Assembly (NCBI RefSeq): GCF_019059575.1
Contig: NW_024881540.1
Location: forward strand, 992,001 to 1,056,000
DNA length: 64,000 nucleotides
Reading direction: 5' to 3'
Source of the DNA: Amphibalanus amphitrite
Taxonomy: Eukaryota > Arthropoda > Thecostraca > Balanomorpha > Balanidae
Shown one piece after another: positions 1-64,000 of the stretch (the stretch's first letter is position 1; every line of letters begins with the position of its first letter). Below the pieces are notes generated by a model. That model was not told the origin of the DNA. It searched no databases and saw only the letters and a list, made by a program, of their open reading frames with translations. The translations under genes were made by a program, and so were the position numbers.

Positions 1-1140
1 GGTCTTTTAGGGCCCCACACTGATCTCTGAGGGCCCCATGCTGCCGTTTGCCTGCAAGGACACACATTAGCCTCTATGGGGCCCGCACTGGATTCTGAAG
101 ACCCGATGCCGGCCTCTAAGGGTCCGCATCGGCCTCTGAGGGCCCATCTTGGCCTTTGAGGGCCCTCTGCTGGCCTCTGGGGTCCAACGCCGGCCAGTGC
201 CAGTCTTTTAGGGTCCCATTCTGACCTTTGCGGACCCCATACTGGCCTGTAAGGGCCCACATTAGCCAGTGAGGGGCCCCCGCACTGGATTCTGAAGACC
301 CGATGCCGGCCTCTAAGGGTCAGCATCGGCTTCTTAGGGCCCATCTTGGCCTTTGATGGCCTTCTGTTGGCCTCTGGGGTCCAACGCCGGCCCATGCCGG
401 TATTTTAGGGCCCCACACTGACCTCTGAGGGCCCGTGCTGGCCTGTAAGTAAGGACCCACCTTAGCCTCTGAGGGCCCCGCACGGGCTTCTAAAGACCTG
501 ATGCCGGCCTCTAAGTGCCTGCATCGGCCTCTGAGGGCCCATATTGACCTTTGTGGGCCCTCTTATGGCCTCTGCAGTCCAACAACGGCCCATGTCGGTC
601 TTTTAGGGCCCCACGCTAGCCTCTGAGGGCTCCATGCTGGCCTGTAAGGATCCACATTAGCCTCTGACTTCTGAGTGCCCAATTCGGTCTCTGATGGTCT
701 CAAACTGCCCTTTGCAGGCCCTGTACTGGTCTCTGAGGGCCCTTAACTGGCCCTAAGGGCCCAACTCAGCCTCTAAAGGTCCCACACCGGCCTCTGATGG
801 TCCCATTTCTGTCTCTGGGACCCAAACTGACCCTTATGTGCCTCTGAGGGCCCCGTACTGGCTTCTGAAGGATCGATGCCGGCTTCTGAGGATCCATAAC
901 GGTCTTTAAGTGCCTCATACCGACACCTGAGGCCCCACACTAGCCTCTGAGGGGGTCCCAAACTGGCCTATGAGGTCTCTACACCGGCCACCGATGGCCC
1001 TCTTATGTTCTCTGGGGGCTCAAGCCTTACCTTTGGGCGTCACGCGCTTCCCTCTGAAGGCCCACATCAGCCTCTGGGGCCCTACCTGGGGCCTTTGAGG
1101 CCCTTCGCTGACCCTTGGGTCCAACGCCGGCCTCTGGGGG
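1..1140. repeat. GC-rich degenerate minisatellite
   Basis: The whole interval is built from degenerate units of the type GGCCTCTGAGGGCCC followed by CACACTGG-like sequence, repeated every roughly 20-40 bases with many point changes and insertions. The reverse complement of the same unit fills 17,835-19,880 and 20,810-21,360 inside the large hAT-like element, and a short stretch recurs at 32,421-32,640. Open frames here only reflect the repeat and are not genes. It may be part of another copy of that hAT-like element, but neither end is in view. Confidence 0.8.
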
Positions 1141-1194
1141 GGTCTGACACCGTACTCTAAGGGCCCTGTTGCAGCCTTTAGGCGATAGGTATCG

Positions 1195-1299
1195 CCGAAG
1201 CGCTATCGATGGTCCCATAAGTGTAGGAACCATGGGTGCAGTGGGCTCCGAAGCGCTATCGATGGGCCCATAAGTGTAGGAACCATGGGTGCAGTGGGC
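1195..1299. repeat. 53-bp tandem duplication
   Basis: Two adjacent copies start with CCGAAGCGCTATCGATGG at 1195 and 1248 and differ at about one position in the shared part (GGTCCC versus GGGCCC). This is a simple local duplication at the edge of the minisatellite. Confidence 0.85.
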
Positions 1300-2396
1300 G
1301 CAGTTGCACCAACAAAAATTCTGCAGTGGGTGCAGACTGCAGACAATGCATTCTGCATCCACAATAATCTGGAACGAAGCCCCTTTTCTCAGCAACACTA
1401 CTTTCCATGCAGCACGACAAATTTAGGATATTTTGCCCACTATCCATCTTTCGAAGCATTTGCTAATGGTCTTCAAAACTTACATTTGTGCTCAAGTAAA
1501 ACAAAAAGATGAAACGGAACACATGTAATTGAACAGTGAACAGATACCGATGACCCACTGTCAAAAGTTTTAGCACGATGATCTTAGAAAATGGCAGTTA
1601 GCCGCCTTTACTTCTGCGGTAGTTCATTCACAGTTGCGTGAATTATTGACATAATCAATGCTTCAAAATGCACTTATCGGTACCTTTTCGACATGGTACA
1701 CCCTCAAAGCTCGCAATGAGCCTCGGGTGCCGCTCCCTACCCCTCCCCCCCCCCGCTTGACGCTTCACCGGCCATGGCCTGTATTTCTGCACCCGTGCAC
1801 TACGCCCGTGGGCCCCTTTAAGCTAGCACCGGGCCCCCCGGGCCAGCGCAGGGGCCCCTTTGCCAAGTTGCCCCCCCCCCAAACTCCAAGTCTGCGACCG
1901 CCCCTGCATATTGGTTATAATCATATAGGTCACGTTTTATAGAAGAGAGGATGGTTCCCCAGAACCTTGCCAGTTACGAGAAACATCGGAAAGGCGTTTT
2001 ACCTCGTCAGGGCGACTTGCCCCGGTCTACCCTAGTTGTAAACCTTTCCCTCATCTTGTCATAGTATTTATTCTTTATTCTTTATTTATTCTAGCACCTA
2101 TTTAACTGACTGTTTCGTTCCCTTTGAACACTAGCTGGTCTTGAAATTTGAATTCATCGTTCTTGCCCTAAGCAGTGAACATAACCCGCCTACGACGGGG
2201 GTTCTACAGAGCCCCTGTTTTTTTTCGATATCTTCTCAACTTCTCGCAGCGTATCAACGCGAACTATCGGCGGCTGCGCCTGCATCTATTTCAGGCTGTG
2301 TGCGCAGGAAAATTTATTAGCTTCAATAGGTCGGTCGAAATGACGTCGCGCGTATGTTCGTCGTCTTCGGCCGATTATCACGGCAAAGAATCAAGG
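1300..2396. other. Non-coding stretch with C-rich tract; no gene recognised
   Basis: No coding region is supported. The 1,730-1,905 part is very C-rich and resembles, in reverse complement, the start of the large hAT-like element near 17,560-17,700 (runs of G/C and GGGCCCCTTT-type motifs). The remainder is ordinary AT/GC-mixed sequence. At 2,175-2,396 there is a stretch that reads like the body of a TTAA element (CGATATC, GACGTC), possibly a decayed copy. Confidence 0.4.
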
Positions 2397-2470
2397 TTAA
2401 CCCGCGCCGTGCTTGGGGGCGTTTTTACGCCCCCCCCCCCCCAGGTTTTTCGCGAATATTAAAAAAAAAA
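2397..2470. mobile_element. TTAA-element terminal fragment
   Basis: TTAACCCGCGCCGTGC followed by a G-run, the head GCGTTTTTACGC and a long C-run matches the end architecture of the TTAA elements. Only this end is clear. Downstream to about 2,600 there are AGGTCA half-sites, but no second TTAA end could be paired, so this is called a fragment. Confidence 0.55.
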
Positions 2471-2741
2471 AATAACTGCGGCGCTTTGGTACACATGTTC
2501 ATACATCTTTTCCGCACATGTGAAAATCTCAGACCTGAGTCATTCAAGGTCAGGTCACTAGGTCACGTCAAGTGACCTTACCTCAGAAAAAGGTAAAAGG
2601 CACCAAACTGCTCGCCTGGTTAAGGCGTGTCGTTTGATATGCAGCCTGCATGACCATACCCCACAACCTCAGATAGCAAGGTTGAGCTGAAGGTTCCCGA
2701 AAAGTGTTGTGAGATGAGGAGTGCTATTTGTCGGAACTGCA

Positions 2742-3925
2742 TTAACCCGCGCCCCGCTGGGCTATTCAGCCATACGCGCCCTGCTGGGGGGGGGGGGCAG
2801 ATTCTGCCCCCCCTGTCTAACTTCCGAACCGATGGTCGTAGAAAGACGGGGAAAACGGCAATCGAAAGCTCTCAACAAGGCGGATCTTAAGAGCCCAATT
2901 TTTTTTGCTTAAGTAGGTCAGAGGTCAGGTCAAGGTCAGGTCAAGGGTACAAAATGCAAGTTTCTACAGTATCGGCCTTGCACCGTAGTTGCCGAAGAAT
3001 GGACTGAGACTGATTGCCCAAAACGTGTTCTTAGACTACCAAGACAATATTCGCTGCACACAATGTCATTCAAAGGTCAAGGTCAAGGTCAGGTCAGGTC
3101 AGGTCAGGTCACCAAAAACAAAATATAGAAAAGGGCATGTGCGACACATGTTTTATGGGTCATTTTACTCATGGAATTCAATAGGCACACTCAATAAGTG
3201 ATATGGACCACCTCTGGATGAATTTCAGGTCGAGGTCAGGTCAAGGTCAGGTCAAGTGAGGTCAAATTTTGAAGTTGATTGTTAAGGCCTAAAAAGGTGT
3301 CTATTCGATGCAGTTTTTCACGGCGAATCGAATTGTGCTATTTTTGTTTCCGTACGAGGTCTAGAACTTCCAAAAAAATCATTTTTCAAAAATTTTGTGT
3401 GTCGTGACGTCATAAAATTTTGAATAACTCCCACATTTTTGAACCGATTCTTCTAAAAATTTGTATGTAGGTGCACATAGACCACTTCTTTGACATATAT
3501 TCCGGTTTTTTCGATAAACTCAAAATTTTGGATTTTATAAATATTTTCCCTAAAAAGTCAGTTTTTTGGAAAAATTTTGGCCAAAATCCAAAATTTTCAA
3601 AAAAACGAGATAGCCATTTGATAGACAAAGTAGAATCACGTATAACCTTTTTTGTTACGTCTTGATTCCTTTAAAAATGAAGATGTTAGCGGCGTTTGAA
3701 CTTTTGCCGTTTTTGAGGCGAAAATGGCGAACATGACGTCACTAAAACGTCAATTTCTCAAAAATTTTCCGACGGATTTCGCTCAAATTTTCAGGGAACA
3801 TGTCAAATTGATGTATGATAAGGTACTGAAAGTTTGACGTCGCTGGCGTAACGCGTTTAGAAGTTATTGGCGAAAAACGGGAGGGGGGGCAGATTCTGCC
3901 CCCCCCCCAGCGGGGCGCGGGTTAA
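2742..3925. mobile_element. TTAA-flanked piggyBac-like MITE, head GCAGATTCTGC
   Basis: The 1,184-bp element is bounded by TTAA at 2742-2745 and 3922-3925. The termini TTAACCCGCGCCCCGCTG are perfect inverted repeats over 18 bases. Just inside both ends lies a G-run/C-run hairpin with the same palindromic head GCAGATTCTGC. The left end carries a second, diverged copy of the terminal motif (CGCGCCCTGCTGG) about 30 bases in. The body contains an (AGGTC)n array at 3074-3112 and TGACGTCA-like sites. No protein is encoded. The core from about 2,910 to 3,830 is nearly the same as in 32,683-33,869, yet both ends differ. piggyBac origin follows from TTAA targeting and CCC termini; the mobilising transposase is unknown. 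Confidence 0.9.
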
Positions 3926-3974
3926 CATCACCGGATACATGATATAATCCGCGGCGACGCAAATCGGTAAATAA

Positions 3975-4925
3975 TACAACCAGTAAAACGCCTTTTGGGG
4001 CGACCAACGGAGCGAGCGAGAGGGTGGGCCTTGCATGTGCGAAATTGCGAGGGGGTACCTCTAGCTAAATTGTGCACTGCACCTTGCTAATCGGTCCTAG
4101 CGACGTGCCTAATTTGAGTGCAATCGGCCAAGCCGTTCTCGAGATCTGGAAGCGGCACTCTGCACGTGCGCACGTGCGAAATGGGTCCCAACTGAATTTT
4201 GCACGGCTGACGGCACCCTACTAAACGGTCCCTAACCATATAACAAATTTCAGCGCAATCGGGTCAGTCGTTCTCGAAGTCTGGAATCGACCCCTGCACG
4301 TGCGCACGAGCAGCGGCACCCCAACTGTGACACATGGACATGCATTGCCTCAGAGGCGGCGGAAGGTAATTTGGGATGGAGGGGGGGGGGCACACCTGAT
4401 CCTTCCCGGAACCTAGGGTACCCCCAAATCTAGTTTTCTCACCGGTTTTAGGCCACTTATTTTTCACCCCTTTGCCTTTACAACGAAAAATCGAAACGAA
4501 AACATTTGCAAAAAAAGTGAAATATTCCGTCTCATCTGAGCCAAGGTATACCGCTTCAGCCGCCACTGCATTGCCTAGTGGGTGCCTACCTGCATGTCAT
4601 CTTTCAGCGCAATCGACCCAGTATGTAGTTACCGAGATATTGCCATTGTTACAAAACTGACACCTCTTCGTTTTGCACGTGGCACGTGCAAAGGGGTCAC
4701 CCACACGCATCGGGAATAGTCCAATAATTGGTAGAAGGAATGAAGCTACCCTACAAAAATTACCGCATGTAAATCGGTCAAGTGGTTGGTAAGATACCTA
4801 TAAGCCTCGCAAAAGCGTCCGCACGGCCGGCCGCCCGCTCATGCTCAAGGCCCCAGGACCTCATGCTAAAAAATTTCCGTTAATCTGCAAAAGACTACGC
4901 TCGCTTTGCTCGCTCCGTAATTACA
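3975..4925 (-). repeat. E-box palindrome repeat, copy 1
   Basis: This is a dispersed repeat of about 0.95 kb, here in reverse orientation relative to the later copies. One boundary is the motif AAAACGCCTTTTGGGGCGAC followed by GAGCGAGCGAG; the other is CGCTCGCTTTGCTCGCTCCG. Inside are repeated phrases (CGATTGCGCTCAAATTTGG and its complement) and CACGTGCGCACGTG-type palindromes. No frame is conserved between copies, so it is judged non-coding. It is interrupted by a hAT-type MITE at 4351-4568. Confidence 0.75.
4351..4568. mobile_element. hAT-type MITE with 8-bp TSD CATTGCCT
   Basis: The 218-bp insert starts CAGAGGCGGCGGAAG and ends with the near-perfect inverse CTTCAGCCGCCACTG. It is flanked by the perfect 8-bp duplication CATTGCCT (4343-4350 and 4569-4576). 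An 8-bp duplication with CAG...CTG ends is the hAT signature. Part of its interior (GGGTACCCCCAAATCTAG onward) is shared with the MITE at 39,929-40,183. It is non-coding. Confidence 0.88.
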
Positions 4926-4955
4926 GTGCTCACTGCTCATAAAAATAAAAATACT

Positions 4956-4961
4956 TTTATT
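4956..4961 (-). terminator. Polyadenylation signal of the cuticle-like gene
   Basis: AATAAA on the minus strand, about 140 bases past the stop codon of the cuticle-like gene. The position and exact hexamer fit a polyA signal; the cleavage site cannot be seen. Confidence 0.55.
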
Positions 4962-5100
4962 CTGTAGTTTTATATGTATTTCACAATGTAAGAGATGTCA
5001 CATGAAAGCATGTCTCTTGTCTTTTTCGCTGAATACTGCATTACGCTTAGTTTGCGATGGATTAAAACGAACAACGATTCATAAACAGAAAGAACACGAT

Positions 5101-5678
5101 CTAATGGCCGTAGCCATAGCTGACGGGAGCGTAGCCGTAGCTATGGCTGGAGTATCCGTAGCTGCGGGGAGCGTATCCGTATCCGTAGCTAGGGGCAGCG
5201 TATCCGTGACCGTAGCTGGCGTAGCCCAGAGAACGGCGGTGACGGTGACCGGCGTAGCCATGGCTCAGGCCGTGTCCGTAGCTGCTGTATCCGTAAGAGC
5301 GGGGAGCGTATCCGTAGCTAGGGGCAGCGTAGCCGTATCCAGCGTGTCCGTAGCCCAGAGAACGGCGATAACGGTATCCGGAGTATCCGTGGCTCAGACC
5401 GTGTCCGTATCCACGGTGGTATCCACCGTATCCACCGTATCCGTATCCAGGGTGGGAGGCAGAGACGCACGCCACCAGGGCAGCCAGCATCAGCAGCTGA
5501 AAGTAGAAAGGACATATTTCAGTTCACTGATTGAATCGACGTCATGTCTTATCTCGATGGTCACAAAAGGAAACTGCACATACATGTTAACATCGAAATA
5601 TATTAACATTACAGGCATATCGTCGGTATCAATTTTTTAGTCAAGCAAAGGAATGCTTACCGCAAGCTTGGCGTTCAT
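5101..5678 (-). CDS. Secreted Gly/Tyr-rich cuticle-type protein, two exons
   Basis: Exon 1 is 5661-5678 and encodes only MNAKLA, ending at a GTAAGC donor. The 164-bp intron (5497-5660) ends in TTTCTACTTTCAG. Exon 2 (5496 down to the TAG at 5101-5103) continues in frame. The join gives a protein of about 137 residues with a clear signal peptide (MNAKLALLMLAALVACVSA), which neither exon has alone. The mature part is almost entirely Gly, Tyr, Ser, His, Ala and Arg. It contains an internal duplication: each half runs GHGLSHGY, then a basic RRSLGY, then AAPSYGY and APRSYGYSS. Such GY-rich, signal-bearing proteins are typical of arthropod cuticle or other secreted structural matrices. No chitin-binding Rebers-Riddiford motif is visible, so the exact family is open. 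A TATA box lies upstream, and a TTAA element starts about 155 bp beyond it. Confidence 0.85.
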
Positions 5679-5720
5679 CTCTGCGGTTGGTTGTTGCTCC
5701 GTCTGCTGGGAGAGTAGACC

Positions 5721-5761
5721 AGTGAGTGTGTGTCGGCTGTGCGCCTGCTGCACCTTATATA
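5721..5761 (-). promoter_or_regulatory. TATA box and likely start region of the cuticle-like gene
   Basis: On the minus strand TATATAA sits at 5755-5761, and TCACT, an arthropod initiator-like sequence, lies at 5721-5725. The spacing is somewhat longer than the usual 30 bases, so the exact start is uncertain. The predicted 5' leader to the ATG at 5678 would be about 45 bases, usual for cuticle genes. Confidence 0.55.
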
Positions 5762-5915
5762 CGGGACAGGGGCGTCGGCTCTGACCTTGCCCAGTGCCGC
5801 GAGGGCCGTGAAACTGCAAGTTCCCGGAAGCTAACACGTCATTCACACCGTCGGAGCTGCCTGTCTGTTGGGGACATGTCTACATTTCACAAGGAACTTT
5901 ACCTTGTATCGCAAA

Positions 5916-7107
5916 TTAACCCGCGCCCTGGTGTGGGTCTGAGCCACTTTCGCCCTGGTGGGGGGGGGGGCCAAAATGACCCCCCCCGTCTAACTCGAAA
6001 ACGAAGAGGGCTAGGAAGACGCGGAAAAAAGCAAACGAAAGCCCATAACAAGTACGTTCGAAAGTATTTCGGTCATTTTTTCGCTAAGGTCAATATTGAG
6101 GTCGCTAGAGGTCATCATAGGTCAAATTTCAGTGTTTTCGGTGTTGCCGGACATATTCCGCTGTAGCTCGGAAACTAGAAGAGCTAGAGAGCCGCGGAAA
6201 AAAGCAATCGATAGCTCTTTTCAAGCTCTTTCGCCAAGGTTCGTCAGATTTGACCTCAGCTCAACGGTTTGGCCTACAGAGGTCATGCAAGGTCAACTTG
6301 GCAAATTTCGTTGAAAATGTTTTTAACTATAGCATGCATTCACGAGAAAATAGAGAAACGATTCATGCACCATCGTGCTTGGCTCGTCGAGACGCGTCGA
6401 ATGATATATAGTTTGACCTCGAAAGGTCATTTTGAAAATTTGACCTCAGGTCAAGGTCATGACCTTACCGAAATAGGTCATGCTGCATATCATTCGATCC
6501 GCATTGACGAGACAAACACGATAAACGTCGAACGGAGTCTCTATCTCTATTCAATAACAAGTAAGTGCAGAAAAACCGCTGGTGACCTCTGGTGACCAGG
6601 GAGATGACCTAGCGTGACCTCAGCGAGGTCACAAGCAACTGGTTTCACATGGGCTGTGATTTGCTGACCCAAGACACTTCAATAACGAAATATAGGAACA
6701 ATCACGCCCGATTTAGCTGAAAAACAACTACTTTTCGATTCTCCCATTGACTTATAATGGGGAGCAGCGATGACCTGACCTGACCTTAGGTCACATTTAT
6801 AAAAAATCCGAGATAGCCATTTTGTAGAGCTGGGTGACATCTTCAAGTACTGTAAATTTTACATCGATCGGATAAAAGCTGTGCCTTTGAGAGAGCTTTG
6901 AACTTTTTTAGAGGTGGTGTCAGTTTTGGTGACCTTGTGACCTGACCTGACCTGACCCGAACCCCCCAAAAAAGGACATGATGTAAAAATGTTGAATAAA
7001 CAGCTATACAAAGTTTCAGGGCGCTAACTCAAGTGGTTTCTGAGTTATCGCTGAAAAACCACAGGGGGGGCCAAAATGGCCCCCCCCCCCACCAGGGCGA
7101 AGGTTAA
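5916..7107. mobile_element. TTAA-flanked piggyBac-like MITE, head GGCCAAAATGGCC
   Basis: The 1,192-bp element is bounded by TTAA at 5916-5919 and 7104-7107. Its right terminus reads inward TTAACCTTCGCCCTGGT. The left end has the terminal motif twice (CGCGCCCTGGTG, then TTCGCCCTGGTGG about 30 bases in). Both ends have a G-run/C-run hairpin with head GGCCAAAATGACC (left) or GGCCAAAATGGCC (right). The body holds many half-sites, including AAGGTCATGACCTT near 6452 (inverted repeat, no spacer), TGACCTCAGGTCA near 6441 and TGACCTTAGGTCA near 6781 (everted repeats). It lies directly upstream of the cuticle-like gene promoter. Confidence 0.88.
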
Positions 7108-7316
7108 GACTGATGTCAGGCTCAGGCAGCTCTTGCATAGTTATCAGGGAACCCATTTTGTTTTTCAGCAGAAAAAACACAATGCTAACGAGCAGTGTTT
7201 AAACGATTGAAAACAATTAACAAACCTACAGTTAACAACCAGTCACCAAACTAACTGACGTCCTTAAAGATGTCAGTTTTTAGATGTTAGTTGTGAGTTT
7301 GTTTTTTTAACCCTCG

Positions 7317-8358
7317 CCGGACCTATTGGTTTTCTACATATGTACGCGCCGGCGGAGGGGGGAGGGGAGGGCGCGTACGACCCCCTCGCCGTTTCGCCCC
7401 TGGTGGAGCTAGCGCGTCGCAGAAAGAACGAGCGTGTGCGCCGCTACGAGACACAGAGATTGGTACCCGATTTTTAGATCCTAGGTCAACGGGTGACCTG
7501 TGAGGTCAGGTCAAGTGCCCCAAGGTACGGTTCAGTTTTTGGTGAATAACTTCGCAAAAAACGGCCGCAGAGCCGCGATTTTGGCAGCATCGTGTTCGTC
7601 TTGCTCAGGGAGCGTCGAATGATATACGTTTTGTTTGGGTCAGGTCAACTTAGGGTGTTGACCTCAGGTCACGGTCAGGCCAGCGCCCCCAGGTCACGAA
7701 GCTGGTCAAAAGAGGTCATGTTTATAGGTATCATTCGATTCGGCAGGTCTTCCTGAGTCCATTGATGGCTTACTTGACTCGCTAGCTCAATTTGATCGCG
7801 AGTTATTGACGAAAAACTAATATGACCTTGATGACGTCATAAATGACGTCACGCAAGGTCAACATTGCAAAAGTGAAGCATCTTACCTTGCAAGGAGTGC
7901 ATCAAATTACGATTCTGTGTGCTTTAGATAGTTGGAGATCATTCCCGGCGCCAGAATAGCAGTTCTCATTTTTCCCCATTGACTTATAATGGTGAGGTCA
8001 CGAAAATGACCTGACCTCATATGACCTTAAGGAAAAATCCGAGATATACAAGTTGTGGGACTCATAATGGATACTAGATCATGCAAGTTTCATTTTCCTG
8101 TGACATCTCCTCTGGCAGTGAGGGCGTTGCGAAGTTGCGACATCTGAAGACCGTGCAGAGGTTCACTTGTGACGTCATAGGTCAGTGACCTGACCTGACC
8201 CAAAAATGCGGTTGGTGTCAAAAGATCCGGCTTGAATCCAAGGTCAGGTATGCCAAGTTTCAGCTCTCTGTCGCCAGCGTGTTCGGAGCTATCGCGAAAA
8301 AATCCTATGGTGGTGGTGGTGGGGGGGGACACCCCCCCCCTCGGCCGGCGAGGGTTGA
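7317..8358. mobile_element. TTAA-type MITE with mutated right target (TTGA)
   Basis: Starts TTAACCCTCGCCGG at 7317 and ends GGCCGGCGAGGGTTGA at 8358; the right TTAA has become TTGA. G-rich and C-rich hairpins sit inside both ends, but the left one is longer and diverged. The body carries TGACGTCA sites, many half-sites and a perfect AGGTCAGTGACCT inverted repeat at 8179-8191. No coding capacity is seen. It appears older than the other copies, because its two ends no longer match well. Confidence 0.75.
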
Positions 8359-8394
8359 TGTTGGGCTCATCATCGGAATCCTCAGATCCTCTTC

Positions 8395-9995
8395 GCTCAT
8401 TTCATTCTCATTACGAGCGAGCGAGCGCAGCGAGCGAGCGAGTTCATACTGAAAAATTAAGGGAAAATCCTGAGTATGAGCGGCCGGCCGGTCGGCCGTG
8501 GGGGCGCTCTTCAAAAGATAATATCTTAGGAACGGGACATCCGATTGACAAGCGGTCTTCTTTACTGAATGTCACTTGGACGTAAAAGTTATGTGGTGTG
8601 ATGGCACCATGCGTTCTTGCCAACCACCGCACGTGGCGCGTGGCAAAGTTGGACATTTTTTAAGAACCCCCAAAATAGCAACCTCAATAACGGCACAACG
8701 GTTGGGCCGATTGAATTGAAACTCAGCACACAGGTCTCCATCAGATAATTCATCTGCATGTGTTAACCCTCGCCCGTATTGGTGTTTTTCCAGCCGCGAA
8801 CGTATAAGGGGGGGGGGTCCGTTGGACCCCCCCCCCCCTTGCCGTTTCGCCCCTGATCGAGCTAGAGCTTCGCGGAAAAAACGAGCGTGTTGCCCGTGAC
8901 GAGAGAAAGCCGATGATACCCAATTTTAAGGTCCTAAGTCATTGGTTGACCTTGCAGGTCAGGTCAATGACCCCAAAGGCGGGAAAATCGGGACCTGTTA
9001 GAACGTCGTAAAGTGTTGCTGATGTGGGGTTTTTCGGGGTGCTGATCACGAATATCATGTTAGTTTTGATCACAGATGATGTCTTCATGTATTTAGGCCA
9101 GGTCGGGTCAGGTCAGGTCAGGTCAACCAGTAAGGGTATTCGTAGTAGGTGGCAACCGCCTCTGACAGCTTCGTAACATGTTACGAAGGCACCAAAACTA
9201 CTTCGTAAATGCTCATATGGTTGCTAAATTCGAATTCAGCTCCAAAAACTGGCCTAGGAACATGTAAAACTCGGAAAAGTGAACCGAGGTCATCAAAGGT
9301 CAATGACCTGACCTGACCTTCAGGTGACCTGGACATCCACCCTAATGCATGGGGGCAACATCATATCACATGTTTGAACGCTTGAAACCACGAAAAGACT
9401 GCAAACGCGCGGCTAATGCGAGCCGACATATGCCGAATCGCGATTCCAGCCAAACATGGTCTCGAAAAGTAGGTCACAGGTCAAAGGTCATTTGGGTCAG
9501 GGTCATGAAATTTTCAGAGTAGGTGTGAAATTGATGAACGCGAGGGTACTGAAAGTTTCGTCGCGATCGACCGCTTTTTACGCGAGTTATTCGCGAAAAA
9601 CCATGGGGGGGTCCGTTCGAACCCCCCCCCCCCTATACGGGCGAGGGTTAAGTCTGGGGTGCTACTGCACGTGCGCACGTGCAGGGGGCGCTCCCAGATC
9701 TCGGGAACGGCTGGGCCGATTGCGCTCAAATTTGGTACACGGTTGGGGACCAGTAAGTAGGGTGCCGTGCAAAAGTCAGTTTGGACCTCGTTTGCACGTG
9801 CGCACGTGCAGAATGCCGCTTCCAGATCTCAGGAACGGCCGGGCCGATTGCGTTCAAATTTGGCACACCGCTAGTGACCGGTTAGAAGGGTGCTTTGCAC
9901 AAGCCCGTTGGAAGTACCCTCTCGCCCCTGCGCACGTGCAGGGCTCACTATCTCGCTCGCTCGTTCTTCGCCCAAAAGGCGTTTTACTGGTTTTA
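8395..9995 (+). repeat. E-box palindrome repeat, copy 2, split by a TTAA element
   Basis: The repeat starts with GAGCGAGCGAGCGCAGCGAG near 8,414, runs to the TTAA at 8763, and resumes after 9651 with GTCTGGGGTGCTACTGCACG. It ends at CCCAAAAGGCGTTTTACTGG near 9,994. The right part has CACGTGCGCACGTG palindromes at about 9,669 and 9,795, each followed by the phrase GGCCGATTGCG and a TTTGGTACAC/TTTGGCACAC motif. It is judged non-coding. Confidence 0.75.
8763..9651. mobile_element. TTAA-flanked MITE, head GTCCGTTGGAC (family copy 1)
   Basis: The 889-bp element is bounded by TTAA at 8763-8766 and 9648-9651, with termini TTAACCCTCGCCCGTAT and ATACGGGCGAGGGTTAA. Hairpin heads are GTCCGTTGGAC at the left and GTCCGTTCGAAC at the right. 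The same family occurs at 23,330-24,223 and 57,229-58,125, and the body is also shared with 31,518-32,420. Two EcR-type inverted repeats are present: AGGTCAATGACCC at 8961-8973 and AGGTCAATGACCT at 9297-9309. An (AGGTC)n array lies near 9,105-9,125. It is inserted in an E-box repeat. Confidence 0.92.
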
Positions 9996-10003
9996 GTCTG
10001 TTT

Positions 10004-10180
10004 TGTGCATCCTGCTGTCCTCTGGAGCGCTTATTTTGAGATCACTACACATGTGCACATGTGTCTTTGACCTTGACCTCTGACCTTGAAAGATGGCCAG
10101 AGGTAAAAAAATAGGTGCTTTAGAATCGTCTCCTAAAGTCCTTTCGCTTGGTACCGCTTTTGCTTCCGTAGCTCCGTTAT
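10004..10180. mobile_element. Fragment of the 42,787-44,914 TTAA-element body
   Basis: The stretch containing GAGATCACTACACATGTG, the TTGACCTTGACCTCTGACC array and TTAGAATCGTCTC closely matches 44,660-44,830 near the right end of the TTAA element at 42,787-44,914. It lacks a TTAA terminus and hairpin and sits between two E-box repeat copies, so it is a broken fragment. Confidence 0.6.
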
Positions 10181-10850
10181 TACGAGCGAGCGAGCGCAGC
10201 GAGCGAAGCGAATTCTTTTTATTTAACGGAAATTTCTGAGTATGAGCGGCCGGCCTTGCGGACGCTTTTGCGAGGCTTATATCTCAGTAACCACTAGAAC
10301 GATTTACATGCGGTAATTTTTGTAGGGTAGCTTCATTTCTTCTACCAAGTATTGGACTATTCCTGATGCATGTGGGTGACCCCTTATGCACGTGCCACGT
10401 GCAAAACGAAGAAGTGTCAGTTTTGTAATTGTTGCAATATCTCGGTAACTACGTGGCCGATTGCGCTGAAAGTTGGCATGTAGGTAGGCGACCACTAGGC
10501 ACTGCATATCCATGTGCCAGGGTTTGGGGTGCTGCTGCACGTGCGCACGTGCAGGGGTCGTTTCCAGATCTCGAGAACGGCTCGACCGATTGCGCTCAAA
10601 TTTGGTACACGGTTAGGGACCATTTAGTAGGGTGCCGTGCACAAGTCAGTTGGGACCCATTTTGCACGTGCGCACGTGCAGGGTGCCGCTTCCAGATCTC
10701 GAGAACGGCTGGGCTGATTGTGCCCAAATTTGCGGTTAGAAGGGTGCCGTCACAAGTCAGTTGGACGTACCCCCTCGCAATTTCGCACGTGCAAGGTCCA
10801 CCCTCTCGCTCGCTCCGTTAGTCGCCCCAAAAGGCGTTATACCTACTGGT
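10181..10850 (+). repeat. E-box palindrome repeat, copy 3
   Basis: A nearly full copy without large insertions, useful as an empty-site reference. It begins GAGCGAGCGAGCGCAGCGAG near 10,183 and ends with CCCCAAAAGGCGTTATACC near 10,845. It contains GCACGTGCCACGTGC near 10,390 and CACGTGCGCACGTG palindromes near 10,538 and 10,665. The phrases around those palindromes recur about every 115-125 bases, so the unit itself is internally repetitive. Confidence 0.78.
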
Positions 10851-10979
10851 ATTTTCGAAATGCCATTAATTCATTGTTTGTGTCTTACCAGGTATCGACA
10901 GCGATGCAGGTGACACTACCAGATCGACATGCGCTGTTCCTGACGACGACGTGCGCCAGAGCTACAGTAGATGTCGGAG

Positions 10980-11741
10980 GCCTTTGAAAGTCGCAGGATG
11001 TTATTAGGTCATTAGTAGCTACAATTTGTATATCTCGGAATTTTGATATCGGTGACCTAAGGCCAGGTCAATTTCGCGACCTCCCCATTTTAAGTCAATG
11101 GGGGGAAAATCAACTCCCTGTTTTTACCACTAAAACGGGTCGGAATGGCCCCATATACCATACATGACTTCATATACGATCAACCTTCACTACCTTGAGG
11201 TCTGTTTTGCTGTTGGGCTGCTGTGAGGTCATGTGACGTCATCAAAGGTCACCAAAGGTTTTTGGCCAATAACTCCGTACAGGAACAAGATACAGCCACG
11301 TGGATGGTCTCATTGTGTTCAGCTCGTCAAGACGCATCGAATGATATACATGATGACCTCGAGGTCACGTGACCTGAGGTCAACCTTTGACCTTGACCTT
11401 TCGAGGTCAACATATATATCATTCGATGCAGATTGACGAGAGGATCACGATGATGCCCTTAGTTTGTCCTATCTTGACTAATTCGAAAGTTATTCGAGAA
11501 AAACTCTCGCCATATCTAGCGCCGCCATTTTGACTTTTTCGACCCCTGTGACGTCATCTTCGACCTGACCTGAAAATGACCTCAGTAAAAATTGTAGATC
11601 TTGACCGTGCGTATCCGATGCCGTTTACCGCTTGTCGCTATCTTGCGTTGTTCTCGAGATCTCAGGGGGGGGGCGGTCATCCGCCCCCCCCCCCCCCGTC
11701 GGTGCGAAGTTGGCGCAGACCCCCGTCGGTGCGCGGGTTAT
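10980..11741. mobile_element. TTAA-element right-end fragment, head GCGGTCATCCGC
   Basis: The right end has a G-run, head GCGGTCATCCGC, C-run, then the terminal motif twice (CCGTCGGTGCGAAG and CCGTCGGTGCGCGGGTTA), which is the duplicated-end arrangement of the TTAA elements. The last bases read TTAT rather than TTAA. The body has many AGGTCA half-sites and ATCATTCGATGC phrases shared with 5,916-7,107. A left terminus could not be found, so the copy is truncated or its left end is deleted. Confidence 0.6.
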
Positions 11742-11881
11742 ATCTCAGCAACCACTTGACTGATTTTTTTTTGTAGGATAGCTTCATTCTTTCTACCAAG
11801 TACTGGACTATTGCCGATGCATGTGGGTGACCCCTTATGCACGTGCCACGTGCAAAACGAAGAGGTGTCAGTTTTGCAATA
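11738..11881 (+). repeat. E-box palindrome repeat, copy 4, first segment
   Basis: The segment runs TATATCTCAGCAACCACTTG to GTCAGTTTTGCAATA and stops exactly at the pogo-like element. The continuation is at 37,475-37,655, then 40,187-40,295, then 41,028-41,062. Joined, these give one ordinary copy when compared with 10,260-10,850. This copy therefore took a pogo-like element, a LINE and a hAT MITE in succession. Confidence 0.8.
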
Positions 11882-12730
11882 CAGTGGAATCTGCTTAATT
11901 AATCCACCTTGGTGACAAGGTGTTTTGGATTTATTAAGCGGTGGCTTTATTAACCGGAGTCAGCTATTTTCATTAAAGGTAATGTGCCACCTTCCAATGA
12001 TTTCCCATTTTATTTTTCCTAGGATAAGAAGCTTCTGTTTTTACCTAATATCGCAAAAAATCAAAAATGGGCCTGGAATAGTGCCTTTTTCGCTTAAAAG
12101 TTTATCGGTTTTTCGATATGTATAACAACTGTAGTGGGCTGACCTGCAAACAGGCGTCGGCAACAATCGCGAATGCGGCGCACATGTGACAATAAGCAAA
12201 GGTCATTATAGAGTTACGACGTACGGGAATGAGTTATCAGCTGTCTAATCGTAGATAACACAATGTCGAACTTAAAACTGTAAGCCTGTATTGGTATTGT
12301 TTCTTTAATTTGTCTGTCGAACATTAATTTATGGTTTGAAATATGATTTTATGTAAAATAATTGATATGAAACAGCCGTCTCTTAAGTTATGACCCCATT
12401 TCACCACACGCAAGTGGCAGAAATGACAATGATCAGCTGACGCATTTTTCTTGGCCGAAGTCGGAGCGCGCGGCCCGACGCACCACGCGTATTTGGAAAT
12501 TCCGACCTCGACGAGCATCAGAAGCCACCTAACAGGCGTGTTCGAAACCGCAGGAGATGATGATGAACGGGTTTATCGAAACTTGATTGGATGAGCCTAT
12601 CGGTAATAGCGATTTTAGTGTGTGCATTTATTGTTCATAGTGGTGTGAAATGTGGTTGGGGTACGACCGACAACCCGTTGGGGTTGCGTTGGGGTGAATT
12701 TCGCACTGGGGTACTCAAAATTTGAAGAAT

Positions 12731-13677
12731 TTAACCCTCGCCCGTAAACGGCGATCTGCCACCTTCGCCCATGCAGGGGGGGGTTGGTGCGACCCCCCCC
12801 CCTTGGCGTTTGAAAACGGAGCGTCGTAGAGCTTAGCGGAAAAGACCAACGGATTGCTCTCGCCGAGATCTCGCGATTGGTGGTATATTTTTTGGTCCTA
12901 GGTCAACATTTGACCTACTTTTGACCGGTCAAAGGTCAAATTTTCGGAAAAAATAGACTTTTTCAACTTTCCGCGGCGATTGCGGCAAAACGGTGGGAGA
13001 TATCGACTTGAAACCTTCACTATCGTGTTCCTTGATCAATTCTCTATCGTTTGGTATGTATTTCGTTTCCCTAGCTCTAAAAATGGCGCGTTGGGAGCGC
13101 CGGAAGTCGGCAAGGTCACAGTCGGCGGCAGAAATTCGAAAAATCAAAATTTAAATTTTTGAAATCTTATTGTATTTTTGGATTTGGGAGGTCCATTTGC
13201 TCCCTATAGAAGCTAATATTGCTGCATATTCCCATTGAGGTGACAAGAATTAGCAAAATAGTGGTTCGGGCGCTTTTCAAAAATAGTACCGGACGCTGTT
13301 CCTCTTGTGACGTCATAGCTCCGTGACCTGACCTGACCCGGTCAAGTTTCTTATACCATATGATAGCCAATACTTGCCCCAACATGCATGGGAAGTTTCA
13401 TCACGATCCATCAACCGATGTCCGTACCACCGGCAGGAAACCTCGGGCGTTGGCACTCAGTTTGTGAAAATCCGGCCGGAGGCTGTTCCCTTTGTGACGT
13501 CATAACTCCGTGACCTGACATGACCCGGTCAATTTTTTTTTATCAAAAGATGCGCAAGGTTTGCCCCATAAGGTACCCAAAATTTGGCGGCGCTGCGCGC
13601 CGCCGTTTTTGCACTATTTCCGAAAAGCCTCAGGGGGGGTTGCACCAACCCCCCCCCCCTACATGGGCGAGGGTTAA
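12731..13677. mobile_element. TTAA-flanked MITE, head GGTTGCACCAACC
   Basis: The 947-bp element has TTAA at 12,731-12,734 and 13,674-13,677. The left terminus is TTAACCCTCGCCCGTA, with a second motif (TTCGCCCATGCAGG) about 30 bases in; the right end reads inward TTAACCCTCGCCCATGTAGG. Heads are GGTTGGTGCGACC (left) and GGTTGCACCAACC (right). The body has a few TGACCTGACC pairs and repeated TGTGACGTCATA phrases near 13,308 and 13,493, showing an internal duplication of about 185 bp. No coding region. Confidence 0.88.
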
Positions 13678-14504
13678 GACGTTTCCATGAGTTTTGAAGG
13701 TATGGATAAGTTCTAAAAATCCGGTTCTCCTTATCCGGGTCATTAACTCCATATGGTCCAAGAAAGCTGGCACACTACCTTTGAAAAAGCATGTATTGCA
13801 GCTGCACGTTCCGTTCCCGTGAAATATAAGCGTATAGGCTACCATTCTTAATTGCCTTACTTATTCCAATGAAACTGCAGGGGCGGAGAATTAGGGGTTT
13901 TGGGGGTGCGCGAGCACCCCCTGAGCCAAAAAGTGTGCCAAAAGCACCCCCTGGAATCTGCAAGTCTACACAAAAATAAAATTTCACATTCTAAGCATGA
14001 TAAAAAATATATAGGTAAAGGACATGTCATTTTCATTCACAAAGTCAAACATAAACTTTGTGAAGCATTCAATAGAAGCATGCACCCAATACCTAGGTAT
14101 CACGGTTACAATTTGCATGATGAAAACGATTGTTATTGCTCAAGACTCAATGACTGTCCAATTGTCCAATGTCCTGGGACTTATTTGTAAGAAAAAAAAG
14201 ATATGTCTCAAGATGCTTGTGTTTCACCTGTTGTGACAAAAGCCTGAAAACATTGCAGAACCTCACAGTCATGAGTCACAGGACACAATCTTGTTGGACA
14301 ATGCACGTATTTGTTCATTATATGCTTCGGCTCTACGATATAGGTATATCTTTAGCTCATGAACCCAAAATTCTAAAAAGAAATGATACGTTGGCAACTT
14401 GAAGGCTGAATTATGTTTTAGTATTAGGACCTCATGGGCTGAATCACAAGAGAATAACTGGCCTGCGCCATAATCGTTGCAATAGCGCAGCGATGGCAAA
14501 TTCT
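13678..14504. other. No gene recognised (inside the pogo-like element)
   Basis: Mostly AT-rich unique-looking sequence. A small G/C-rich hairpin at 13,900-13,925 (GGGGGTGCGCGAGCACCCCC) is followed by AAAAGCACCCCCTGG, and the AAAAGCACCCCCTGG phrase recurs near 34,160, so a small unclassified repeat is likely. No frame has recognisable motifs. Confidence 0.35.
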
Positions 14505-17500
14505 TATCAATCAATCAATCAATCTTTATTGAGCATCACAAAGTGACAATGCAAAAATACCATTGAAACAATGTTTCACAACAAACACAAAAAACTGGAT
14601 CAGTATTCAGTTGAGATGATCAACAACAATCAGGGAAATGACAGACAGTATCATACAGAGGTTAGCAGCCGGATGAGGCGCCTGGTGGGCCGGTGGCCTG
14701 ACATGGAGGCACAGCCAGAAGCGAGCTGATGCTGTCAACCAGTCCGCTCTGGGGGACAGGTGCATGGACACGCTCTCTTTCAAATACGCCACCAGCACAA
14801 TACATAACTGCGTCAAATTCGGTATTGCACAACGCATAAACATGGTACAAGAACGAGCCAGCGACAACGCTCGGATCAATGGCAAGTTGTGCCAGTGCCG
14901 CTATGTACGCCTGGCGTAGCCGGTGGGACGAGCGAAAGGCCGCACCGAAGCACCGTAAGGTCGAGCCTCGGAGCATCTCGTGAATGGGAGGGACTTTTAA
15001 CGCAATTAGCAGCGCTGTATGATGTGAAGTTTTAGGAAGTCCCACAGCAGCTTTGATGCTAGCTGCCTGGAACGAGTCAAGGTGCTCTACCTCAGAACAC
15101 GTAAGGGGTGACACTTCACATCCGAAGGTCAATGTCGGCAATACAATAGTTTTCCATAGGTAAATCTTATCCCACGGCGAGAGACGGTTTGTAAGCATTC
15201 CTACTGGCGTTAGGCCGAAGAATGCACCTCGTGCCCGCTTGATACGCGGTGTTACATGTGGCGCAGCAGATAGCTTCGAATCAAGGATGATTCCGAGGTG
15301 CTCCGATTGAGGACGCACCTGAAGTGTCTGACCAGATAATGTCCAGTTGGGTACCTGAGCTAAGAGCTCGCTGCCGAATATGATGCAATGGCTCTTAGTT
15401 TTAGACGGCTGGTGATGAACAAACTCTAGACGCCACATGTTCGCGTAACATTCAACTAGATGCAGAAGACTTTGGAGGTGCTTGACGTTGGTGGATAAAA
15501 GTAGAAGGTCGTCTGCATAGCATACTGCAGGAACATGCTTAGAGTACAGCGTGGCACCACGTCCGCTGCTGTCTAACGCTCGCAGAAGAGGACACAGGAA
15601 AATGTTCGTGAACATTGGAGATAATATTGCTCCCTGTCGCGTGCCCCGATGAATTTTGAACTGCTCAGGGGCAATGCCTTCCAGAATGACGTGAGCAGAA
15701 AGGCGATGATACCAATCAACGATTAACAGCCAGTAATTGACGCTCAAATACCGTTCCAGTCTGAAGAATAAACCGTCGTGCCAGATGCGATCAAAACACT
15801 TACGCGCATCAAGGCTGGCTGCGAATACCGGTAGCCCCTTCCTGCGCTGGTGCTGCACTGTCTCACTAGCAAGGAGCGACGCTTGTGCAGATCCGCGGCT
15901 GGGTATAAACCCGAACTGGAGGTCGTGCGGCTCGACAGACGACATCAGCTCGTCGAGAATCAGCAATTCCAGCATTTTCGATGCACATGTAGTGATGGTG
16001 ATAGGTCTATAGTTGTCCAAGCAGTTTGGATCAAGGCTAGGCTTCTTAAGCAGCGGCATAACTGCACTGTCGGCGAAAGAAGAGGGTACGCTGCACGACG
16101 ATATGCAGCAAGACAGCAGTTGTGCCAACGCGGCCAGGAGTGCAGGTGACTGGCCAAAGATGAGATGTTCTGGGGTCACGCCGTCCACGCCTGGGGCTTT
16201 ACCACGCTCCAGGCGGGATATTAAACCAGCCACTTGGTCAGCAGTGACGTTGTACGTACAAATGCTGTCTCTAGCCGCCGCCACCCGCGCGTTGACAGCG
16301 GCAGAGATACGCCGCTGCTCTGGATCCAGTTCTTCAACGCTATCCTGGTGAACCCGCTCGAAATGGGCTCGAAACTCAGCAGGACTAGGCTTTGCATGTG
16401 GGGCTAAACCTCCTCGACGAACCCGCTGTACCCGCCGCCAGAATGCGTTGAGGTTGCGATTCTGTCGAAGATTCTGAAGAATACTGGCTTCTTGCTCAAT
16501 ATGACCAGAGGCTGCCTTACGCCTGGCCCTCCGGTAAGCTCGTCTGGACGCAGCATAACAGCCACTAACGATAGGCGAGGCATATCGACCACACTGTTGC
16601 CACAGTCGCCGCCAGAAGCGAGTCCGGTCACGTTCAGCTGCTACGGCCGGGCTCCACCAGGATCTGGGTTTCCGTCGCGTCTTGGCGCACCCAGAAGATC
16701 GAGCAGCTTCATGAATACAGCTTGTGAACAACTCATCAATCTCGTCCAGAGAGCCGCTACATAACGGTAGGTAGATGGGCGGCTAGCAACTGCTCCAGAT
16801 GAGACCTGTAAGTTTGGAGGTTATCTGAAGAGCTCCATACAAGTATACGTCCGAATGCACAGCGGCACCGACTGGCCCGTGGACAGATCGATGAGCGCAA
16901 GGTGTGAACACAGACATTCTGCAGACTATTGGTAAGTGCGGGCTTAACCCGCGCGGGGCTGGGGGGGGGGGGGTAAATTTTACCCCCCTCGCGAATTTTT
17001 GCAATATCTCAAAAACGGCGGCGCGCAGCGCCGCCAAACTTTCAGTACCTTTTCTTACATCAATTTGACACGTTTCCTGAAAATTTGAGCGAAATCCGTC
17101 GGAAAATTTTTGAGAAATTGACGTTTTAGTGACGTCATGTTCGCCATTTTAGCCTCAAAAACGGCAAAAGTTCAAACGCCGCTAACATCTTCATTTTTAA
17201 AGGAATCAAGACGTAACAAAAAAGGATATACGTAATTCTACTTTGTCTATCAAATGGCTATCTCGGTTTTTTGAAAATTTTGGATTTTGGGCCAAATTTT
17301 TTTTCAAAAAACTGACTTTTTTGGAAAAATAGCTATAAAATCCTAAATTTTGGGTGTATCGAAAAAACCGGAATATAGGTATGTCAGAGAAGTGGTCTAT
17401 GTGCACCTACATACCCAGTTTTAGAAGAATCGGTTCAAAAATGTGGGAGTTATTCAAAATTGTATGACGTCACGACACACAAAATTTTGAAAAATGACTT

Positions 17501-17834
17501 TTTTGGAAGTTCTAGACCAGGGGTGGATTTTTTTGTTTTTTATTGGGGTTGCACAGCCCTGAAAGGGCGCCCAAAGCGGTTCCGAGGGGCGCAATAGTCC
17601 GGAAGTGGGCGCCACCAGGTACGGTCGTAAACTTAGCGTTGGAGGGGGGGGGGTGAATTGGCAAAGGGGCCCCTGTAGACCCTCGCTGGGGGGGGGGCGG
17701 TGTGTTAGCTTAACCCGCGTACCGCGGAGGGGGGGGGGGCGAATATCCGTCCCCTCCCCCTGAAGTTTTTCGTAAGTAGCGGAAAACTTCTGAAACCAGT
17801 ATGAGACCCTTATATAAGCCCGGCGTAAGATCAT

Positions 17835-20800
17835 TTAAGGCCAGTATTGAGATTGACCCTCATAAACCGGGTGAGACCTCGCACAGCAGTATGGGTCTTT
17901 GAACTCCAGCGTGGGTCTTACGAGACCTGCCTGAGCCATCAGAGGCCAGTGCGGGCCCGGGGTCATCAAAGGCCAGTGCGGGGTCGTCAAAGGCCAGTTC
18001 GGAACCTCTGAGGTGGTGTGAGCCCTTGAGGCCAGCGTTGGTCCTTGAGAGGTCAATGTGGGACCCCTTGACTGGTATGGGCCCTAAGAGACATGTGTGT
18101 TGCCAATGCTACCCAAAATAGACACAACTAACGACATGGGGCTCTCAGAGACTAGCAGCGGCCCTTAAAAACCTGCACGGGCCAAACAGATCGACAGGGG
18201 CCCTCCGAGATCGGCAGAGAATAAGAAGATAGCATGAGGCGCCTATGATGGGCAGGCCCGGGCTCTCAAAGATCTAAATGGAACTATCAGAGACCAGGGA
18301 CCCTTGGCAGCAGACTTGGGCCCTCAGAAACCGATGTGACCCCGATATGGTAATAGACCTTAATGCCGGCCCGCTGCGACGAGATAACGGCCCTCAAATT
18401 CCGAAATTCCGACATGGGGACCAACAGAGACTGACAGGGAACCTTGGAGGACGACATGAAAAGCCAAAAGTTCTTCCTCGGACCCCAGAGACTAAAGATG
18501 GGAGTCTGGTGCGGGGCCCTCTGAGGCCTGTTTTGGGCCACCAGGGTCCGGTTCGGTCCATCAGATGCCGGTTATGGCCCTCAAAAGCCGGTTTGGGACC
18601 CTGAGTGGCCACTGGCCAGTACTGGCCCTCCAGAACCAGTTGGTCATCAGAGGCCAGCCCAATATGATCCCTTACAAGCCAGTGTGGACCTCTCGGAGGT
18701 CAATGTGGGCCCTCAGAGCCCAGTGCGAGGCACCCAAAGTTCAATCTTGAGCCCCAGCGACCGGAGTGGGTTCATCAGAGGCTAGTGTGGGTCCCTCAGA
18801 GGAGCCCGATTCGGGGCCCTCAGAGGTCGGTGTAGGGCCCTCAAAGGCCAGTATTGGCCCTCAAAGGCCTGTATGGGGCCCCCAGGCTCAGAGACCGATG
18901 TGGGCCCTCAGGGACCAGACTAACCTGGCACCCCAGAGACCATAATAGGGCCATCAGTGGCGGTGTAGAGACCCCATAGACCGGCTGGGGCCCATTGAGG
19001 CCAGTTTGGGGCCCTCAGAGTCCAGTGTGGGGCCTGTTATAAGCGACAGTAGGGCTCCCGCTTGCATTGTGTCTCGAACAAGACTGGTCCACATTTCAAC
19101 CGCGCCCGCTGACCCCAGCCGTCGGCCCATGCGCCGGCGGGCAAGTCATCGCAGAGGCGGCTCCAGGGAGACAATCGAGGAGCACACTACCACAGGGCCC
19201 CTAAAGACCGTCATGGGTCCTCAGAGGCCGGCATAGAGCCTTCAGAAGCCAGTACGGGGCCCTCAGAGGCACCCAAGGGACAAGGGCCAGCCTTGGGTGT
19301 CAGTGACAGAAATGGGGTTATCAGAAGCCGGTGTGAGACATTTAGAGGCCGGTTTGGGGCCCTCAGAGGCCAGTTTGGGACCCTTAGAAGCCAGTTTAGG
19401 GCCCTCTGGGCTCTGAGACCAGTACAGGGCCTTCAAAGGTCAGTTTGGAACCATTAGAGGCCGACGTGGGTCCTCAGAGGCCAGTGTGATTTCTACAGGG
19501 CACAGGCCAACGTGGAGCCCTCAGAGGTCAGTATGGGGCCCTAAAAGACCGGACAGAGCGTCCTCAAAAGCCAGGATGGGCCCTCAGAGGCCAATGTTGG
19601 TCCTAAGAGACCGGCATCGGGCCTTCAAAAGCCAGTACGGGCCCTCAGAAGTGCCCAAGGGTTAGTCTTTGTCCGCCAGAGACAGAAATTGGGCCATCCG
19701 AAGCCACGGTGTTGGGCCCTAGGAGGCCAGTTTGGGCCGTCAGAGACCAGTTTGGACCCTCAAAAGACCAGCGTGGGTCCGTAACGGCAGTGTGAGGCCC
19801 TCAGAGACCAGTACAGAGCCTTCAAAGGGCAGTTTGGAACCATCAGAGGCCGACGTGGGCCCTCACATGCCGGTGTGGTATCTTAACCCGCGAGTTGCTG
19901 GGGGGGGGGGCGTTAAACGCCCCCACTTTTTTCGCCGGGCCATAGCATAAAAACGGCGAGCCGCAGGCGCGCCAAATTTTTGGTACCTGTAGGGAATTGA
20001 TTGAAGTTTATTGTGACAAAGTTTCAAAAAAAATCGGTCGGAAAATTTTTGAGATATCGAGGTTTTAGTGACGTCATGATTTCTGAGGTTTCCACCAAAA
20101 ACGGCATATGTTCAAAAAATCATATAAAATCACAGAATAGACATACAGACATGCCGTAAACGCTATTAGACTGCCAATACCATGATCAATCAAATGGCTA
20201 TCTTCGATTATTGATTATCGTTCCGTATTTTCCATAATCTTGAGCTGAAGCTTGGCAATTTTTCGTGACTTCTTCACGACCATGATACATGCATTTCTTA
20301 AATTGAACTTTTTGAGCCAAACACGTACACATATGATAAAATGAATGTCACCATCGTGTTCTACGCCCCAAATTACCTATAAAACATGTGTCACAGGCTG
20401 CGAATATCAGTTTTGATTTTCGGGGATATGTGCCTACCCGGTTGACCTGACCTTGACCCTGACCTATGCTTGACTGACCCCTACATGGAGCTGACACTCT
20501 TGTAGGCCTTATATGATGGATTGTGCACCGTTTTGAAAGAGTTTATGACGAGAGGCGCCCATTGCGAAGTCCTGAAGTCCATGCTACTGAAAGCCCGATT
20601 TCAGGTGTTTGACCTGACCTTGACCTGACCTGTGACCTCAAAATTCAACTTTTAAGTACTCATCTGAAGCGTCTCGTCGCGCTCTTTCGTTTGCCGCCTC
20701 GTGCGTTTCGCTGCGCCTATTGGTTCTCGAGTTATCGGCTGGGGGCGTTTAACGCCCCCCCCCCCAGCAAACGGTGGGTGGCGAAATACCCCAGCAACTG

Positions 20801-21360
20801 CCGGGTTAAAGGCCAGCGTGGAGCCCTCAGAGGTCAGTGTGGGGCCCTAAAAGACCAGCATGGGTCGGTGTTGGGCCCCAGAGGTCAGCATAGGACCCTC
20901 AGAGACCGATGTGGACCCTTAGACTGAGACCGGCATCGGGCCTTCAGAAGTCAGTACGGGCCCTCGGGGACACCCAAAGGCCAGTCTTGGGCCCCCAGAA
21001 AAAGAAATGAGGCCATTAGAGGCGTGGACCCCCAGAGACCAGTTTGGGAGCCCTCGAGACCAGTACAGGGCCCTCAAAGGCCAGTTTGAGGCCCTCAGAG
21101 GTCGATGCGGGCTCTTAGTGACCGGCACCCAAAGGTCAGTCCTGAACCCCAGAGACAGAAATGAGGCCATCAAGAGATCAGTGTGGGGCCCTCAAAGGCC
21201 GGTTGGGGGACTCCTGATGCCGCTTTAGGGCCCTCAAGGGCCAGTGGAGGGCCCCGAGAGGTCGATGTGGGCCCTCATCGGTCGATGTGGGCCCTCATCG
21301 GTCAAGGTGGGCCCTTGAAGGCCACTGAAGCGCCCTCAGAAGTCAAGGATACTCAAAGAC
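17835..21360. repeat. Minisatellite of GGGCCCTCAGAGGCCAGTGT-type units
   Basis: Degenerate units of about 22 bases (GGGCCCTCAGAGGCCAGTGT and variants) fill 17,835-19,880 and continue at 20,810-21,360 after a nested TTAA element. The reverse complement makes up 1-1140. Open frames in this stretch are repeat translations. Confidence 0.8.
19883..20809. mobile_element. TTAA-flanked MITE, head GCGTTAAACGC
   Basis: The 927-bp element lies in the minisatellite of the hAT-like element, with TTAA at 19,883-19,886 and 20,806-20,809. Termini are TTAACCCGCGAGTTGCTGGG and CCCAGCAACTGCCGGGTTAA. Both hairpins have the head GCGTTAAACGC. The right end has the terminal motif twice (CAGCAAACGGTGG, then CAGCAACTGCCGGG). 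The body shares phrases with the other ~1.2-kb families (GACGTCATG, AAACATGTGTCACAGG, TGACCTGACCTTGACC). Non-coding. Confidence 0.9.
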
Positions 21361-21649
21361 CGGTATGGAGGCTGTTACATAATACCTGGCGTTGGTTTCT
21401 TGAGCCTCGTGACAATCGGGTAAGAGCCAGGGCCCCTACGCCCATCGGGGCCCATCGGTGGTTTAAGGGGGCAAATTATATGATGGCCCCTGATTTGTCT
21501 TTGGGGGCCATGGCCCTGATGCCCCCCTGCGACCTCCACTGGGCACCACCCCCCCCCCCCCCACTGAGCGGTGAGCGGCGCACCAGGAATCGAAATCCAC
21601 GATTTTTTTTAACTGGTCATTTTTGCATGTCCGACAGCTCTATACGGCC

Positions 21650-23100
21650 TTGTGACAGCTCAAGCTCTTGAGAGGAGTGTAGTACCTACATTAGAGGGGG
21701 CGGCGATGGCATTTGCACTTGAGGCGGCAGCGCCTACACTTGAGGGGGCGGCACCTACCTTTTATGGGCAGCACCCTAACTTGAGGGGCGGCACCCACGC
21801 ATGGGGGGGGGGGCGGCATCTATCTACATGTGAGGGAAAGGCACCTTCATTTCAAGGGGTGGCACCTACACTTAGGGGGTGGCACCTACATTTGAGGGGG
21901 CTGCACTGCAACTAGGCCTTAGGGGCGGCAACTACACCCTAGGGGGTGCCATCTACATTCGAAGGGACGGCACCTACATTTTATGGGATGACCGATGACA
22001 CCTATGCATGCGGCGCGGCACCTTCATTCGAGGGGGCGGCACTTGCATTCGAGGAGGGCCGGCACCTACATTCGAGGGGGCGGCACTAACATTTGAGGGG
22101 GCGGCACCTGCATTCGAGGAGGGCCGGCACCTACATTCGAGGGGGCGGCACTAACATTTGAGGGGGCGGCACCTACATTCGAGGAGGGCCGGCATCTACA
22201 TTCGAGGGGGCGGCACTAACATTTGAGGGGGCGGCACCTACATTCGAGGAGGGCCGGCATCTACATTCGAGGGGGCGGCACTAACATTTGAGGGTGCGGC
22301 ACCTACATTCGAGGAGGGCCGGCATCTACATTCGAGGGGGCGGCACCTGCATTCGAGGAGGGCCGGCACCTACATTCGAGGGGGCGGCACTAACATTTGA
22401 GGGGGCGGCACTTACATTCGAGGGGGCGGCACCTACATTCGAGGGGCGGTATTTAGGTACATTTGAGGGGGCGGCACCAACATTCGAGAAGGGCCGGCAT
22501 CTACATTCGAGGGGGCGGCACTAACATTTGAGGGGGCGGCACCTGCATTCGGGGAGGGCCGGCACCTACATTCGAGGGGGCGGCACTAACATTTGAGGGG
22601 GCGGCACCTACATTCGAGGAGACAGTGCCTACATTCGAGGGGCGACATTTACATTTGAGGGGGCGGCACCTACATTCGAGGGGGCGACACCAATCTTCGA
22701 GGGGGGCGGCACCTACATTCGAGGGGGCGGCACTTACATTCGAGGAGGGCCGGCATCTACATCCGAGGGAGGGAGCGGCACTAACATTTGAGGGGGCGGC
22801 ACTTACATTCGAGGGGGCGGCACCTACATTCGAGGGGCGGCATTTAGGTACATTCGAGGGGGTGGCACCAGCATTCGAGGGGGTGGCACCTACATTCGAG
22901 GGGATGGCGCCTACATTTAATGGGCGGCGCCTACAGTCGAGGGGGCGGCACCTACATTCGAGGGGGCGGCACTTACATTTGAAGGGGCGGCACCTACATT
23001 CGAGGGGGCGGCACCTACATTCGAGAGGCGGCACTCACATTCGAGGGGCGGCACCTACATTCGAGGGAGCGGCACCTACATTTGAGGTCTGAGGAGGCGG
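21650..23100. repeat. Minisatellite of about 22-bp units GGGGGCGGCACCTACATTCGA
   Basis: Dozens of units of the form GGGCGGCACCTACATTCGAG run in tandem, with higher-order repetition: a 66-78-bp block alternating CTACATTCGAG, CTAACATTTGAG and GAGGAGGGCCGGCAC recurs between 22,040 and 22,620. Both strands stay open by chance of the repeat (22 is not a multiple of three but variants adjust). It is CpG-rich. There is no spacer diversity of the CRISPR kind. Confidence 0.88.
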
Positions 23101-23329
23101 CAACTACACTAGATAGTTGAGGGGTGACTATTGCCTACATGATGGGTAGCGCTCTTTTGAAAGATGGTGCCAAGTCAACGTGTGGCATAGAGTTTTGGGA
23201 TGACTCAGGGTTATGGAGGCGGCACCATTCGAGTCGCCCGCCGATTTATTTCAGTTGTTAAGTTGGGGTTGCACAAACCGATGTTGGGGTTGCACAATTC
23301 AAAGTTGGGGTTGCACGTGCAACCCCAAC

Positions 23330-24223
23330 TTAACCCTCGCCCGTATTGGTGTTTTTCCAGCCGCGAACGTATAAGGGGGGGGGTCCGTTGGACCCCCCCC
23401 TTGCCGTTTCGCCCCTGATCGAGCTAGAGCTTCGCGGAAAAAACGAGCGTGTTGCCCGTGACGAGAGGAAGCCGATGATACCTAATTTTAAGATCCTAGG
23501 TCATTGGTTGACCTTGCAGGTCAGGTCAATGACCCAAAAATCGGGAAAATCGGGACCTGTTAGAGCGTCGTAAAGTGTGGCTGCTATGGGGTTTTTCAGG
23601 GCGCTGATCACGAATATCATGTTAGTTTTGATCACAGATGATGTCTTTATGAATTTAGTCCAGGTCGGGTCAGGTCAGGTCAGGTCAACCAGTAGGGGTC
23701 CTGCCGGGTATTCCTAGTAGGTGTCAACCGCCTCTGACAGCTTCGTAACATGTTACGAAGGTACAAAACTACTTCGTAAACGTTCATATGGTTGCTAAAT
23801 TCGAATTCAGCTCCAAAAACTGGCCTAGAAACATGTAAAACTCGAAAAAGTGAACCGAGGTCACCAAAGGTCAATGACCTGACCTGACCTTCAGGTGACC
23901 TTGACACCCACCCTAATGCATGGGGGCAACATCATATCACATGTTTGAACGCTTGAAACCAAGAAAAGTCTGCAAACGCGCGGCTAATGCGAGCCGACAT
24001 ACGCCGAATCGCGATTCCGGCCAAACATGGTCTCGAAAAGTAGGTCACAGGTCAAAGGTCATTGGGGTCAGGGTCATGAAATTTTCAGGGTAGGTGTAAA
24101 ATTGATTAACGCGAGGGTACTGAAAGTTTCGTCGCGATCGGCCGCTTTTTACGCGAGTTATTCGCGAAAAACCATGGGGGGGGGGGTCCGTTCGACCCCC
24201 CCCCCTATACGGGCGAGGGTTAA
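23330..24223. mobile_element. TTAA-flanked MITE, head GTCCGTTGGAC (family copy 2)
   Basis: The 894-bp element is bounded by TTAA at 23,330-23,333 and 24,220-24,223 and inserted just inside the right end of the hAT-like element. It is nearly identical to 8,763-9,651. EcR-type inverted repeats are AGGTCAATGACCC at 23,523-23,535 and AGGTCAATGACCT at 23,868-23,880, at the same relative positions as in the other copies. Heads are GTCCGTTGGAC (left) and GTCCGTTCGAC (right). Confidence 0.93.
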
Positions 24224-25578
24224 TATAAAAATCCACCCCTGTTCTAGACCTCGTACGGAAACAAAAATAGCACCATTCGATTCGCCGTGAAAAACTGCAT
24301 CAGATAGACACCTTTTTAGGCCTTAACAACCAACTTCAAAATTTGACCTCACTTGACCTGACCTTGACCTGACCTCGACCTGAAATTCATCCAGAGGTGG
24401 TCCATATCACTTATTGAGTGTGCCTATTGAATTCTATGAGTAAAATGACCCATAAAACATGTGTCGCACATGCCCTTTTCTATATTTTGTTTTTGGTGAC
24501 CTGACCTGACCTGACCTTGACCTTGACCTCTGAATGATATTGTATGCAACGAATATTGTCTTGGTAGCCTAAGAACACGTTTTGGGCGATCAGTCTCAGT
24601 CCATGACTCCATTCTTCGGCAACTACGGTGCAAGGCCGATACTGTAGGAACTTGCAATTTGTACCCTTGACCTGACCTTGACCTTGACCTCAAACTTAAA
24701 ATTAAGTACATGTTTTTAGTTGTTCGTGATGAGATCTTTCGATTGGCGTTTGAATTTTCCAAATCGGACCATTAGTTCGGGAGATAACAGGGGGGTAAAA
24801 TTTACCCCCCCCCAGCCCCGCGCGTTCGGCTGGAGACCCCAGCCCCGCGCGGGTTAAGTTGTCTTCGTTTGGAGGCAAAATCAAACAGTCTTGTACGCCT
24901 GATAGAGCATGTCGTGGAATAGCAATGTGGTCTATGTGAGTTTGACAGCCACCCACGAGCGTATGTGTATCGCACATATACTGAGAAAACTGGAATTCGG
25001 CAATCACAAGGTCATTACGATCTAGAAATTCTTGCATCATCTCACTGTGCTGATTGAATCCCTGCAGGTGGTGCCAAAGAGGATGCCGCACTTCAGGAGA
25101 CAGCGGAGGTAGCGCACAATTAAAATCTCCGACAACAATAACTGGTGCAGTACGCAAGAGCGCTGAGACGATAGTATCTAGCTTACTGACGGTGTTCGCG
25201 TAGTCCTCAATGTTCTCTGAAGCGTTCCAAAACGGCATATAGCAGCCAATGACATTTATAATTGGCATATCCTCGGCTAAAACAGTGACTCCACAGAGCC
25301 GCGCATCGTCACAATCTATCTCACGTATGTTGCGTCCACCGGAGCGACGGCAGATCAAAGCGACCCCACCACGAGGCCTGCCCTCGCCAGCTCGTGGAGG
25401 CAGTTCCATGGCAAACTGTTGGGTGCAGTGAAACTCTGCAGCGGCCAGCCTCGAGACGACGTTGGGAAGGGTGGACTCCTCTGCGCGAGACAGCCATGTT
25501 TCTGCTAAAAATAGGATGTCACAAGTGGATAGTAAGCTATCAGCGACGTAATGCGCGGCTGAAAGAAACCCCTCACAG

Positions 25579-27384
25579 TTATATGTACCGATCGTCAGTT
25601 TCGAGGGGCTTCCAGCGGTTCTGCCAGGAGCTCTGTTGATACGAGGGGCGCCATTCTCTAGCGAGCTGCTGGTGGGGTTCAGGATCTGCGACGTCCCGGC
25701 GATGGGGACGGCGGTTGATTGGGACAGTCTGCCACTCACTGTGTCCGTGTGAGTGTCCAGTGACGGCGCTGTTGGACCATGCGGCTCGTGTGGATGGTCG
25801 GCGGTCCGTCCTGTGACCATACGGCTCCTGTCTGGTCGTGTACTCATGATGCTGCGGCCGGGCACCTTCAGGGGCAGGGTTCTGACGCTGTGCAGCTCCG
25901 GAGTTGACCGTGGGACGTACACCGCGGCCGAAAGCTGGTCTGTTGTATCGAAACTTGCGTCTGCTAGTTCCGTTGTTGTTCGGCGTGACCTTGCGGCGCA
26001 CGATGAGGCCTATTGGCCAGTGAGAGGGGCTCAAGACGTTACCCTCGTCAGCAGCATCTACTTCAATTAAGTACGCCTTGGTCGCGGGAGCAGTACCGTC
26101 GTGGTGCGGTAGACGCTGGAAATCGTGCAGATTTTGAACCACTGCCCACACCAGCTCTCTCACATCCCGGTCAGCTACATCCGGGCGGAACCCCTGCAGG
26201 ATAAACTTTGCTTTTTTAGCCGGGGGCCGCGAGGTATCCAGGATGAGGGCAGATGCTGGTCCAGATCCTGTAACATGACCGTAGTTTACCAGCTCAGCAG
26301 ACCCCTCGACCGAGGTAGGTGTGGCACCGGTAGCACGGGGATCACGCGATACATGTGACCCACGAGGTCGGCTGCGCGCTGGGTTGGCGGACGGTGGGTG
26401 CTGGTCGCTCTCGCTGTCACTATCAGACTCTCCTGCACGCCACTGAAGCGCAGCAGCGATAGCTCCTCCGAGACTGCGCAGGTCGATTCCGGATGCGATT
26501 TCTCTCGCCACAGCGCTGATTCCGAGTTGAGGTTCATGAGTTGTTCCCACAGTGGCACTTGGGGAAGAGTCCGGTGGCCCGGGAGGACCGGTTGAGTTTT
26601 CCTGCCTCTCAGCGGCCGCTTGAGGCCCCGTATTAGAGGCCTGTGCTGGAGGTTGCTCACCTGCGAAGATTCTGTCCAGTCCTCTGTCAAGCAGCAGCTC
26701 CAGCTGGGTGATACACGAGTCTCGAGCTGAACATTCTTCTCGCAGTCTGGTGGACTCGTTCTCCATAAACTTTACACGTGCTTCTAAACTAGCCTTATTC
26801 TGGCTGAGCTGGGCGACTGACTGTTCTAGACGTAGTTGGTTTGCAATTATCGCTTCCAGCGAAGCAAAGGTAGCGGCATTGGAGCCTGAAGGGTCCGCGC
26901 TGGGTGCCGCCTGACCGGGTGGCGGAAGTGGGACACGGCCGGCCGGCTTCAGGGTGACTCCGTTGGCCCGCTGAGTCAGCACGCCCTGCGATGCCGAGTA
27001 TCCGAGAGCCCAGCAGTCGTCTGCCAGGCCGGCAACATTGCCCTGAACCCGCCGACAGAGTGGGCGCCCGGCAGCAGCTGGGACAGCTGACTGCAGTGCC
27101 GCATGCAGCTGCGCTCTGAGCTCACGGAGGTCCGACTCGTCAAGAGATACCAGAACACATCTTATCGCTGCTGGGTCATAGCTCCCGGAGAAGATGTTAG
27201 TTGATTCAGCTATAATTTGCCTCTTTAGGGACGAAGTTGCGTCGGTAGGGATGATCTCATCCAGTGGAGCGAACTGGCGCCGGTTCGTATCGGGCTGATC
27301 ATCGTAGATGCTTTCTTGCTGTTCAGCGACAAAACTCTCTGCGGTGTCGGTGAAAGCTCTTTTAGGTACCGTTTCCTCGGACAT
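25579..27384 (-). CDS. LINE ORF1 protein (601 codons)
   Basis: An uninterrupted 601-residue frame directly upstream of ORF2 on the same strand. The N-terminal third is acidic and mixed. A Gln/Leu/Glu-rich helical stretch around residues 180-235 (QLRLEQSVAQL, ARVKFMENESTRL) looks like a coiled coil. A Pro/Ser-rich linker follows. A compact region at about 395-480 (KKAKFILQGFRPDVADRDV and onward) resembles the RNA-binding-type domain of some LINE ORF1 proteins. The C-terminus is basic and Arg/Gln-rich, fit for nucleic-acid binding. No CCHC zinc knuckle is visible. The end overlaps the start of ORF2. It starts at ATG 27,384. Confidence 0.8.
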   Translation of the reverse strand: MSEETVPKRAFTDTAESFVAEQQESIYDDQPDTNRRQFAPLDEIIPTDATSSLKRQIIAESTNIFSGSYDPAAIRCVLVSLDESDLRELRAQLHAALQSAVPAAAGRPLCRRVQGNVAGLADDCWALGYSASQGVLTQRANGVTLKPAGRVPLPPPGQAAPSADPSGSNAATFASLEAIIANQLRLEQSVAQLSQNKASLEARVKFMENESTRLREECSARDSCITQLELLLDRGLDRIFAGEQPPAQASNTGPQAAAERQENSTGPPGPPDSSPSATVGTTHEPQLGISAVAREIASGIDLRSLGGAIAAALQWRAGESDSDSESDQHPPSANPARSRPRGSHVSRDPRATGATPTSVEGSAELVNYGHVTGSGPASALILDTSRPPAKKAKFILQGFRPDVADRDVRELVWAVVQNLHDFQRLPHHDGTAPATKAYLIEVDAADEGNVLSPSHWPIGLIVRRKVTPNNNGTSRRKFRYNRPAFGRGVRPTVNSGAAQRQNPAPEGARPQHHEYTTRQEPYGHRTDRRPSTRAAWSNSAVTGHSHGHSEWQTVPINRRPHRRDVADPEPHQQLAREWRPSYQQSSWQNRWKPLETDDRYI

Positions 27385-27691
27385 ATTGTTAAGCAGCTAA
27401 AGTTTCAGTCTTGTTTAGTTTCAGTCACTAAACGAGAGCCCACATGATAATGAGCTGACTAGCCGTATGGGCCATATGTTATCCCGCCATATTAAAGTTT
27501 TCCATTTATCAGAGGAAAGAAATACGTACAATTTTCAAGAAAGCATTTGATAATTAATGGTTTTGCAAAAGCTGATTTCATTTGGACGTTTTTGACATGT
27601 TTTTTTGTGATATATTTTATTTCAATAGTAAATAATTTTCATCTTGAAGAAATTTGTCTTTTTAACCTTGCAAAAAGTTGCACGTTCGTCA

Positions 27692-28065
27692 ATCTAGCAG
27701 CAGATTGATATTCGCGAATCTGCTGCTGTTAGACAGGCATTCGCAGCTTCCGAATTTGCTGCTTTTGGCATGAAACAAAAGTTGGATTCTGAGCCCAGAC
27801 TAACTTTAGCCCCTTTCGCATCAAATTCAATCCAAATCTTGACATAATATGCCAGATACACTTCATTGTTCCTCTCATCCCAAGTGGGGACAAGCGACAA
27901 GAACACGACTCAAGTTCTTATTTTGCCTTTTTAGCAATGTCGGCTGAAGAGGGCTTACTTTTAAATCGTACCAGGCCCAGAAGCAGCATATTCGAGCCTC
28001 GAGGAACGGAGAAGGCCTGTCTACCAGCAGCAGATTCGCGAATATCAGTTACTTTGCTGCTAGAT
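27692..28065. mobile_element. Small inverted-repeat element (ATCTAGCAGCA ends)
   Basis: The ends ATCTAGCAGCA and TGCTGCTAGAT are inverted, and the inverted similarity continues through GATATTCGCGAATCTGCTG and TAGACAGGC, about 55 bases on each side. The ATTCGCGAAT core makes each end palindromic in itself. No target duplication was found and no protein is encoded. Probably a DNA-transposon MITE; superfamily unknown. Confidence 0.65.
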
Positions 28066-28238
28066 TAACCCAGTGCAACTGCTGTGACTGGTTGCGGCTG
28101 CGATAGCAACGCTCCATGTTAGATAGAACATATTACATAAAACGTTTTATCAACGTCAATGATAGCTCATATTGATGCTTCTTTGTTTTATTTTGCAAGG
28201 TTAGGCTCTTTCGATCTTGCGAGACCTTTGCAGACTGC

Positions 28239-28388
28239 CAGTGGCGCAGCCAGGATTTCGTTTCGGGGGGGTCATCGCTTCCAAAGCGGGCCCCCTAGTG
28301 TGCGGGCCCCCACCAGTGGCGCAGCCAGGATTTCGTTTCGGGGGGGTCATCGCTTCCAAAGCGGGCCCCCTAGTGTGCGGGCCCCCAC
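28239..28388. repeat. 75-bp tandem duplication of the hAT left end
   Basis: CAGTGGCGCAGCCAGGATTT begins at 28,239 and again at 28,314, and the two units appear identical throughout. The duplication includes the terminal inverted repeat, giving the element two potential left ends. Confidence 0.9.
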
Positions 28389-28768
28389 CCATTTTTCAGA
28401 ATCTCTCCATATTTCATACGCATTCTGCTGGGCGGGCCCCCTTTACCTGCACGATAACCCTGAGCGAGTTTGAATCAGAAAATTTGCATAGAACAGTAGC
28501 TCGGTAATCACCCGGTCTTCACTTTTTACGCAAATTGACCACGACAGAAATATGTTACTATGACGTATGACTTCGTATCTTTCGAGTCCGATATGAGCCC
28601 CAATTCCGCAATATGCATAGCATATTATATGCAATCGGAACTGTTGCCTGCTTCTGTCGCACAAGATTTAAAAGTAGTCCCAGGTGCCTGTCCTAAGTCA
28701 TCTATTGGCTGCTGTAGTAGATTGTGCTTTTATTCTTCTTCATTACGTGAATTCGCTCGTAAGAAGTT

Positions 28769-28872
28769 TTAACCCTCGCCGGCACAGGGGGGAGGGGTTG
28801 ATGCAACCCCCTAAGGTTTTTTCGCGAAGAACTCGCGTAAAAAAGCGGCTGATCGCGACGTAACTTCCATAG
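28769..28872. mobile_element. TTAA-element end fragment (head GGTTGATGCAACC)
   Basis: TTAACCCTCGCCGGCACAGG, a short G/C hairpin with head GGTTGATGCAACC, then TTTTTTCGCGAAGAACTCGCG and a GCGGCTGATCGCGACG phrase, matching the left end of 31,518-32,420. The match stops after about 100 bases and no partner end was found. Confidence 0.6.
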
Positions 28873-29818
28873 TGCGCTGAAATTCGCGCAACTTATAGAA
28901 CAAGGATGGGTAACGTGCCTGTGAAGAGTCACAGCTCGATCGGGCCGGTGGTGAGCACATGGCGCGTGCTCAAAAAGTGCAAATTCGCGTCATAGACTTT
29001 ACATGCATAAATCGGCTTGCAAAAATGGGCGACAATGGCTCAACTTGCCCGACACGGGTCCGGTCCCCGTGCAGTATCTCGGTAACCGTGGGTCCGATCG
29101 GCACGAGGAACACAGTATCGTGCATGAGAATCGAACGGGCTATCGAATGGTGTGCGGTGCAGGGATGGCACGCGCCACGTGCACCCGTGAGGGCACTTAT
29201 GCTTGAAAAATTGACGTTTTGGACGGATTTTGGACTTAATGCTATTTTTGGGTGACTGTCAGACGGAGCGGGTTCAAACAACGCTTGTTGGCAAGAGAAA
29301 TGTACCTACCGCCTCTCATGGGAAAATTGTGAAAAGCTATTTGATCAAAAACAAGGTGGAACAAATTGCTGGAGAAAATAGCATTTGCTTATGACTTACT
29401 TAATTACAGGGGTTTTGCTACATAACCTGGTATGTTTGACAATTGAAATGGGCATAGATTGGAAGAGCATTCAATTGTGACCAAGGTCCAATCATCGCTT
29501 TTGCATGACGAGCAACAATATTCTTAAGAATATAAATGTTTCAAACCTCTACATAGTAATTCATCGATGGCTTTCACTCTTCAATAACCTACGCCAACCT
29601 ATGTCATGAAATACACTTGGCATGTTCTATAGTAGAACGCATGGTTATTATCAGACACGAGCACCTCGATGCGATGGATATTTTTTCCCAAAACCAAAAT
29701 GCTTAGCCGTCAAAAGGCAATCGACCGTAATGGATACATAACCCACAGACACAAGACCAACCAAACGCCCACCGATCGAAAATACCCCTTATTCGCGTTG
29801 CGAAGCAAGCGGGTCACC
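28873..29818. other. No gene recognised (interior of the hAT-like element)
   Basis: Contains CAGTATCTCGGTAACCGTGG and GATCGGCACGAGGAACACAG phrases near 29,070, similar in style to the E-box repeat (ATCTCGGTAAC) but not clearly homologous, then AT-rich sequence. No conserved frame is visible. Confidence 0.35.
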
Positions 29819-30570
29819 CTAGCGGGCCCCATTCACCCGGGGGCTCGGGCCCTATCCACATGGGGGACCAAGCCCTATCCATACGGGGGCCCGGGCCACG
29901 TTCACCTGGGCTCCGGGCCTCGTCCACCCGGGGCTCCGGGGCCGGCCCACCAGGGGGCCCGGGCCCCATCCAGCCGGGGCCCGGGCCCCGTCCACCCGGG
30001 GCCTGGGGTCCGTACTCCCAGGGGCCCGGACCCATCCATCGGGGGGCCCTGGCCCCATCTACCCGGGGGGCCGTGCCCCATCCACCTAAGGGGCCCGGGC
30101 CCGTTCTCCCGGGGCCCGGGCCCCATCCACCCGGGGGCCTGTGCCCTATCCACCCAGGGGCCCGTGCCCTATCCACCCAGGGGGCCCGGGCCCCATCCAA
30201 CCGGGGGTCCGGGCCCGTCCACCCGGGGCTCAGGGCCGTTCTCCCGGGGGCCCGGGCCCCATCCAGCCGGGGGCCCGGGCTCCCTCCACCCAGGGGGCCC
30301 GGGCCCGTTCTCCCGGAGCCTCGGGCCCCATCCACCCGAGGGGCCTGGACCCGTTCTCGCGGGACCCGGGGGTCCGGGCCCCGTCCACCCGGGGCCCGTT
30401 CTCCCGGTGGCTCGGATCCATCCACCGGGGCCCCATCCGCCGGGGGGCCCGGGCCCTATCCACCCGGGGGCCCGGACCCATCTACAGGGGGCCCAGGTCC
30501 CATCCACCCAGGGGCCGGGCTTGTTCTCCTGGGGGCCCGGGCCCTGTCCACCTGGGGCCCCAGGCCGACC
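29819..30570. repeat. GGGCCC-rich minisatellite
   Basis: Units of about 27-33 bases of the form CCCGGGCCCCATCCACCCGG repeat for about 750 bases, alternating CATCCACC, GTTCTCCC and GTCCACC. Long proline/glycine-rich frames on both strands come from the repeat. High GC content and many GGGCCC palindromes make it prone to assembly error. Confidence 0.88.
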
Positions 30571-30630
30571 CCTCACCCGAGGTGTCGCAGTGGGGATTTC
30601 TCGAAGCGGGCTCTTCCGATTAGATTAGGA

Positions 30631-30631
30631 C

Positions 30632-30710
<79 letters not shown>

Positions 30711-30711
30711 A
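30631..30711. repeat. (CT)n microsatellite
   Basis: About 80 bases of almost pure CT repeat with one early interruption, directly inside the right end of the hAT-like element. Confidence 0.97.
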
Positions 30712-30786
30712 GCGGGCCCCTGACAGAAATTTCGGGGGGGTCAGCTGACCCTCTGACCCCCCCCTGGCTGCGCCACTGCAGACTGC

Positions 30787-31517
30787 AGAGTCGGGAGCAT
30801 GATAATATAGGGAGAGACAGGCCTGGGGACACCGGGCACTGGGCAGTGGGCGGCCAACCTGCATGCAGGGCCCTGCATGGGGCTGAATGGGACTGCTGGG
30901 CGGCTGAGCCCGCCATGATAAACAGCTTACCCAGACCCACTGATGCTTTCACACCGCACCTGAGCACGCTTCTAGGGGAGCTACCTACACGCTTCGGATA
31001 GAGGTGACCGTCAAGGGTCTAGCCCGGACCAGGTTTTTAGAGTCCTTGAAGAATGAGGTAAGGATTTGACTACCCTGGGGATGAAAAAGAGAGCATGTAA
31101 TAGTTATTTTCGACGCTCATTGGCTCATTGGTCGGAGGAAGGGGCAAGTGGCCTAGCCAAGGGTGGCACAGGGAGCACCTGTCCTCTACCATCCTCATTG
31201 GGCTTAGGGGCCCCTGACGCCCGGCCCTTTGGCCCGTCGAAGTTTTAAGTGCCGAGTCTTCTCCCGGGGCCGGGGTCTCCAATTACCCACTCCGGCTCCT
31301 GAGAGATCCGTCAGGTTCTTGACGCCGCACACAGGCACCCAACTCCTGAGGACACCGGATGCGCCCCAAGGGCCCCGCACAGGCTTTTTTGAAGCTCAAA
31401 AGCAGTCCCCGAGAGCCCTAGCTGATATCTGAGAAATTGCTCCCTCATAACATTCAGAACCATTCAGAAGAACCCAAGTCAATCACCAGACGCATGCATC
31501 TAAAGACCCACATATCT
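30787..31517. other. No gene recognised
   Basis: Mixed GC-rich sequence between the hAT-like element and the next TTAA element. The 31,190-31,420 part again resembles degenerate GGGCCC-type repeat. No coding region or RNA gene is supported. Confidence 0.35.
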
Positions 31518-32420
31518 TTAACCCTCGCCGGCACAGGGGGGGGGGGTGATGCAACCCCCCCTAAGGTTTTTCGCGAATAACTCGCGTAAAAAGCGGCCGA
31601 TCGCGACGAAACTTTCAGTACCCTCGCATTGATCAATTCTACACCTACCCTGAAAATTTCATGACCCTGACCCCAATGACCTTTGACCTGTGACCTCTTT
31701 TCTGTGACCATGTTTGGCCGAAATCGCGGTTCGGCGCATGTCGGCTCGCATTAGCCGCGCGTTTGCAAGCTTTTTGTGGTTTCAAACGTTCAAACATGTG
31801 ATTTGATGTTGCTCCCATGCATTAGGGTGGGTGTCAAGGTCACCTGAAGGTCAGGTCAGGTCATTGACCTTTGGTGACCTCGGGTGACCTCGGTTCACTT
31901 TTTCGAGTTTTACATGTTTCTAGGCTAGTTTTTGGAGCTGAATTCGAATTTAGCAACCATTTGAACATTTACGAAGTAGTTTTGGTGCCTTCGTAACATG
32001 TTACGAAGCTGTCCGAGGCGGTTGACACGTATTACGAATACCCGTCACAACCCCTACCGGTTGACCTGACCTGACCTGACCCGACCTGGTCTAAATGCTT
32101 AAAGACATCATCTATGATCAAAACTAACACGATATTCGTGATCAGCACCCCGGAAAACCACACAGCAGCCACACTTTACGACTTTCTAACAGGTCCCGAT
32201 TTTCCCGGTTTTCGGGTCATTGACCTGACCTGGAAGGTCACCCGATGACCTAGGACCTTAAAATTGGGTATCATCGGCTTCCTCTCGTGACGGGCAACAC
32301 GCTCGTTTTTTCCGCGAAGCTCTAGCTCGATCAGGGACCAAACGCGAGGGGGGGGGGGTCGTACCAACCCCCCCCCCTTGTGCCGTCGAAGGACTCAAAA
32401 TGGCCTGTGCCGGCGAGGGT
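31518..32420. mobile_element. TTAA-type MITE, heads GGTGATGCAACC and GGTCGTACCAACC
   Basis: It starts TTAACCCTCGCCGGCACAGG at 31,518; the right end is TGTGCCGGCGAGGGT at about 32,420, but the final TTAA is missing (CTTC follows). The body is almost the same as in 8,763-9,651, 23,330-24,223 and 57,229-58,125 (reverse orientation to the first two), with EcR-type inverted repeats AGGTCATTGACCT at 31,858-31,870 and GGGTCATTGACCT at 32,214-32,226. The two ends and their hairpin heads belong to a different type. The right TTAA was lost or converted to the adjoining minisatellite. Confidence 0.85.
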
Positions 32421-32640
32421 CTTCAGCCGTCTTTGAGGGCCACACCCATGTCAAGGGGCCCTACGTCAGGCTCTAGGGGCCCCAGGTGGACCTTTGAGGG
32501 CAAATATTGCGCAGGTCTCCGAAGGTCCGCACTCCGCGCAGATCTTTTAGGGCCCGCGCAAATCTCTGAGCGGTTTCGCTGGCCTCTGACAGAAAAGACG
32601 AGTTTCTGAGGCCCTAAACGATCTCCTGCGGAGTGCCGGC
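32421..32640. repeat. Short stretch of TTTGAGGGC/GGGCCC minisatellite
   Basis: Degenerate units like CTTTGAGGGC and TCTAGGGGCCC resemble the repeats at 1-1140. This may be a remnant of another copy of the large hAT-like element. Confidence 0.5.
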
Positions 32641-32682
32641 AGTCGGCACCGTGTGGTCACGTGCAACTCTGTGGGTCACCCC

Positions 32683-33869
32683 TTAACCCGCGCGGGGCTG
32701 GGGTCTCCAGCCGAACGCGCGGGGCTGGGGGGGGGGGTAAATTTTACCCCCCCCCCCTGTTATCTCCCGAACTAATGGTCCGATTTGGAAAATTCAAACG
32801 CCAATCGAAAGATCTCATCACGAACAACTAAAAACATGTACTTAATTTTAAGTTTGAGGTCAAGGTCAAGGTCAGGTCAAGGGTACAAATTGCAAGTTCC
32901 TACAGTATCGGCCTTGCACCGTAGTTGCCGAAGAATGGAGTCATGGACTGAGACTGATCGCCCAAAACGTGTTCTTAGGCTACCAAGACAATATTCGTTG
33001 CATACAATATCATTCAGAGGTCAAGGTCAAGGTCAGGTCAGGTCAGGTCAGGTCACCAAAAACAAAATATAGAAAAGGGCCTGTGCGACACATGTTTTAT
33101 GGGTCATTTTACTCATAGAATTCAATAGGCACACTCAATAAGTGATATGGACCACCTCTGGATGAATTTCAGGCCGAGGTCAGGTCAAGGTCAGGTCAAG
33201 TGAGGTCAAATTTTGAAGTTGGTTGTTAAGGCCTAAAAAGGTGTCTATCTGATGCAGTTTTTCACGGCGAATCGAATGGTGCTATTTTTGTTTCCGTACG
33301 AGGTCTAGAACTTCCAAAAAAGTCATTTTTCAAAAATTTTGTGTGTCGTGACGTCATACAATTTTGAATAACTCCCACATTTTTGAACCGATTCTTCTAA
33401 AATTTGGTGTGTAGGTGCACATAGACCAGTTCTCTGACATATATTCCGGTTTTTTCGATACACTCAAAATTTTGGATTTTATAGCTATTTTCCCAAAAAA
33501 GTCAGTTTTTTGAAAAAATTTGGGCCAAAATCCAAAATTTCGAAAAAACCGAGATAGCCATTTGATAGACAAAGTAGAATTACGTATATCCTTTTTTGTT
33601 ACGTCTTGATTCCTTTAAAAATGAAGATGTTAGCGGCGTTTGAACTTTTGGCGTTTTTGAGGCGAAAATGGCGAACATGACGTCACTAAAACGTCAATTT
33701 CTCAAAAATTTTCCGACGGATTTCGCTCAAATTTCCAGGGAACGTGTCAAACTGATGTAAGAAAAGGTACTGAAAGTTTGGCGGCGCTGCGCGCCGCCGT
33801 TTTTGAGATATCGCAAAAATTCGCGAGGGGGGGGGGTAAAATTTACCCCCCCAGCCCCGCGCGGGTTAA
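32683..33869. mobile_element. TTAA-flanked MITE, head GGTAAATTTTACC (intact copy)
   Basis: The 1,187-bp element has TTAA at 32,683-32,686 and 33,866-33,869. The left end has the terminal motif twice (CGCGCGGGGCTGGGG, and again 27 bases further in); the right end has it once. Heads GGTAAATTTTACC and GGTAAAATTTACC. The body includes an (AGGTC)n array at 33,018-33,056 and GTGACGTCAT near 33,348. This is the intact sister of the split copy at 16,944-24,857 and shows its hAT-empty site (GTCTAGAAC near 33,303). Confidence 0.92.
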
Positions 33870-34391
33870 CCTGACTTCCAATGGCCCCACATAGGGCCCA
33901 GAGAGGCTTAGGGCCCATAGAGGCTTCAGGTGCCGAAAGAAAAAGCCCCTGTTAGGTGGCCTACAACTTCTTTTTAAAAAAGTTTAAAAAGTTAAAAAAA
34001 AGCTTTTTTAAAGTTTAAAAGTTAAAAAAAACATCGTGCCAGGGCTGTTACGAAAAATAAGTGGCCTAAATCCAATGAGAAAACAGGATTTGGGGGTACC
34101 TTAAGTTTGGCCCCCTCCCTGTTGTGCCCCCCGCCCGCGCTCAAGCTCTGGATCCGCCAGTAAAAGCACCCCCTGGCATTTTGACAATTCTCCACCTATG
34201 AATGAAAGCGACAAGGGTCTCCGCCATCGGTGGGGTCGCGGGGGTGCGGATCTCGAATAATTTGACTTTCGTAATGCAGCCTAATTTATAAAGGCGTGCG
34301 TTTCAGAGTTTGAGGTGCATGTTGATAGCGCTTTTTATAGCCCTGAACTTCTGTTTTAGAACTCCAACTGCTGCTGACCGCTGCTCCAGAG
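33870..34391. other. No gene recognised (pogo-like interior)
   Basis: Poly-A/T-rich sequence with AAAAAAGTTTAAAAAG repeats at 33,970-34,030 and a patch GGGGGTACCTTAAGTTTGG near 34,090 that is vaguely like the G-rich hAT MITE interiors. It includes CTGGATCCGCCAGT near 34,150, the end motif of the MITE at 49,878-50,120. No coding region. Confidence 0.35.
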
Positions 34392-34539
34392 CATAGGCGG
34401 CGGAACGGGGAGGGCACCGGGGCCCCCTTTGATTTTGACATTTTAACGTTAGCCCTATGGGCGTTTCATGGACAGAATGGGACCAAAAGTCGGCAGTGCC
34501 CCCCCCCCCACCTTAATTGAAGGTGTTCCGCCGCTACTG
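34392..34539. mobile_element. hAT-type MITE, 148 bp, TSD CTCCAGAG
   Basis: Ends CATAGGCGGCGGAAC and GTTCCGCCGCTACTG are inverted with two mismatches; the 8-bp duplication CTCCAGAG is perfect (34,384-34,391 and 34,540-34,547). The ends resemble those of 4,351-4,568, so it is the same broad family. The inside is G-run/C-run rich and non-coding. Confidence 0.85.
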
Positions 34540-34746
34540 CTCCAGAGCGGTTCTTTGGCAGCGGGCTGGATGCCACATTTCGAGTGGGGAGACGTCACTA
34601 CGGACTTCGAAACTCCCAAGTGGCTTTATTAAGCGGAGTTCGTGGATTTGTTAAGCAGATTTATTAACTATGGTTATCTATGTAGAAAATACGTGAACAG
34701 CTCAAGCGGCCACAATAAGCGCCTGGATTTATTATCCGAGGATTTA

Positions 34747-37461
34747 TTAACCCCCCAGTGCCCAGAGAAAAAAAGTTCTCCGATTCCAAAGAAAATTCAC
34801 ATGTTTGCCCCCCTATACTAGTGTTGTAAACAGCCGAAGAAATTATCACTGTACCTTTTGTAGTTTTCGACATATAGCACTGGACATAAATGTCCAGATG
34901 GGCATTACCATGTACAAAAATGGTGCTTTGCGGAAGATTAGATCAAACCACACCAGACCACTTAAGTTTTCTGTAAAAAAAAACTCCATTCAGCTAAAAA
35001 GCAAGTGTATTTCTAAAAAATCAACCAGAGTGTCAACATGCTCTCCTTGTCAACTTGCTCTCCATGCTCATGTTGTCAACACACCGGTGACATCCAGCCA
35101 CTCCAGATTATCAATCAACGAATTTAAGATCAAGCAGCAAACTGAGACAAATCCCAAATTGGGGCCATCAGTACTGTCGCTGCTTGGCAGGGGTATCGCC
35201 GGGCGTCCACCAGTGGAAACCTGAACATCTTTTCACTGGGCGACGCCATGGAAGCCGGCGAAGCAGTTGACGCACAGGAACACAGCACACTTCACGCACT
35301 TGGTTCCCACCTTCGCCGTGCAGCCTTCATTCCGGCAGGTCCCCCGTGACGGGGCCTTGATGATGATGTGTCCCATCCCGTCGAAGCGGATGGCCTCGGA
35401 TCCTGGAGCCGCAAGGTTGCGGTTCATCATGGGCTTGCTTCCCCTGGCCCATCGTCGCAGGATGGTGCAGGCGTACTCGCGACGGAACTGGACATAAGTC
35501 ATCGTGCCGCCAGCGCGGCAGTAAAGACGCCAGGCGTTGTGGACTGCCGTGTCCACAAGCCATGTGAAGATCGGCCACCACCACTTCTTGCCCTTGACGG
35601 CGATCCTGCAGTGGTTGACATTTTGATCCATCCTGTCAGTTCCGCCCATCATCTCGTTGTACTTCCCGACAACATGAGGGCGGTCAACTTCCACATGTCG
35701 CTTCTGCACACGGCTGTAACGGCGCACCTTGCCTGGGGGAACATCGCCGTAGCATGTCGAGGCCAGAGTGACGGGTGCATTGTCTTGCCACCTGACGAGA
35801 ATCACGTTCCCGTCCCGACTGGTGACAGCCTGGTGCATGCCTCGTTCCTTCTTCCTAAACTCCTTCGTCGCACTGAGGCCAGTCGTGCCAGGGATGCGGT
35901 TCTCCCGGATCGTGCCTGTCACGTCGTATCCTCTCTTCGTCATCTCCTGCATCAGGGGGATGGACATGAAATAGTTGTCCACGAAGAACTGGAAGGGCAG
36001 CTCGCGGAACTCCTGCTTCATGTGCTCCAGCAGATCGAGCACGGTGGCGCCGCTCTTTCCAACAAGCTGAACGTTGTCGTCAGTGTGCTCCGCGACTCCC
36101 CTTCCTTGATAGAAGTCGAACGCCAGGAGATATCCGTCTGGCGTGTTCTGTGCCCAGGCCTTGAATCCGAAACGGATCGGTTTGTTCCGGATCGCCTGTT
36201 TCAGACCGTGTCGCCCAAAGTAGGCGATCATGGCCTCGTCGTGGGAGATAGCTTGCTGCGGAACAAAATGCTCCATATACTTGACCTGCAGGATTTTGAT
36301 GAGCGGACGGAGCTTCCAGTAGCGGTCAGCAGGATCTTCCTCGCTGCAGAAGTGGAGGTTCCGCTTGATCGTGTCAAAGCGATTGCGCGTCATGGCTTGA
36401 CATATGAGCTCATTGTGAGTGTCCGCAGCCTCTTGCCAGTAGAACCTGGTGTTCACTGCTGTCAGGTAGCTAGTGAGGACGAGGATGCCGATGAAGATGG
36501 CGATGTCTTCCCTGCTCAGCTGTGGATCTTGGCGTCCGTTTCGAAGAGCGTAGAGGCTGCTCTCCTTGATAGTGAGGTCGAAGATCTCCTCACCAAGGAA
36601 GAGTGTTACCAGTTCGTTTGGACTCATCCCCGAGAACTGGCTGAAGTTAGCCTCAGGGAAAAGCCTGGTAGGCTTTCCCGATGAAGGCGCTGGCTTCATC
36701 CACGTCACAGTGTGATGAGCTTGATGACGTCGCGCGGTAGGCTGGTGAGTGGTCTCAGTCCTTGAACTCCTGCGACGCTGAAGTTCAGCTTCAGACTTCA
36801 GGATGGGGGCAGAAGGATGGTCGGGGTCGCCCTCGCCTTCGTCCTCCGGTCCGGAGTAGCCGTCAGATACGTCACCTTCTGGAGGGATGAGGATGATGTC
36901 CGCTTCATCTCCGCTGGCATCTTCTTCAACCATGTCAAGGACATCATTCAGTGTCTTTGTCTTGTGTCTGAAACAGGAATGGAGCCATTGAAAGTGCTGT
37001 AACAGATAATACCAAATAAGCATTTGTGCAAGCCAGCTCTATTTTGTACACAGCAATGCCCACGTGGACAATTTTGTCCATATTTTGCAATTTCTTTTCT
37101 AATGATCATGCAACGCAACTGGGAGAACAAGCTAGCGCATCAAAACATGGGACAAAGTCTCCCAAACATGAATACACTGTTAATTTACCTGGCTAATACT
37201 TCAGCGCCATGACATCTTACCTTTCGTCATGTGACGTCATCGCGATTTGGGGTCTAAATCCAGCGAGCGACTTGGCTGCTCGACTTGTCGCTCAAAACTG
37301 GACCGATAAGCTCGGAATCATTCTAAAACGTTTTGCTGGATCTTTCTCGACTTGTACCGGCCGCTGTTAAAAGATGGCTCCACTGTCGCACGCTGTGGGT
37401 CCCCTGCACTGCAGAGAGACACGGTTGGACAAAAATGTCCAGTTGGGCGTTCCTGGGTTAA
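34747..37461 (-). mobile_element. Complete piggyBac element
   Basis: The 2,715-bp element has TTAA at 34,747-34,750 and 37,458-37,461. Ends read inward TTAACCCCCCAGTGCCC and TTAACCCAGGAACGCCC. Further in there are inverted subterminal repeats: a GTCCAGATGGGCATTACC-type motif at 34,882-34,922 and its partner at 37,043-37,083, with a third version at 37,424-37,450. One long transposase frame lies between them on the minus strand. It is inserted at a TTAA inside the right terminal repeat of the pogo-like element. The termini share TTAACCC with the TTAA MITEs but little beyond that. Confidence 0.92.
35233..37023 (-). CDS. piggyBac transposase (PGBD4-like), 596 residues
   Basis: A DDE-type transposase that would cut and paste at TTAA. 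The N-terminus is acidic; the transposase fold begins near residue 130 (FSGMSPNELVTLFLGEEIFD). The catalytic aspartates are visible: D262 in ISHDEAMIAYFG, D349 in FFVDNYFMS and D463 with D466 in MMGGTDRMDQ, matching the known D268/D346/D447/D450 set of piggyBac. The conserved KKWWWPIFTWLVD segment follows. The C-terminus is a Cys-rich zinc-binding module (CRNEGC, CVKC, CVNC) for DNA-end recognition. No stop or frameshift is seen. The start at 37,023 may be too early: TTCCTGTTTCAG just inside looks like a splice acceptor, and MVEEDASGDE (residue 31) is an alternative start. The frame appears functional. Confidence 0.92.
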   Translation of the reverse strand: MLIWYYLLQHFQWLHSCFRHKTKTLNDVLDMVEEDASGDEADIILIPPEGDVSDGYSGPEDEGEGDPDHPSAPILKSEAELQRRRSSRTETTHQPTARRHQAHHTVTWMKPAPSSGKPTRLFPEANFSQFSGMSPNELVTLFLGEEIFDLTIKESSLYALRNGRQDPQLSREDIAIFIGILVLTSYLTAVNTRFYWQEAADTHNELICQAMTRNRFDTIKRNLHFCSEEDPADRYWKLRPLIKILQVKYMEHFVPQQAISHDEAMIAYFGRHGLKQAIRNKPIRFGFKAWAQNTPDGYLLAFDFYQGRGVAEHTDDNVQLVGKSGATVLDLLEHMKQEFRELPFQFFVDNYFMSIPLMQEMTKRGYDVTGTIRENRIPGTTGLSATKEFRKKERGMHQAVTSRDGNVILVRWQDNAPVTLASTCYGDVPPGKVRRYSRVQKRHVEVDRPHVVGKYNEMMGGTDRMDQNVNHCRIAVKGKKWWWPIFTWLVDTAVHNAWRLYCRAGGTMTYVQFRREYACTILRRWARGSKPMMNRNLAAPGSEAIRFDGMGHIIIKAPSRGTCRNEGCTAKVGTKCVKCAVFLCVNCFAGFHGVAQ

Positions 37462-37474
37462 GCGGATTCTAGTG

Positions 37475-37655
37475 TAGTTGCAATATCTCGGTAACTACTG
37501 GACCGATTGCGCTGAAAGTTGGCATGTAGGTAGGCACCCACTAAGCAATGCATGTCCATGTGCCAGAGTTGGGGTGCTGCTGCACGTGCGCATGTGCAGG
37601 GGTCGTTTCCAGATCTCGAAAACGGCTGGGCCGATTGCGCTCAAATTTGGTACGC
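37475..37655 (+). repeat. E-box palindrome repeat, copy 4, second segment
   Basis: Resumes directly after the TA of the pogo-like element with GTTGCAATATCTCGGTAAC and contains CACGTGCGCATGTG near 37,583. It stops at ATTTGGTACGC (37,645-37,655), the LINE target duplication. Further short segments of the same copy are at 40,187-40,295 and 41,028-41,062. Confidence 0.8.
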
Positions 37656-37656
37656 A

Positions 37657-38078
37657 ACTGGTTTTGCAAATATACAAGGCCATCATCAGACCCATTTTAG
37701 AGTACTGCAGTATAGCTTATCACGGAAGCCTAACAGATCACCAGATAAAACAAATAGAAGCCATCCAGAACACATGTCTGCGCATTGCAACCGGGGCCAT
37801 ACCCAGTACACGAAACACGACACTTCTGGCCGACGTCAACATGTTGAATTGCCAGGAAAGACGTATGCAACAACTTTGCCGATATGCCATTAACGTTAAA
37901 ACAACTCCGAACCACCCAGTGCAACACTGCTTCCGGCCGATAAGCAGACTCGGATGTCATAGACATTCCCGATTACGACACCCATCACTAAATGATCAGT
38001 TGAGCACCTGCTTATCTAAACTGCAATTTATACTTTACCGGATCTGGCACCCAGGCCTCGAGCAAAACCCTTCTGGCT
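37657..38078 (+). pseudogene. LINE reverse transcriptase C-terminal part
   Basis: The frame reads QIYKAIIRPILEYCSIAYHG, then KQIEAIQNTCLRIATGA, the conserved region after the RT fingers/thumb in Jockey/I-type elements. It joins host repeat at its 5' side without any start, so the element is 5'-truncated. A frameshift near 38,075 moves the reading to the next frame (WLKAPPKIEYLFSGN). Confidence 0.8.
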
Positions 38079-38580
38079 AAAGGCACCACCCAAAATCGAA
38101 TATCTTTTCTCTGGAAACAAATCAGACATCACACCAACAGAAATGCAGTCGAAATTTAACGAATACAAAGCACAGCGCACAAACAAAACATTCATGTACA
38201 CTGACGGCTCAAAACAGGAACACAAAGTAGCTTTTGCACTGACGACTCCGCACTTTGAATTAAGCAGACGTTTACCGGATAACTTCTCCATTTTCACAGC
38301 TGAGGCCATGGCCCTCTTATTCGCCGTCAAACTATGTACCCATGAAAAGCTTAGTAACGTAGTAATCTGCACCGACTCAAAATCAGTCTTACAAGCCCTG
38401 AGTAACACCACAAGCCCAACACATTTCATCATTTCTCGCATTCAAAATTCTATCCCTGAAAAACGAAACATTAAATTTCTTTGGATTCCTGGACATGCTT
38501 CTATCTCTGGAAACGAAAAGGCAGACAAACTAGCAAAGCAAGCATTGCATAGTTCTCTATATACCGTGCATTGCATCTAG
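38075..38580 (+). pseudogene. LINE RNase H domain
   Basis: Residues TFMYTDGSKQEHKVAF carry the first catalytic Asp, FTAEAMALLFAVKL the Glu, VVICTDSKSVLQAL the second Asp and WIPGHASISGNEKADKLA the final His/Asp region, so all RNase H motifs are present. The frame ends at TAG (38,578), after which coding-like sequence continues in the same phase. This is therefore decayed. Confidence 0.88.
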
Positions 38581-38581
38581 C

Positions 38582-38940
38582 AGAACCACTTGCAATGCAG
38601 TACCCGGCAGACGACTGCAAGGCCATCCTCGAACTCCACATACAACTATACGACAAACGACATGGGACGAGATAGGACCAGCACACATGCACTCAATCAA
38701 ACCCCGATTAGGCTTCTGGGCGACCTCAAAACAAAACACAAGGCAAAAGGAAATAATGCTCACCAGACTTAGAACCGGACGCACCAGACTCAACGCACCA
38801 TGGCTAGAACCACAACAATATAACATTTGTGCCTTCTGCAATGTCAACACAGTGCCTACAGTTCAACACATCCTGCTAGAGTGCTCTCACTTCAACCTCC
38901 ACCGACAACACATTATTGCCTTCGGCAGGAGAACGTAACG
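38582..38940 (+). pseudogene. LINE ORF2 C-terminus with Cys/His motif
   Basis: Continues from the RNase H part after one stop and at least one frameshift. RLRTGRTRLNAPW is followed by CAFCNVNTVPTVQHILLECSHF, the C-x2-C...H...C zinc-type motif common at the end of RNase H-bearing LINE proteins. It ends near 38,940. Confidence 0.75.
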
Positions 38941-39109
38941 TTGAGCTTAGATCAGCTTGTAGGTGACAGACACCCAGAGCTATTAGCACTTCTCTTCAGA
39001 TATTTACAAGACACTAAGCTAACAGGAGCACTCTAAAGCACACATAAACGAACAGTTAAGTGCCGTGCCCAACATCCCAACAGTTGACTTAGCGGTAATC
39101 ACACTCGAG

Positions 39110-39345
39110 AATTCTCCTGGCTCCGCCGTGCGCTGGTCCAAGCTTGGTGCCAGTTACGCCGGCTGACACCCAGTACACCACTCAACCGTGCGCTGGTCCA
39201 AGCTTGGTGCTAGATACGCCGGCTGATATTCACTACACCACTCAGCCGGGCGCTAGTCCAAGCTTGGTGCCAGTTACGCCGGCCGACATTCACCACACCA
39301 CTCAGCCGTGCGCTGGCCCAAGCTTGGTGCCAGTCACGCGCAGAC
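39110..39345 (+). repeat. Four 60-bp tandem repeats in the LINE 3' region
   Basis: Units of 60 bases with GTGCGCTGGTCCAAGCTTGG, TACGCCGGC and CACCACTCA occur four times between about 39,125 and 39,340 with few differences. Located downstream of the LINE coding part, within its presumed 3' UTR. Confidence 0.88.
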
Positions 39346-39928
39346 AGGAGAGATTCAAAATTAAGAGAGGCCAACTGGTCTTCACCTCTTAAAAGTTGTT
39401 AAATGGCCATGCAGTCTTGTCCTTCAGACAATAATTATTTAGGCCCATGCACCACCCGGCATTGTAGGGTGAACGCGACACCCGGCGTGAGAGGGGGTGT
39501 GGGGATTGCCTCCTAACCCGCACGATAAAGAACCTATGGTGTAGTTTGTGAAGAGTATAGGCCATGTGCCGGCACCATGGCAAAATAAATCCCAAATCGA
39601 ATTTATTGTCTTGATGGAGGACAAAGTGGTATCTTAACAACCCTTTTAAGTAACTATAACGTAAAACTAATTCTAACAGTAGGTAAAGTAACTAAGTCCC
39701 AGGATCCCACTCACCTCCCAAGAAAGCCACAACGCGTTACCGAGCACTTTAAAGGTCAAAATTTTAGAACTCACAAGTCACACACATTTAATTAAAGTAA
39801 ATGAGCACTTGCAATATCAAAATTCTAGCAATTCGATATTTTTCTAGCAAACAGATTCTTTACAGGCGGCCGAATGTCCAATGGACAGGGACGCCTTAAA
39901 ACCTCATTTTCACTCACTCACTCATTTG
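39346..39928. other. LINE 3' region and tail, no gene
   Basis: Non-coding sequence belonging to the inserted LINE's 3' part, ending in CACTCACTCACTC at about 39,911-39,923. No polyA signal is evident. Confidence 0.5.
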
Positions 39929-40183
39929 CATAGGCGCGGGAACTACTTTCAGACTGGGGGGGGCACACCATAATGGAGATGAACCTATAGGGTACCCCCA
40001 AATCTAGTTTTCTCACCGGTTTTAGGCCACTTATTTTTCATCCCTTGGCTTTTTCAACAAAAAAAGAAAAACATTTGCAAAAAAGTGCAGTATTTCGTCT
40101 CAAAGTTGTGGGGGCACCGCCCCCACGGCCCTAGAGTTGGGGGGCAAGCTGCCCCCACTGCCCCCCCGGCTCCCGCGCCTATG
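39929..40183. mobile_element. hAT-type MITE, 255 bp, TSD CTCATTTG
   Basis: Ends CATAGGCGCGGGA and TCCCGCGCCTATG are a perfect 13-bp inverted repeat; the 8-bp duplication CTCATTTG is perfect (39,921-39,928 and 40,184-40,191). It landed across the junction of the LINE tail and its target duplication. The interior (GGGTACCCCCAAATCTAG, CCACTTATTTTTCA) matches 4,351-4,568. Confidence 0.88.
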
Positions 40184-40295
40184 CTCATTTGGTACGCGGT
40201 TATAAAGGACCGGTTAGTAGGGTGCCGTGCATAAGTCAGTTGGAGGTACCCCCTCGAAATTTCGCACGTGCAAGGCTCACCCTCTCGCTCGCTCC

Positions 40296-41027
40296 CAGGG
40301 TTGCCAGATCCAAAATGGTCCTTATCGCCAAATTCGCCCCTCGAATTTCGCCAAAATTCGCCAAATAGGATGCACTGTATAAGCATACGTAGCAGCGCAA
40401 GTTGGCGTTCGTGTAACCGTGTTCACGATTCGTTTCCTAGTTCACGATTTACCTATCTCGTTTCTCATGTTCATCTACATAACAGCGTACCTTAACCAGC
40501 GCCAAATAAAATAGCAAAGGCAGAGGTGGAGATCTCGGGGGGGGGGGTCGGGGGGCAGGACCCCTGCCCCCTGCCCCCTGAAAACGAATTACTGCTATGT
40601 AAGTCAATGGTACTGCATCCAGCCCGCCTCCATCTGCCCGGCCTGGACCCCCCTGACATTTTGACATATCTCCACCCCTGAGCAAAGGTCGTGCGAGATG
40701 TGGTTCAGAAGATATTTTCATCAGGAACATTTTATATTTATATTAAATGTTCGGATGTTAGGTTAAATGTTAGGAACATTATATATTTGAGTGCCTAATA
40801 TGAAACGTTGGAAGGTTAAATTAATCAGATTACGAAACATTTCGTAACGATGTTTTTTGCTTTGTTTTGTTTATTTTTTAAAATAATATTCGGCGATTTG
40901 GAGGCGAACTCTGGAAATTCGCCAATATTTGACGTTTTATCGCCTATCGCCAAACGCCGTGCTTCTATCGCCAATGACTTCCAAAATTCGCCAAATTGGC
41001 GACATATCGCCAAGTCTGGCAACCCTG
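40296..41027. mobile_element. hAT MITE (CAGGGTTGCCAGA ends), copy 1, TSD CTCGCTCC
   Basis: The 732-bp insert has ends CAGGGTTGCCAGA and TCTGGCAACCCTG and the perfect duplication CTCGCTCC (40,288-40,295 and 41,028-41,035). It contains repeated TTCGCC/GGCGAA motifs near both ends and is nearly identical, in reverse orientation, to 48,885-49,615. No transposase. Confidence 0.95.
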
Positions 41028-41061
41028 CTCGCTCCGTTAGTCGCCCCAAAAGGCGTTATAC

Positions 41062-41897
41062 TGGTCAATATAACGGAAAAATCTCAGTATGAGCGGCCCG
41101 GCCCGGCCCGGCCTGTAACGCTTTTGGAAGGCTTATATCTCAGCAACCGCTGGACCGATTGGCCTGCGGTCTTTTTTTGCTGGGTAGCCCCATCCCTTCT
41201 AACCCGCAATTGACTACTTTTGACACATCTCAGTGACCGTCGTGGCACGTGCCACGTGAAAAGTCAAGGGTGTTCAAGCTGTTTTGCAAAAAACAGTGAT
41301 TTTGAGAGGCTCATATCTCAGCAGCCGCTGGGGAGCTTGTCTTGCTGTAATTTTTGTAGGGTAGCTGCATCCCTTCTACCAAAGGTCGGACACTCTTGAT
41401 ATATGTAAGTGACCCCCACTGCACGTGCAAAATAAAAAAAGAAGAGGTGCCAAATTTGTTCCCATTTCAATAATTCGGTAATTACCGGGGCGATTTCGCT
41501 GAAACTTGGCGTACAGGTAGGCACCCACCAGGCAATGCATTCCCGTGTGTTGCGGTTAGGGTGCTACTGCACGTGCGCACGTGCAGGGGCGCTTCCAGAT
41601 CTCGAGAACTTCTGGGCCGATTGCGCTCAAATTTGGTACGCGGTTGGGGACCGGCTAGTAGGGTGCCGTGCAAAAGTCAGTTTTGACCCCGTTTGCACGT
41701 GCGTACGTGCAGAATGCCGCTTCCAGATCTTAGGAACGGCTGAGCCGATTGCGTTTAAATTTGGCACACCACTAGCGACCGGTTAGAAGGGTGCTTTGCA
41801 CAAGCCCCGTTGGAAGTACCCTCTCGCCCTTCCGCACGTGCAGGGCTCACTATCTCGCTCGCTCGTACTTCGCCCAAAAGGCGTTTTACTAGTTTAT
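41062..41897 (+). repeat. E-box palindrome repeat, copy 5
   Basis: A complete copy directly abutting the end of copy 4, so the two form a tandem pair. It contains GTGGCACGTGCCACGTG near 41,243, CACGTGCGCACGTG near 41,571 and CACGTGCGTACGTG near 41,696, and ends CCCAAAAGGCGTTTTACTAG. Confidence 0.8.
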
Positions 41898-41972
41898 GGA
41901 GTTAGACGGGGGGGGCGAAACCCCCCCCCCCCCTGAGCTGCGATGGTTGGGATTTACCCCCGGTCCCGACGG
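41898..41972. mobile_element. Right-end fragment of the 42,787-44,914 type TTAA element
   Basis: TATGGAGTTAGACGGGGGGG, a hairpin with CGAAAC, a C-run and then CTGAGCTGCGATGGTTGGGA match the right end of 42,787-44,914 (44,830-44,914) up to the point before TTAA. No other end is present. Confidence 0.6.
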
Positions 41973-42673
41973 AATCAATTCATTACACCGGTGACAAAGC
42001 TAGGTATCATGTAGGAAACGGTATAGGCATTAACTTGGTATTTTGGAATTCCTATTCAATCCTTCGATTATATGAACATCATCGAAGGCAAAAAGTGGCA
42101 GTTCATGTCCTCCGCTAGAGGTCATGGATTACTTACAAATATACATACGGTCATGCATGTCAGATTATTGTCAAGTCATCTCAAGGAAGTCTACATGTCG
42201 CTGTATTTCCTATTTTCTGAAACTGTACACGTGATTGCCGGCAGTGGACACACTACACGCCCACTGACTTGCACAGTGGCTGACACGCTGTCACAGCGAG
42301 GTCATCTGATGACAGATACCGGCGGCCGACGGTCGTTACCGGAGGACACGCCCCCCGAGCGGCACTGGCGACTAGAAAATGACCCTCCGAGCGGCACTGG
42401 CGACTGGAAAATGACCCGTCACGCTTCACGAAACTGCCAAAAATCGCTTGGAAAACTGAAACGTTAGCCTACTTGACTCCTTCATCTGTGAAGTAGGTAT
42501 TGTTAATTAACGAAGTGTTGAGTTTGGTTATCACGTTCATGGGACCACCACGAGATAACGAGTTAGAAGCTAGGAGAGAGGGAGAGAAAGAAAAAGATGT
42601 TGATTCTGTTTGCATTTCTTCACTCAGTGGTAAAGTACTTACAGCGACAGAGCTTGTCCGTGAGTGATTTCCT
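41973..42673. other. No gene recognised
   Basis: A single frame of 131 codons at 42,072-42,467 has no recognisable motif. A short direct repeat GAGCGGCACTGGCGACT occurs at 42,357 and 42,388. Nothing else is identified. Confidence 0.4.
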
Positions 42674-42786
42674 TTAACCCACGCCCCGCTGGGAGGGGAA
42701 CAGAATCCTTTTCGCCAGCTGTTTATAAACTCGTTAAGTTTATGAGCAGCTATACATCAAACTTTTAGTATGTACCTTATGATACA
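42674..42786. mobile_element. TTAA-element end fragment
   Basis: TTAACCCACGCCCCGCTGGG is the terminal motif of the CCCGCGCCCCGCTGG family with a diverged, collapsed hairpin region. No second end was found before the next element begins at 42,787. Confidence 0.55.
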
Positions 42787-44914
42787 TTAACCCTCGCGGG
42801 CCCGGGGGGGGCGTTTTTCGCCCCCCCTGGCGAATATTTGCGATAGCTCCCGAACGCTTAGGGATAGGAAAGCGAAACTTTCAGTACCTTTTCTCCCATC
42901 AATTTGACATCTTCTGAAGTAAAAAATTTGGACCTAGCCCCATTGATGACGTCACAAGGTCCATTTTTCTAGACCCCTGCACGGCAAATTTCGGCGTCAC
43001 AGACGCAAACTTCAAATAGCTGCTAAAAATAGAGTTTTAGAGATAAAGACAAATTACGAGCCGTAGCGTTGTCAGCGCGGCCACCGGCTGGGCGCCTTCC
43101 GTAATAACGGAACACCCGGGCCGCACGCACAGCCGTTCCGTAATTGGGGGATGTAGTGATGGCCATGAAAATAAAAGACGTAATTGCGAATAAAGTGGTA
43201 CCAATCGAGTTGAAATACCATCAACAGAGTCCTAAAAATATTTTTTACAATATTGTATTTCAATGTTTCCAATATTCATCGCAAATGTCTTATTTTCTGA
43301 GGATTTTCTTCCACTGTTGTGACACCTTCAGCACTATGGGCGCCATGCTTCTTTGAAGACGAGTGTGGAGGTATTGCGGCGGCGTATGGTTCTTCTACAA
43401 AGATATGTCTTGGAGAGTCCTATCGAATGTCACCTCGCGGGACTTGGTAGGGATCATTGGCTCTTAAGATATCGGTGGTAAACGCGTTCGGTCATATTAA
43501 TACCCGAACACGCAAAAACTCTGTCGGCGATGAGATTTGAACCCATGACCTTCCTCTATATTTTCCAGTCGGAAGTTTTTTTACCCCCAAGGTACCAGTT
43601 GGGTATTTGTCGAATGATGCCGAAACAAGCACCAGTAGTTTTAGAATTGATAGCTCTATCAGTATAGCTTGAAGGTGGCGTACCCACTGATATAATGTAA
43701 GACGAGGAAGCCAGCAAAGTCCCAAATCATAGAATTTCACCACCAACCCAATGTTAAAGAGACCCGACTTTGGGTGCTTCTACCCCCCAGGTACCACCTC
43801 AGTTTTTAAGAAATGCACGATTAGACGACTGATATTGATAGAGCTTGAAACAAGGAACGTTTTGAGGCTGAAGGTGGCGGTACACATTGCGCCAGTTTTA
43901 TTTGAGTTCAAGTAAAATTCAATTTTGTACGTTTTTTCAATGGAAAAAGGGTAACGCCAGAACATATCAAAAAGGTCCGTGGCCACGCTGACAACGCTAC
44001 GCACGGTTGTGTAGCGTTTGACCTAGAGAAAAATAGAAAAATAGTTTTGGTGACCTGAGGTCAGAGGTCAGGTCAACGACCCCGAAATGTGGTTTTAGTT
44101 TTTCGCAAATAACTTCGACAAAAACGGTCCTAGAGCTACGGCAATGGTACCATCGCATTCGCCTTGTCAAGCCGCGTCGAATGATGTATATTTTGTTCGG
44201 AAAAGGTCAAGTTTTATGTTGACCTCATGTGACCTCGAATGACCTCTGGTTGACCTTGACACATGAGAGGTCATTTATGATGGATGTTTACCCGCTGATC
44301 ACGAATCTGGCATCTATTTTCCTCTAAGCCTTCATTTAGAGCTTCTGGACGGCAAAATTGTCTTATTTATTATTACTAACTTGAATCAGTGAAATAGCCT
44401 CTAGCAGGGATACTCTTCTGTGACCTTGACCTTTGAGCAGCCTTGTATCGTAGGATGAACCACAAATAGGGAACTGATAAGCCTCAAAACATTTCAAAAC
44501 ATCTTGGAAGCTAGCACGCAAGATGTGCGAAAAAGTGCCAAGTTTGAGGTCAATTTTTAGCGTGACCTTGACCTTGACCTTTAATTTTAAGCACATTTTC
44601 GGAATCCTCAGATGCTCTACTTTCGTTTGACACCCAATTTTGCCGGTTTGATGCAGCCTGCCGTCCTCTAGAAGGCTTACTTTGAGATCACTACACATGT
44701 GCCGGTTTTTGCCTTTGACCTTGACCTCTGACCTTGAAAATTGACCTGAGGTCAAAAATTTTAGGTGCTTTAGAATCGTCTCGTAAGGACCTTTCGTTTG
44801 GTATCGCTTTTGTTTCCGTAGCTCCCTTATTTACGGAGTTAGACAGGGGGGGCGAAAAACGCCCCCCCCCGGGCTGCGGTGGTTGGGATTACCCCCCGGG
44901 CCCGGCCGGGTTAA
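42787..44914. mobile_element. TTAA-flanked MITE, head GCGTTTTTCGC, with an internal insertion
   Basis: TTAA at 42,787-42,790 and 44,911-44,914. Left end TTAACCCTCGCGGGCCCGG; right end reads inward TTAACCCGGCCGGGCCCGG, with a second motif (ACCGCAGCCCGGGG) further in. Heads are GCGTTTTTCGC and GCGAAAAACGC, exact complements. After removing the insert at 43,063-44,000 the length is about 1,190 bp, like the other large families. The body carries TGACCTTGACCTCTGACC near 44,716 and many half-sites. Confidence 0.87.
43063..44000. mobile_element. Unclassified insertion with about 23-bp inverted ends
   Basis: GTAGCGTTGTCAGCGCGGCC at the left is inverted at the right (GGCCACGCTGACAACGCTAC), one mismatch in 20. 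The 938-bp insert lies within a TTAA element. No clear target duplication was found. Non-coding as far as seen. Confidence 0.6.
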
Positions 44915-45415
44915 AGGGACTATCCCACCTTTAACATGGGGTTTGAGTTGAGATAGCCAAGTTTGCGGCGAGGTTCAGAAACCACTATCTATCTAGGTTG
45001 CAACCCCCGCGGCCTCTTGGTGTTGACGAAATTCGTTCCCTTCATTTGAAAATGGGCCTTGTACAAGGCCCTATCTTCAACATGGAGCGACCGTTAGTGT
45101 GACGTCACCTCGTTTAGTCATTCTGATTTAAATGGGTTTGTTCGTTGAAAAATCGCTTAAAACTTGGCCTGAACTTTGTTGTGGTGCCTACAGAGTAAAA
45201 AGAATCAGCTTTATGACAGTAATGTGGCCTGGGGAAGGAGGTGATTTTGGGCTGTGACGTCACATATTTGAAAGTTTGTGTTTGGAATATGGGAAGCCTA
45301 AGATGTTTAATGAAAAATAAATGCCAGAACCGTGTTCCTGGGCATCCAATCTATAAAGTCGGGCACAATTTAACTGGTTTTAACAACATTTTAGAAGGTG
45401 GGATAGTCCCTTTAA
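44911..45415. mobile_element. TTAA-bounded MITE with AGGGACTATCCCACCTT ends
   Basis: The 505-bp element starts TTAAAGGGACTATCCCACC and ends GGTGGGATAGTCCCTTTAA, a perfect inverted repeat of 19 bases including TTAA. It abuts the previous TTAA element and shares its TTAA. It has no G-run hairpin and no half-site arrays, so it is a different TTAA-targeting family. Confidence 0.88.
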
Positions 45416-48400
45416 TGTGAGATGTTCTCTGAGAACTTGAACGAAATCTGTCGGATTTCTTTTTATAGAAAATGACGTTTTAGTGACGTGACGACGAAGT
45501 TGAGTTATCGGCAGATTTTAACAAAAAATTTAATTAAATCGGTGTACATAATCCACCGATTAGCCGGCTCAGCCACATTTGAACTCATAACGTGGCCATA
45601 AGTTACTGAGCAAATATAGGAACCACCGAGCAGATTTGCGCAGCTACATCGGAGCCCGAGTCTGCGTGGTCACCATCCTTTAGTCATTTAACATTATATC
45701 TCTGGTATCCTTCATATATTCGAGGATACTTTGTCAGTGCGCCGAATGTTCATAGGTAAATTCCTGCTTGTGTACAATGCCCACAGATTACAATACCAAA
45801 GCCTAACCACATATTTCTTATGGATGACAGTTTTGATGGGGTTATGAAGTACCAACATCGGCAAAATTTGCCACATTCTGCGCAATGGGGATTCAAAAGT
45901 GTATGATAAACTCCCTTACATCTACTTTTTTTCTTAAAAGATACAGGTGTTAGTATTTGGGATTGGTCTTTAATCTATTGTCACATTAGCACGCTCCAGA
46001 TATGTAATTTCAAAATAATACATCAAACTCTCGTCGGCTTTAATGACGCCTGAGCCAACTAAGCGTAGACACATTTTAAAGCTTAATGGCGTGAACCACA
46101 AGGCCACTTCAGACGAATGAACAGTCGCAGCTATCGCCTCCCACCCCTCAGCCGGAAGCCGGCGGTGCCTGTGGACAGGTGAGGTGCACGCCTCAGTGGT
46201 GGGTGTGTCGGCGTGCACCCCAGCCATTGGCGGGGGAGGGGGAGGGGCCCAGACGGCCCCTGACCGCCGCTGACCTTGTCCCGGCTCCGCCGGTCTGTCG
46301 CCCCACCTGGCCCGACTCATGGGAGGGACGGCCGACCGGCCTTCGGTGCACCATATGGCAGCTCCGCTGGCCTTCGGTGCCACCATATGGCAGCTCCGTC
46401 ACGCTGGAGTTCCCCTAACGTTGATACAGCTCAATCTCGACTTTATTTTAGCTGCGAAATGCGAGGCTCTCTATGTGCTCCGCTGTGTGACCTCTCGTTT
46501 GCAAACATTCTGTAATGAAATAGTTCACCCTATATGTATTGTATATTGTATAACCGTAGACCTCTGTACACCTTTACAGAGATCAGAGATGTCAGAGGTC
46601 AGGTGTACGGAGGTCCATGGCATAACATCAGTCTGCGCTATATTAAAGTTACAACATGAATAGGGGACACCTATAGAAATATGGTGTAGGAACTAGGAAC
46701 TCGATAACGCATGAACACTAAACAATTTTGACTTTTGAGCATACTCGATCTCATAGAACTTTTGGTCTTTTTATCTATTGATGGAACCGTGGACCTAATG
46801 CTTTTTTAATACTTTTTTGAACTCTTCGCAAAGGACTACCAATATTATCGCGGGATGCTCCAGTGCGAACTACCAATGCACTGTGAGGTTGATATAATAA
46901 TTTCAATTATCGTATTTTTGGCGTCTATTAAAACACAAATGTAATGAAGGTGGTCTCTCCGGAAATGTCCGCGTTCAATTCAAGCCCGAATAATTCAAGG
47001 CGTGAGGCGAGCTCTAGATGAGAGAAGATTCCGGTGACCCCAGCCGGCATCTGACCACCGCGCTGGGAGCGGCCCCGGCCGGGGTCAGGCGCGTGTTGTC
47101 GCTCTGGCAGAGGTCAGCGGGAGCGCGCGATCCTGGGTCACAGGTCAGGGCGGGGGGCTGTAACGACCCAGCGCCACGCCACGGGGCGCTCCGCAGGGCG
47201 GGGCCGCCGGGCCGACAGCTCAGAAGGCCAGTAGAAAGGATCGAGGTCGAAACACATGGCCAATGGAGGCGGAACCAGATCGCTCATGAGATAAAGATAG
47301 ATCGTCATGCACGAGATAAAAGAACGTCATAGCATGTGTCTACTACTCGTATTATGGTAGTAACTAGTAATATCTTAATAGCAAAAACCGTGAGCGATTA
47401 GAAGACCGACATTGAAAGTGAGGTCCTCAAATTTAAGATACGATTGATCGCATGGTCTCCGCACATTTCCAGCATGATTTTGAACCCGGAAGTTATTAAC
47501 CGCTATCTCTCGGCACTTTTATAAAGGCATCCGTTTGCCAAAAGTAGGTATTTTGATTTTAGTCAAGACCATAAAACACTAAATGAGCTGCAGGCGATCT
47601 TAGTCAAAAAGCAGTTCTTGCCCCGCTGCGACGAAGCATGTGAAAAACACTGGTATAATTTTCACTTCTTCAAAAGCCGTGACATTAAATTGCATTGCTG
47701 TGGTCAGTGGATGGCGGCCGCGTTACAAAGACAAATCCGAAATTTGTACGCACTAGAATAGGTTTGCTTAAGACGTGGGTGTAGTTTTGTACATGGCTTG
47801 GTAATGCCTTATCCCTATGAATAATTTTGAAATTTTAACATTGGTCCTATGGCGCTGCAAGGTAAGGGTGGATTTGATAACCAAACCATTGCTTGGAGCC
47901 CTATACCAAATCAATACTTTCTCAGAATATCAGAAATGCTTTCAGGAAGTGACGCCCATGTTTCCAAACACACATGCATTTTTAACCAGATGGGCGAAGA
48001 GTATGAAATGCTACGAAAAATCAGCGCGAACTGTTTGAACGAGTCAGTGTGCAGCGGCAGGGAGCTTCCACTAAACATAAGCTATAAATAAATAAATAGA
48101 TATATATAAATTATAGTCATTCTCTTTTGCGAGAGACGACGGTTCCGATCGTGCACGACACTCACCTTTTCTGCCACAGTGCCACCGCACGTCACGGCCT
48201 CTAGCCGTGAATGTCGGCCTGGGCGTTACTTAATACCGCCGCCAAGGCTATAGAACTCCAGGCAAGGACACCAGCCGTTTGACCTTGAACGCCGCCGGCC
48301 GGCCGATGACGTCATTGGAGGCAAGCCGGCTCGGCGGACACACAAGGCGAATGCATAACGGAGGGGCGTTGGTTAACGTTGCGGGAGCCGGGGAGATATT

Positions 48401-48884
48401 TTAATGTGGTTGCATACCACCATTGTTATGTTGATTGATCTACAGACTGCATTCTTTTAAACCTCGATGCATCCTAGGCCTGGATGGTGCGTACATTCGT
48501 GGAACGATCACCCCGTCCGACGTCCGTGGTCGAAGCTGTCATAGTATTAAAGACACTAAGACAGGTGCAATAACGGCGATCCGATCCCGTCTCTGGCGAA
48601 TCTAGAGGGGTCGTAAGGACCCAGGCCGAATCTGACCGTCTATTTTTAGGGAAACGGGGTGGGTGAATTGACAACCGATGGCTGATGAGAAGGGATCCCG
48701 TCGTCGATTGTTGTTTGACAGACAACACATGTTGTACTGGGCGTATGACCATCAGAGGTAATGCCTGAACGTAGGCAAGCATAATTGTTCTGTCATACTG
48801 TTTAGGAATATAAAATGGTAATGGAGATTATTGAGGATATGATCTCTACATTACAGGAATTCACTAATTACTACGGCCCATAGG
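45416..48884. other. Mostly unassigned sequence; TTAA-element remnant at the start
   Basis: 45,416-45,500 (CGAAATCTGTCGGATTTC, GACGTTTTAGTGACGT) reads like the body of a large TTAA element without an end. 46,180-46,400 is GC-rich with a short direct repeat CCATATGGCAGCTCCG (46,352 and 46,382). 46,558-46,618 forms a stem-loop. 47,020-47,230 is another GC-rich patch. No frame here has recognisable domains, and no tRNA or rRNA is seen. Confidence 0.4.
46558..46618. repeat. Short inverted repeat (stem-loop)
   Basis: GACCTCTGTACACCT is inverted as AGGTGTACGGAGGTC with one mismatch, enclosing about 30 bases that themselves contain CAGAGATCAGAGATGTCAG. The function is unknown. Confidence 0.6.
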
Positions 48885-49615
48885 CAGGGTTGCCAGACTT
48901 GGCGATATGTCGCCAATTTGGCGAATTTTGGAAGTCATTGGCGATAGAAGCACGGCGTTTGGCGATAGGCGATAAAACGTCAAATATTGGCGAATTTCCA
49001 GAGTTCGCCTCCAAATCGCCGAATATTATTTTAAAAAATAAACAAAACAAAGCAAAAAACATCGTTACGAAATGTTTCGTAATCTGATTAATTTAACCTT
49101 CCAACGTTTCATATTAGGCACTCAAATATATAATGTTCCTAACATTTAACCTAACATCCGAACATTTAATATAAATATAAAATGTTCCTGATGAAAATAT
49201 CTTCTGAACCACATCTCGCACGACCTTTGCTCAGGGGTGGAGATATGTCAAAATGTCAGGGGGGTCCAGGCCGGGCAGATGGAGGCGGGCTGGATGCAGT
49301 ACCATTGACTTACATAGCAGTAATTCGTTTTCAGGGGGCAGGGGGCAGGGGTCCTGCCCCCCGACCCCCCCCCCGAGATCTCCACCTCTGCCTTTGCTAT
49401 TTTATTTGGCGCTGGTTAAGGTACGCTGTTATGTAGATGAACATGAGAAACGAGATAGGTAAATCGTGAACTAGGAAACGAATCGTGAACACGGTTACAC
49501 GAACGCCAACTTGCGCTGCTACGTATGCTTATACAGTGCATCCTATTTGGCGAATTTTGGCGAAATTCGAGGGGCGAATTTGGCGATAAGGACCATTTTG
49601 GATCTGGCAACCCTG
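48885..49615. mobile_element. hAT MITE (CAGGGTTGCCAGA ends), copy 2, TSD CCCATAGG
   Basis: The 731-bp insert has the perfect duplication CCCATAGG (48,877-48,884 and 49,616-49,623). It is the reverse complement of 40,296-41,027 with very few differences, mainly in G-run length, so both copies moved recently. Non-coding. Confidence 0.95.
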
Positions 49616-49623
49616 CCCATAGG

Positions 49624-51327
49624 GGCACCGCCGGAGCTGTTGTTTTGCCATCGGTCCCAGGCAACTCCAGGGAGCTGCAGTACCCGGCGGCCAAAGCGGC
49701 CACCTCGTCGACTCGCAGGTCCTGTGGGATTCCGTGATGCTTTAGTGCTTCACCCACAGAAACACGGGCATAGCAGTAGGATGTGGGGCTAGGTGTCTGT
49801 CCACCTCTTCATTGAAAGAACAACGTATACAGCGCCTGGTCCCGCCGAAGCTCGGTATCGACCGTGACTTATTCACAACTGGCGGATCCAGGAAGGGGTC
49901 TTGGACACTGCGGGGGCTTACACCCCAAAAAGGTTTCTCGGAATTAATTAAAAAAAAAACTCGGATTTCGATTCCTTGCGCACTGCTGTGCGGTGTGATT
50001 AACGGCAACATTTCCTCAGAAAAGTTGTGAAGTTTTCTTTGATTCTCGAAAAGCGATTTCGGGCGCTGCCAATGTGGGGGAAGACATTTGCCCCAAATGC
50101 CTTCCCCTGGATCCGCCAGTGGGTTGCCCCACTCCGAGCTTGACTAAAAACGTCTTCAAACCCCACCAGAAACCGATGGTAAGGTGAATTTAAATCCAAT
50201 AACTCATCTCTGTCTGCCCGCCTAAATATACAACACATGGTAGTTGGTACGGCACCCGGCCCTGTCTGAGCTAATGAGCCGATCGCGATATTTTCGGCTT
50301 TCCCCATCCCAAGCTCGATTAGAAACGTTTTCCTTCCCCACCCGATTTCTGATGTCAATTCAAATTCAATACCTCATCTCTGTCTGCCCGACCATAACCC
50401 ATTCATTGCACACCGTTCAGCGCCCCGCCCCGCCAGAAGTATCCTAGCGCGCTGAGCAGCTGCCTCCAGCCGCGTCATAGCGAGGCCCCGCGTGGCCCAT
50501 AAATTAATACATTGCGCGAATAGCCGTGTCGCCCCCCTGACCGCCGCCAACTATCGGCACGGAAGTAGCCACGGTCTACAGTTTCATACTCCCACCGGAT
50601 TTCCATGCTGCCAAGTCAACCGTGCGATGGCCGCAGTGTTACTTACACTTAGCATTGGATGGTTATCTGGGACTGCCATGGTGGCTACCGCGCGGTGAGG
50701 TGAGGGGCGGGGAGGCGTAACATACAGCGTAACATGAGCTTTGCAATGGTCCGGCTTATATGCATGGATTGTTCAAATTTACAGTCGCGTGGACTTGGCG
50801 TGGACAGGCGCGCTTGGGGCTGGAGTGGGTACCTACCACATGCTGGTGGCGTAATTGAGGCAGAGCCGGGTTTCACATTCTCCATCAGCGATCCTTGGCA
50901 TAAAGTTGGCGTTTCTTCATACGAACGTATATTTTTGACACTACGCTTTATGTTTCATAATCGTCATCCCTTCAAGTTATCGACGACACCGTCGCGATGG
51001 GAATCATTTTTTACTCAGACTATCACACGACCCCAACATATGTACTCTTAAGTGGCACTTTGTCAACAAATATCTCTCGTAGTCGTTTGTTTGACTTCGA
51101 TCCCAATTGTTACATGCACGCACCTTTCCACCATGCCCGTCTGTATTATTCTCCCTCGCCGCCAAGACTGACGTCCCCCGGGCTAATTTAGCGAAGCCGC
51201 ATTTGGAGTGGCATATGTAACGCATTGCATTTACGGCGAGAAAGTCCTTCTCAACCAACAAAACATTAGAGCCCAACACTTTCCAGGGATCTCCGTATAC
51301 AGCCTCAAATATCAAGGCTTGTGTGTC
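49624..51327. other. Downstream flank of the methyltransferase gene; no gene recognised
   Basis: Apart from a small MITE at 49,878-50,120 this is unassigned. Two related stretches near 50,130-50,210 and 50,290-50,400 share CTCATCTCTGTCTGCCCG and CTCGA-TTAGAAACGTTTTC-like phrases, a degenerate direct duplication. No clear AATAAA was found on the minus strand shortly after the methyltransferase stop. Confidence 0.4.
49878..50120. mobile_element. Small MITE with ACTGGCGGATCCAGG ends
   Basis: ACTGGCGGATCCAGG at the left is inverted as CCTGGATCCGCCAGT at the right, a perfect 15-bp inverted repeat. Ends of this type are hAT-like, but no 8-bp duplication is evident. About 243 bp, non-coding. Confidence 0.7.
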
Positions 51328-54300
51328 TTAGAGCTTCTGGTAGATGTAGGTGATGCCCTGCTTGCTGAAGAAGTAGTGGTCGGTGACGTATCGGTCGACA
51401 CGGCGCCACTTTCCGGCGTCCTCCAGATCGTCCATGTGCCGGTCCAGACGGTGGTACTCCGGTACAGTGACCAGGTACTCGTACCGCATAGAGTTGATCA
51501 CGTAACCGCCTGAGGTGCATGAAAGCCGTCATGGAAGCCACGCGTCAGACTGTGGAGGCAGCGCGCGCACAGAAGTATTTCCTTGCGCAAAAAAAAGTTA
51601 TAATGATGCATACACACACACAAGGAAAAAATGGGGCACTTGTTTAATGTGTCGTGAAAAACAAAGATATAAGGCGTAAAATTGTCTTCCTTCCAGCACA
51701 GGTCAATGGCCACATCGGTATTCTGCGGACGGCGATGGAATATCTCGTCAAGTTACACGAAACAACAAACAATGCACGTTTTGTTCTCAGCCGTGTACTA
51801 ACCGGGTTTGCAGATTCGAATCATTTCATCGAGGGCCTCCGGTGGACAGTGGCCCTGCACGAATCCACCGGCTATCACCACGGCGTCATAGGTGCTCTCG
51901 GCCACCTCCGTCTGATGCAGACCAATCGTGTCCTGCGAGAAACAGCAACAAAATTGTTGACTTTGTGAGAGTAACAAAGTAGAGTACGCACACATATACA
52001 GTCAACTTCCTACAGTCAACTTCCAGAGAACGAGGTCAGGTTTTTCATTTTGCTTTTCAAGTTACATCTATTTTCATGCAGGCAATAGGTAATCGGATAG
52101 AAATGGAAATAGGCACTATATTATATAGGTAGGTACTCCACACAATTTTTCCTCGCGAGTTTTTCTTTTACAAAAAAATACATATATTGCGACCAAACGT
52201 ATTTAATTCGGAGAGCAGTAACTTTAATTCAGCGCAAAATAAGAGCGTTTCTAAGCGTATGCTTACAACCAGCTTCCGTCTGAACCGTGCATTTCTCTGT
52301 GCATGCCGAAGTTAACACCCACATGTATGAAGTTCTGGTAGACGCCCCGTTTCTCGGCTTCAACTATCATCTCCCGGCAGGGGTCCAGTGCATCGATGTT
52401 CCGAAAGCCCTCCTCGTGTATCTGTGATAAAAAGTGAGGAGACAGTCAGACTAAAGAGAGCAGAAAGGGAAGACACAGTCAGACTTACGGGTGTGACAGT
52501 CAAATGTTAATGAAGTGCCGTTGTTCTCCCTTTCTCAGTAAATAACGGCGCTAATCGATTTTTCTCCTTTTCTTTTCGAGATACACTGAGGAAGGAAAAG
52601 TCATTCAATCATAATGTGTCGGCTGTATTGGGTGGCCTTGCTCACCGAATGCCGTAGAATTAATGGCGTACAATTAAAATAGAATAAAAATAAAAACAAA
52701 AATGACTAAATAATATGACCAAATACGAGACCAACTAAGATAGACCTTATAATAATGAGAGACCAAATGAAAAGACCAAATGAAAAATAAAGGATACCAT
52801 TATTGATATTTTGAAAATAGTATAGTATTTAATTGCATACCAAAACGACAAACAAAAAATCGTTGTTTGTTATAGAAATGTGTCATACTTTACAGTAAGG
52901 AAGCTATAGGAATAGTACGCATGAGAGTTTTCCTCAAACTTCAACTAGGAAATGGTTCGGACCATTTTTGAAACGGACGACAAGTGATGCTCGGAAGTCT
53001 GAAATGATCGTCAGACATGAATCAGCTCATGGACAGAAACCAGCCTATAAAACCTATTTAATTATGGCACGAGTGCACCCGTACTATGTTTGATCAAACA
53101 CCCGTTGATATGCACGTGTTTTGCAATGTCAATGACGGTACACTGAGCAGCTATATTTACCCTGTGGCCGACCAGGCCGGTGCCGGCAGCCACGTCCATC
53201 ACTCGGAGTTCGCAGCGCTGCAGCCTTCCGTTCTCAGGGAACACACGGCACAGCGCCTCGCAGACCAGCCGAGGCGCCGCGTAGTTCTCCGGATCGAAAT
53301 CCTGCCGATTGTCAAAGGACACCGATCAATGAGCAAATACGTCATTTTTTTTAGTCATATTAGCCGTTTTCACGATGGCTATCTGGTACACATTTGGGTG
53401 TAGATTAGGCGCAGATTTGGTGCAGATTCGGTAAAATTAGGTTATTCGTACTTCTTAACTTATCAGTTTTAGTTGCACTGAGGGCTGCGGAGTCGGAGTC
53501 GGAGTCGGAGTCGGAGTCGGTCGGAGTCGACAGTTGTGACCGGAGTCGGAGTCGGAGTCGGAGTCGATTTTAGAAACCCGATCCGGAGTCGGAGTCGGAG
53601 TCACCGAAAATCAGTCGACTCCGCAGCCGTGCTAGGTCTGCAGAGTCGGAGTCGGGAGTTGGAGTCGGTCGGAGTCGACAATTCTGCCCGGAGTCGGAGT
53701 CGGAGTCGGAGCTGGTTTTTGAAAGCCGGAGTCGGAGTCGGAGTTGGAGTCGCCGAAAATCCATCGACTCCGCAGCCCTACTTGCACAGATGCGTATACC
53801 TTATCTTTCCAATCATCAGACATTATTTCCGAGTAAATCACTGGAATACAATCATGATATGAAGATATTTGTTTGGCACATATTTGAGAGATTTGATTCG
53901 GAGAGAGATTTGGTACCTACATATTTGGATTTGGCACATATTTGGTCAAATAATTCGCCAGATAGCATGTCGTGAAAACGGCTCTTGTTTTGCACCTAAT
54001 TGAAATTTGCATGTTCAGCGACAAATATCCGAAATGCCAAGTACTTATTATTTACGGGAGCTTTTGAAAGCACCGTGGCTTTCTTCTTTAGCCTATGGGC
54101 AGTAAGACACACCTATAAAATTAATAAAATAATATAAGTAATTAAAGAGCAAACGAGGAAGAGAAGCTCAATATTGTTCGAGACACGCTTACGAGTACTT
54201 TAAGGGCCTTGACCATAACCAATATCATTAATTCAACCCAAGACGATAAATACCGATAAATACCGTCATCGCTTGAAAAGTGCACCTTTTCTGAGGAAAC

Positions 54301-56528
54301 TACTTAAATAAATATATTATTTTTTTTCGTAAGATTCGGTTGAATGAAAAAATATAATTTCGATGTCTAATACTGTTTCATGAAAGCTTTTTAGCTCTGA
54401 GAAGTGTTCACACTATGACGTCAGCCGGCCTGCGCCAATTTCTCGTGACGCTTCCTGTTATTTACCGCCTTGGTTGAACCTTACCTGCCTATTAGTCAGG
54501 TAATTGACTCTTAAATTGTGGACTAGAATTTTGGACCCTTATTACCATGAACTGAACGAAGAATGAAATTGGTAAAAATGTACTTTCCATTTTCAGTCAT
54601 CGTTTAACCCGCGCCCCACTGGGGGGGGGGGCTATTTATAGCCCCCCCTCCCGTTTTTCTGCAATAACTTCCAAACCGCTTGACGAATCGACGCCAAACT
54701 TTCAGTACCTTCGGCTGCATCAATTTGACACCTTGTGTCAAAATTTGAACTTCGTAGCTACCATAGGTCGGCCGGAAATGACGTCAGAGTGACGTCATGT
54801 TCGTCCGATTTCGACGCAAAACATTGAACCACGGCAATCGCTCCCAAGAGCTCAGTTTTTAAGCTAGATCCAATTTCTTTGCATGAAAGGACTCAGAATT
54901 GACCGCGCTATCAAACTGCTATCTCGGATTTTCAAAATTTTGAAAAATTCGAAAATTTTATATAATAATATTCAAAATTTATATTTTTATATTTTTTTCA
55001 AAAAGTTTTTGACTTTTCGAAAAAACCGGAATATATGTGACAGAACGCATGATTATGACTAACCCTAGCAAGTTTTAGCTAAATATCTTCAAAAATGGCC
55101 AAGTTATACGCATTATTGCAAAAAATTCACAATTATTAATTTTTCAAATCAATTTTTCAGTACGTATTTGGCATCGTACACCAATATAAATGGCACCATC
55201 GTGTTCCTGAGCTCAAACTGCATCCAATAGACACCTTTTTTGTTGAAAAATTTCAACTTCAAAATTTGACCTTTTTTGACCTGAAAGTGACCTGACCTAA
55301 GCTAATTTCGACTCAAAATGACCTTGAATGACACAGACGACATCAAATTCGAAATCTATGGCCTAAATGGACCATAAAACATGTGTCACGTGACCGACGC
55401 ATGATATAATATTTTCGTGATCTGTGATGACCTGACCCTGACCTGAAAATCAAAGTACAAGTTTGGTACCCTCAAGGTATCTAGAGCATCTGTTCACGAG
55501 TGTGGAAACCAAAAATGAGCCTGATCTGACTTGTAAGACGGCGGCCAGAGCCCAAAATGTGAACAAGCCAAAGTGCTAATAATTTTTACTTTGACCTGAC
55601 CTGTGACGTCATCGGTGACCTCGAGGTCAATGAAATTAGGTTTCGCTCGACAGTTTTTCCGGGGCTATCAGACGTCGTTTGAATTTTGACGATCGGCCCA
55701 GTAGTTTCGGAGTTAGGAGGGGGGGCTATGAATAGCCCCCCCCCCCAGTAGGGCGTGTTATACACAGACCCCAGTGGGGCGCGGGTTAACACACATTAAC
55801 ATTGACCACATAACTAATATTCTTCGAAGGCACGAGGAATACGATCCCAAGAGGTTTAACTTTAACTTTTTAGGTGGGGCGAACTTGGTGAAGGAGGAGC
55901 CCCATGGTGGAGGGGGTGCCCTCAATAGGACTTCATTTTAAACCCATACAGGTGGCCAAATTATCACATTGAAGAGGGGAAGATGTTCTCACGCCCTCCC
56001 TTTCTAGCTCGAGTCCTGAACCTATTAGCGACAAAAACACTAAAAAGCAAACATGGATTATTAAAGAAAGAAATTAGGCTATTTCAAGGTGGATCAAGTC
56101 TCCAAAAGTAAACGAATGTCACATTTTCCCGATTGCAACATTTTCGACAAATCATTTCATTACCTGTAAACTAATGAAGACATCGCGAAACCATAGACAT
56201 CGCGGAATATCAAGGCTACGGATGGTCCATTCATTAACTACACTAAATAGAATAAGGGGTAGCACACCTGGTTATAAAGTTCTGCACACAGTGCTGTAAC
56301 TGCACCCGTATACTGCACCCCGGAGCGGTCTTTTCAACGCGTATGCACGATGCTCCTATCCCATGTAGTTAGCTTCATGCTCACCTATAGTTTCGAGCTC
56401 ACCTTATCATATTGGGTCGCAATAAGCCGGTAGCCCTCCAGCGGAGACAAGCGCGGTCCGATTAGGCGCATTTGCCAGAGAGCGTTTGGCTCATTGGCAA
56501 ACTCGCTGGGCCGCTCGAGCTGTGACAT
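51328..56528 (-). CDS. METTL27: METTL27-like SAM-dependent methyltransferase, five exons
   Basis: Coding exons on the minus strand: 56,403-56,528, 53,161-53,301, 52,323-52,421, 51,803-51,932 and 51,328-51,509, with phases that join to about 225 residues. Exon 1 starts MSQLERPSEF and ends TQYDK at GTGAGC. Exon 2 (DFDPENYAAPRLV) carries SAM motif I, DVAAGTGLVG. Exon 3 has the post-I region NIDALDPCREM. Exon 4 has YDAVVIAGGFVQGH and MIRICKPG; exon 5 continues KPGGYVINSMR and ends YIYQKL with TAA. Order, length (the human protein is about 245 residues) and motifs fit the METTL27/WBSCR27 family of class I methyltransferases; the substrate is unknown. The exon 3 donor (CAT/GTGGGT) is weak but is the one that keeps phase. 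Intron 1 (about 3.1 kb) holds two MITEs. Confidence 0.85.
53479..53781. mobile_element. GGAGTC-rich MITE in intron 1
   Basis: AGGGCTGCGGAGTCGG at the left is inverted at the right (CGACTCCGCAGCCCT). TTGCAC occurs on both outer sides (53,473-53,478 and 53,782-53,787), a possible target duplication. The interior is mostly GGAGTC hexamers with single variants. CAGGGCTGCGGAGTC-type elements are widespread in invertebrates; superfamily is not certain. Confidence 0.75.
54604..55789. mobile_element. TTAA-flanked MITE, head GGCTATTTATAGCC
   Basis: The 1,186-bp element in intron 1 of the methyltransferase gene has TTAA at 54,604-54,607 and 55,786-55,789. Termini TTAACCCGCGCCCCACTGGG and CCCAGTGGGGCGCGGGTTAA are perfect inverted repeats. 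Heads are GGCTATTTATAGCC and GGCTATGAATAGCC. The right end has the motif twice (CAGTAGGGCGTG and CAGTGGGGCGCG). The body has GTGACGTCAT sites and TGACCTCGAGGTCA near 55,616, an everted pair of half-sites. The core is shared with 57,142-60,393. Confidence 0.92.
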
Positions 56529-57141
56529 TGCTACCCTTCCGGCGGCCGGGCCGGCACTGACCGCCCGCCGCCTCTAAACGGTCGTACGGTACGACCCCAA
56601 CTGCGCCTCGTCTATGTGATCCAATCCAGACCTGAAGCTTTAATGAAAACAGCGTAGTCCGCGATCTATTTTGTGGAGTATTTTATATAAACAACGAAAT
56701 TCCCAGAATACACTTCACAAATACTCACCCGAGAATTCAGATACCTAATGCCGTTTTATCGTGGAGTATGACTTGTTTGTAAAAAGAACAGCACGATAGA
56801 AAGCATCAGAAAGAAGGTATTTAAATATTCGAGCTGCTGAAACTATTTTCACAATGCAGTGACGGTTATGTTTGGAGCCATGATTCTGCAACACTGTCAG
56901 TCCGCATGATTCAGTTTTCACATGACCATTCCCTGGCAGCCGCATGATAATGGGTTTCAGGGGCAGCTCCAGTCAGTATCCAGGACCAAACCTCTGGAAA
57001 TCCACTTTTGGATTTTTAATATGGCCCTATTTACAGAAAAGAGGTAGTTGCGAGACGTGTAACTAATTATTTCTTTTGTCTGTTATCGCAGTTGTTTTTG
57101 AAAGATGGTGTGCATAGATTGGCTTTTGTTTCAATCTTCGT
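56529..57141. other. Upstream flank of the methyltransferase gene
   Basis: Contains the presumed promoter of the methyltransferase gene on the minus strand. No TATA box is evident within 100 bp of the ATG. GGTCGTACGGTACGACC at 56,580-56,596 is a perfect palindrome. No other gene is supported. Confidence 0.4.
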
Positions 57142-57228
57142 TTAACCCTCGCCGGCACAAGGGGGGATGTTCGGCCGATTTCGACGCAAAACATTGAACC
57201 ACGGCAATCGCTCCCAAGAGCTCAGTGT

Positions 57229-58125
57229 TTAACCCTCGCCCGTATAGGGGGGGGGGGGGTCGAACGGACCCCCCATGGTTTTTCGCGAATAACTCGCGTA
57301 AAAAGCGGCCGATCGCGACGAAACCTTCAGTACCCTCGCGTTCATCAATTTCACACCTACCCTGAAAATTTCATGACCCTGACCCAAATGACCTTTGACC
57401 TGTGACCTACTTTTCGAGACCATGTGTGGCTGGAATCGCGATTCGGCGTATGTCGGCTCGCATTAGCCGCGCGTTTGCAGTCTTTTCGTGGTTTCAAGCG
57501 TTCAAACATGTGATATGATGTTGCCCCCATGCATTAGGGTGGGTGTCAAGGTCACCTGAAGGTCAGGTCAGGTCATTGACCTTTGATGACCTCGGTACAC
57601 TTTTTCGAGTTTTACATGTTTCTAGGCCAGTTTTTGGAGCTGAATTCGAATTTAGCAACCATATGAACATTTACGAGGTAGTTTTGGTGCCTTCGTAACA
57701 TGTTACGAAGCTGTCAGAGGCGGTTGCCACCTACTACGAATAGGTACCCTTACTGGTTGACCTAACCTGACCTGACCCGACCTGGCCTAAATACATGAAG
57801 ACATCATCTTTGATCAAAACTAACATGATATTCGTGATCAGCACCCCGAAAACCCCATAGCAGCCACACTTTACGACGTTCTAACAGGTCCCGATTTTCC
57901 CGCCTTTGGGGTCATTGACCTGACCTGCAAGGTCAACCAATGACCCAGGACCTTAAAATTAGGTATCATCGGCTTCCTCTCGTCACGGGCAACACGCTCG
58001 TTTTTTTCTGCGAAGCTCTAGCTCGATCAGGGGCAGAACGGCAAGAGCGGGGGGGGGGGTCCAACGGACCCCCCCCCCCCTTATACGTTCGCGGCTGGAA
58101 AAACACCAATACGGGCGAGGGTTAA
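57229..58125. mobile_element. TTAA-flanked MITE, head GTCCAACGGAC (family copy 3)
   Basis: The 897-bp element has TTAA at 57,229-57,232 and 58,122-58,125. Left end TTAACCCTCGCCCGTATAGG, right end AATACGGGCGAGGGTTAA; heads GTCGAACGGAC and GTCCAACGGAC. EcR-type sites AGGTCATTGACCT at 57,570-57,582 and GGGTCATTGACCT at 57,909-57,921 match the positions in the other copies (reverse orientation to 8,763-9,651). The empty target (GTTTTTAAGCTAG) is visible in 54,604-55,789 near 54,856. Confidence 0.93.
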
Positions 58126-58230
58126 GCTAGATCCAATTTCTTTTCATGAGAGGAGGACTTAGAATAGACTGCGCTATCAAACTGCTATCTCGAATTTTCA
58201 AAATTTTAGATATTTTGAAAATTATTTATA

Positions 58231-59585
58231 ACTAGAGGGACAGCATTACGCGCAGCGTAAAAAATCAATTTTCATTCAAATCGGCCCAGTAGCGGCCGAG
58301 TTATTGCAAGAATAAATTTGGCGTCTCCTCTTGACCGGCGGTGCTCTGTTCCGGTATTCATTGCCAAAGGTCAGTGACCTTCCGGCTCTGATTTCGCTCA
58401 GTTTTGCAAGCGAAGAAACTGAGCCTAAGGCGCATGCCGTCTGCTCGGAGCCGGCCGCGGCCCAAAATGCGGTAAAGATGCGCCCGCCACGTGCAAACCA
58501 CCGAGCGCACCTCTTCCAAAATTTAATACAACAAACAGATGCACGCGTCCGACTTACGTCGAAAATTTCACCCCGGCAGCCCGCACCGTTCTGGAGCAAT
58601 AGACCGCCAAGCGTGACTGACGCGTCACATACATATGTACATACATACGGACATTTTTGATTTTTATATATGTAAACTAGAGGGACAGCATTACGCGCAG
58701 CGTAATAAATCAATTTTCATTCAAATCGGCCCAGTAGCGGCCGAGTTATGGCCAGAATTAATTTGGCGTCTCCTCTTGGCCGGCGGTGCCCTGCGCCGGT
58801 GTTCATTGCCAAAGGTCAGTGAACTGCCGGCTCTGATTTCGCTCAGTTTTGCAAGCGAAGAAACTGAGCCTAAGGCGCGTGCCGTCTGATCGAAGCCGGC
58901 TGCGGCCAAAATTCCGCAAAGATGCGCCCGCCACGTGCAAACCATCGAACCCACCCCCACCAAAACTTAATACGACAAACAGATGCACGCGTTTCACTTG
59001 CGCCCAAAATTTCACCCCTGTAGCCCGCACCGTTCTGGAGCAATAGCCCGCCAAGCGTGACTGACGCGTTACATACATACATACATGACGTTTTGATTTT
59101 TATATATGTAACTAGAGGGACAGCATTACGCGCAGCGTAAAGAGGGACAGCATTACGCGCAGCGTAATGAATCAATTTTCATTAAAAATCGGCCCAGTAG
59201 CGGCCGAGTTATTGCCAGAATAAATGTTGCGTCTCCTCTTGCCCGGCGGTGCTCTGTTCCGGTATTCATTGCCCGGTATTCATTGCCAAAGGTCAGTGAC
59301 CTTCCGGCTCTGATTTCACCCAGTTTTGCAAGCGAAGAAACTGAGCCTAAGGCGCGTGCCGTCTGCTCGAAGCCGGCCGCGGCCAAAATATCGCAAAGAT
59401 GCGCCCGCCACGTGCAAACCGCCGAGCCCACCCCCACCAAAATTTAATACGACAAACAGATGCACGCGTCTGACTTGCGCCCAAAATTCCACCCCGCAGC
59501 TCACACCGTTCCGGAGCAATAGCCCGCCAAGCGTGACGGACGCGTCTCATACATACATACATACGGACGTTTTGATTTTATATAA
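58231..59585. repeat. Three tandem ~440-bp units with an EcR-type site in each
   Basis: Units start with AGAGGGACAGCATTACGCGC at about 58,233, 58,680 and 59,115 (the last start is itself doubled at 59,141). Each contains GGCCCAGTAGCGGCCGAG, CTCTGATTTCGCTCAGTTTT (or a close variant), CACGTGCAAACC and a short CATA microsatellite. Each has an inverted repeat: AGGTCAGTGACCT at 58,368 and 59,290, AGGTCAGTGAACT at 58,813. The array interrupts the body of the composite TTAA element. No target duplication is evident and no coding region is supported. Confidence 0.85.
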
Positions 59586-60393
59586 GTGATAAAATTTAAA
59601 ATTTTTATTTTTATTTTTTTCAAAATGTTTTTGACTTTTCGAAAAAAGAACGGAATATATGTGATAGAACACATGGTTATGACTTACTCTAGCAAGTTTT
59701 AGCTAAATGTCTTCAAAAATGGCCAAGTTATACGCATTATTGCCAAAAATCACAATTATAAATTTTTCATATCAATTTTTAGTACGTTGTTGACATCGTA
59801 CACCAATATAAATAGCACCATCGTGTTCCTGAGCTCAAACTGCATCCTTTAGACATGTTTTTTATGAAAAATTTCAACTTTGAAATTTGACCTTTTTTTA
59901 CCTGAAAGTGACCTGACCTCAGCTATATTCAGATAAAAATGGCCTCAAATGACACAGGCGACACCGAATTCGAAATCTATGGCCTAAATGGACCATAAAA
60001 CATGTGTCATGTGACCGACTTATGACATAAGATTTCCGTGACCTATGATGACCTGACCCTGACCTGAAAATCAAAGTACAAGTTTGGTACCCTCGGGGTA
60101 TCTGAAGCATCTGTTCTCGAGTGTGTAAACCAGAAATCAGCCTGATCTGACTTGTAAGACGGCAGCCAGAGCCCAAAAAGGCAATTTACTTTGACCTGAC
60201 CTGTGACGTCATCGGTGACCTCGAGGTCAATGAAATTAGGTTTCGTTAGTCAGTTTTTCTGGGGCTATCAGATGTCGTTTGAATTTTGACGATCGGCCCA
60301 GTAGTTTCGGAGTTAGGAGGGGGGCTATGAATAGCCCCCCCCCCCCAGTGGGGCGTTTTATAGGTACACAGACCCCAGTGGGGCGCGGGTTAA

Positions 60394-60975
60394 GCAAATG
60401 CTTAATTTTTACTATATCAATTATGATCCTCCAAAATGAGCTGCAACATAATAAACTAATGGACCATGCTGTTCACTTCGCAATGCTATGGGTGGTGGCT
60501 GGTGCCCATAAATACGTTCTCAAATCAATTCATTTAACGCGATTATCAGCGCACCATGCCATTGATTACAATTTTTAAATTAAAGCTCGTCTGGCAAAGG
60601 CAGGCAATTGTAGGTAGGTATAGTCTACCTGATGTCCCCCTTTTGGCCCCGATATCGGGTACATTCCAAGAAACATCATAGATGTTTCATATGTAAGATG
60701 AGAAGTCACGCTGAATGTTTATGGGCCACCGGCGCGGCGCGGCGGGCCGGTTGTTGGTGCTGGCGCCTGCCACCCCGTCCAGAGTGTGTTTACTCTTCAG
60801 TGGCTGTTTTTTGTCGGCCAATGGTACACCGTCTCCAGCAAGACACCACTGTGCTGAAACAAACCAGAACCGGTATATTCCAGATCAGCGACACTTTGCG
60901 GCTTGCTAATGCGCCTTATCAAGGCCAATATGAGGTATTTATCAATGCCTATAATTGTCTATAACTATGCCTATA
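60394..60975. other. No gene recognised
   Basis: One frame of 110 codons (60,632-60,964) has a Cys/Trp-rich middle but no known domain, and nothing around it suggests a gene. The remainder is AT-rich. Confidence 0.4.
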
Positions 60976-61913
60976 GGGGAAGCGGGGGTAACACCGCCCC
61001 CCTAAGCTTTTCGCCAAAATGAGAGAATATGTGTGAAGTCTCTTGGTAGTTATTGTTTTGGTTACAATATTTAAACATTTTCTCACGTGTTTTAGGTACT
61101 TATTTTGCATGCTCCTAAAAGGTTTTCATGTATCACGACTTTTAAAAATACCTTGCATATTTGCTGCCTACAAATTGTGTGGGTAACCCCGCCACCGGTG
61201 TTGATGTTAACCCAACCCATTCCTACGAAAGCTTTTAATTGTTCAGAGATCGTGTGCGATGAGTTTCCTGTCGGTAAGTGGTAATTTTCGCAAATAATCG
61301 GTAATGGACACCTAAATAGGTATAGGTTCATCAGCTGTTTGCCAGTTTTATACAGCTGGCAAGTGCTTGGTCGGGATGCATGAAAAATATAAAGTAAAAA
61401 ATCAAATAAGCTGCTTATTCCCGACTTAGGAACATCTACGAACATAAATAAAGCGTGTCTTTGGAGTTTCATCACTTATCACGCTACAAACAGGAAACAC
61501 CGCAACCTCAATTGGGGTAACACCGCCACGGGGTGGCGGTGTTCCCCAATAAGTGATCACAAGCAAAAATCGCCAGCGGTAAGAATGTACTACACGGTTC
61601 AAGCAAACTTATCTTACTGGACAAAGCCGATCAGTTATTTTTCGATGTAATCAAGTAAATCAAAATGAGTCTCTACTTAAAGACATTCAAAAGTGCTCCC
61701 AACTCATCGAATTTTTATAAGAGAATGTGCATTTTTCTTTAAATGCCCACATTGAGCTTCGATTACACTGAAACACCGGAACACAAATCAGAAGACGCTT
61801 ACCTGCGTGCGGTCAATAGGAAATAACGGATTTTTACACTTCACATTTCATACTTTCGCCGCCAGATGGGGTGGCGGTGTTTCCCACAGTGGCGGTGTTA
61901 CCCTCGCTTCCCC
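60976..61913. mobile_element. DNA element with GGGGAAGCGGGGGTAACACC ends
   Basis: The left end GGGGAAGCGGGGGTAACACC is inverted at the right as GGTGTTACCCTCGCTTCCCC, with one mismatch. TATA lies on both sides (60,972-60,975 and 61,914-61,917). The motif GGGTAACACCGCCAC recurs internally: near 61,182 with one change, as a large palindrome at 61,514-61,548, and near 61,870-61,900. The element is 938 bp, with no transposase. Superfamily unknown. Confidence 0.75.
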
Positions 61914-62004
61914 TATACATATAATTCTTCATGAAATAAGCGGGCAATGAATTGCCCATGCCGTAGGTAGTTGCTCATTGTTGTAGATAAGCTGGGTCCA
62001 GGGG

Positions 62005-62160
62005 AGGGGGTACTTTCAACCACCGCGGCCCGGGGGCATTTTTCGCCCCATCCCCCCATACTCCGTAAATAAAGAAGCTACGGAATCAAAAGCGGTACAA
62101 AACGAAAGATCTCTACAAGGCGACTCTAAAGCATCTAAAACTTTGATCTCAACTCAATTT
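62005..62160. mobile_element. End fragment of the 42,787-44,914 type TTAA element
   Basis: CAACCACCGCGGCCCGGGGG, a CATTTTTCGCCCC half-hairpin, then TACTCCGTAAATAAAGAAGC match the right end of 42,787-44,914 in reverse orientation. The TTAA itself is not present. Half-sites near 62,172 (GAGGTCAAGGTCAAGG) suggest the body continues to about 62,420. Confidence 0.6.
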
Positions 62161-62454
62161 TCCAGATTAGAGGTCAAGGTCAAGGGCAAAACCTGAACAT
62201 GGTTAGTGATCTCAAGCTATGTTATCCAGAGGATGGCTTGAAGATGCATAAAATCGGCCAAAACTGGTTGAAAATAAAAAAGATTGTCTGAGGAATCTGA
62301 TACCGTTATAATAGCTATTTAGGCAAATGCCATGCTCATTCTCAAAATTGACCTCACAGTTTGCACTTTTCGTATATGTTATGCACTAATGTACACCGAA
62401 TTTCAAATGTTTTGAGATATTGTAAAGCATGTTAGACCCCTAACTGGGGCTCAT

Positions 62455-63063
62455 TTAACCCGGCGGCCGCTGGGCCTCCGCGCCACCCGCCGCGCCGGCC
62501 GCTGGGGGGGGGGGCATATAGTTGCCCCCCTTTACTTTCGCGGCGATATCGACGCAACGCGAAGAGATAGAGAAGCGAAACTTTGCACACATCTTCCTGA
62601 ATACCTATCCGAGGTTGTGTCTAAATTTGGTGTCGATCTCATTTGAAATGACGTCACAGTGACGTCATAAGTCAAATTATAGATTTGCGACTCTCAGTTT
62701 CCTCACGATACATCAGGTAAATAGGACCGAATATAAAGGGCCGATTATGGGTTAGGAACTAGATGGAAGTGTACTTAGATGTTTTAGGATGACAGCAGGT
62801 GCTGTCTAGTTCATTTACAGTTGAGTTTCATGCTCAGCGTCATCAGAAGCGGTCCATATCGGAAAACGACAAAACTTTATGACGTCACTGTGACGTCATC
62901 TTTGATGCTACAACCACCAAACTTTCTTCAAACATTGCCTAGGTATTCATTTGAAGCTATGCCAAGTTTCACGTTCGTAGCTCATCAGGTTTCGGAGATA
63001 TTCCACAAAACGTAAAGGGGGGGGGCAACTTTATGCCCCCCCCCCCAGCGGCTCGTGGGTTAA
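62455..63063. mobile_element. TTAA-flanked MITE, head GGCATATAGTTGCC (short copy)
   Basis: The 609-bp element has TTAA at 62,455-62,458 and 63,060-63,063. The left terminal motif occurs twice (GGCGGCCGCTGGGC and GCGCCGGCCGCTGGGG); right end CAGCGGCTCGTGGGTTAA. Heads are GGCATATAGTTGCC and GGCAACTTTATGCC. The body has CAGTGACGTCATAAG and CACTGTGACGTCATC but few AGGTCA half-sites, unlike the longer families. Confidence 0.87.
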
Positions 63064-63361
63064 CGATTGCAGCTGCCTGAAGGTCAAAGTCATGCACGAG
63101 TAGGTATCCTTGCTAGCTCCTATTTCACGAGTTGAAGTGGGCCAAACTCAGTCGTTTTGCTATCCTGATGCTCTAGATGTACTTTAGAGCAAAATAGATG
63201 ACGGACTCCTGATAAGTGGTTACTACCTCATATTAGGCCCATCACGTGTCAAGGGAATGCAAAGGTCATTCGAGGTCACATTTGGTCAACATAACACGTG
63301 CTCGTTTCTAAAAAGGATGTATGTCATTCGACTGCAGTCTTGACACACAAAAAAGCGCTGA
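63064..63361. other. No gene recognised
   Basis: Contains AAGGTCATTCGAGGTCACATTTGGTCA near 63,262 (split here only as description of closely spaced half-sites) and may be a remnant of a TTAA-element body, but no terminus is visible. Confidence 0.35.
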
Positions 63362-64000
63362 TACGAGCGAGCGAGCGCAGCGAGCGAAACGAAGCCTTTT
63401 CAATATAACGGAAAAATCTCAGTATGAGCGGCCCGGCCCGGCTCGGCCTGTAACGCTTTTGAAAGGCTCAGCAAACGCTGGACCGATTGGCCTGCGGTCT
63501 TTGTTGCTGGGTAGCCCCATCCCTTCTTCCCCGTTATTGACTACTTTTGATACATCTCAGTGACCGTCGTGGCACGTGCCACGTGAAAAGTCAAGGGCGT
63601 CCAAGCTGTTTTGCAAAAGTAGTGATTTTGCGAGGCTCATATCTTAGCAGCCGCTTGGGCGATTGTCTTGCTATAATTTTTGTAGGGTAGCTGCATCCCT
63701 TCTACCAAAGGTCGGATACTCTGATCTATGTGAGTTACCCCTACTGCACGTGCAAAATGCAAAAAGAAGAGGTGCCAAATTTGTTCCCATTTCAATAACT
63801 TGATAATTATTGGAGAAATTTCGCTGAAACTTGACATAAAGGTAGGCACCTACCAGGCAATGCATTCCATGTGTTGCGGTTAGGGACTAGGGTGCTACTG
63901 CACGTGCGCACGTGCAGGCCCAGGGCGCTTCCAGATCTCGAGAACGGCTGGGCTGATTTCGCTCAAATTTGGTACACGGTTGGGGATCGGTTAGTAGGGT
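63362..64000 (+). repeat. E-box palindrome repeat, copy 6, running off the window
   Basis: Starts GATACGAGCGAGCGAGCGCA and closely follows copy 5. It contains GTGGCACGTGCCACGTG near 63,570 and CACGTGCGCACGTG near 63,901 and continues past the end of the window. Confidence 0.8.

Follow-up and report, generated by a model that had tools for sequence, protein, structure and literature searches.

Architecture of the elements in the window

We recognised 13 complete non-coding piggyBac-type elements in the window, a 64-kb stretch of the genome of the barnacle Amphibalanus amphitrite (Table 1). TTAA flanks 12 of the 13 on both sides, the exception being element 31518, which has no right-hand TTAA, and the tip after the TTAA starts with CCC in 25 of the 26 ends (CCT at the short end of element 5916). 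All complete elements have the same layout: the short end consists of TTAA, a tip motif and a palindrome (G-run, head and C-run), and the long end of TTAA, tip motif, spacer, repeated motif and palindrome. The long-end palindrome lies 27 bp deeper than the short-end palindrome in 10 of the 13 elements, and 26, 28 and 32 bp deeper in the remaining three. The short and long end of each complete element are arranged like the LE and RE of piggyBac. The window contains 28 hairpins of the form G6+/head/C6+, whereas 30 first-order Markov simulations gave 0.07 on average and never more than one; 25 of the 28 were located at most 75 bp from one of the 32 element ends recognised when partial elements are counted.

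Table 1. Positions of the elements, element parts and transposase gene
Positions	Strand	Feature	Tip of the ends	Palindrome head
2742–3925	+	Element, body I; long end left, short end right	CGCCCCGCTGG (type a)	CAGATTCTG
5916–7107	+	Element	CGCCCTGGTG	CCATTTTGG/CCAAAATGA
8763–9651	-	Element, body II	CGTATA	
12731–13677	-	Element; heads at both ends resemble those of 31518		
16944–17517	-	Short-end half of second type-b/body-I copy, split by insertion 17518–24241	type b	
19883–20809	+	Element	AGTTGCTG	CGTTAAACG
23330–24223	-	Element, body II	CGTATA	
24242–24857	-	Long-end half of copy 16944; starts with target duplication TTCTAGAC	type b	
28769–28869	+	Partial element with short end and beginning of body II	GGCACA	
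31518–32420	+	Element, body II with other heads	GGCACA	
32683–33869	+	Element, body I; long end left, short end right	CGCGGGGCTGG (type b)	TAAATTTTA
35233–37038	-	piggyBac transposase ORF, 601 aa, outside all 13 elements		
42674–42786	-	Older body-I element, short end; interrupted by elements 42787–44914 and 44911–45415	type a	
42787–44914	+	Element	CGGGCCCG	CGTTTTTCG
45416–45490	-	Element 42674, body I continued, ~80% identical to 2742		
54604–55789	-	Element; body shares 67% identity with body I; outgroup for site patterns	CGCCCCACTG	CTATTTATAG/CTATTCATAG
57142–57228	-	25-bp tip joined within its G-run to 54604-type body (position 194 on)	GGCACA	
57229–58125	+	Element, body II	CGTATA	
58126–60393	-	Element 57142 resumed after insertion 57229–58125: body, tandem array, long end	CGCCCCACTG (long end)	
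62455–63063	+	Element; palindrome offset 32 bp	GCCGCTG	CATAAAGTTG/CATATAGTTG

The longest stop-free stretch per element is 67–155 aa, no DDE_Tnp_1_7 transposase is encoded in them, and the 155-aa stretch, in element 42787, had no Pfam match; the elements are therefore non-autonomous at best. A search of the window against Rfam returned nothing at the gathering threshold, and pattern scans of viral contigs for the element ends gave no match. A single transposase was seen in the window, encoded by a piggyBac gene, and it is 99% identical to an Amphibalanus amphitrite piggyBac transposase. We dropped it as the driver of these elements because the tips at its probable ends (34747 and 37461) are different and G-run palindromes are absent there.

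The tip motif and palindrome head are common to both ends of one element and unlike between families. Among the tip/head pairs that coexist here are CGCGGGGCTGG/TAAATTTTA, CGCCCCGCTGG/CAGATTCTG, CGCCCGTATA/TCCGTTGGA and GGCACA/TTGATGCAA. The match between the two ends of an element, which a preliminary description of this DNA had pointed out, is thus confirmed, with two exceptions described below: the heads of 31518 match poorly, and the ends of 57142–60393 are unmatched.

Bodies shared across different end types

The same bodies occur with ends of different types, and this observation of the preliminary description is confirmed, with its coordinates, ends and heads. Elements 2742 and 32683 share body I. 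The best two-breakpoint model (delta-logL 92.9) gave 39/910 differences in the core, against 67/178 in the left 185 bp and 35/89 in the right 89 bp, and the coarse-grid delta-logL was 90.7, a value that 100 column permutations did not approach (highest 10.5). The nearly identical core of about 0.9 kb between unlike ends is thus as first reported, and the unlike outer parts, put there at about 130–170 bp on both sides, measure about 185 and 89 bp. The copy at 16944–17517 and 24242–24857 has 32683-type ends at both termini around the same body, so that type b with body I is not a single odd copy; as it stands at two loci with different flanks, it moved after forming. These two copies differ unevenly, at 2/617 sites in one half but at 16/563 in the second (p=4e-4), which we count as copying among copies.

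The older element 42674 was compared by pairwise alignments; the eight-sequence alignment was poor in the middle. Its short end agrees with 2742 at 48/60 positions and with 32683 at 34/46 (alignment scores 185 and 114.5), which assigns it to type a, and its body is about equidistant from both (63/79 and 60/79); we used it for polarity, as a single damaged element. A 42-bp short-end block of element 12731 (13570–13611) is 93% identical to 33764–33805 in 32683, and no other blastn match was found between the two elements.

Body II was found with CGTATA ends in elements 57229, 8763 and 23330, and with GGCACA ends in element 31518. Compared with these three in that order, 31518 had 56/755, 60/774 and 50/761 differences in the body, 12/47, 12/47 and 11/47 at the left end, and 29/84, 28/62 and 29/80 at the right end; the coarse delta-logL values were 24.4, 30.4 and 27.2, against permutation maxima of 11.8, 12.2 and 10.7. 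The unlike parts (about 47 bp at the short end and 60–85 bp at the long end) are essentially tip, spacer and palindrome: the short-end breakpoint falls at 47 of 31518, where the hairpin ends at 44, and the long-end breakpoint at 820–842, where the hairpin spans 831–860. The tips of 31518 match each other and its two heads match poorly (TGATGCAA and TTGGTACGA); both are like those of 12731, each keeping its short- or long-end form. The shared body and the different ends and heads of this second case stand as first described, with the qualifications that the body is 7–8% diverged, the heads are poorly matched and the right TTAA is missing. As in Galileo, an internal region is found between ends that vary in type from copy to copy but belong to one type within a copy, with the poor match of the 31518 heads as a reservation.

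Element 57142–60393 is a third case, a mosaic with unmatched ends. Element 57229 sits in one of its TTAA sites, and the corresponding empty site is present in element 54604. Since 57142–60393 bears a single foreign tip, the two ends need not change together, as they did in each case of the preliminary description.

Histories of cores and ends

We counted site patterns for 2742 and 32683 with 54604 as the third element (order 2742+32683 / 2742+54604 / 32683+54604). The core gave 343/14/14, the short end 5/18/11 and the long end 28/9/34 (Fisher against the core, 1.7e-23 and 2.4e-22 for the short and long end), which supports different histories for core and ends. The subterminal parts inside the palindromes gave 3/11/7 for the short and 18/4/22 for the long end, and these differ from each other (Fisher p=0.003), at odds with the congruent left and right trees expected in the preliminary description. 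AU tests (IQ-TREE) in which 2742, 32683 and 16944 were forced into one end clade gave p=0.076 for the short end, 0.148 for the long end and 0.077 for both joined, on 61 and 89 columns, which are too short to decide. Because the subterminal affinities are incongruent and the tree tests non-significant, the data stop short of establishing a simple paired swap, and the proposal that the ends form a paired module is upheld as far as separate histories of core and ends are concerned. The same product results from a body replaced inside a shell or from ends replaced around a body.

We consider it fairly probable that copying between families generates the mosaics and that transposition multiplies those whose ends can be paired by one transposase. 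Homologous copying between elements, whether as ectopic gene conversion or as template switching during break repair, would produce mosaics with breakpoints in a GGTCA array, a conserved subterminal box or the palindromes. Transposition would then act as a filter, mosaics spreading only if one transposase reads both ends. The apparent paired switch would mainly reflect the copying of a body into a different matched shell; by another route, ends may be replaced singly, the matched outcome alone surviving. On this reading, one particular piggyBac transposase would recognise the tip through its core and the palindrome through its paired C-terminal zinc domains; given such transposase-specific tips and palindromes, several specificities would coexist in the genome. 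Post-excision gap repair is no obvious source of copying, because piggyBac excision can be repaired seamlessly, according to excerpts from PMC7351741. Against the copying model, the AU tests were not significant, neither a donor pairing complete type-b ends with a different body nor a transposase gene bearing these tips was seen in the 64-kb window, and the nearest neighbour of the long-end subterminal part of 32683, its own type aside, was 2742 in 61% of bootstraps.

An exchange of both ends together around a resident body, as the preliminary description proposed, seems unlikely, although it is the strongest of the rivals. It agrees with tips and heads matching at both ends, with the likeness of 31518 to 12731 at each end and with two breakpoints near palindromes in the body-II case. 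However, it leaves the incongruent subterminal affinities of the body-I case (p=0.003) and the single foreign tip of 57142–60393 unaccounted for, no known step moves two ends about 1 kb apart at once while sparing the middle, and one internal tract suffices for the same product.

Simple divergence on an ordinary family tree, or fast end evolution driven by selection, is largely refuted, and we give it little credence. The unlike parts of 31518 are just the ones that a transposase would be expected to read, and the AU tests do not reject one end clade for 2742, 32683 and 16944. However, the control pair 54604 and 59575–60393 differed at 7/184 positions in the long end and 59/624 in the rest, so the ends do not evolve faster than the bodies. 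Four of the five same-end control pairs (halves included) remained below their permutations; the fifth, 57229/23330, was above them (coarse 13.2 against 10.2) in only 20 columns at the short-end palindrome, an excess that we take for misalignment where run lengths differ. The site patterns with the outgroup are also unlike between core and ends, and 2742 and 32683 differ over about 270 bp, far past tip and palindrome. Divergence, which the preliminary description had named as the outcome that would speak against it, thus fails on the control end and the outgroup patterns.

It is similarly improbable that one end was replaced first and that copying through the palindromes, from one inverted end of the element to the other, then overwrote the second. 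A one-ended mosaic exists (57142–60393), and tips and heads are matched while the adjoining subterminal parts are not; yet such overwriting should equalise the heads, and 31518 keeps short- and long-end forms like those of 12731, on few bases. An assembly or haplotype artefact, for which the highly repetitive window might speak, is very improbable: type b with body I stands at two places with different flanks, body II with other ends has a second witness at 28769, and a TTAA insertion is accompanied by its empty site.

Beyond inter-family copying as such, we tentatively propose, as a possibility with the odds against it, that tip-plus-palindrome cassettes are exchangeable docking modules. Bodies would repeatedly switch transposase lineage by copying at G-run palindromes, and end specificity and body would evolve separately under a matching rule of the transpososome. 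If the copying model holds genome-wide, MITE families cannot be defined by body alone or by ends alone, and a body can outlive its transposase through a change of ends. The coexisting tip/head pairs would offer naturally matched DNA sites from which to learn how piggyBac transposases recognise their ends. Helper switching by non-autonomous elements, hitherto a vague notion, can be put to a direct test in an animal genome.

Comparison with known systems

Our literature search, partly based on excerpts, found neither body/end chimerism nor G-run palindromes described for piggyBac MITEs. The barnacle elements are like piggyBac-derived MITEs generally in being TTAA-bounded, non-coding and present in several copies. 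In the parts of the literature covered, they resemble piggyBac of Trichoplusia ni (LE35/RE63) in the TTAA target, asymmetric ends, a subterminal palindromic repeat and a duplicated segment at one end. In the T. ni element, repeats of 13 bp and 19 bp are separated by a spacer of 3 or 31 bp, a difference in palindrome spacing of 28 bp against 27 bp in 10 of the 13 barnacle elements (excerpts of PMC2532691), and a CRD dimer binds its palindromic repeat, a segment being duplicated in the RE (excerpts of PMC7351741). Unlike T. ni piggyBac, the barnacle elements have no transposase inside, carry G-run/head/C-run palindromes and occur with many coexisting end types. piggyBat of Myotis lucifugus also has a tip motif followed by imperfect palindromes, with two unlike ends, but it has three motif/palindrome repeats on the LE and no such palindrome on the RE, as far as the available portion of PMC11707139 describes it.

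In the sharing of one body by different end types the barnacle elements resemble Galileo of Drosophila mojavensis, whose chimeras are already published (PMC3573991, in excerpts, as for all that follows). Unlike the barnacle elements, Galileo belongs to the P superfamily and has long TIRs and 7-bp target duplications, and a tip-plus-palindrome module is not mentioned in the excerpts. Some copies combine the two TIRs of one subfamily with an internal region from another; a single central region occurs with TIRs of three subfamilies, and the E subfamily shows 98% identity in the centre and 77% in the TIR ends. Its authors propose ectopic recombination or conversion in which the two breakpoints fall within the element, an event that may have given rise to a subfamily.

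Element architecture and window content

Elements were defined from TTAACC ends on both strands, paired by eye, and are named here by their start coordinates. The window held 13 complete elements (the split copy 16944/24857 included, partial elements left out), all with one short and one long end. The short end comprised the TTAA, a tip of 13-14 bp, a G-run, a nearly palindromic head of 8-10 bp and a C-run; in the long end, a similar tip was followed by a spacer, a repeat of the tip motif and a palindrome of this same type. The G-run lay 27 bp deeper at the long end in 10 of the 13 elements, and 26, 28 and 32 bp deeper in the remaining three. In T. ni piggyBac, the spacing between the 13-bp TIR and the 19-bp subterminal repeat is 3 bp in one of the ends and 31 bp in the opposite one (PMC2532691), a 28-bp difference comparable to our offset of mostly 27 bp; based on this geometry, the short end would correspond to LE and the long end to RE. 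The longest stop-free stretch per element was 67-155 aa, and the 155-aa stretch had no Pfam match; the elements are thus non-coding.

The window also contained tandem arrays, LINE-type ORFs (RVT_1, Exo_endo_phos, RNase H) and a piggyBac transposase of 601 aa, whose solved structural relatives are 9c0f (piggyBat) and 6x67 and which matched an Amphibalanus amphitrite protein with 99% identity over 94% of its length. On this match, the window was assigned to that barnacle. The AGGTCA motif is a nuclear-receptor half-site. Out of 400 GGTCA/TGACC occurrences in the window, 222 were inside elements (14,135 bp) and 178 outside (49,865 bp); 33 of the 38 closely spaced direct AGGTCA repeats were also inside elements. 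GGTCA arrays were concentrated in element bodies (e.g. 3075-3115; 3227-3265; 31834-31865).

Coordinates of features in the window
Feature	Position	Strand	Remarks
Element 2742	2742-3925		body I, type-a ends
Element 32683	32683-33869		body I, type-b ends
Third body-I copy (16944/24857)	16944-17517 + 24242-24857		halves parted by insertion
Insertion splitting 16944/24857	17518-24241		terminal repeats CAGGGGTGGATTTTT/AAAAATCCACCCCTG, duplicated TTCTAGAC; presumably hAT-like, from its hallmarks; contains further TTAA elements and a ~1.4-kb tandem array
Short end with 2742 tip	42674-42786		remnant of 2742 head
Transposase ORF, 601 aa	35233-37038	minus	PF13843, E 1.7e-63
Probable autonomous piggyBac	34747-37461		ends weakly alike (TTAACCCCCCAGTGCCCA / TTAACCCAGGAACGCCCA), without G-run palindrome
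Tandem array	29636-30723		overlapping glycine/proline-rich ORFs on both strands; probably minisatellite rather than genes
Inverted pair	40296-41028 + 48884-49615		733 bp, 99.9% identity; very recent duplicate or transposition
TTAA-bounded element	44911-45415		505 bp, markedly different ends (AGGGACTATCCCAC); lies at the TTAA border of element 42787

One core with two end types

Elements 2742 and 32683 could be aligned end to end, and they have a common core and differing outer ends, as the preliminary description had noticed: under a two-breakpoint model, 39 of 910 sites differed in the core versus 67/178 in the leftmost 185 bp and 35/89 in the rightmost 89 bp. The delta-logL of this model was 92.9, or 90.7 on the grid used for permutation, where 100 permutations reached no more than 10.5. 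The breakpoints fell in a GGTCA array and near a conserved subterminal box. The third body-I copy carries ends of the 32683 type, and its comparison with 2742 again set differing ends against a shared core (delta-logL 67.3 for one half and 27.4 for the other). Its flanks are unlike those of 32683; therefore, the combination of type-b ends with body I was mobile after its formation.

Simple divergence, with ends evolving faster on a single tree, would not reverse the site patterns seen with element 54604 as third sequence (67% identity to 2742 over 724 aligned columns), and so does not account for the end differences. Sites joining 2742+32683, 2742+54604 and 32683+54604 numbered 343/14/14 in the core, 5/18/11 at the short end (Fisher 1.7e-23 versus core) and 28/9/34 at the long end (Fisher 2.4e-22). 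Same-end controls stayed below their own permutations in four out of five comparisons (57229/8763, 32683/24857, 32683/16944 and 54604/60393); the fifth, 57229/23330, exceeded them (13.2 versus 10.2), in 20 columns at the palindrome of the short end, whose runs differ in length. In the control pair 54604 and 59575-60393, 7/184 sites differed at the long end and 59/624 in the remainder.

The element of 42674 is broken by two TTAA elements and continues from 45416 with ~80% match to body I. Its first 60 bp were closer to 2742 (48/60; alignment score 185) than to 32683 (34/46; 114.5), and its body was about equidistant (63/79 and 60/79); on this one damaged element, type-a ends appear to have accompanied body I for longer, and type-b ends to have joined it later.

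A second case and a third mosaic

The body of element 31518 is that of 8763, 23330 and 57229 (body II; 50-60 differences in 755-774 columns) and its ends are different, also in agreement with the earlier reading, the differing stretch being 47 bp in the short end and about 60-85 bp in the long one. Directly inward of the palindromes, sites joining 31518+8763, 31518+12731 and 8763+12731 numbered 38/2/3 (short) and 30/1/2 (long); the tips gave 2/0/3 and 5/7/12. At either end, the head of 31518 is similar to that of 12731 (TTGGTACGA vs TTGGTGCGA; TGATGCAA vs TTGGTGCAA). Since its tip motifs are unlike those of 12731, the end donor would be a relative with GGCACA tips. The 31518 end type occurs a second time in the partial element 28769, together with the start of body II and with head TTGATGCAA where 31518 has TGATGCAA.

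At 57142, a 25-bp GGCACA tip passes, within its G-run, into a 54604-type body at position 194 of the latter (97% identity across 66 bp). This body resumes past the inserted 57229-58125 and is followed by a tandem array, and the element closes at 60393 with a CGCCCCACTG long end. Element 57142-60393 is a third mosaic, and its two ends do not match. A deletion that fused an adjacent GGCACA element with one of the 54604 type would also produce it; under either origin, it has one foreign end, and it is present as a single damaged copy. Breakpoints in 31518 and 57142 were at or near palindromes. Insertion at TTAA is seen at the empty site of 57229, where element 54604 runs through the TTAA uninterrupted.

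Matching of the two ends and probable origin of the mosaics

The preliminary description had proposed that both ends are exchanged together as a paired module. Using one representative for each of 10 families, tips and heads did match between the two ends of an element: tip motifs scored 112 (45.75 expected) and heads 72 (-3.15 expected), and none of 200,000 permutations was as high for either. The own partner was the single best motif in six families and a best head in nine, the exception being 31518. Matching of this kind is usual in TIR transposons. In a survey of animal piggyBac elements, many had left and right TIRs that resembled each other, and TIRs were poorly conserved within clades (PMC10813416).

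The subterminal parts of 2742 and 32683 differed in affinity between the two ends, and the ends are thus not simply a unit. With 54604 as reference, the same three patterns numbered 3/11/7 at the short and 18/4/22 at the long end (Fisher p=0.003). Just inside the short-end palindrome (2000 bootstraps; 16944 left out for 32683), 54604 was nearest to 2742 in 97%, and 12731 (53%), 54604 (29%), 42787 (16%) or 2742 (1%) to 32683. At the long end, 19883 (48%), 32683 (21%), 5916 (21%) or 42787 (10%) was nearest to 2742, and 2742 was nearest to 32683 in 61%, which argues against full discordance there. A 42-bp block with palindrome GGCGGCGCTGCGCGCCGCC was shared by the short end of 32683 (33764-33805) and 12731 (13570-13611) with 93% identity, and blastn between these elements found no match beyond it. 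AU tests of one clade 2742+32683+16944 leaned toward discordance without significance (p=0.076 short, 0.148 long, 0.077 joined).

The likeliest reading is that mosaics arise when elements are copied into one another (gene conversion or template switching), and that transposition multiplies those whose two ends a single transposase can pair. We infer that transposition acts as such a filter among several transposase lineages, with the palindrome as putative binding site. The halves of 16944/24857 differed unevenly from 32683, one at 2/617 and the other at 16/563 sites (p=4e-4), which is suggestive of copying among copies. Searches of open-licence papers did not turn up such chimerism for piggyBac-type elements whose ends carry matched tip-palindrome modules. 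Events of this kind are already known, since in Galileo a single central region is found with the TIRs of three subfamilies; a conversion whose two breakpoints are both internal to the element was proposed, as a possible origin of a subfamily (PMC3573991). The Galileo chimeras combine bodies and TIRs as here, but belong to the P superfamily, whereas the barnacle elements are piggyBac-type.
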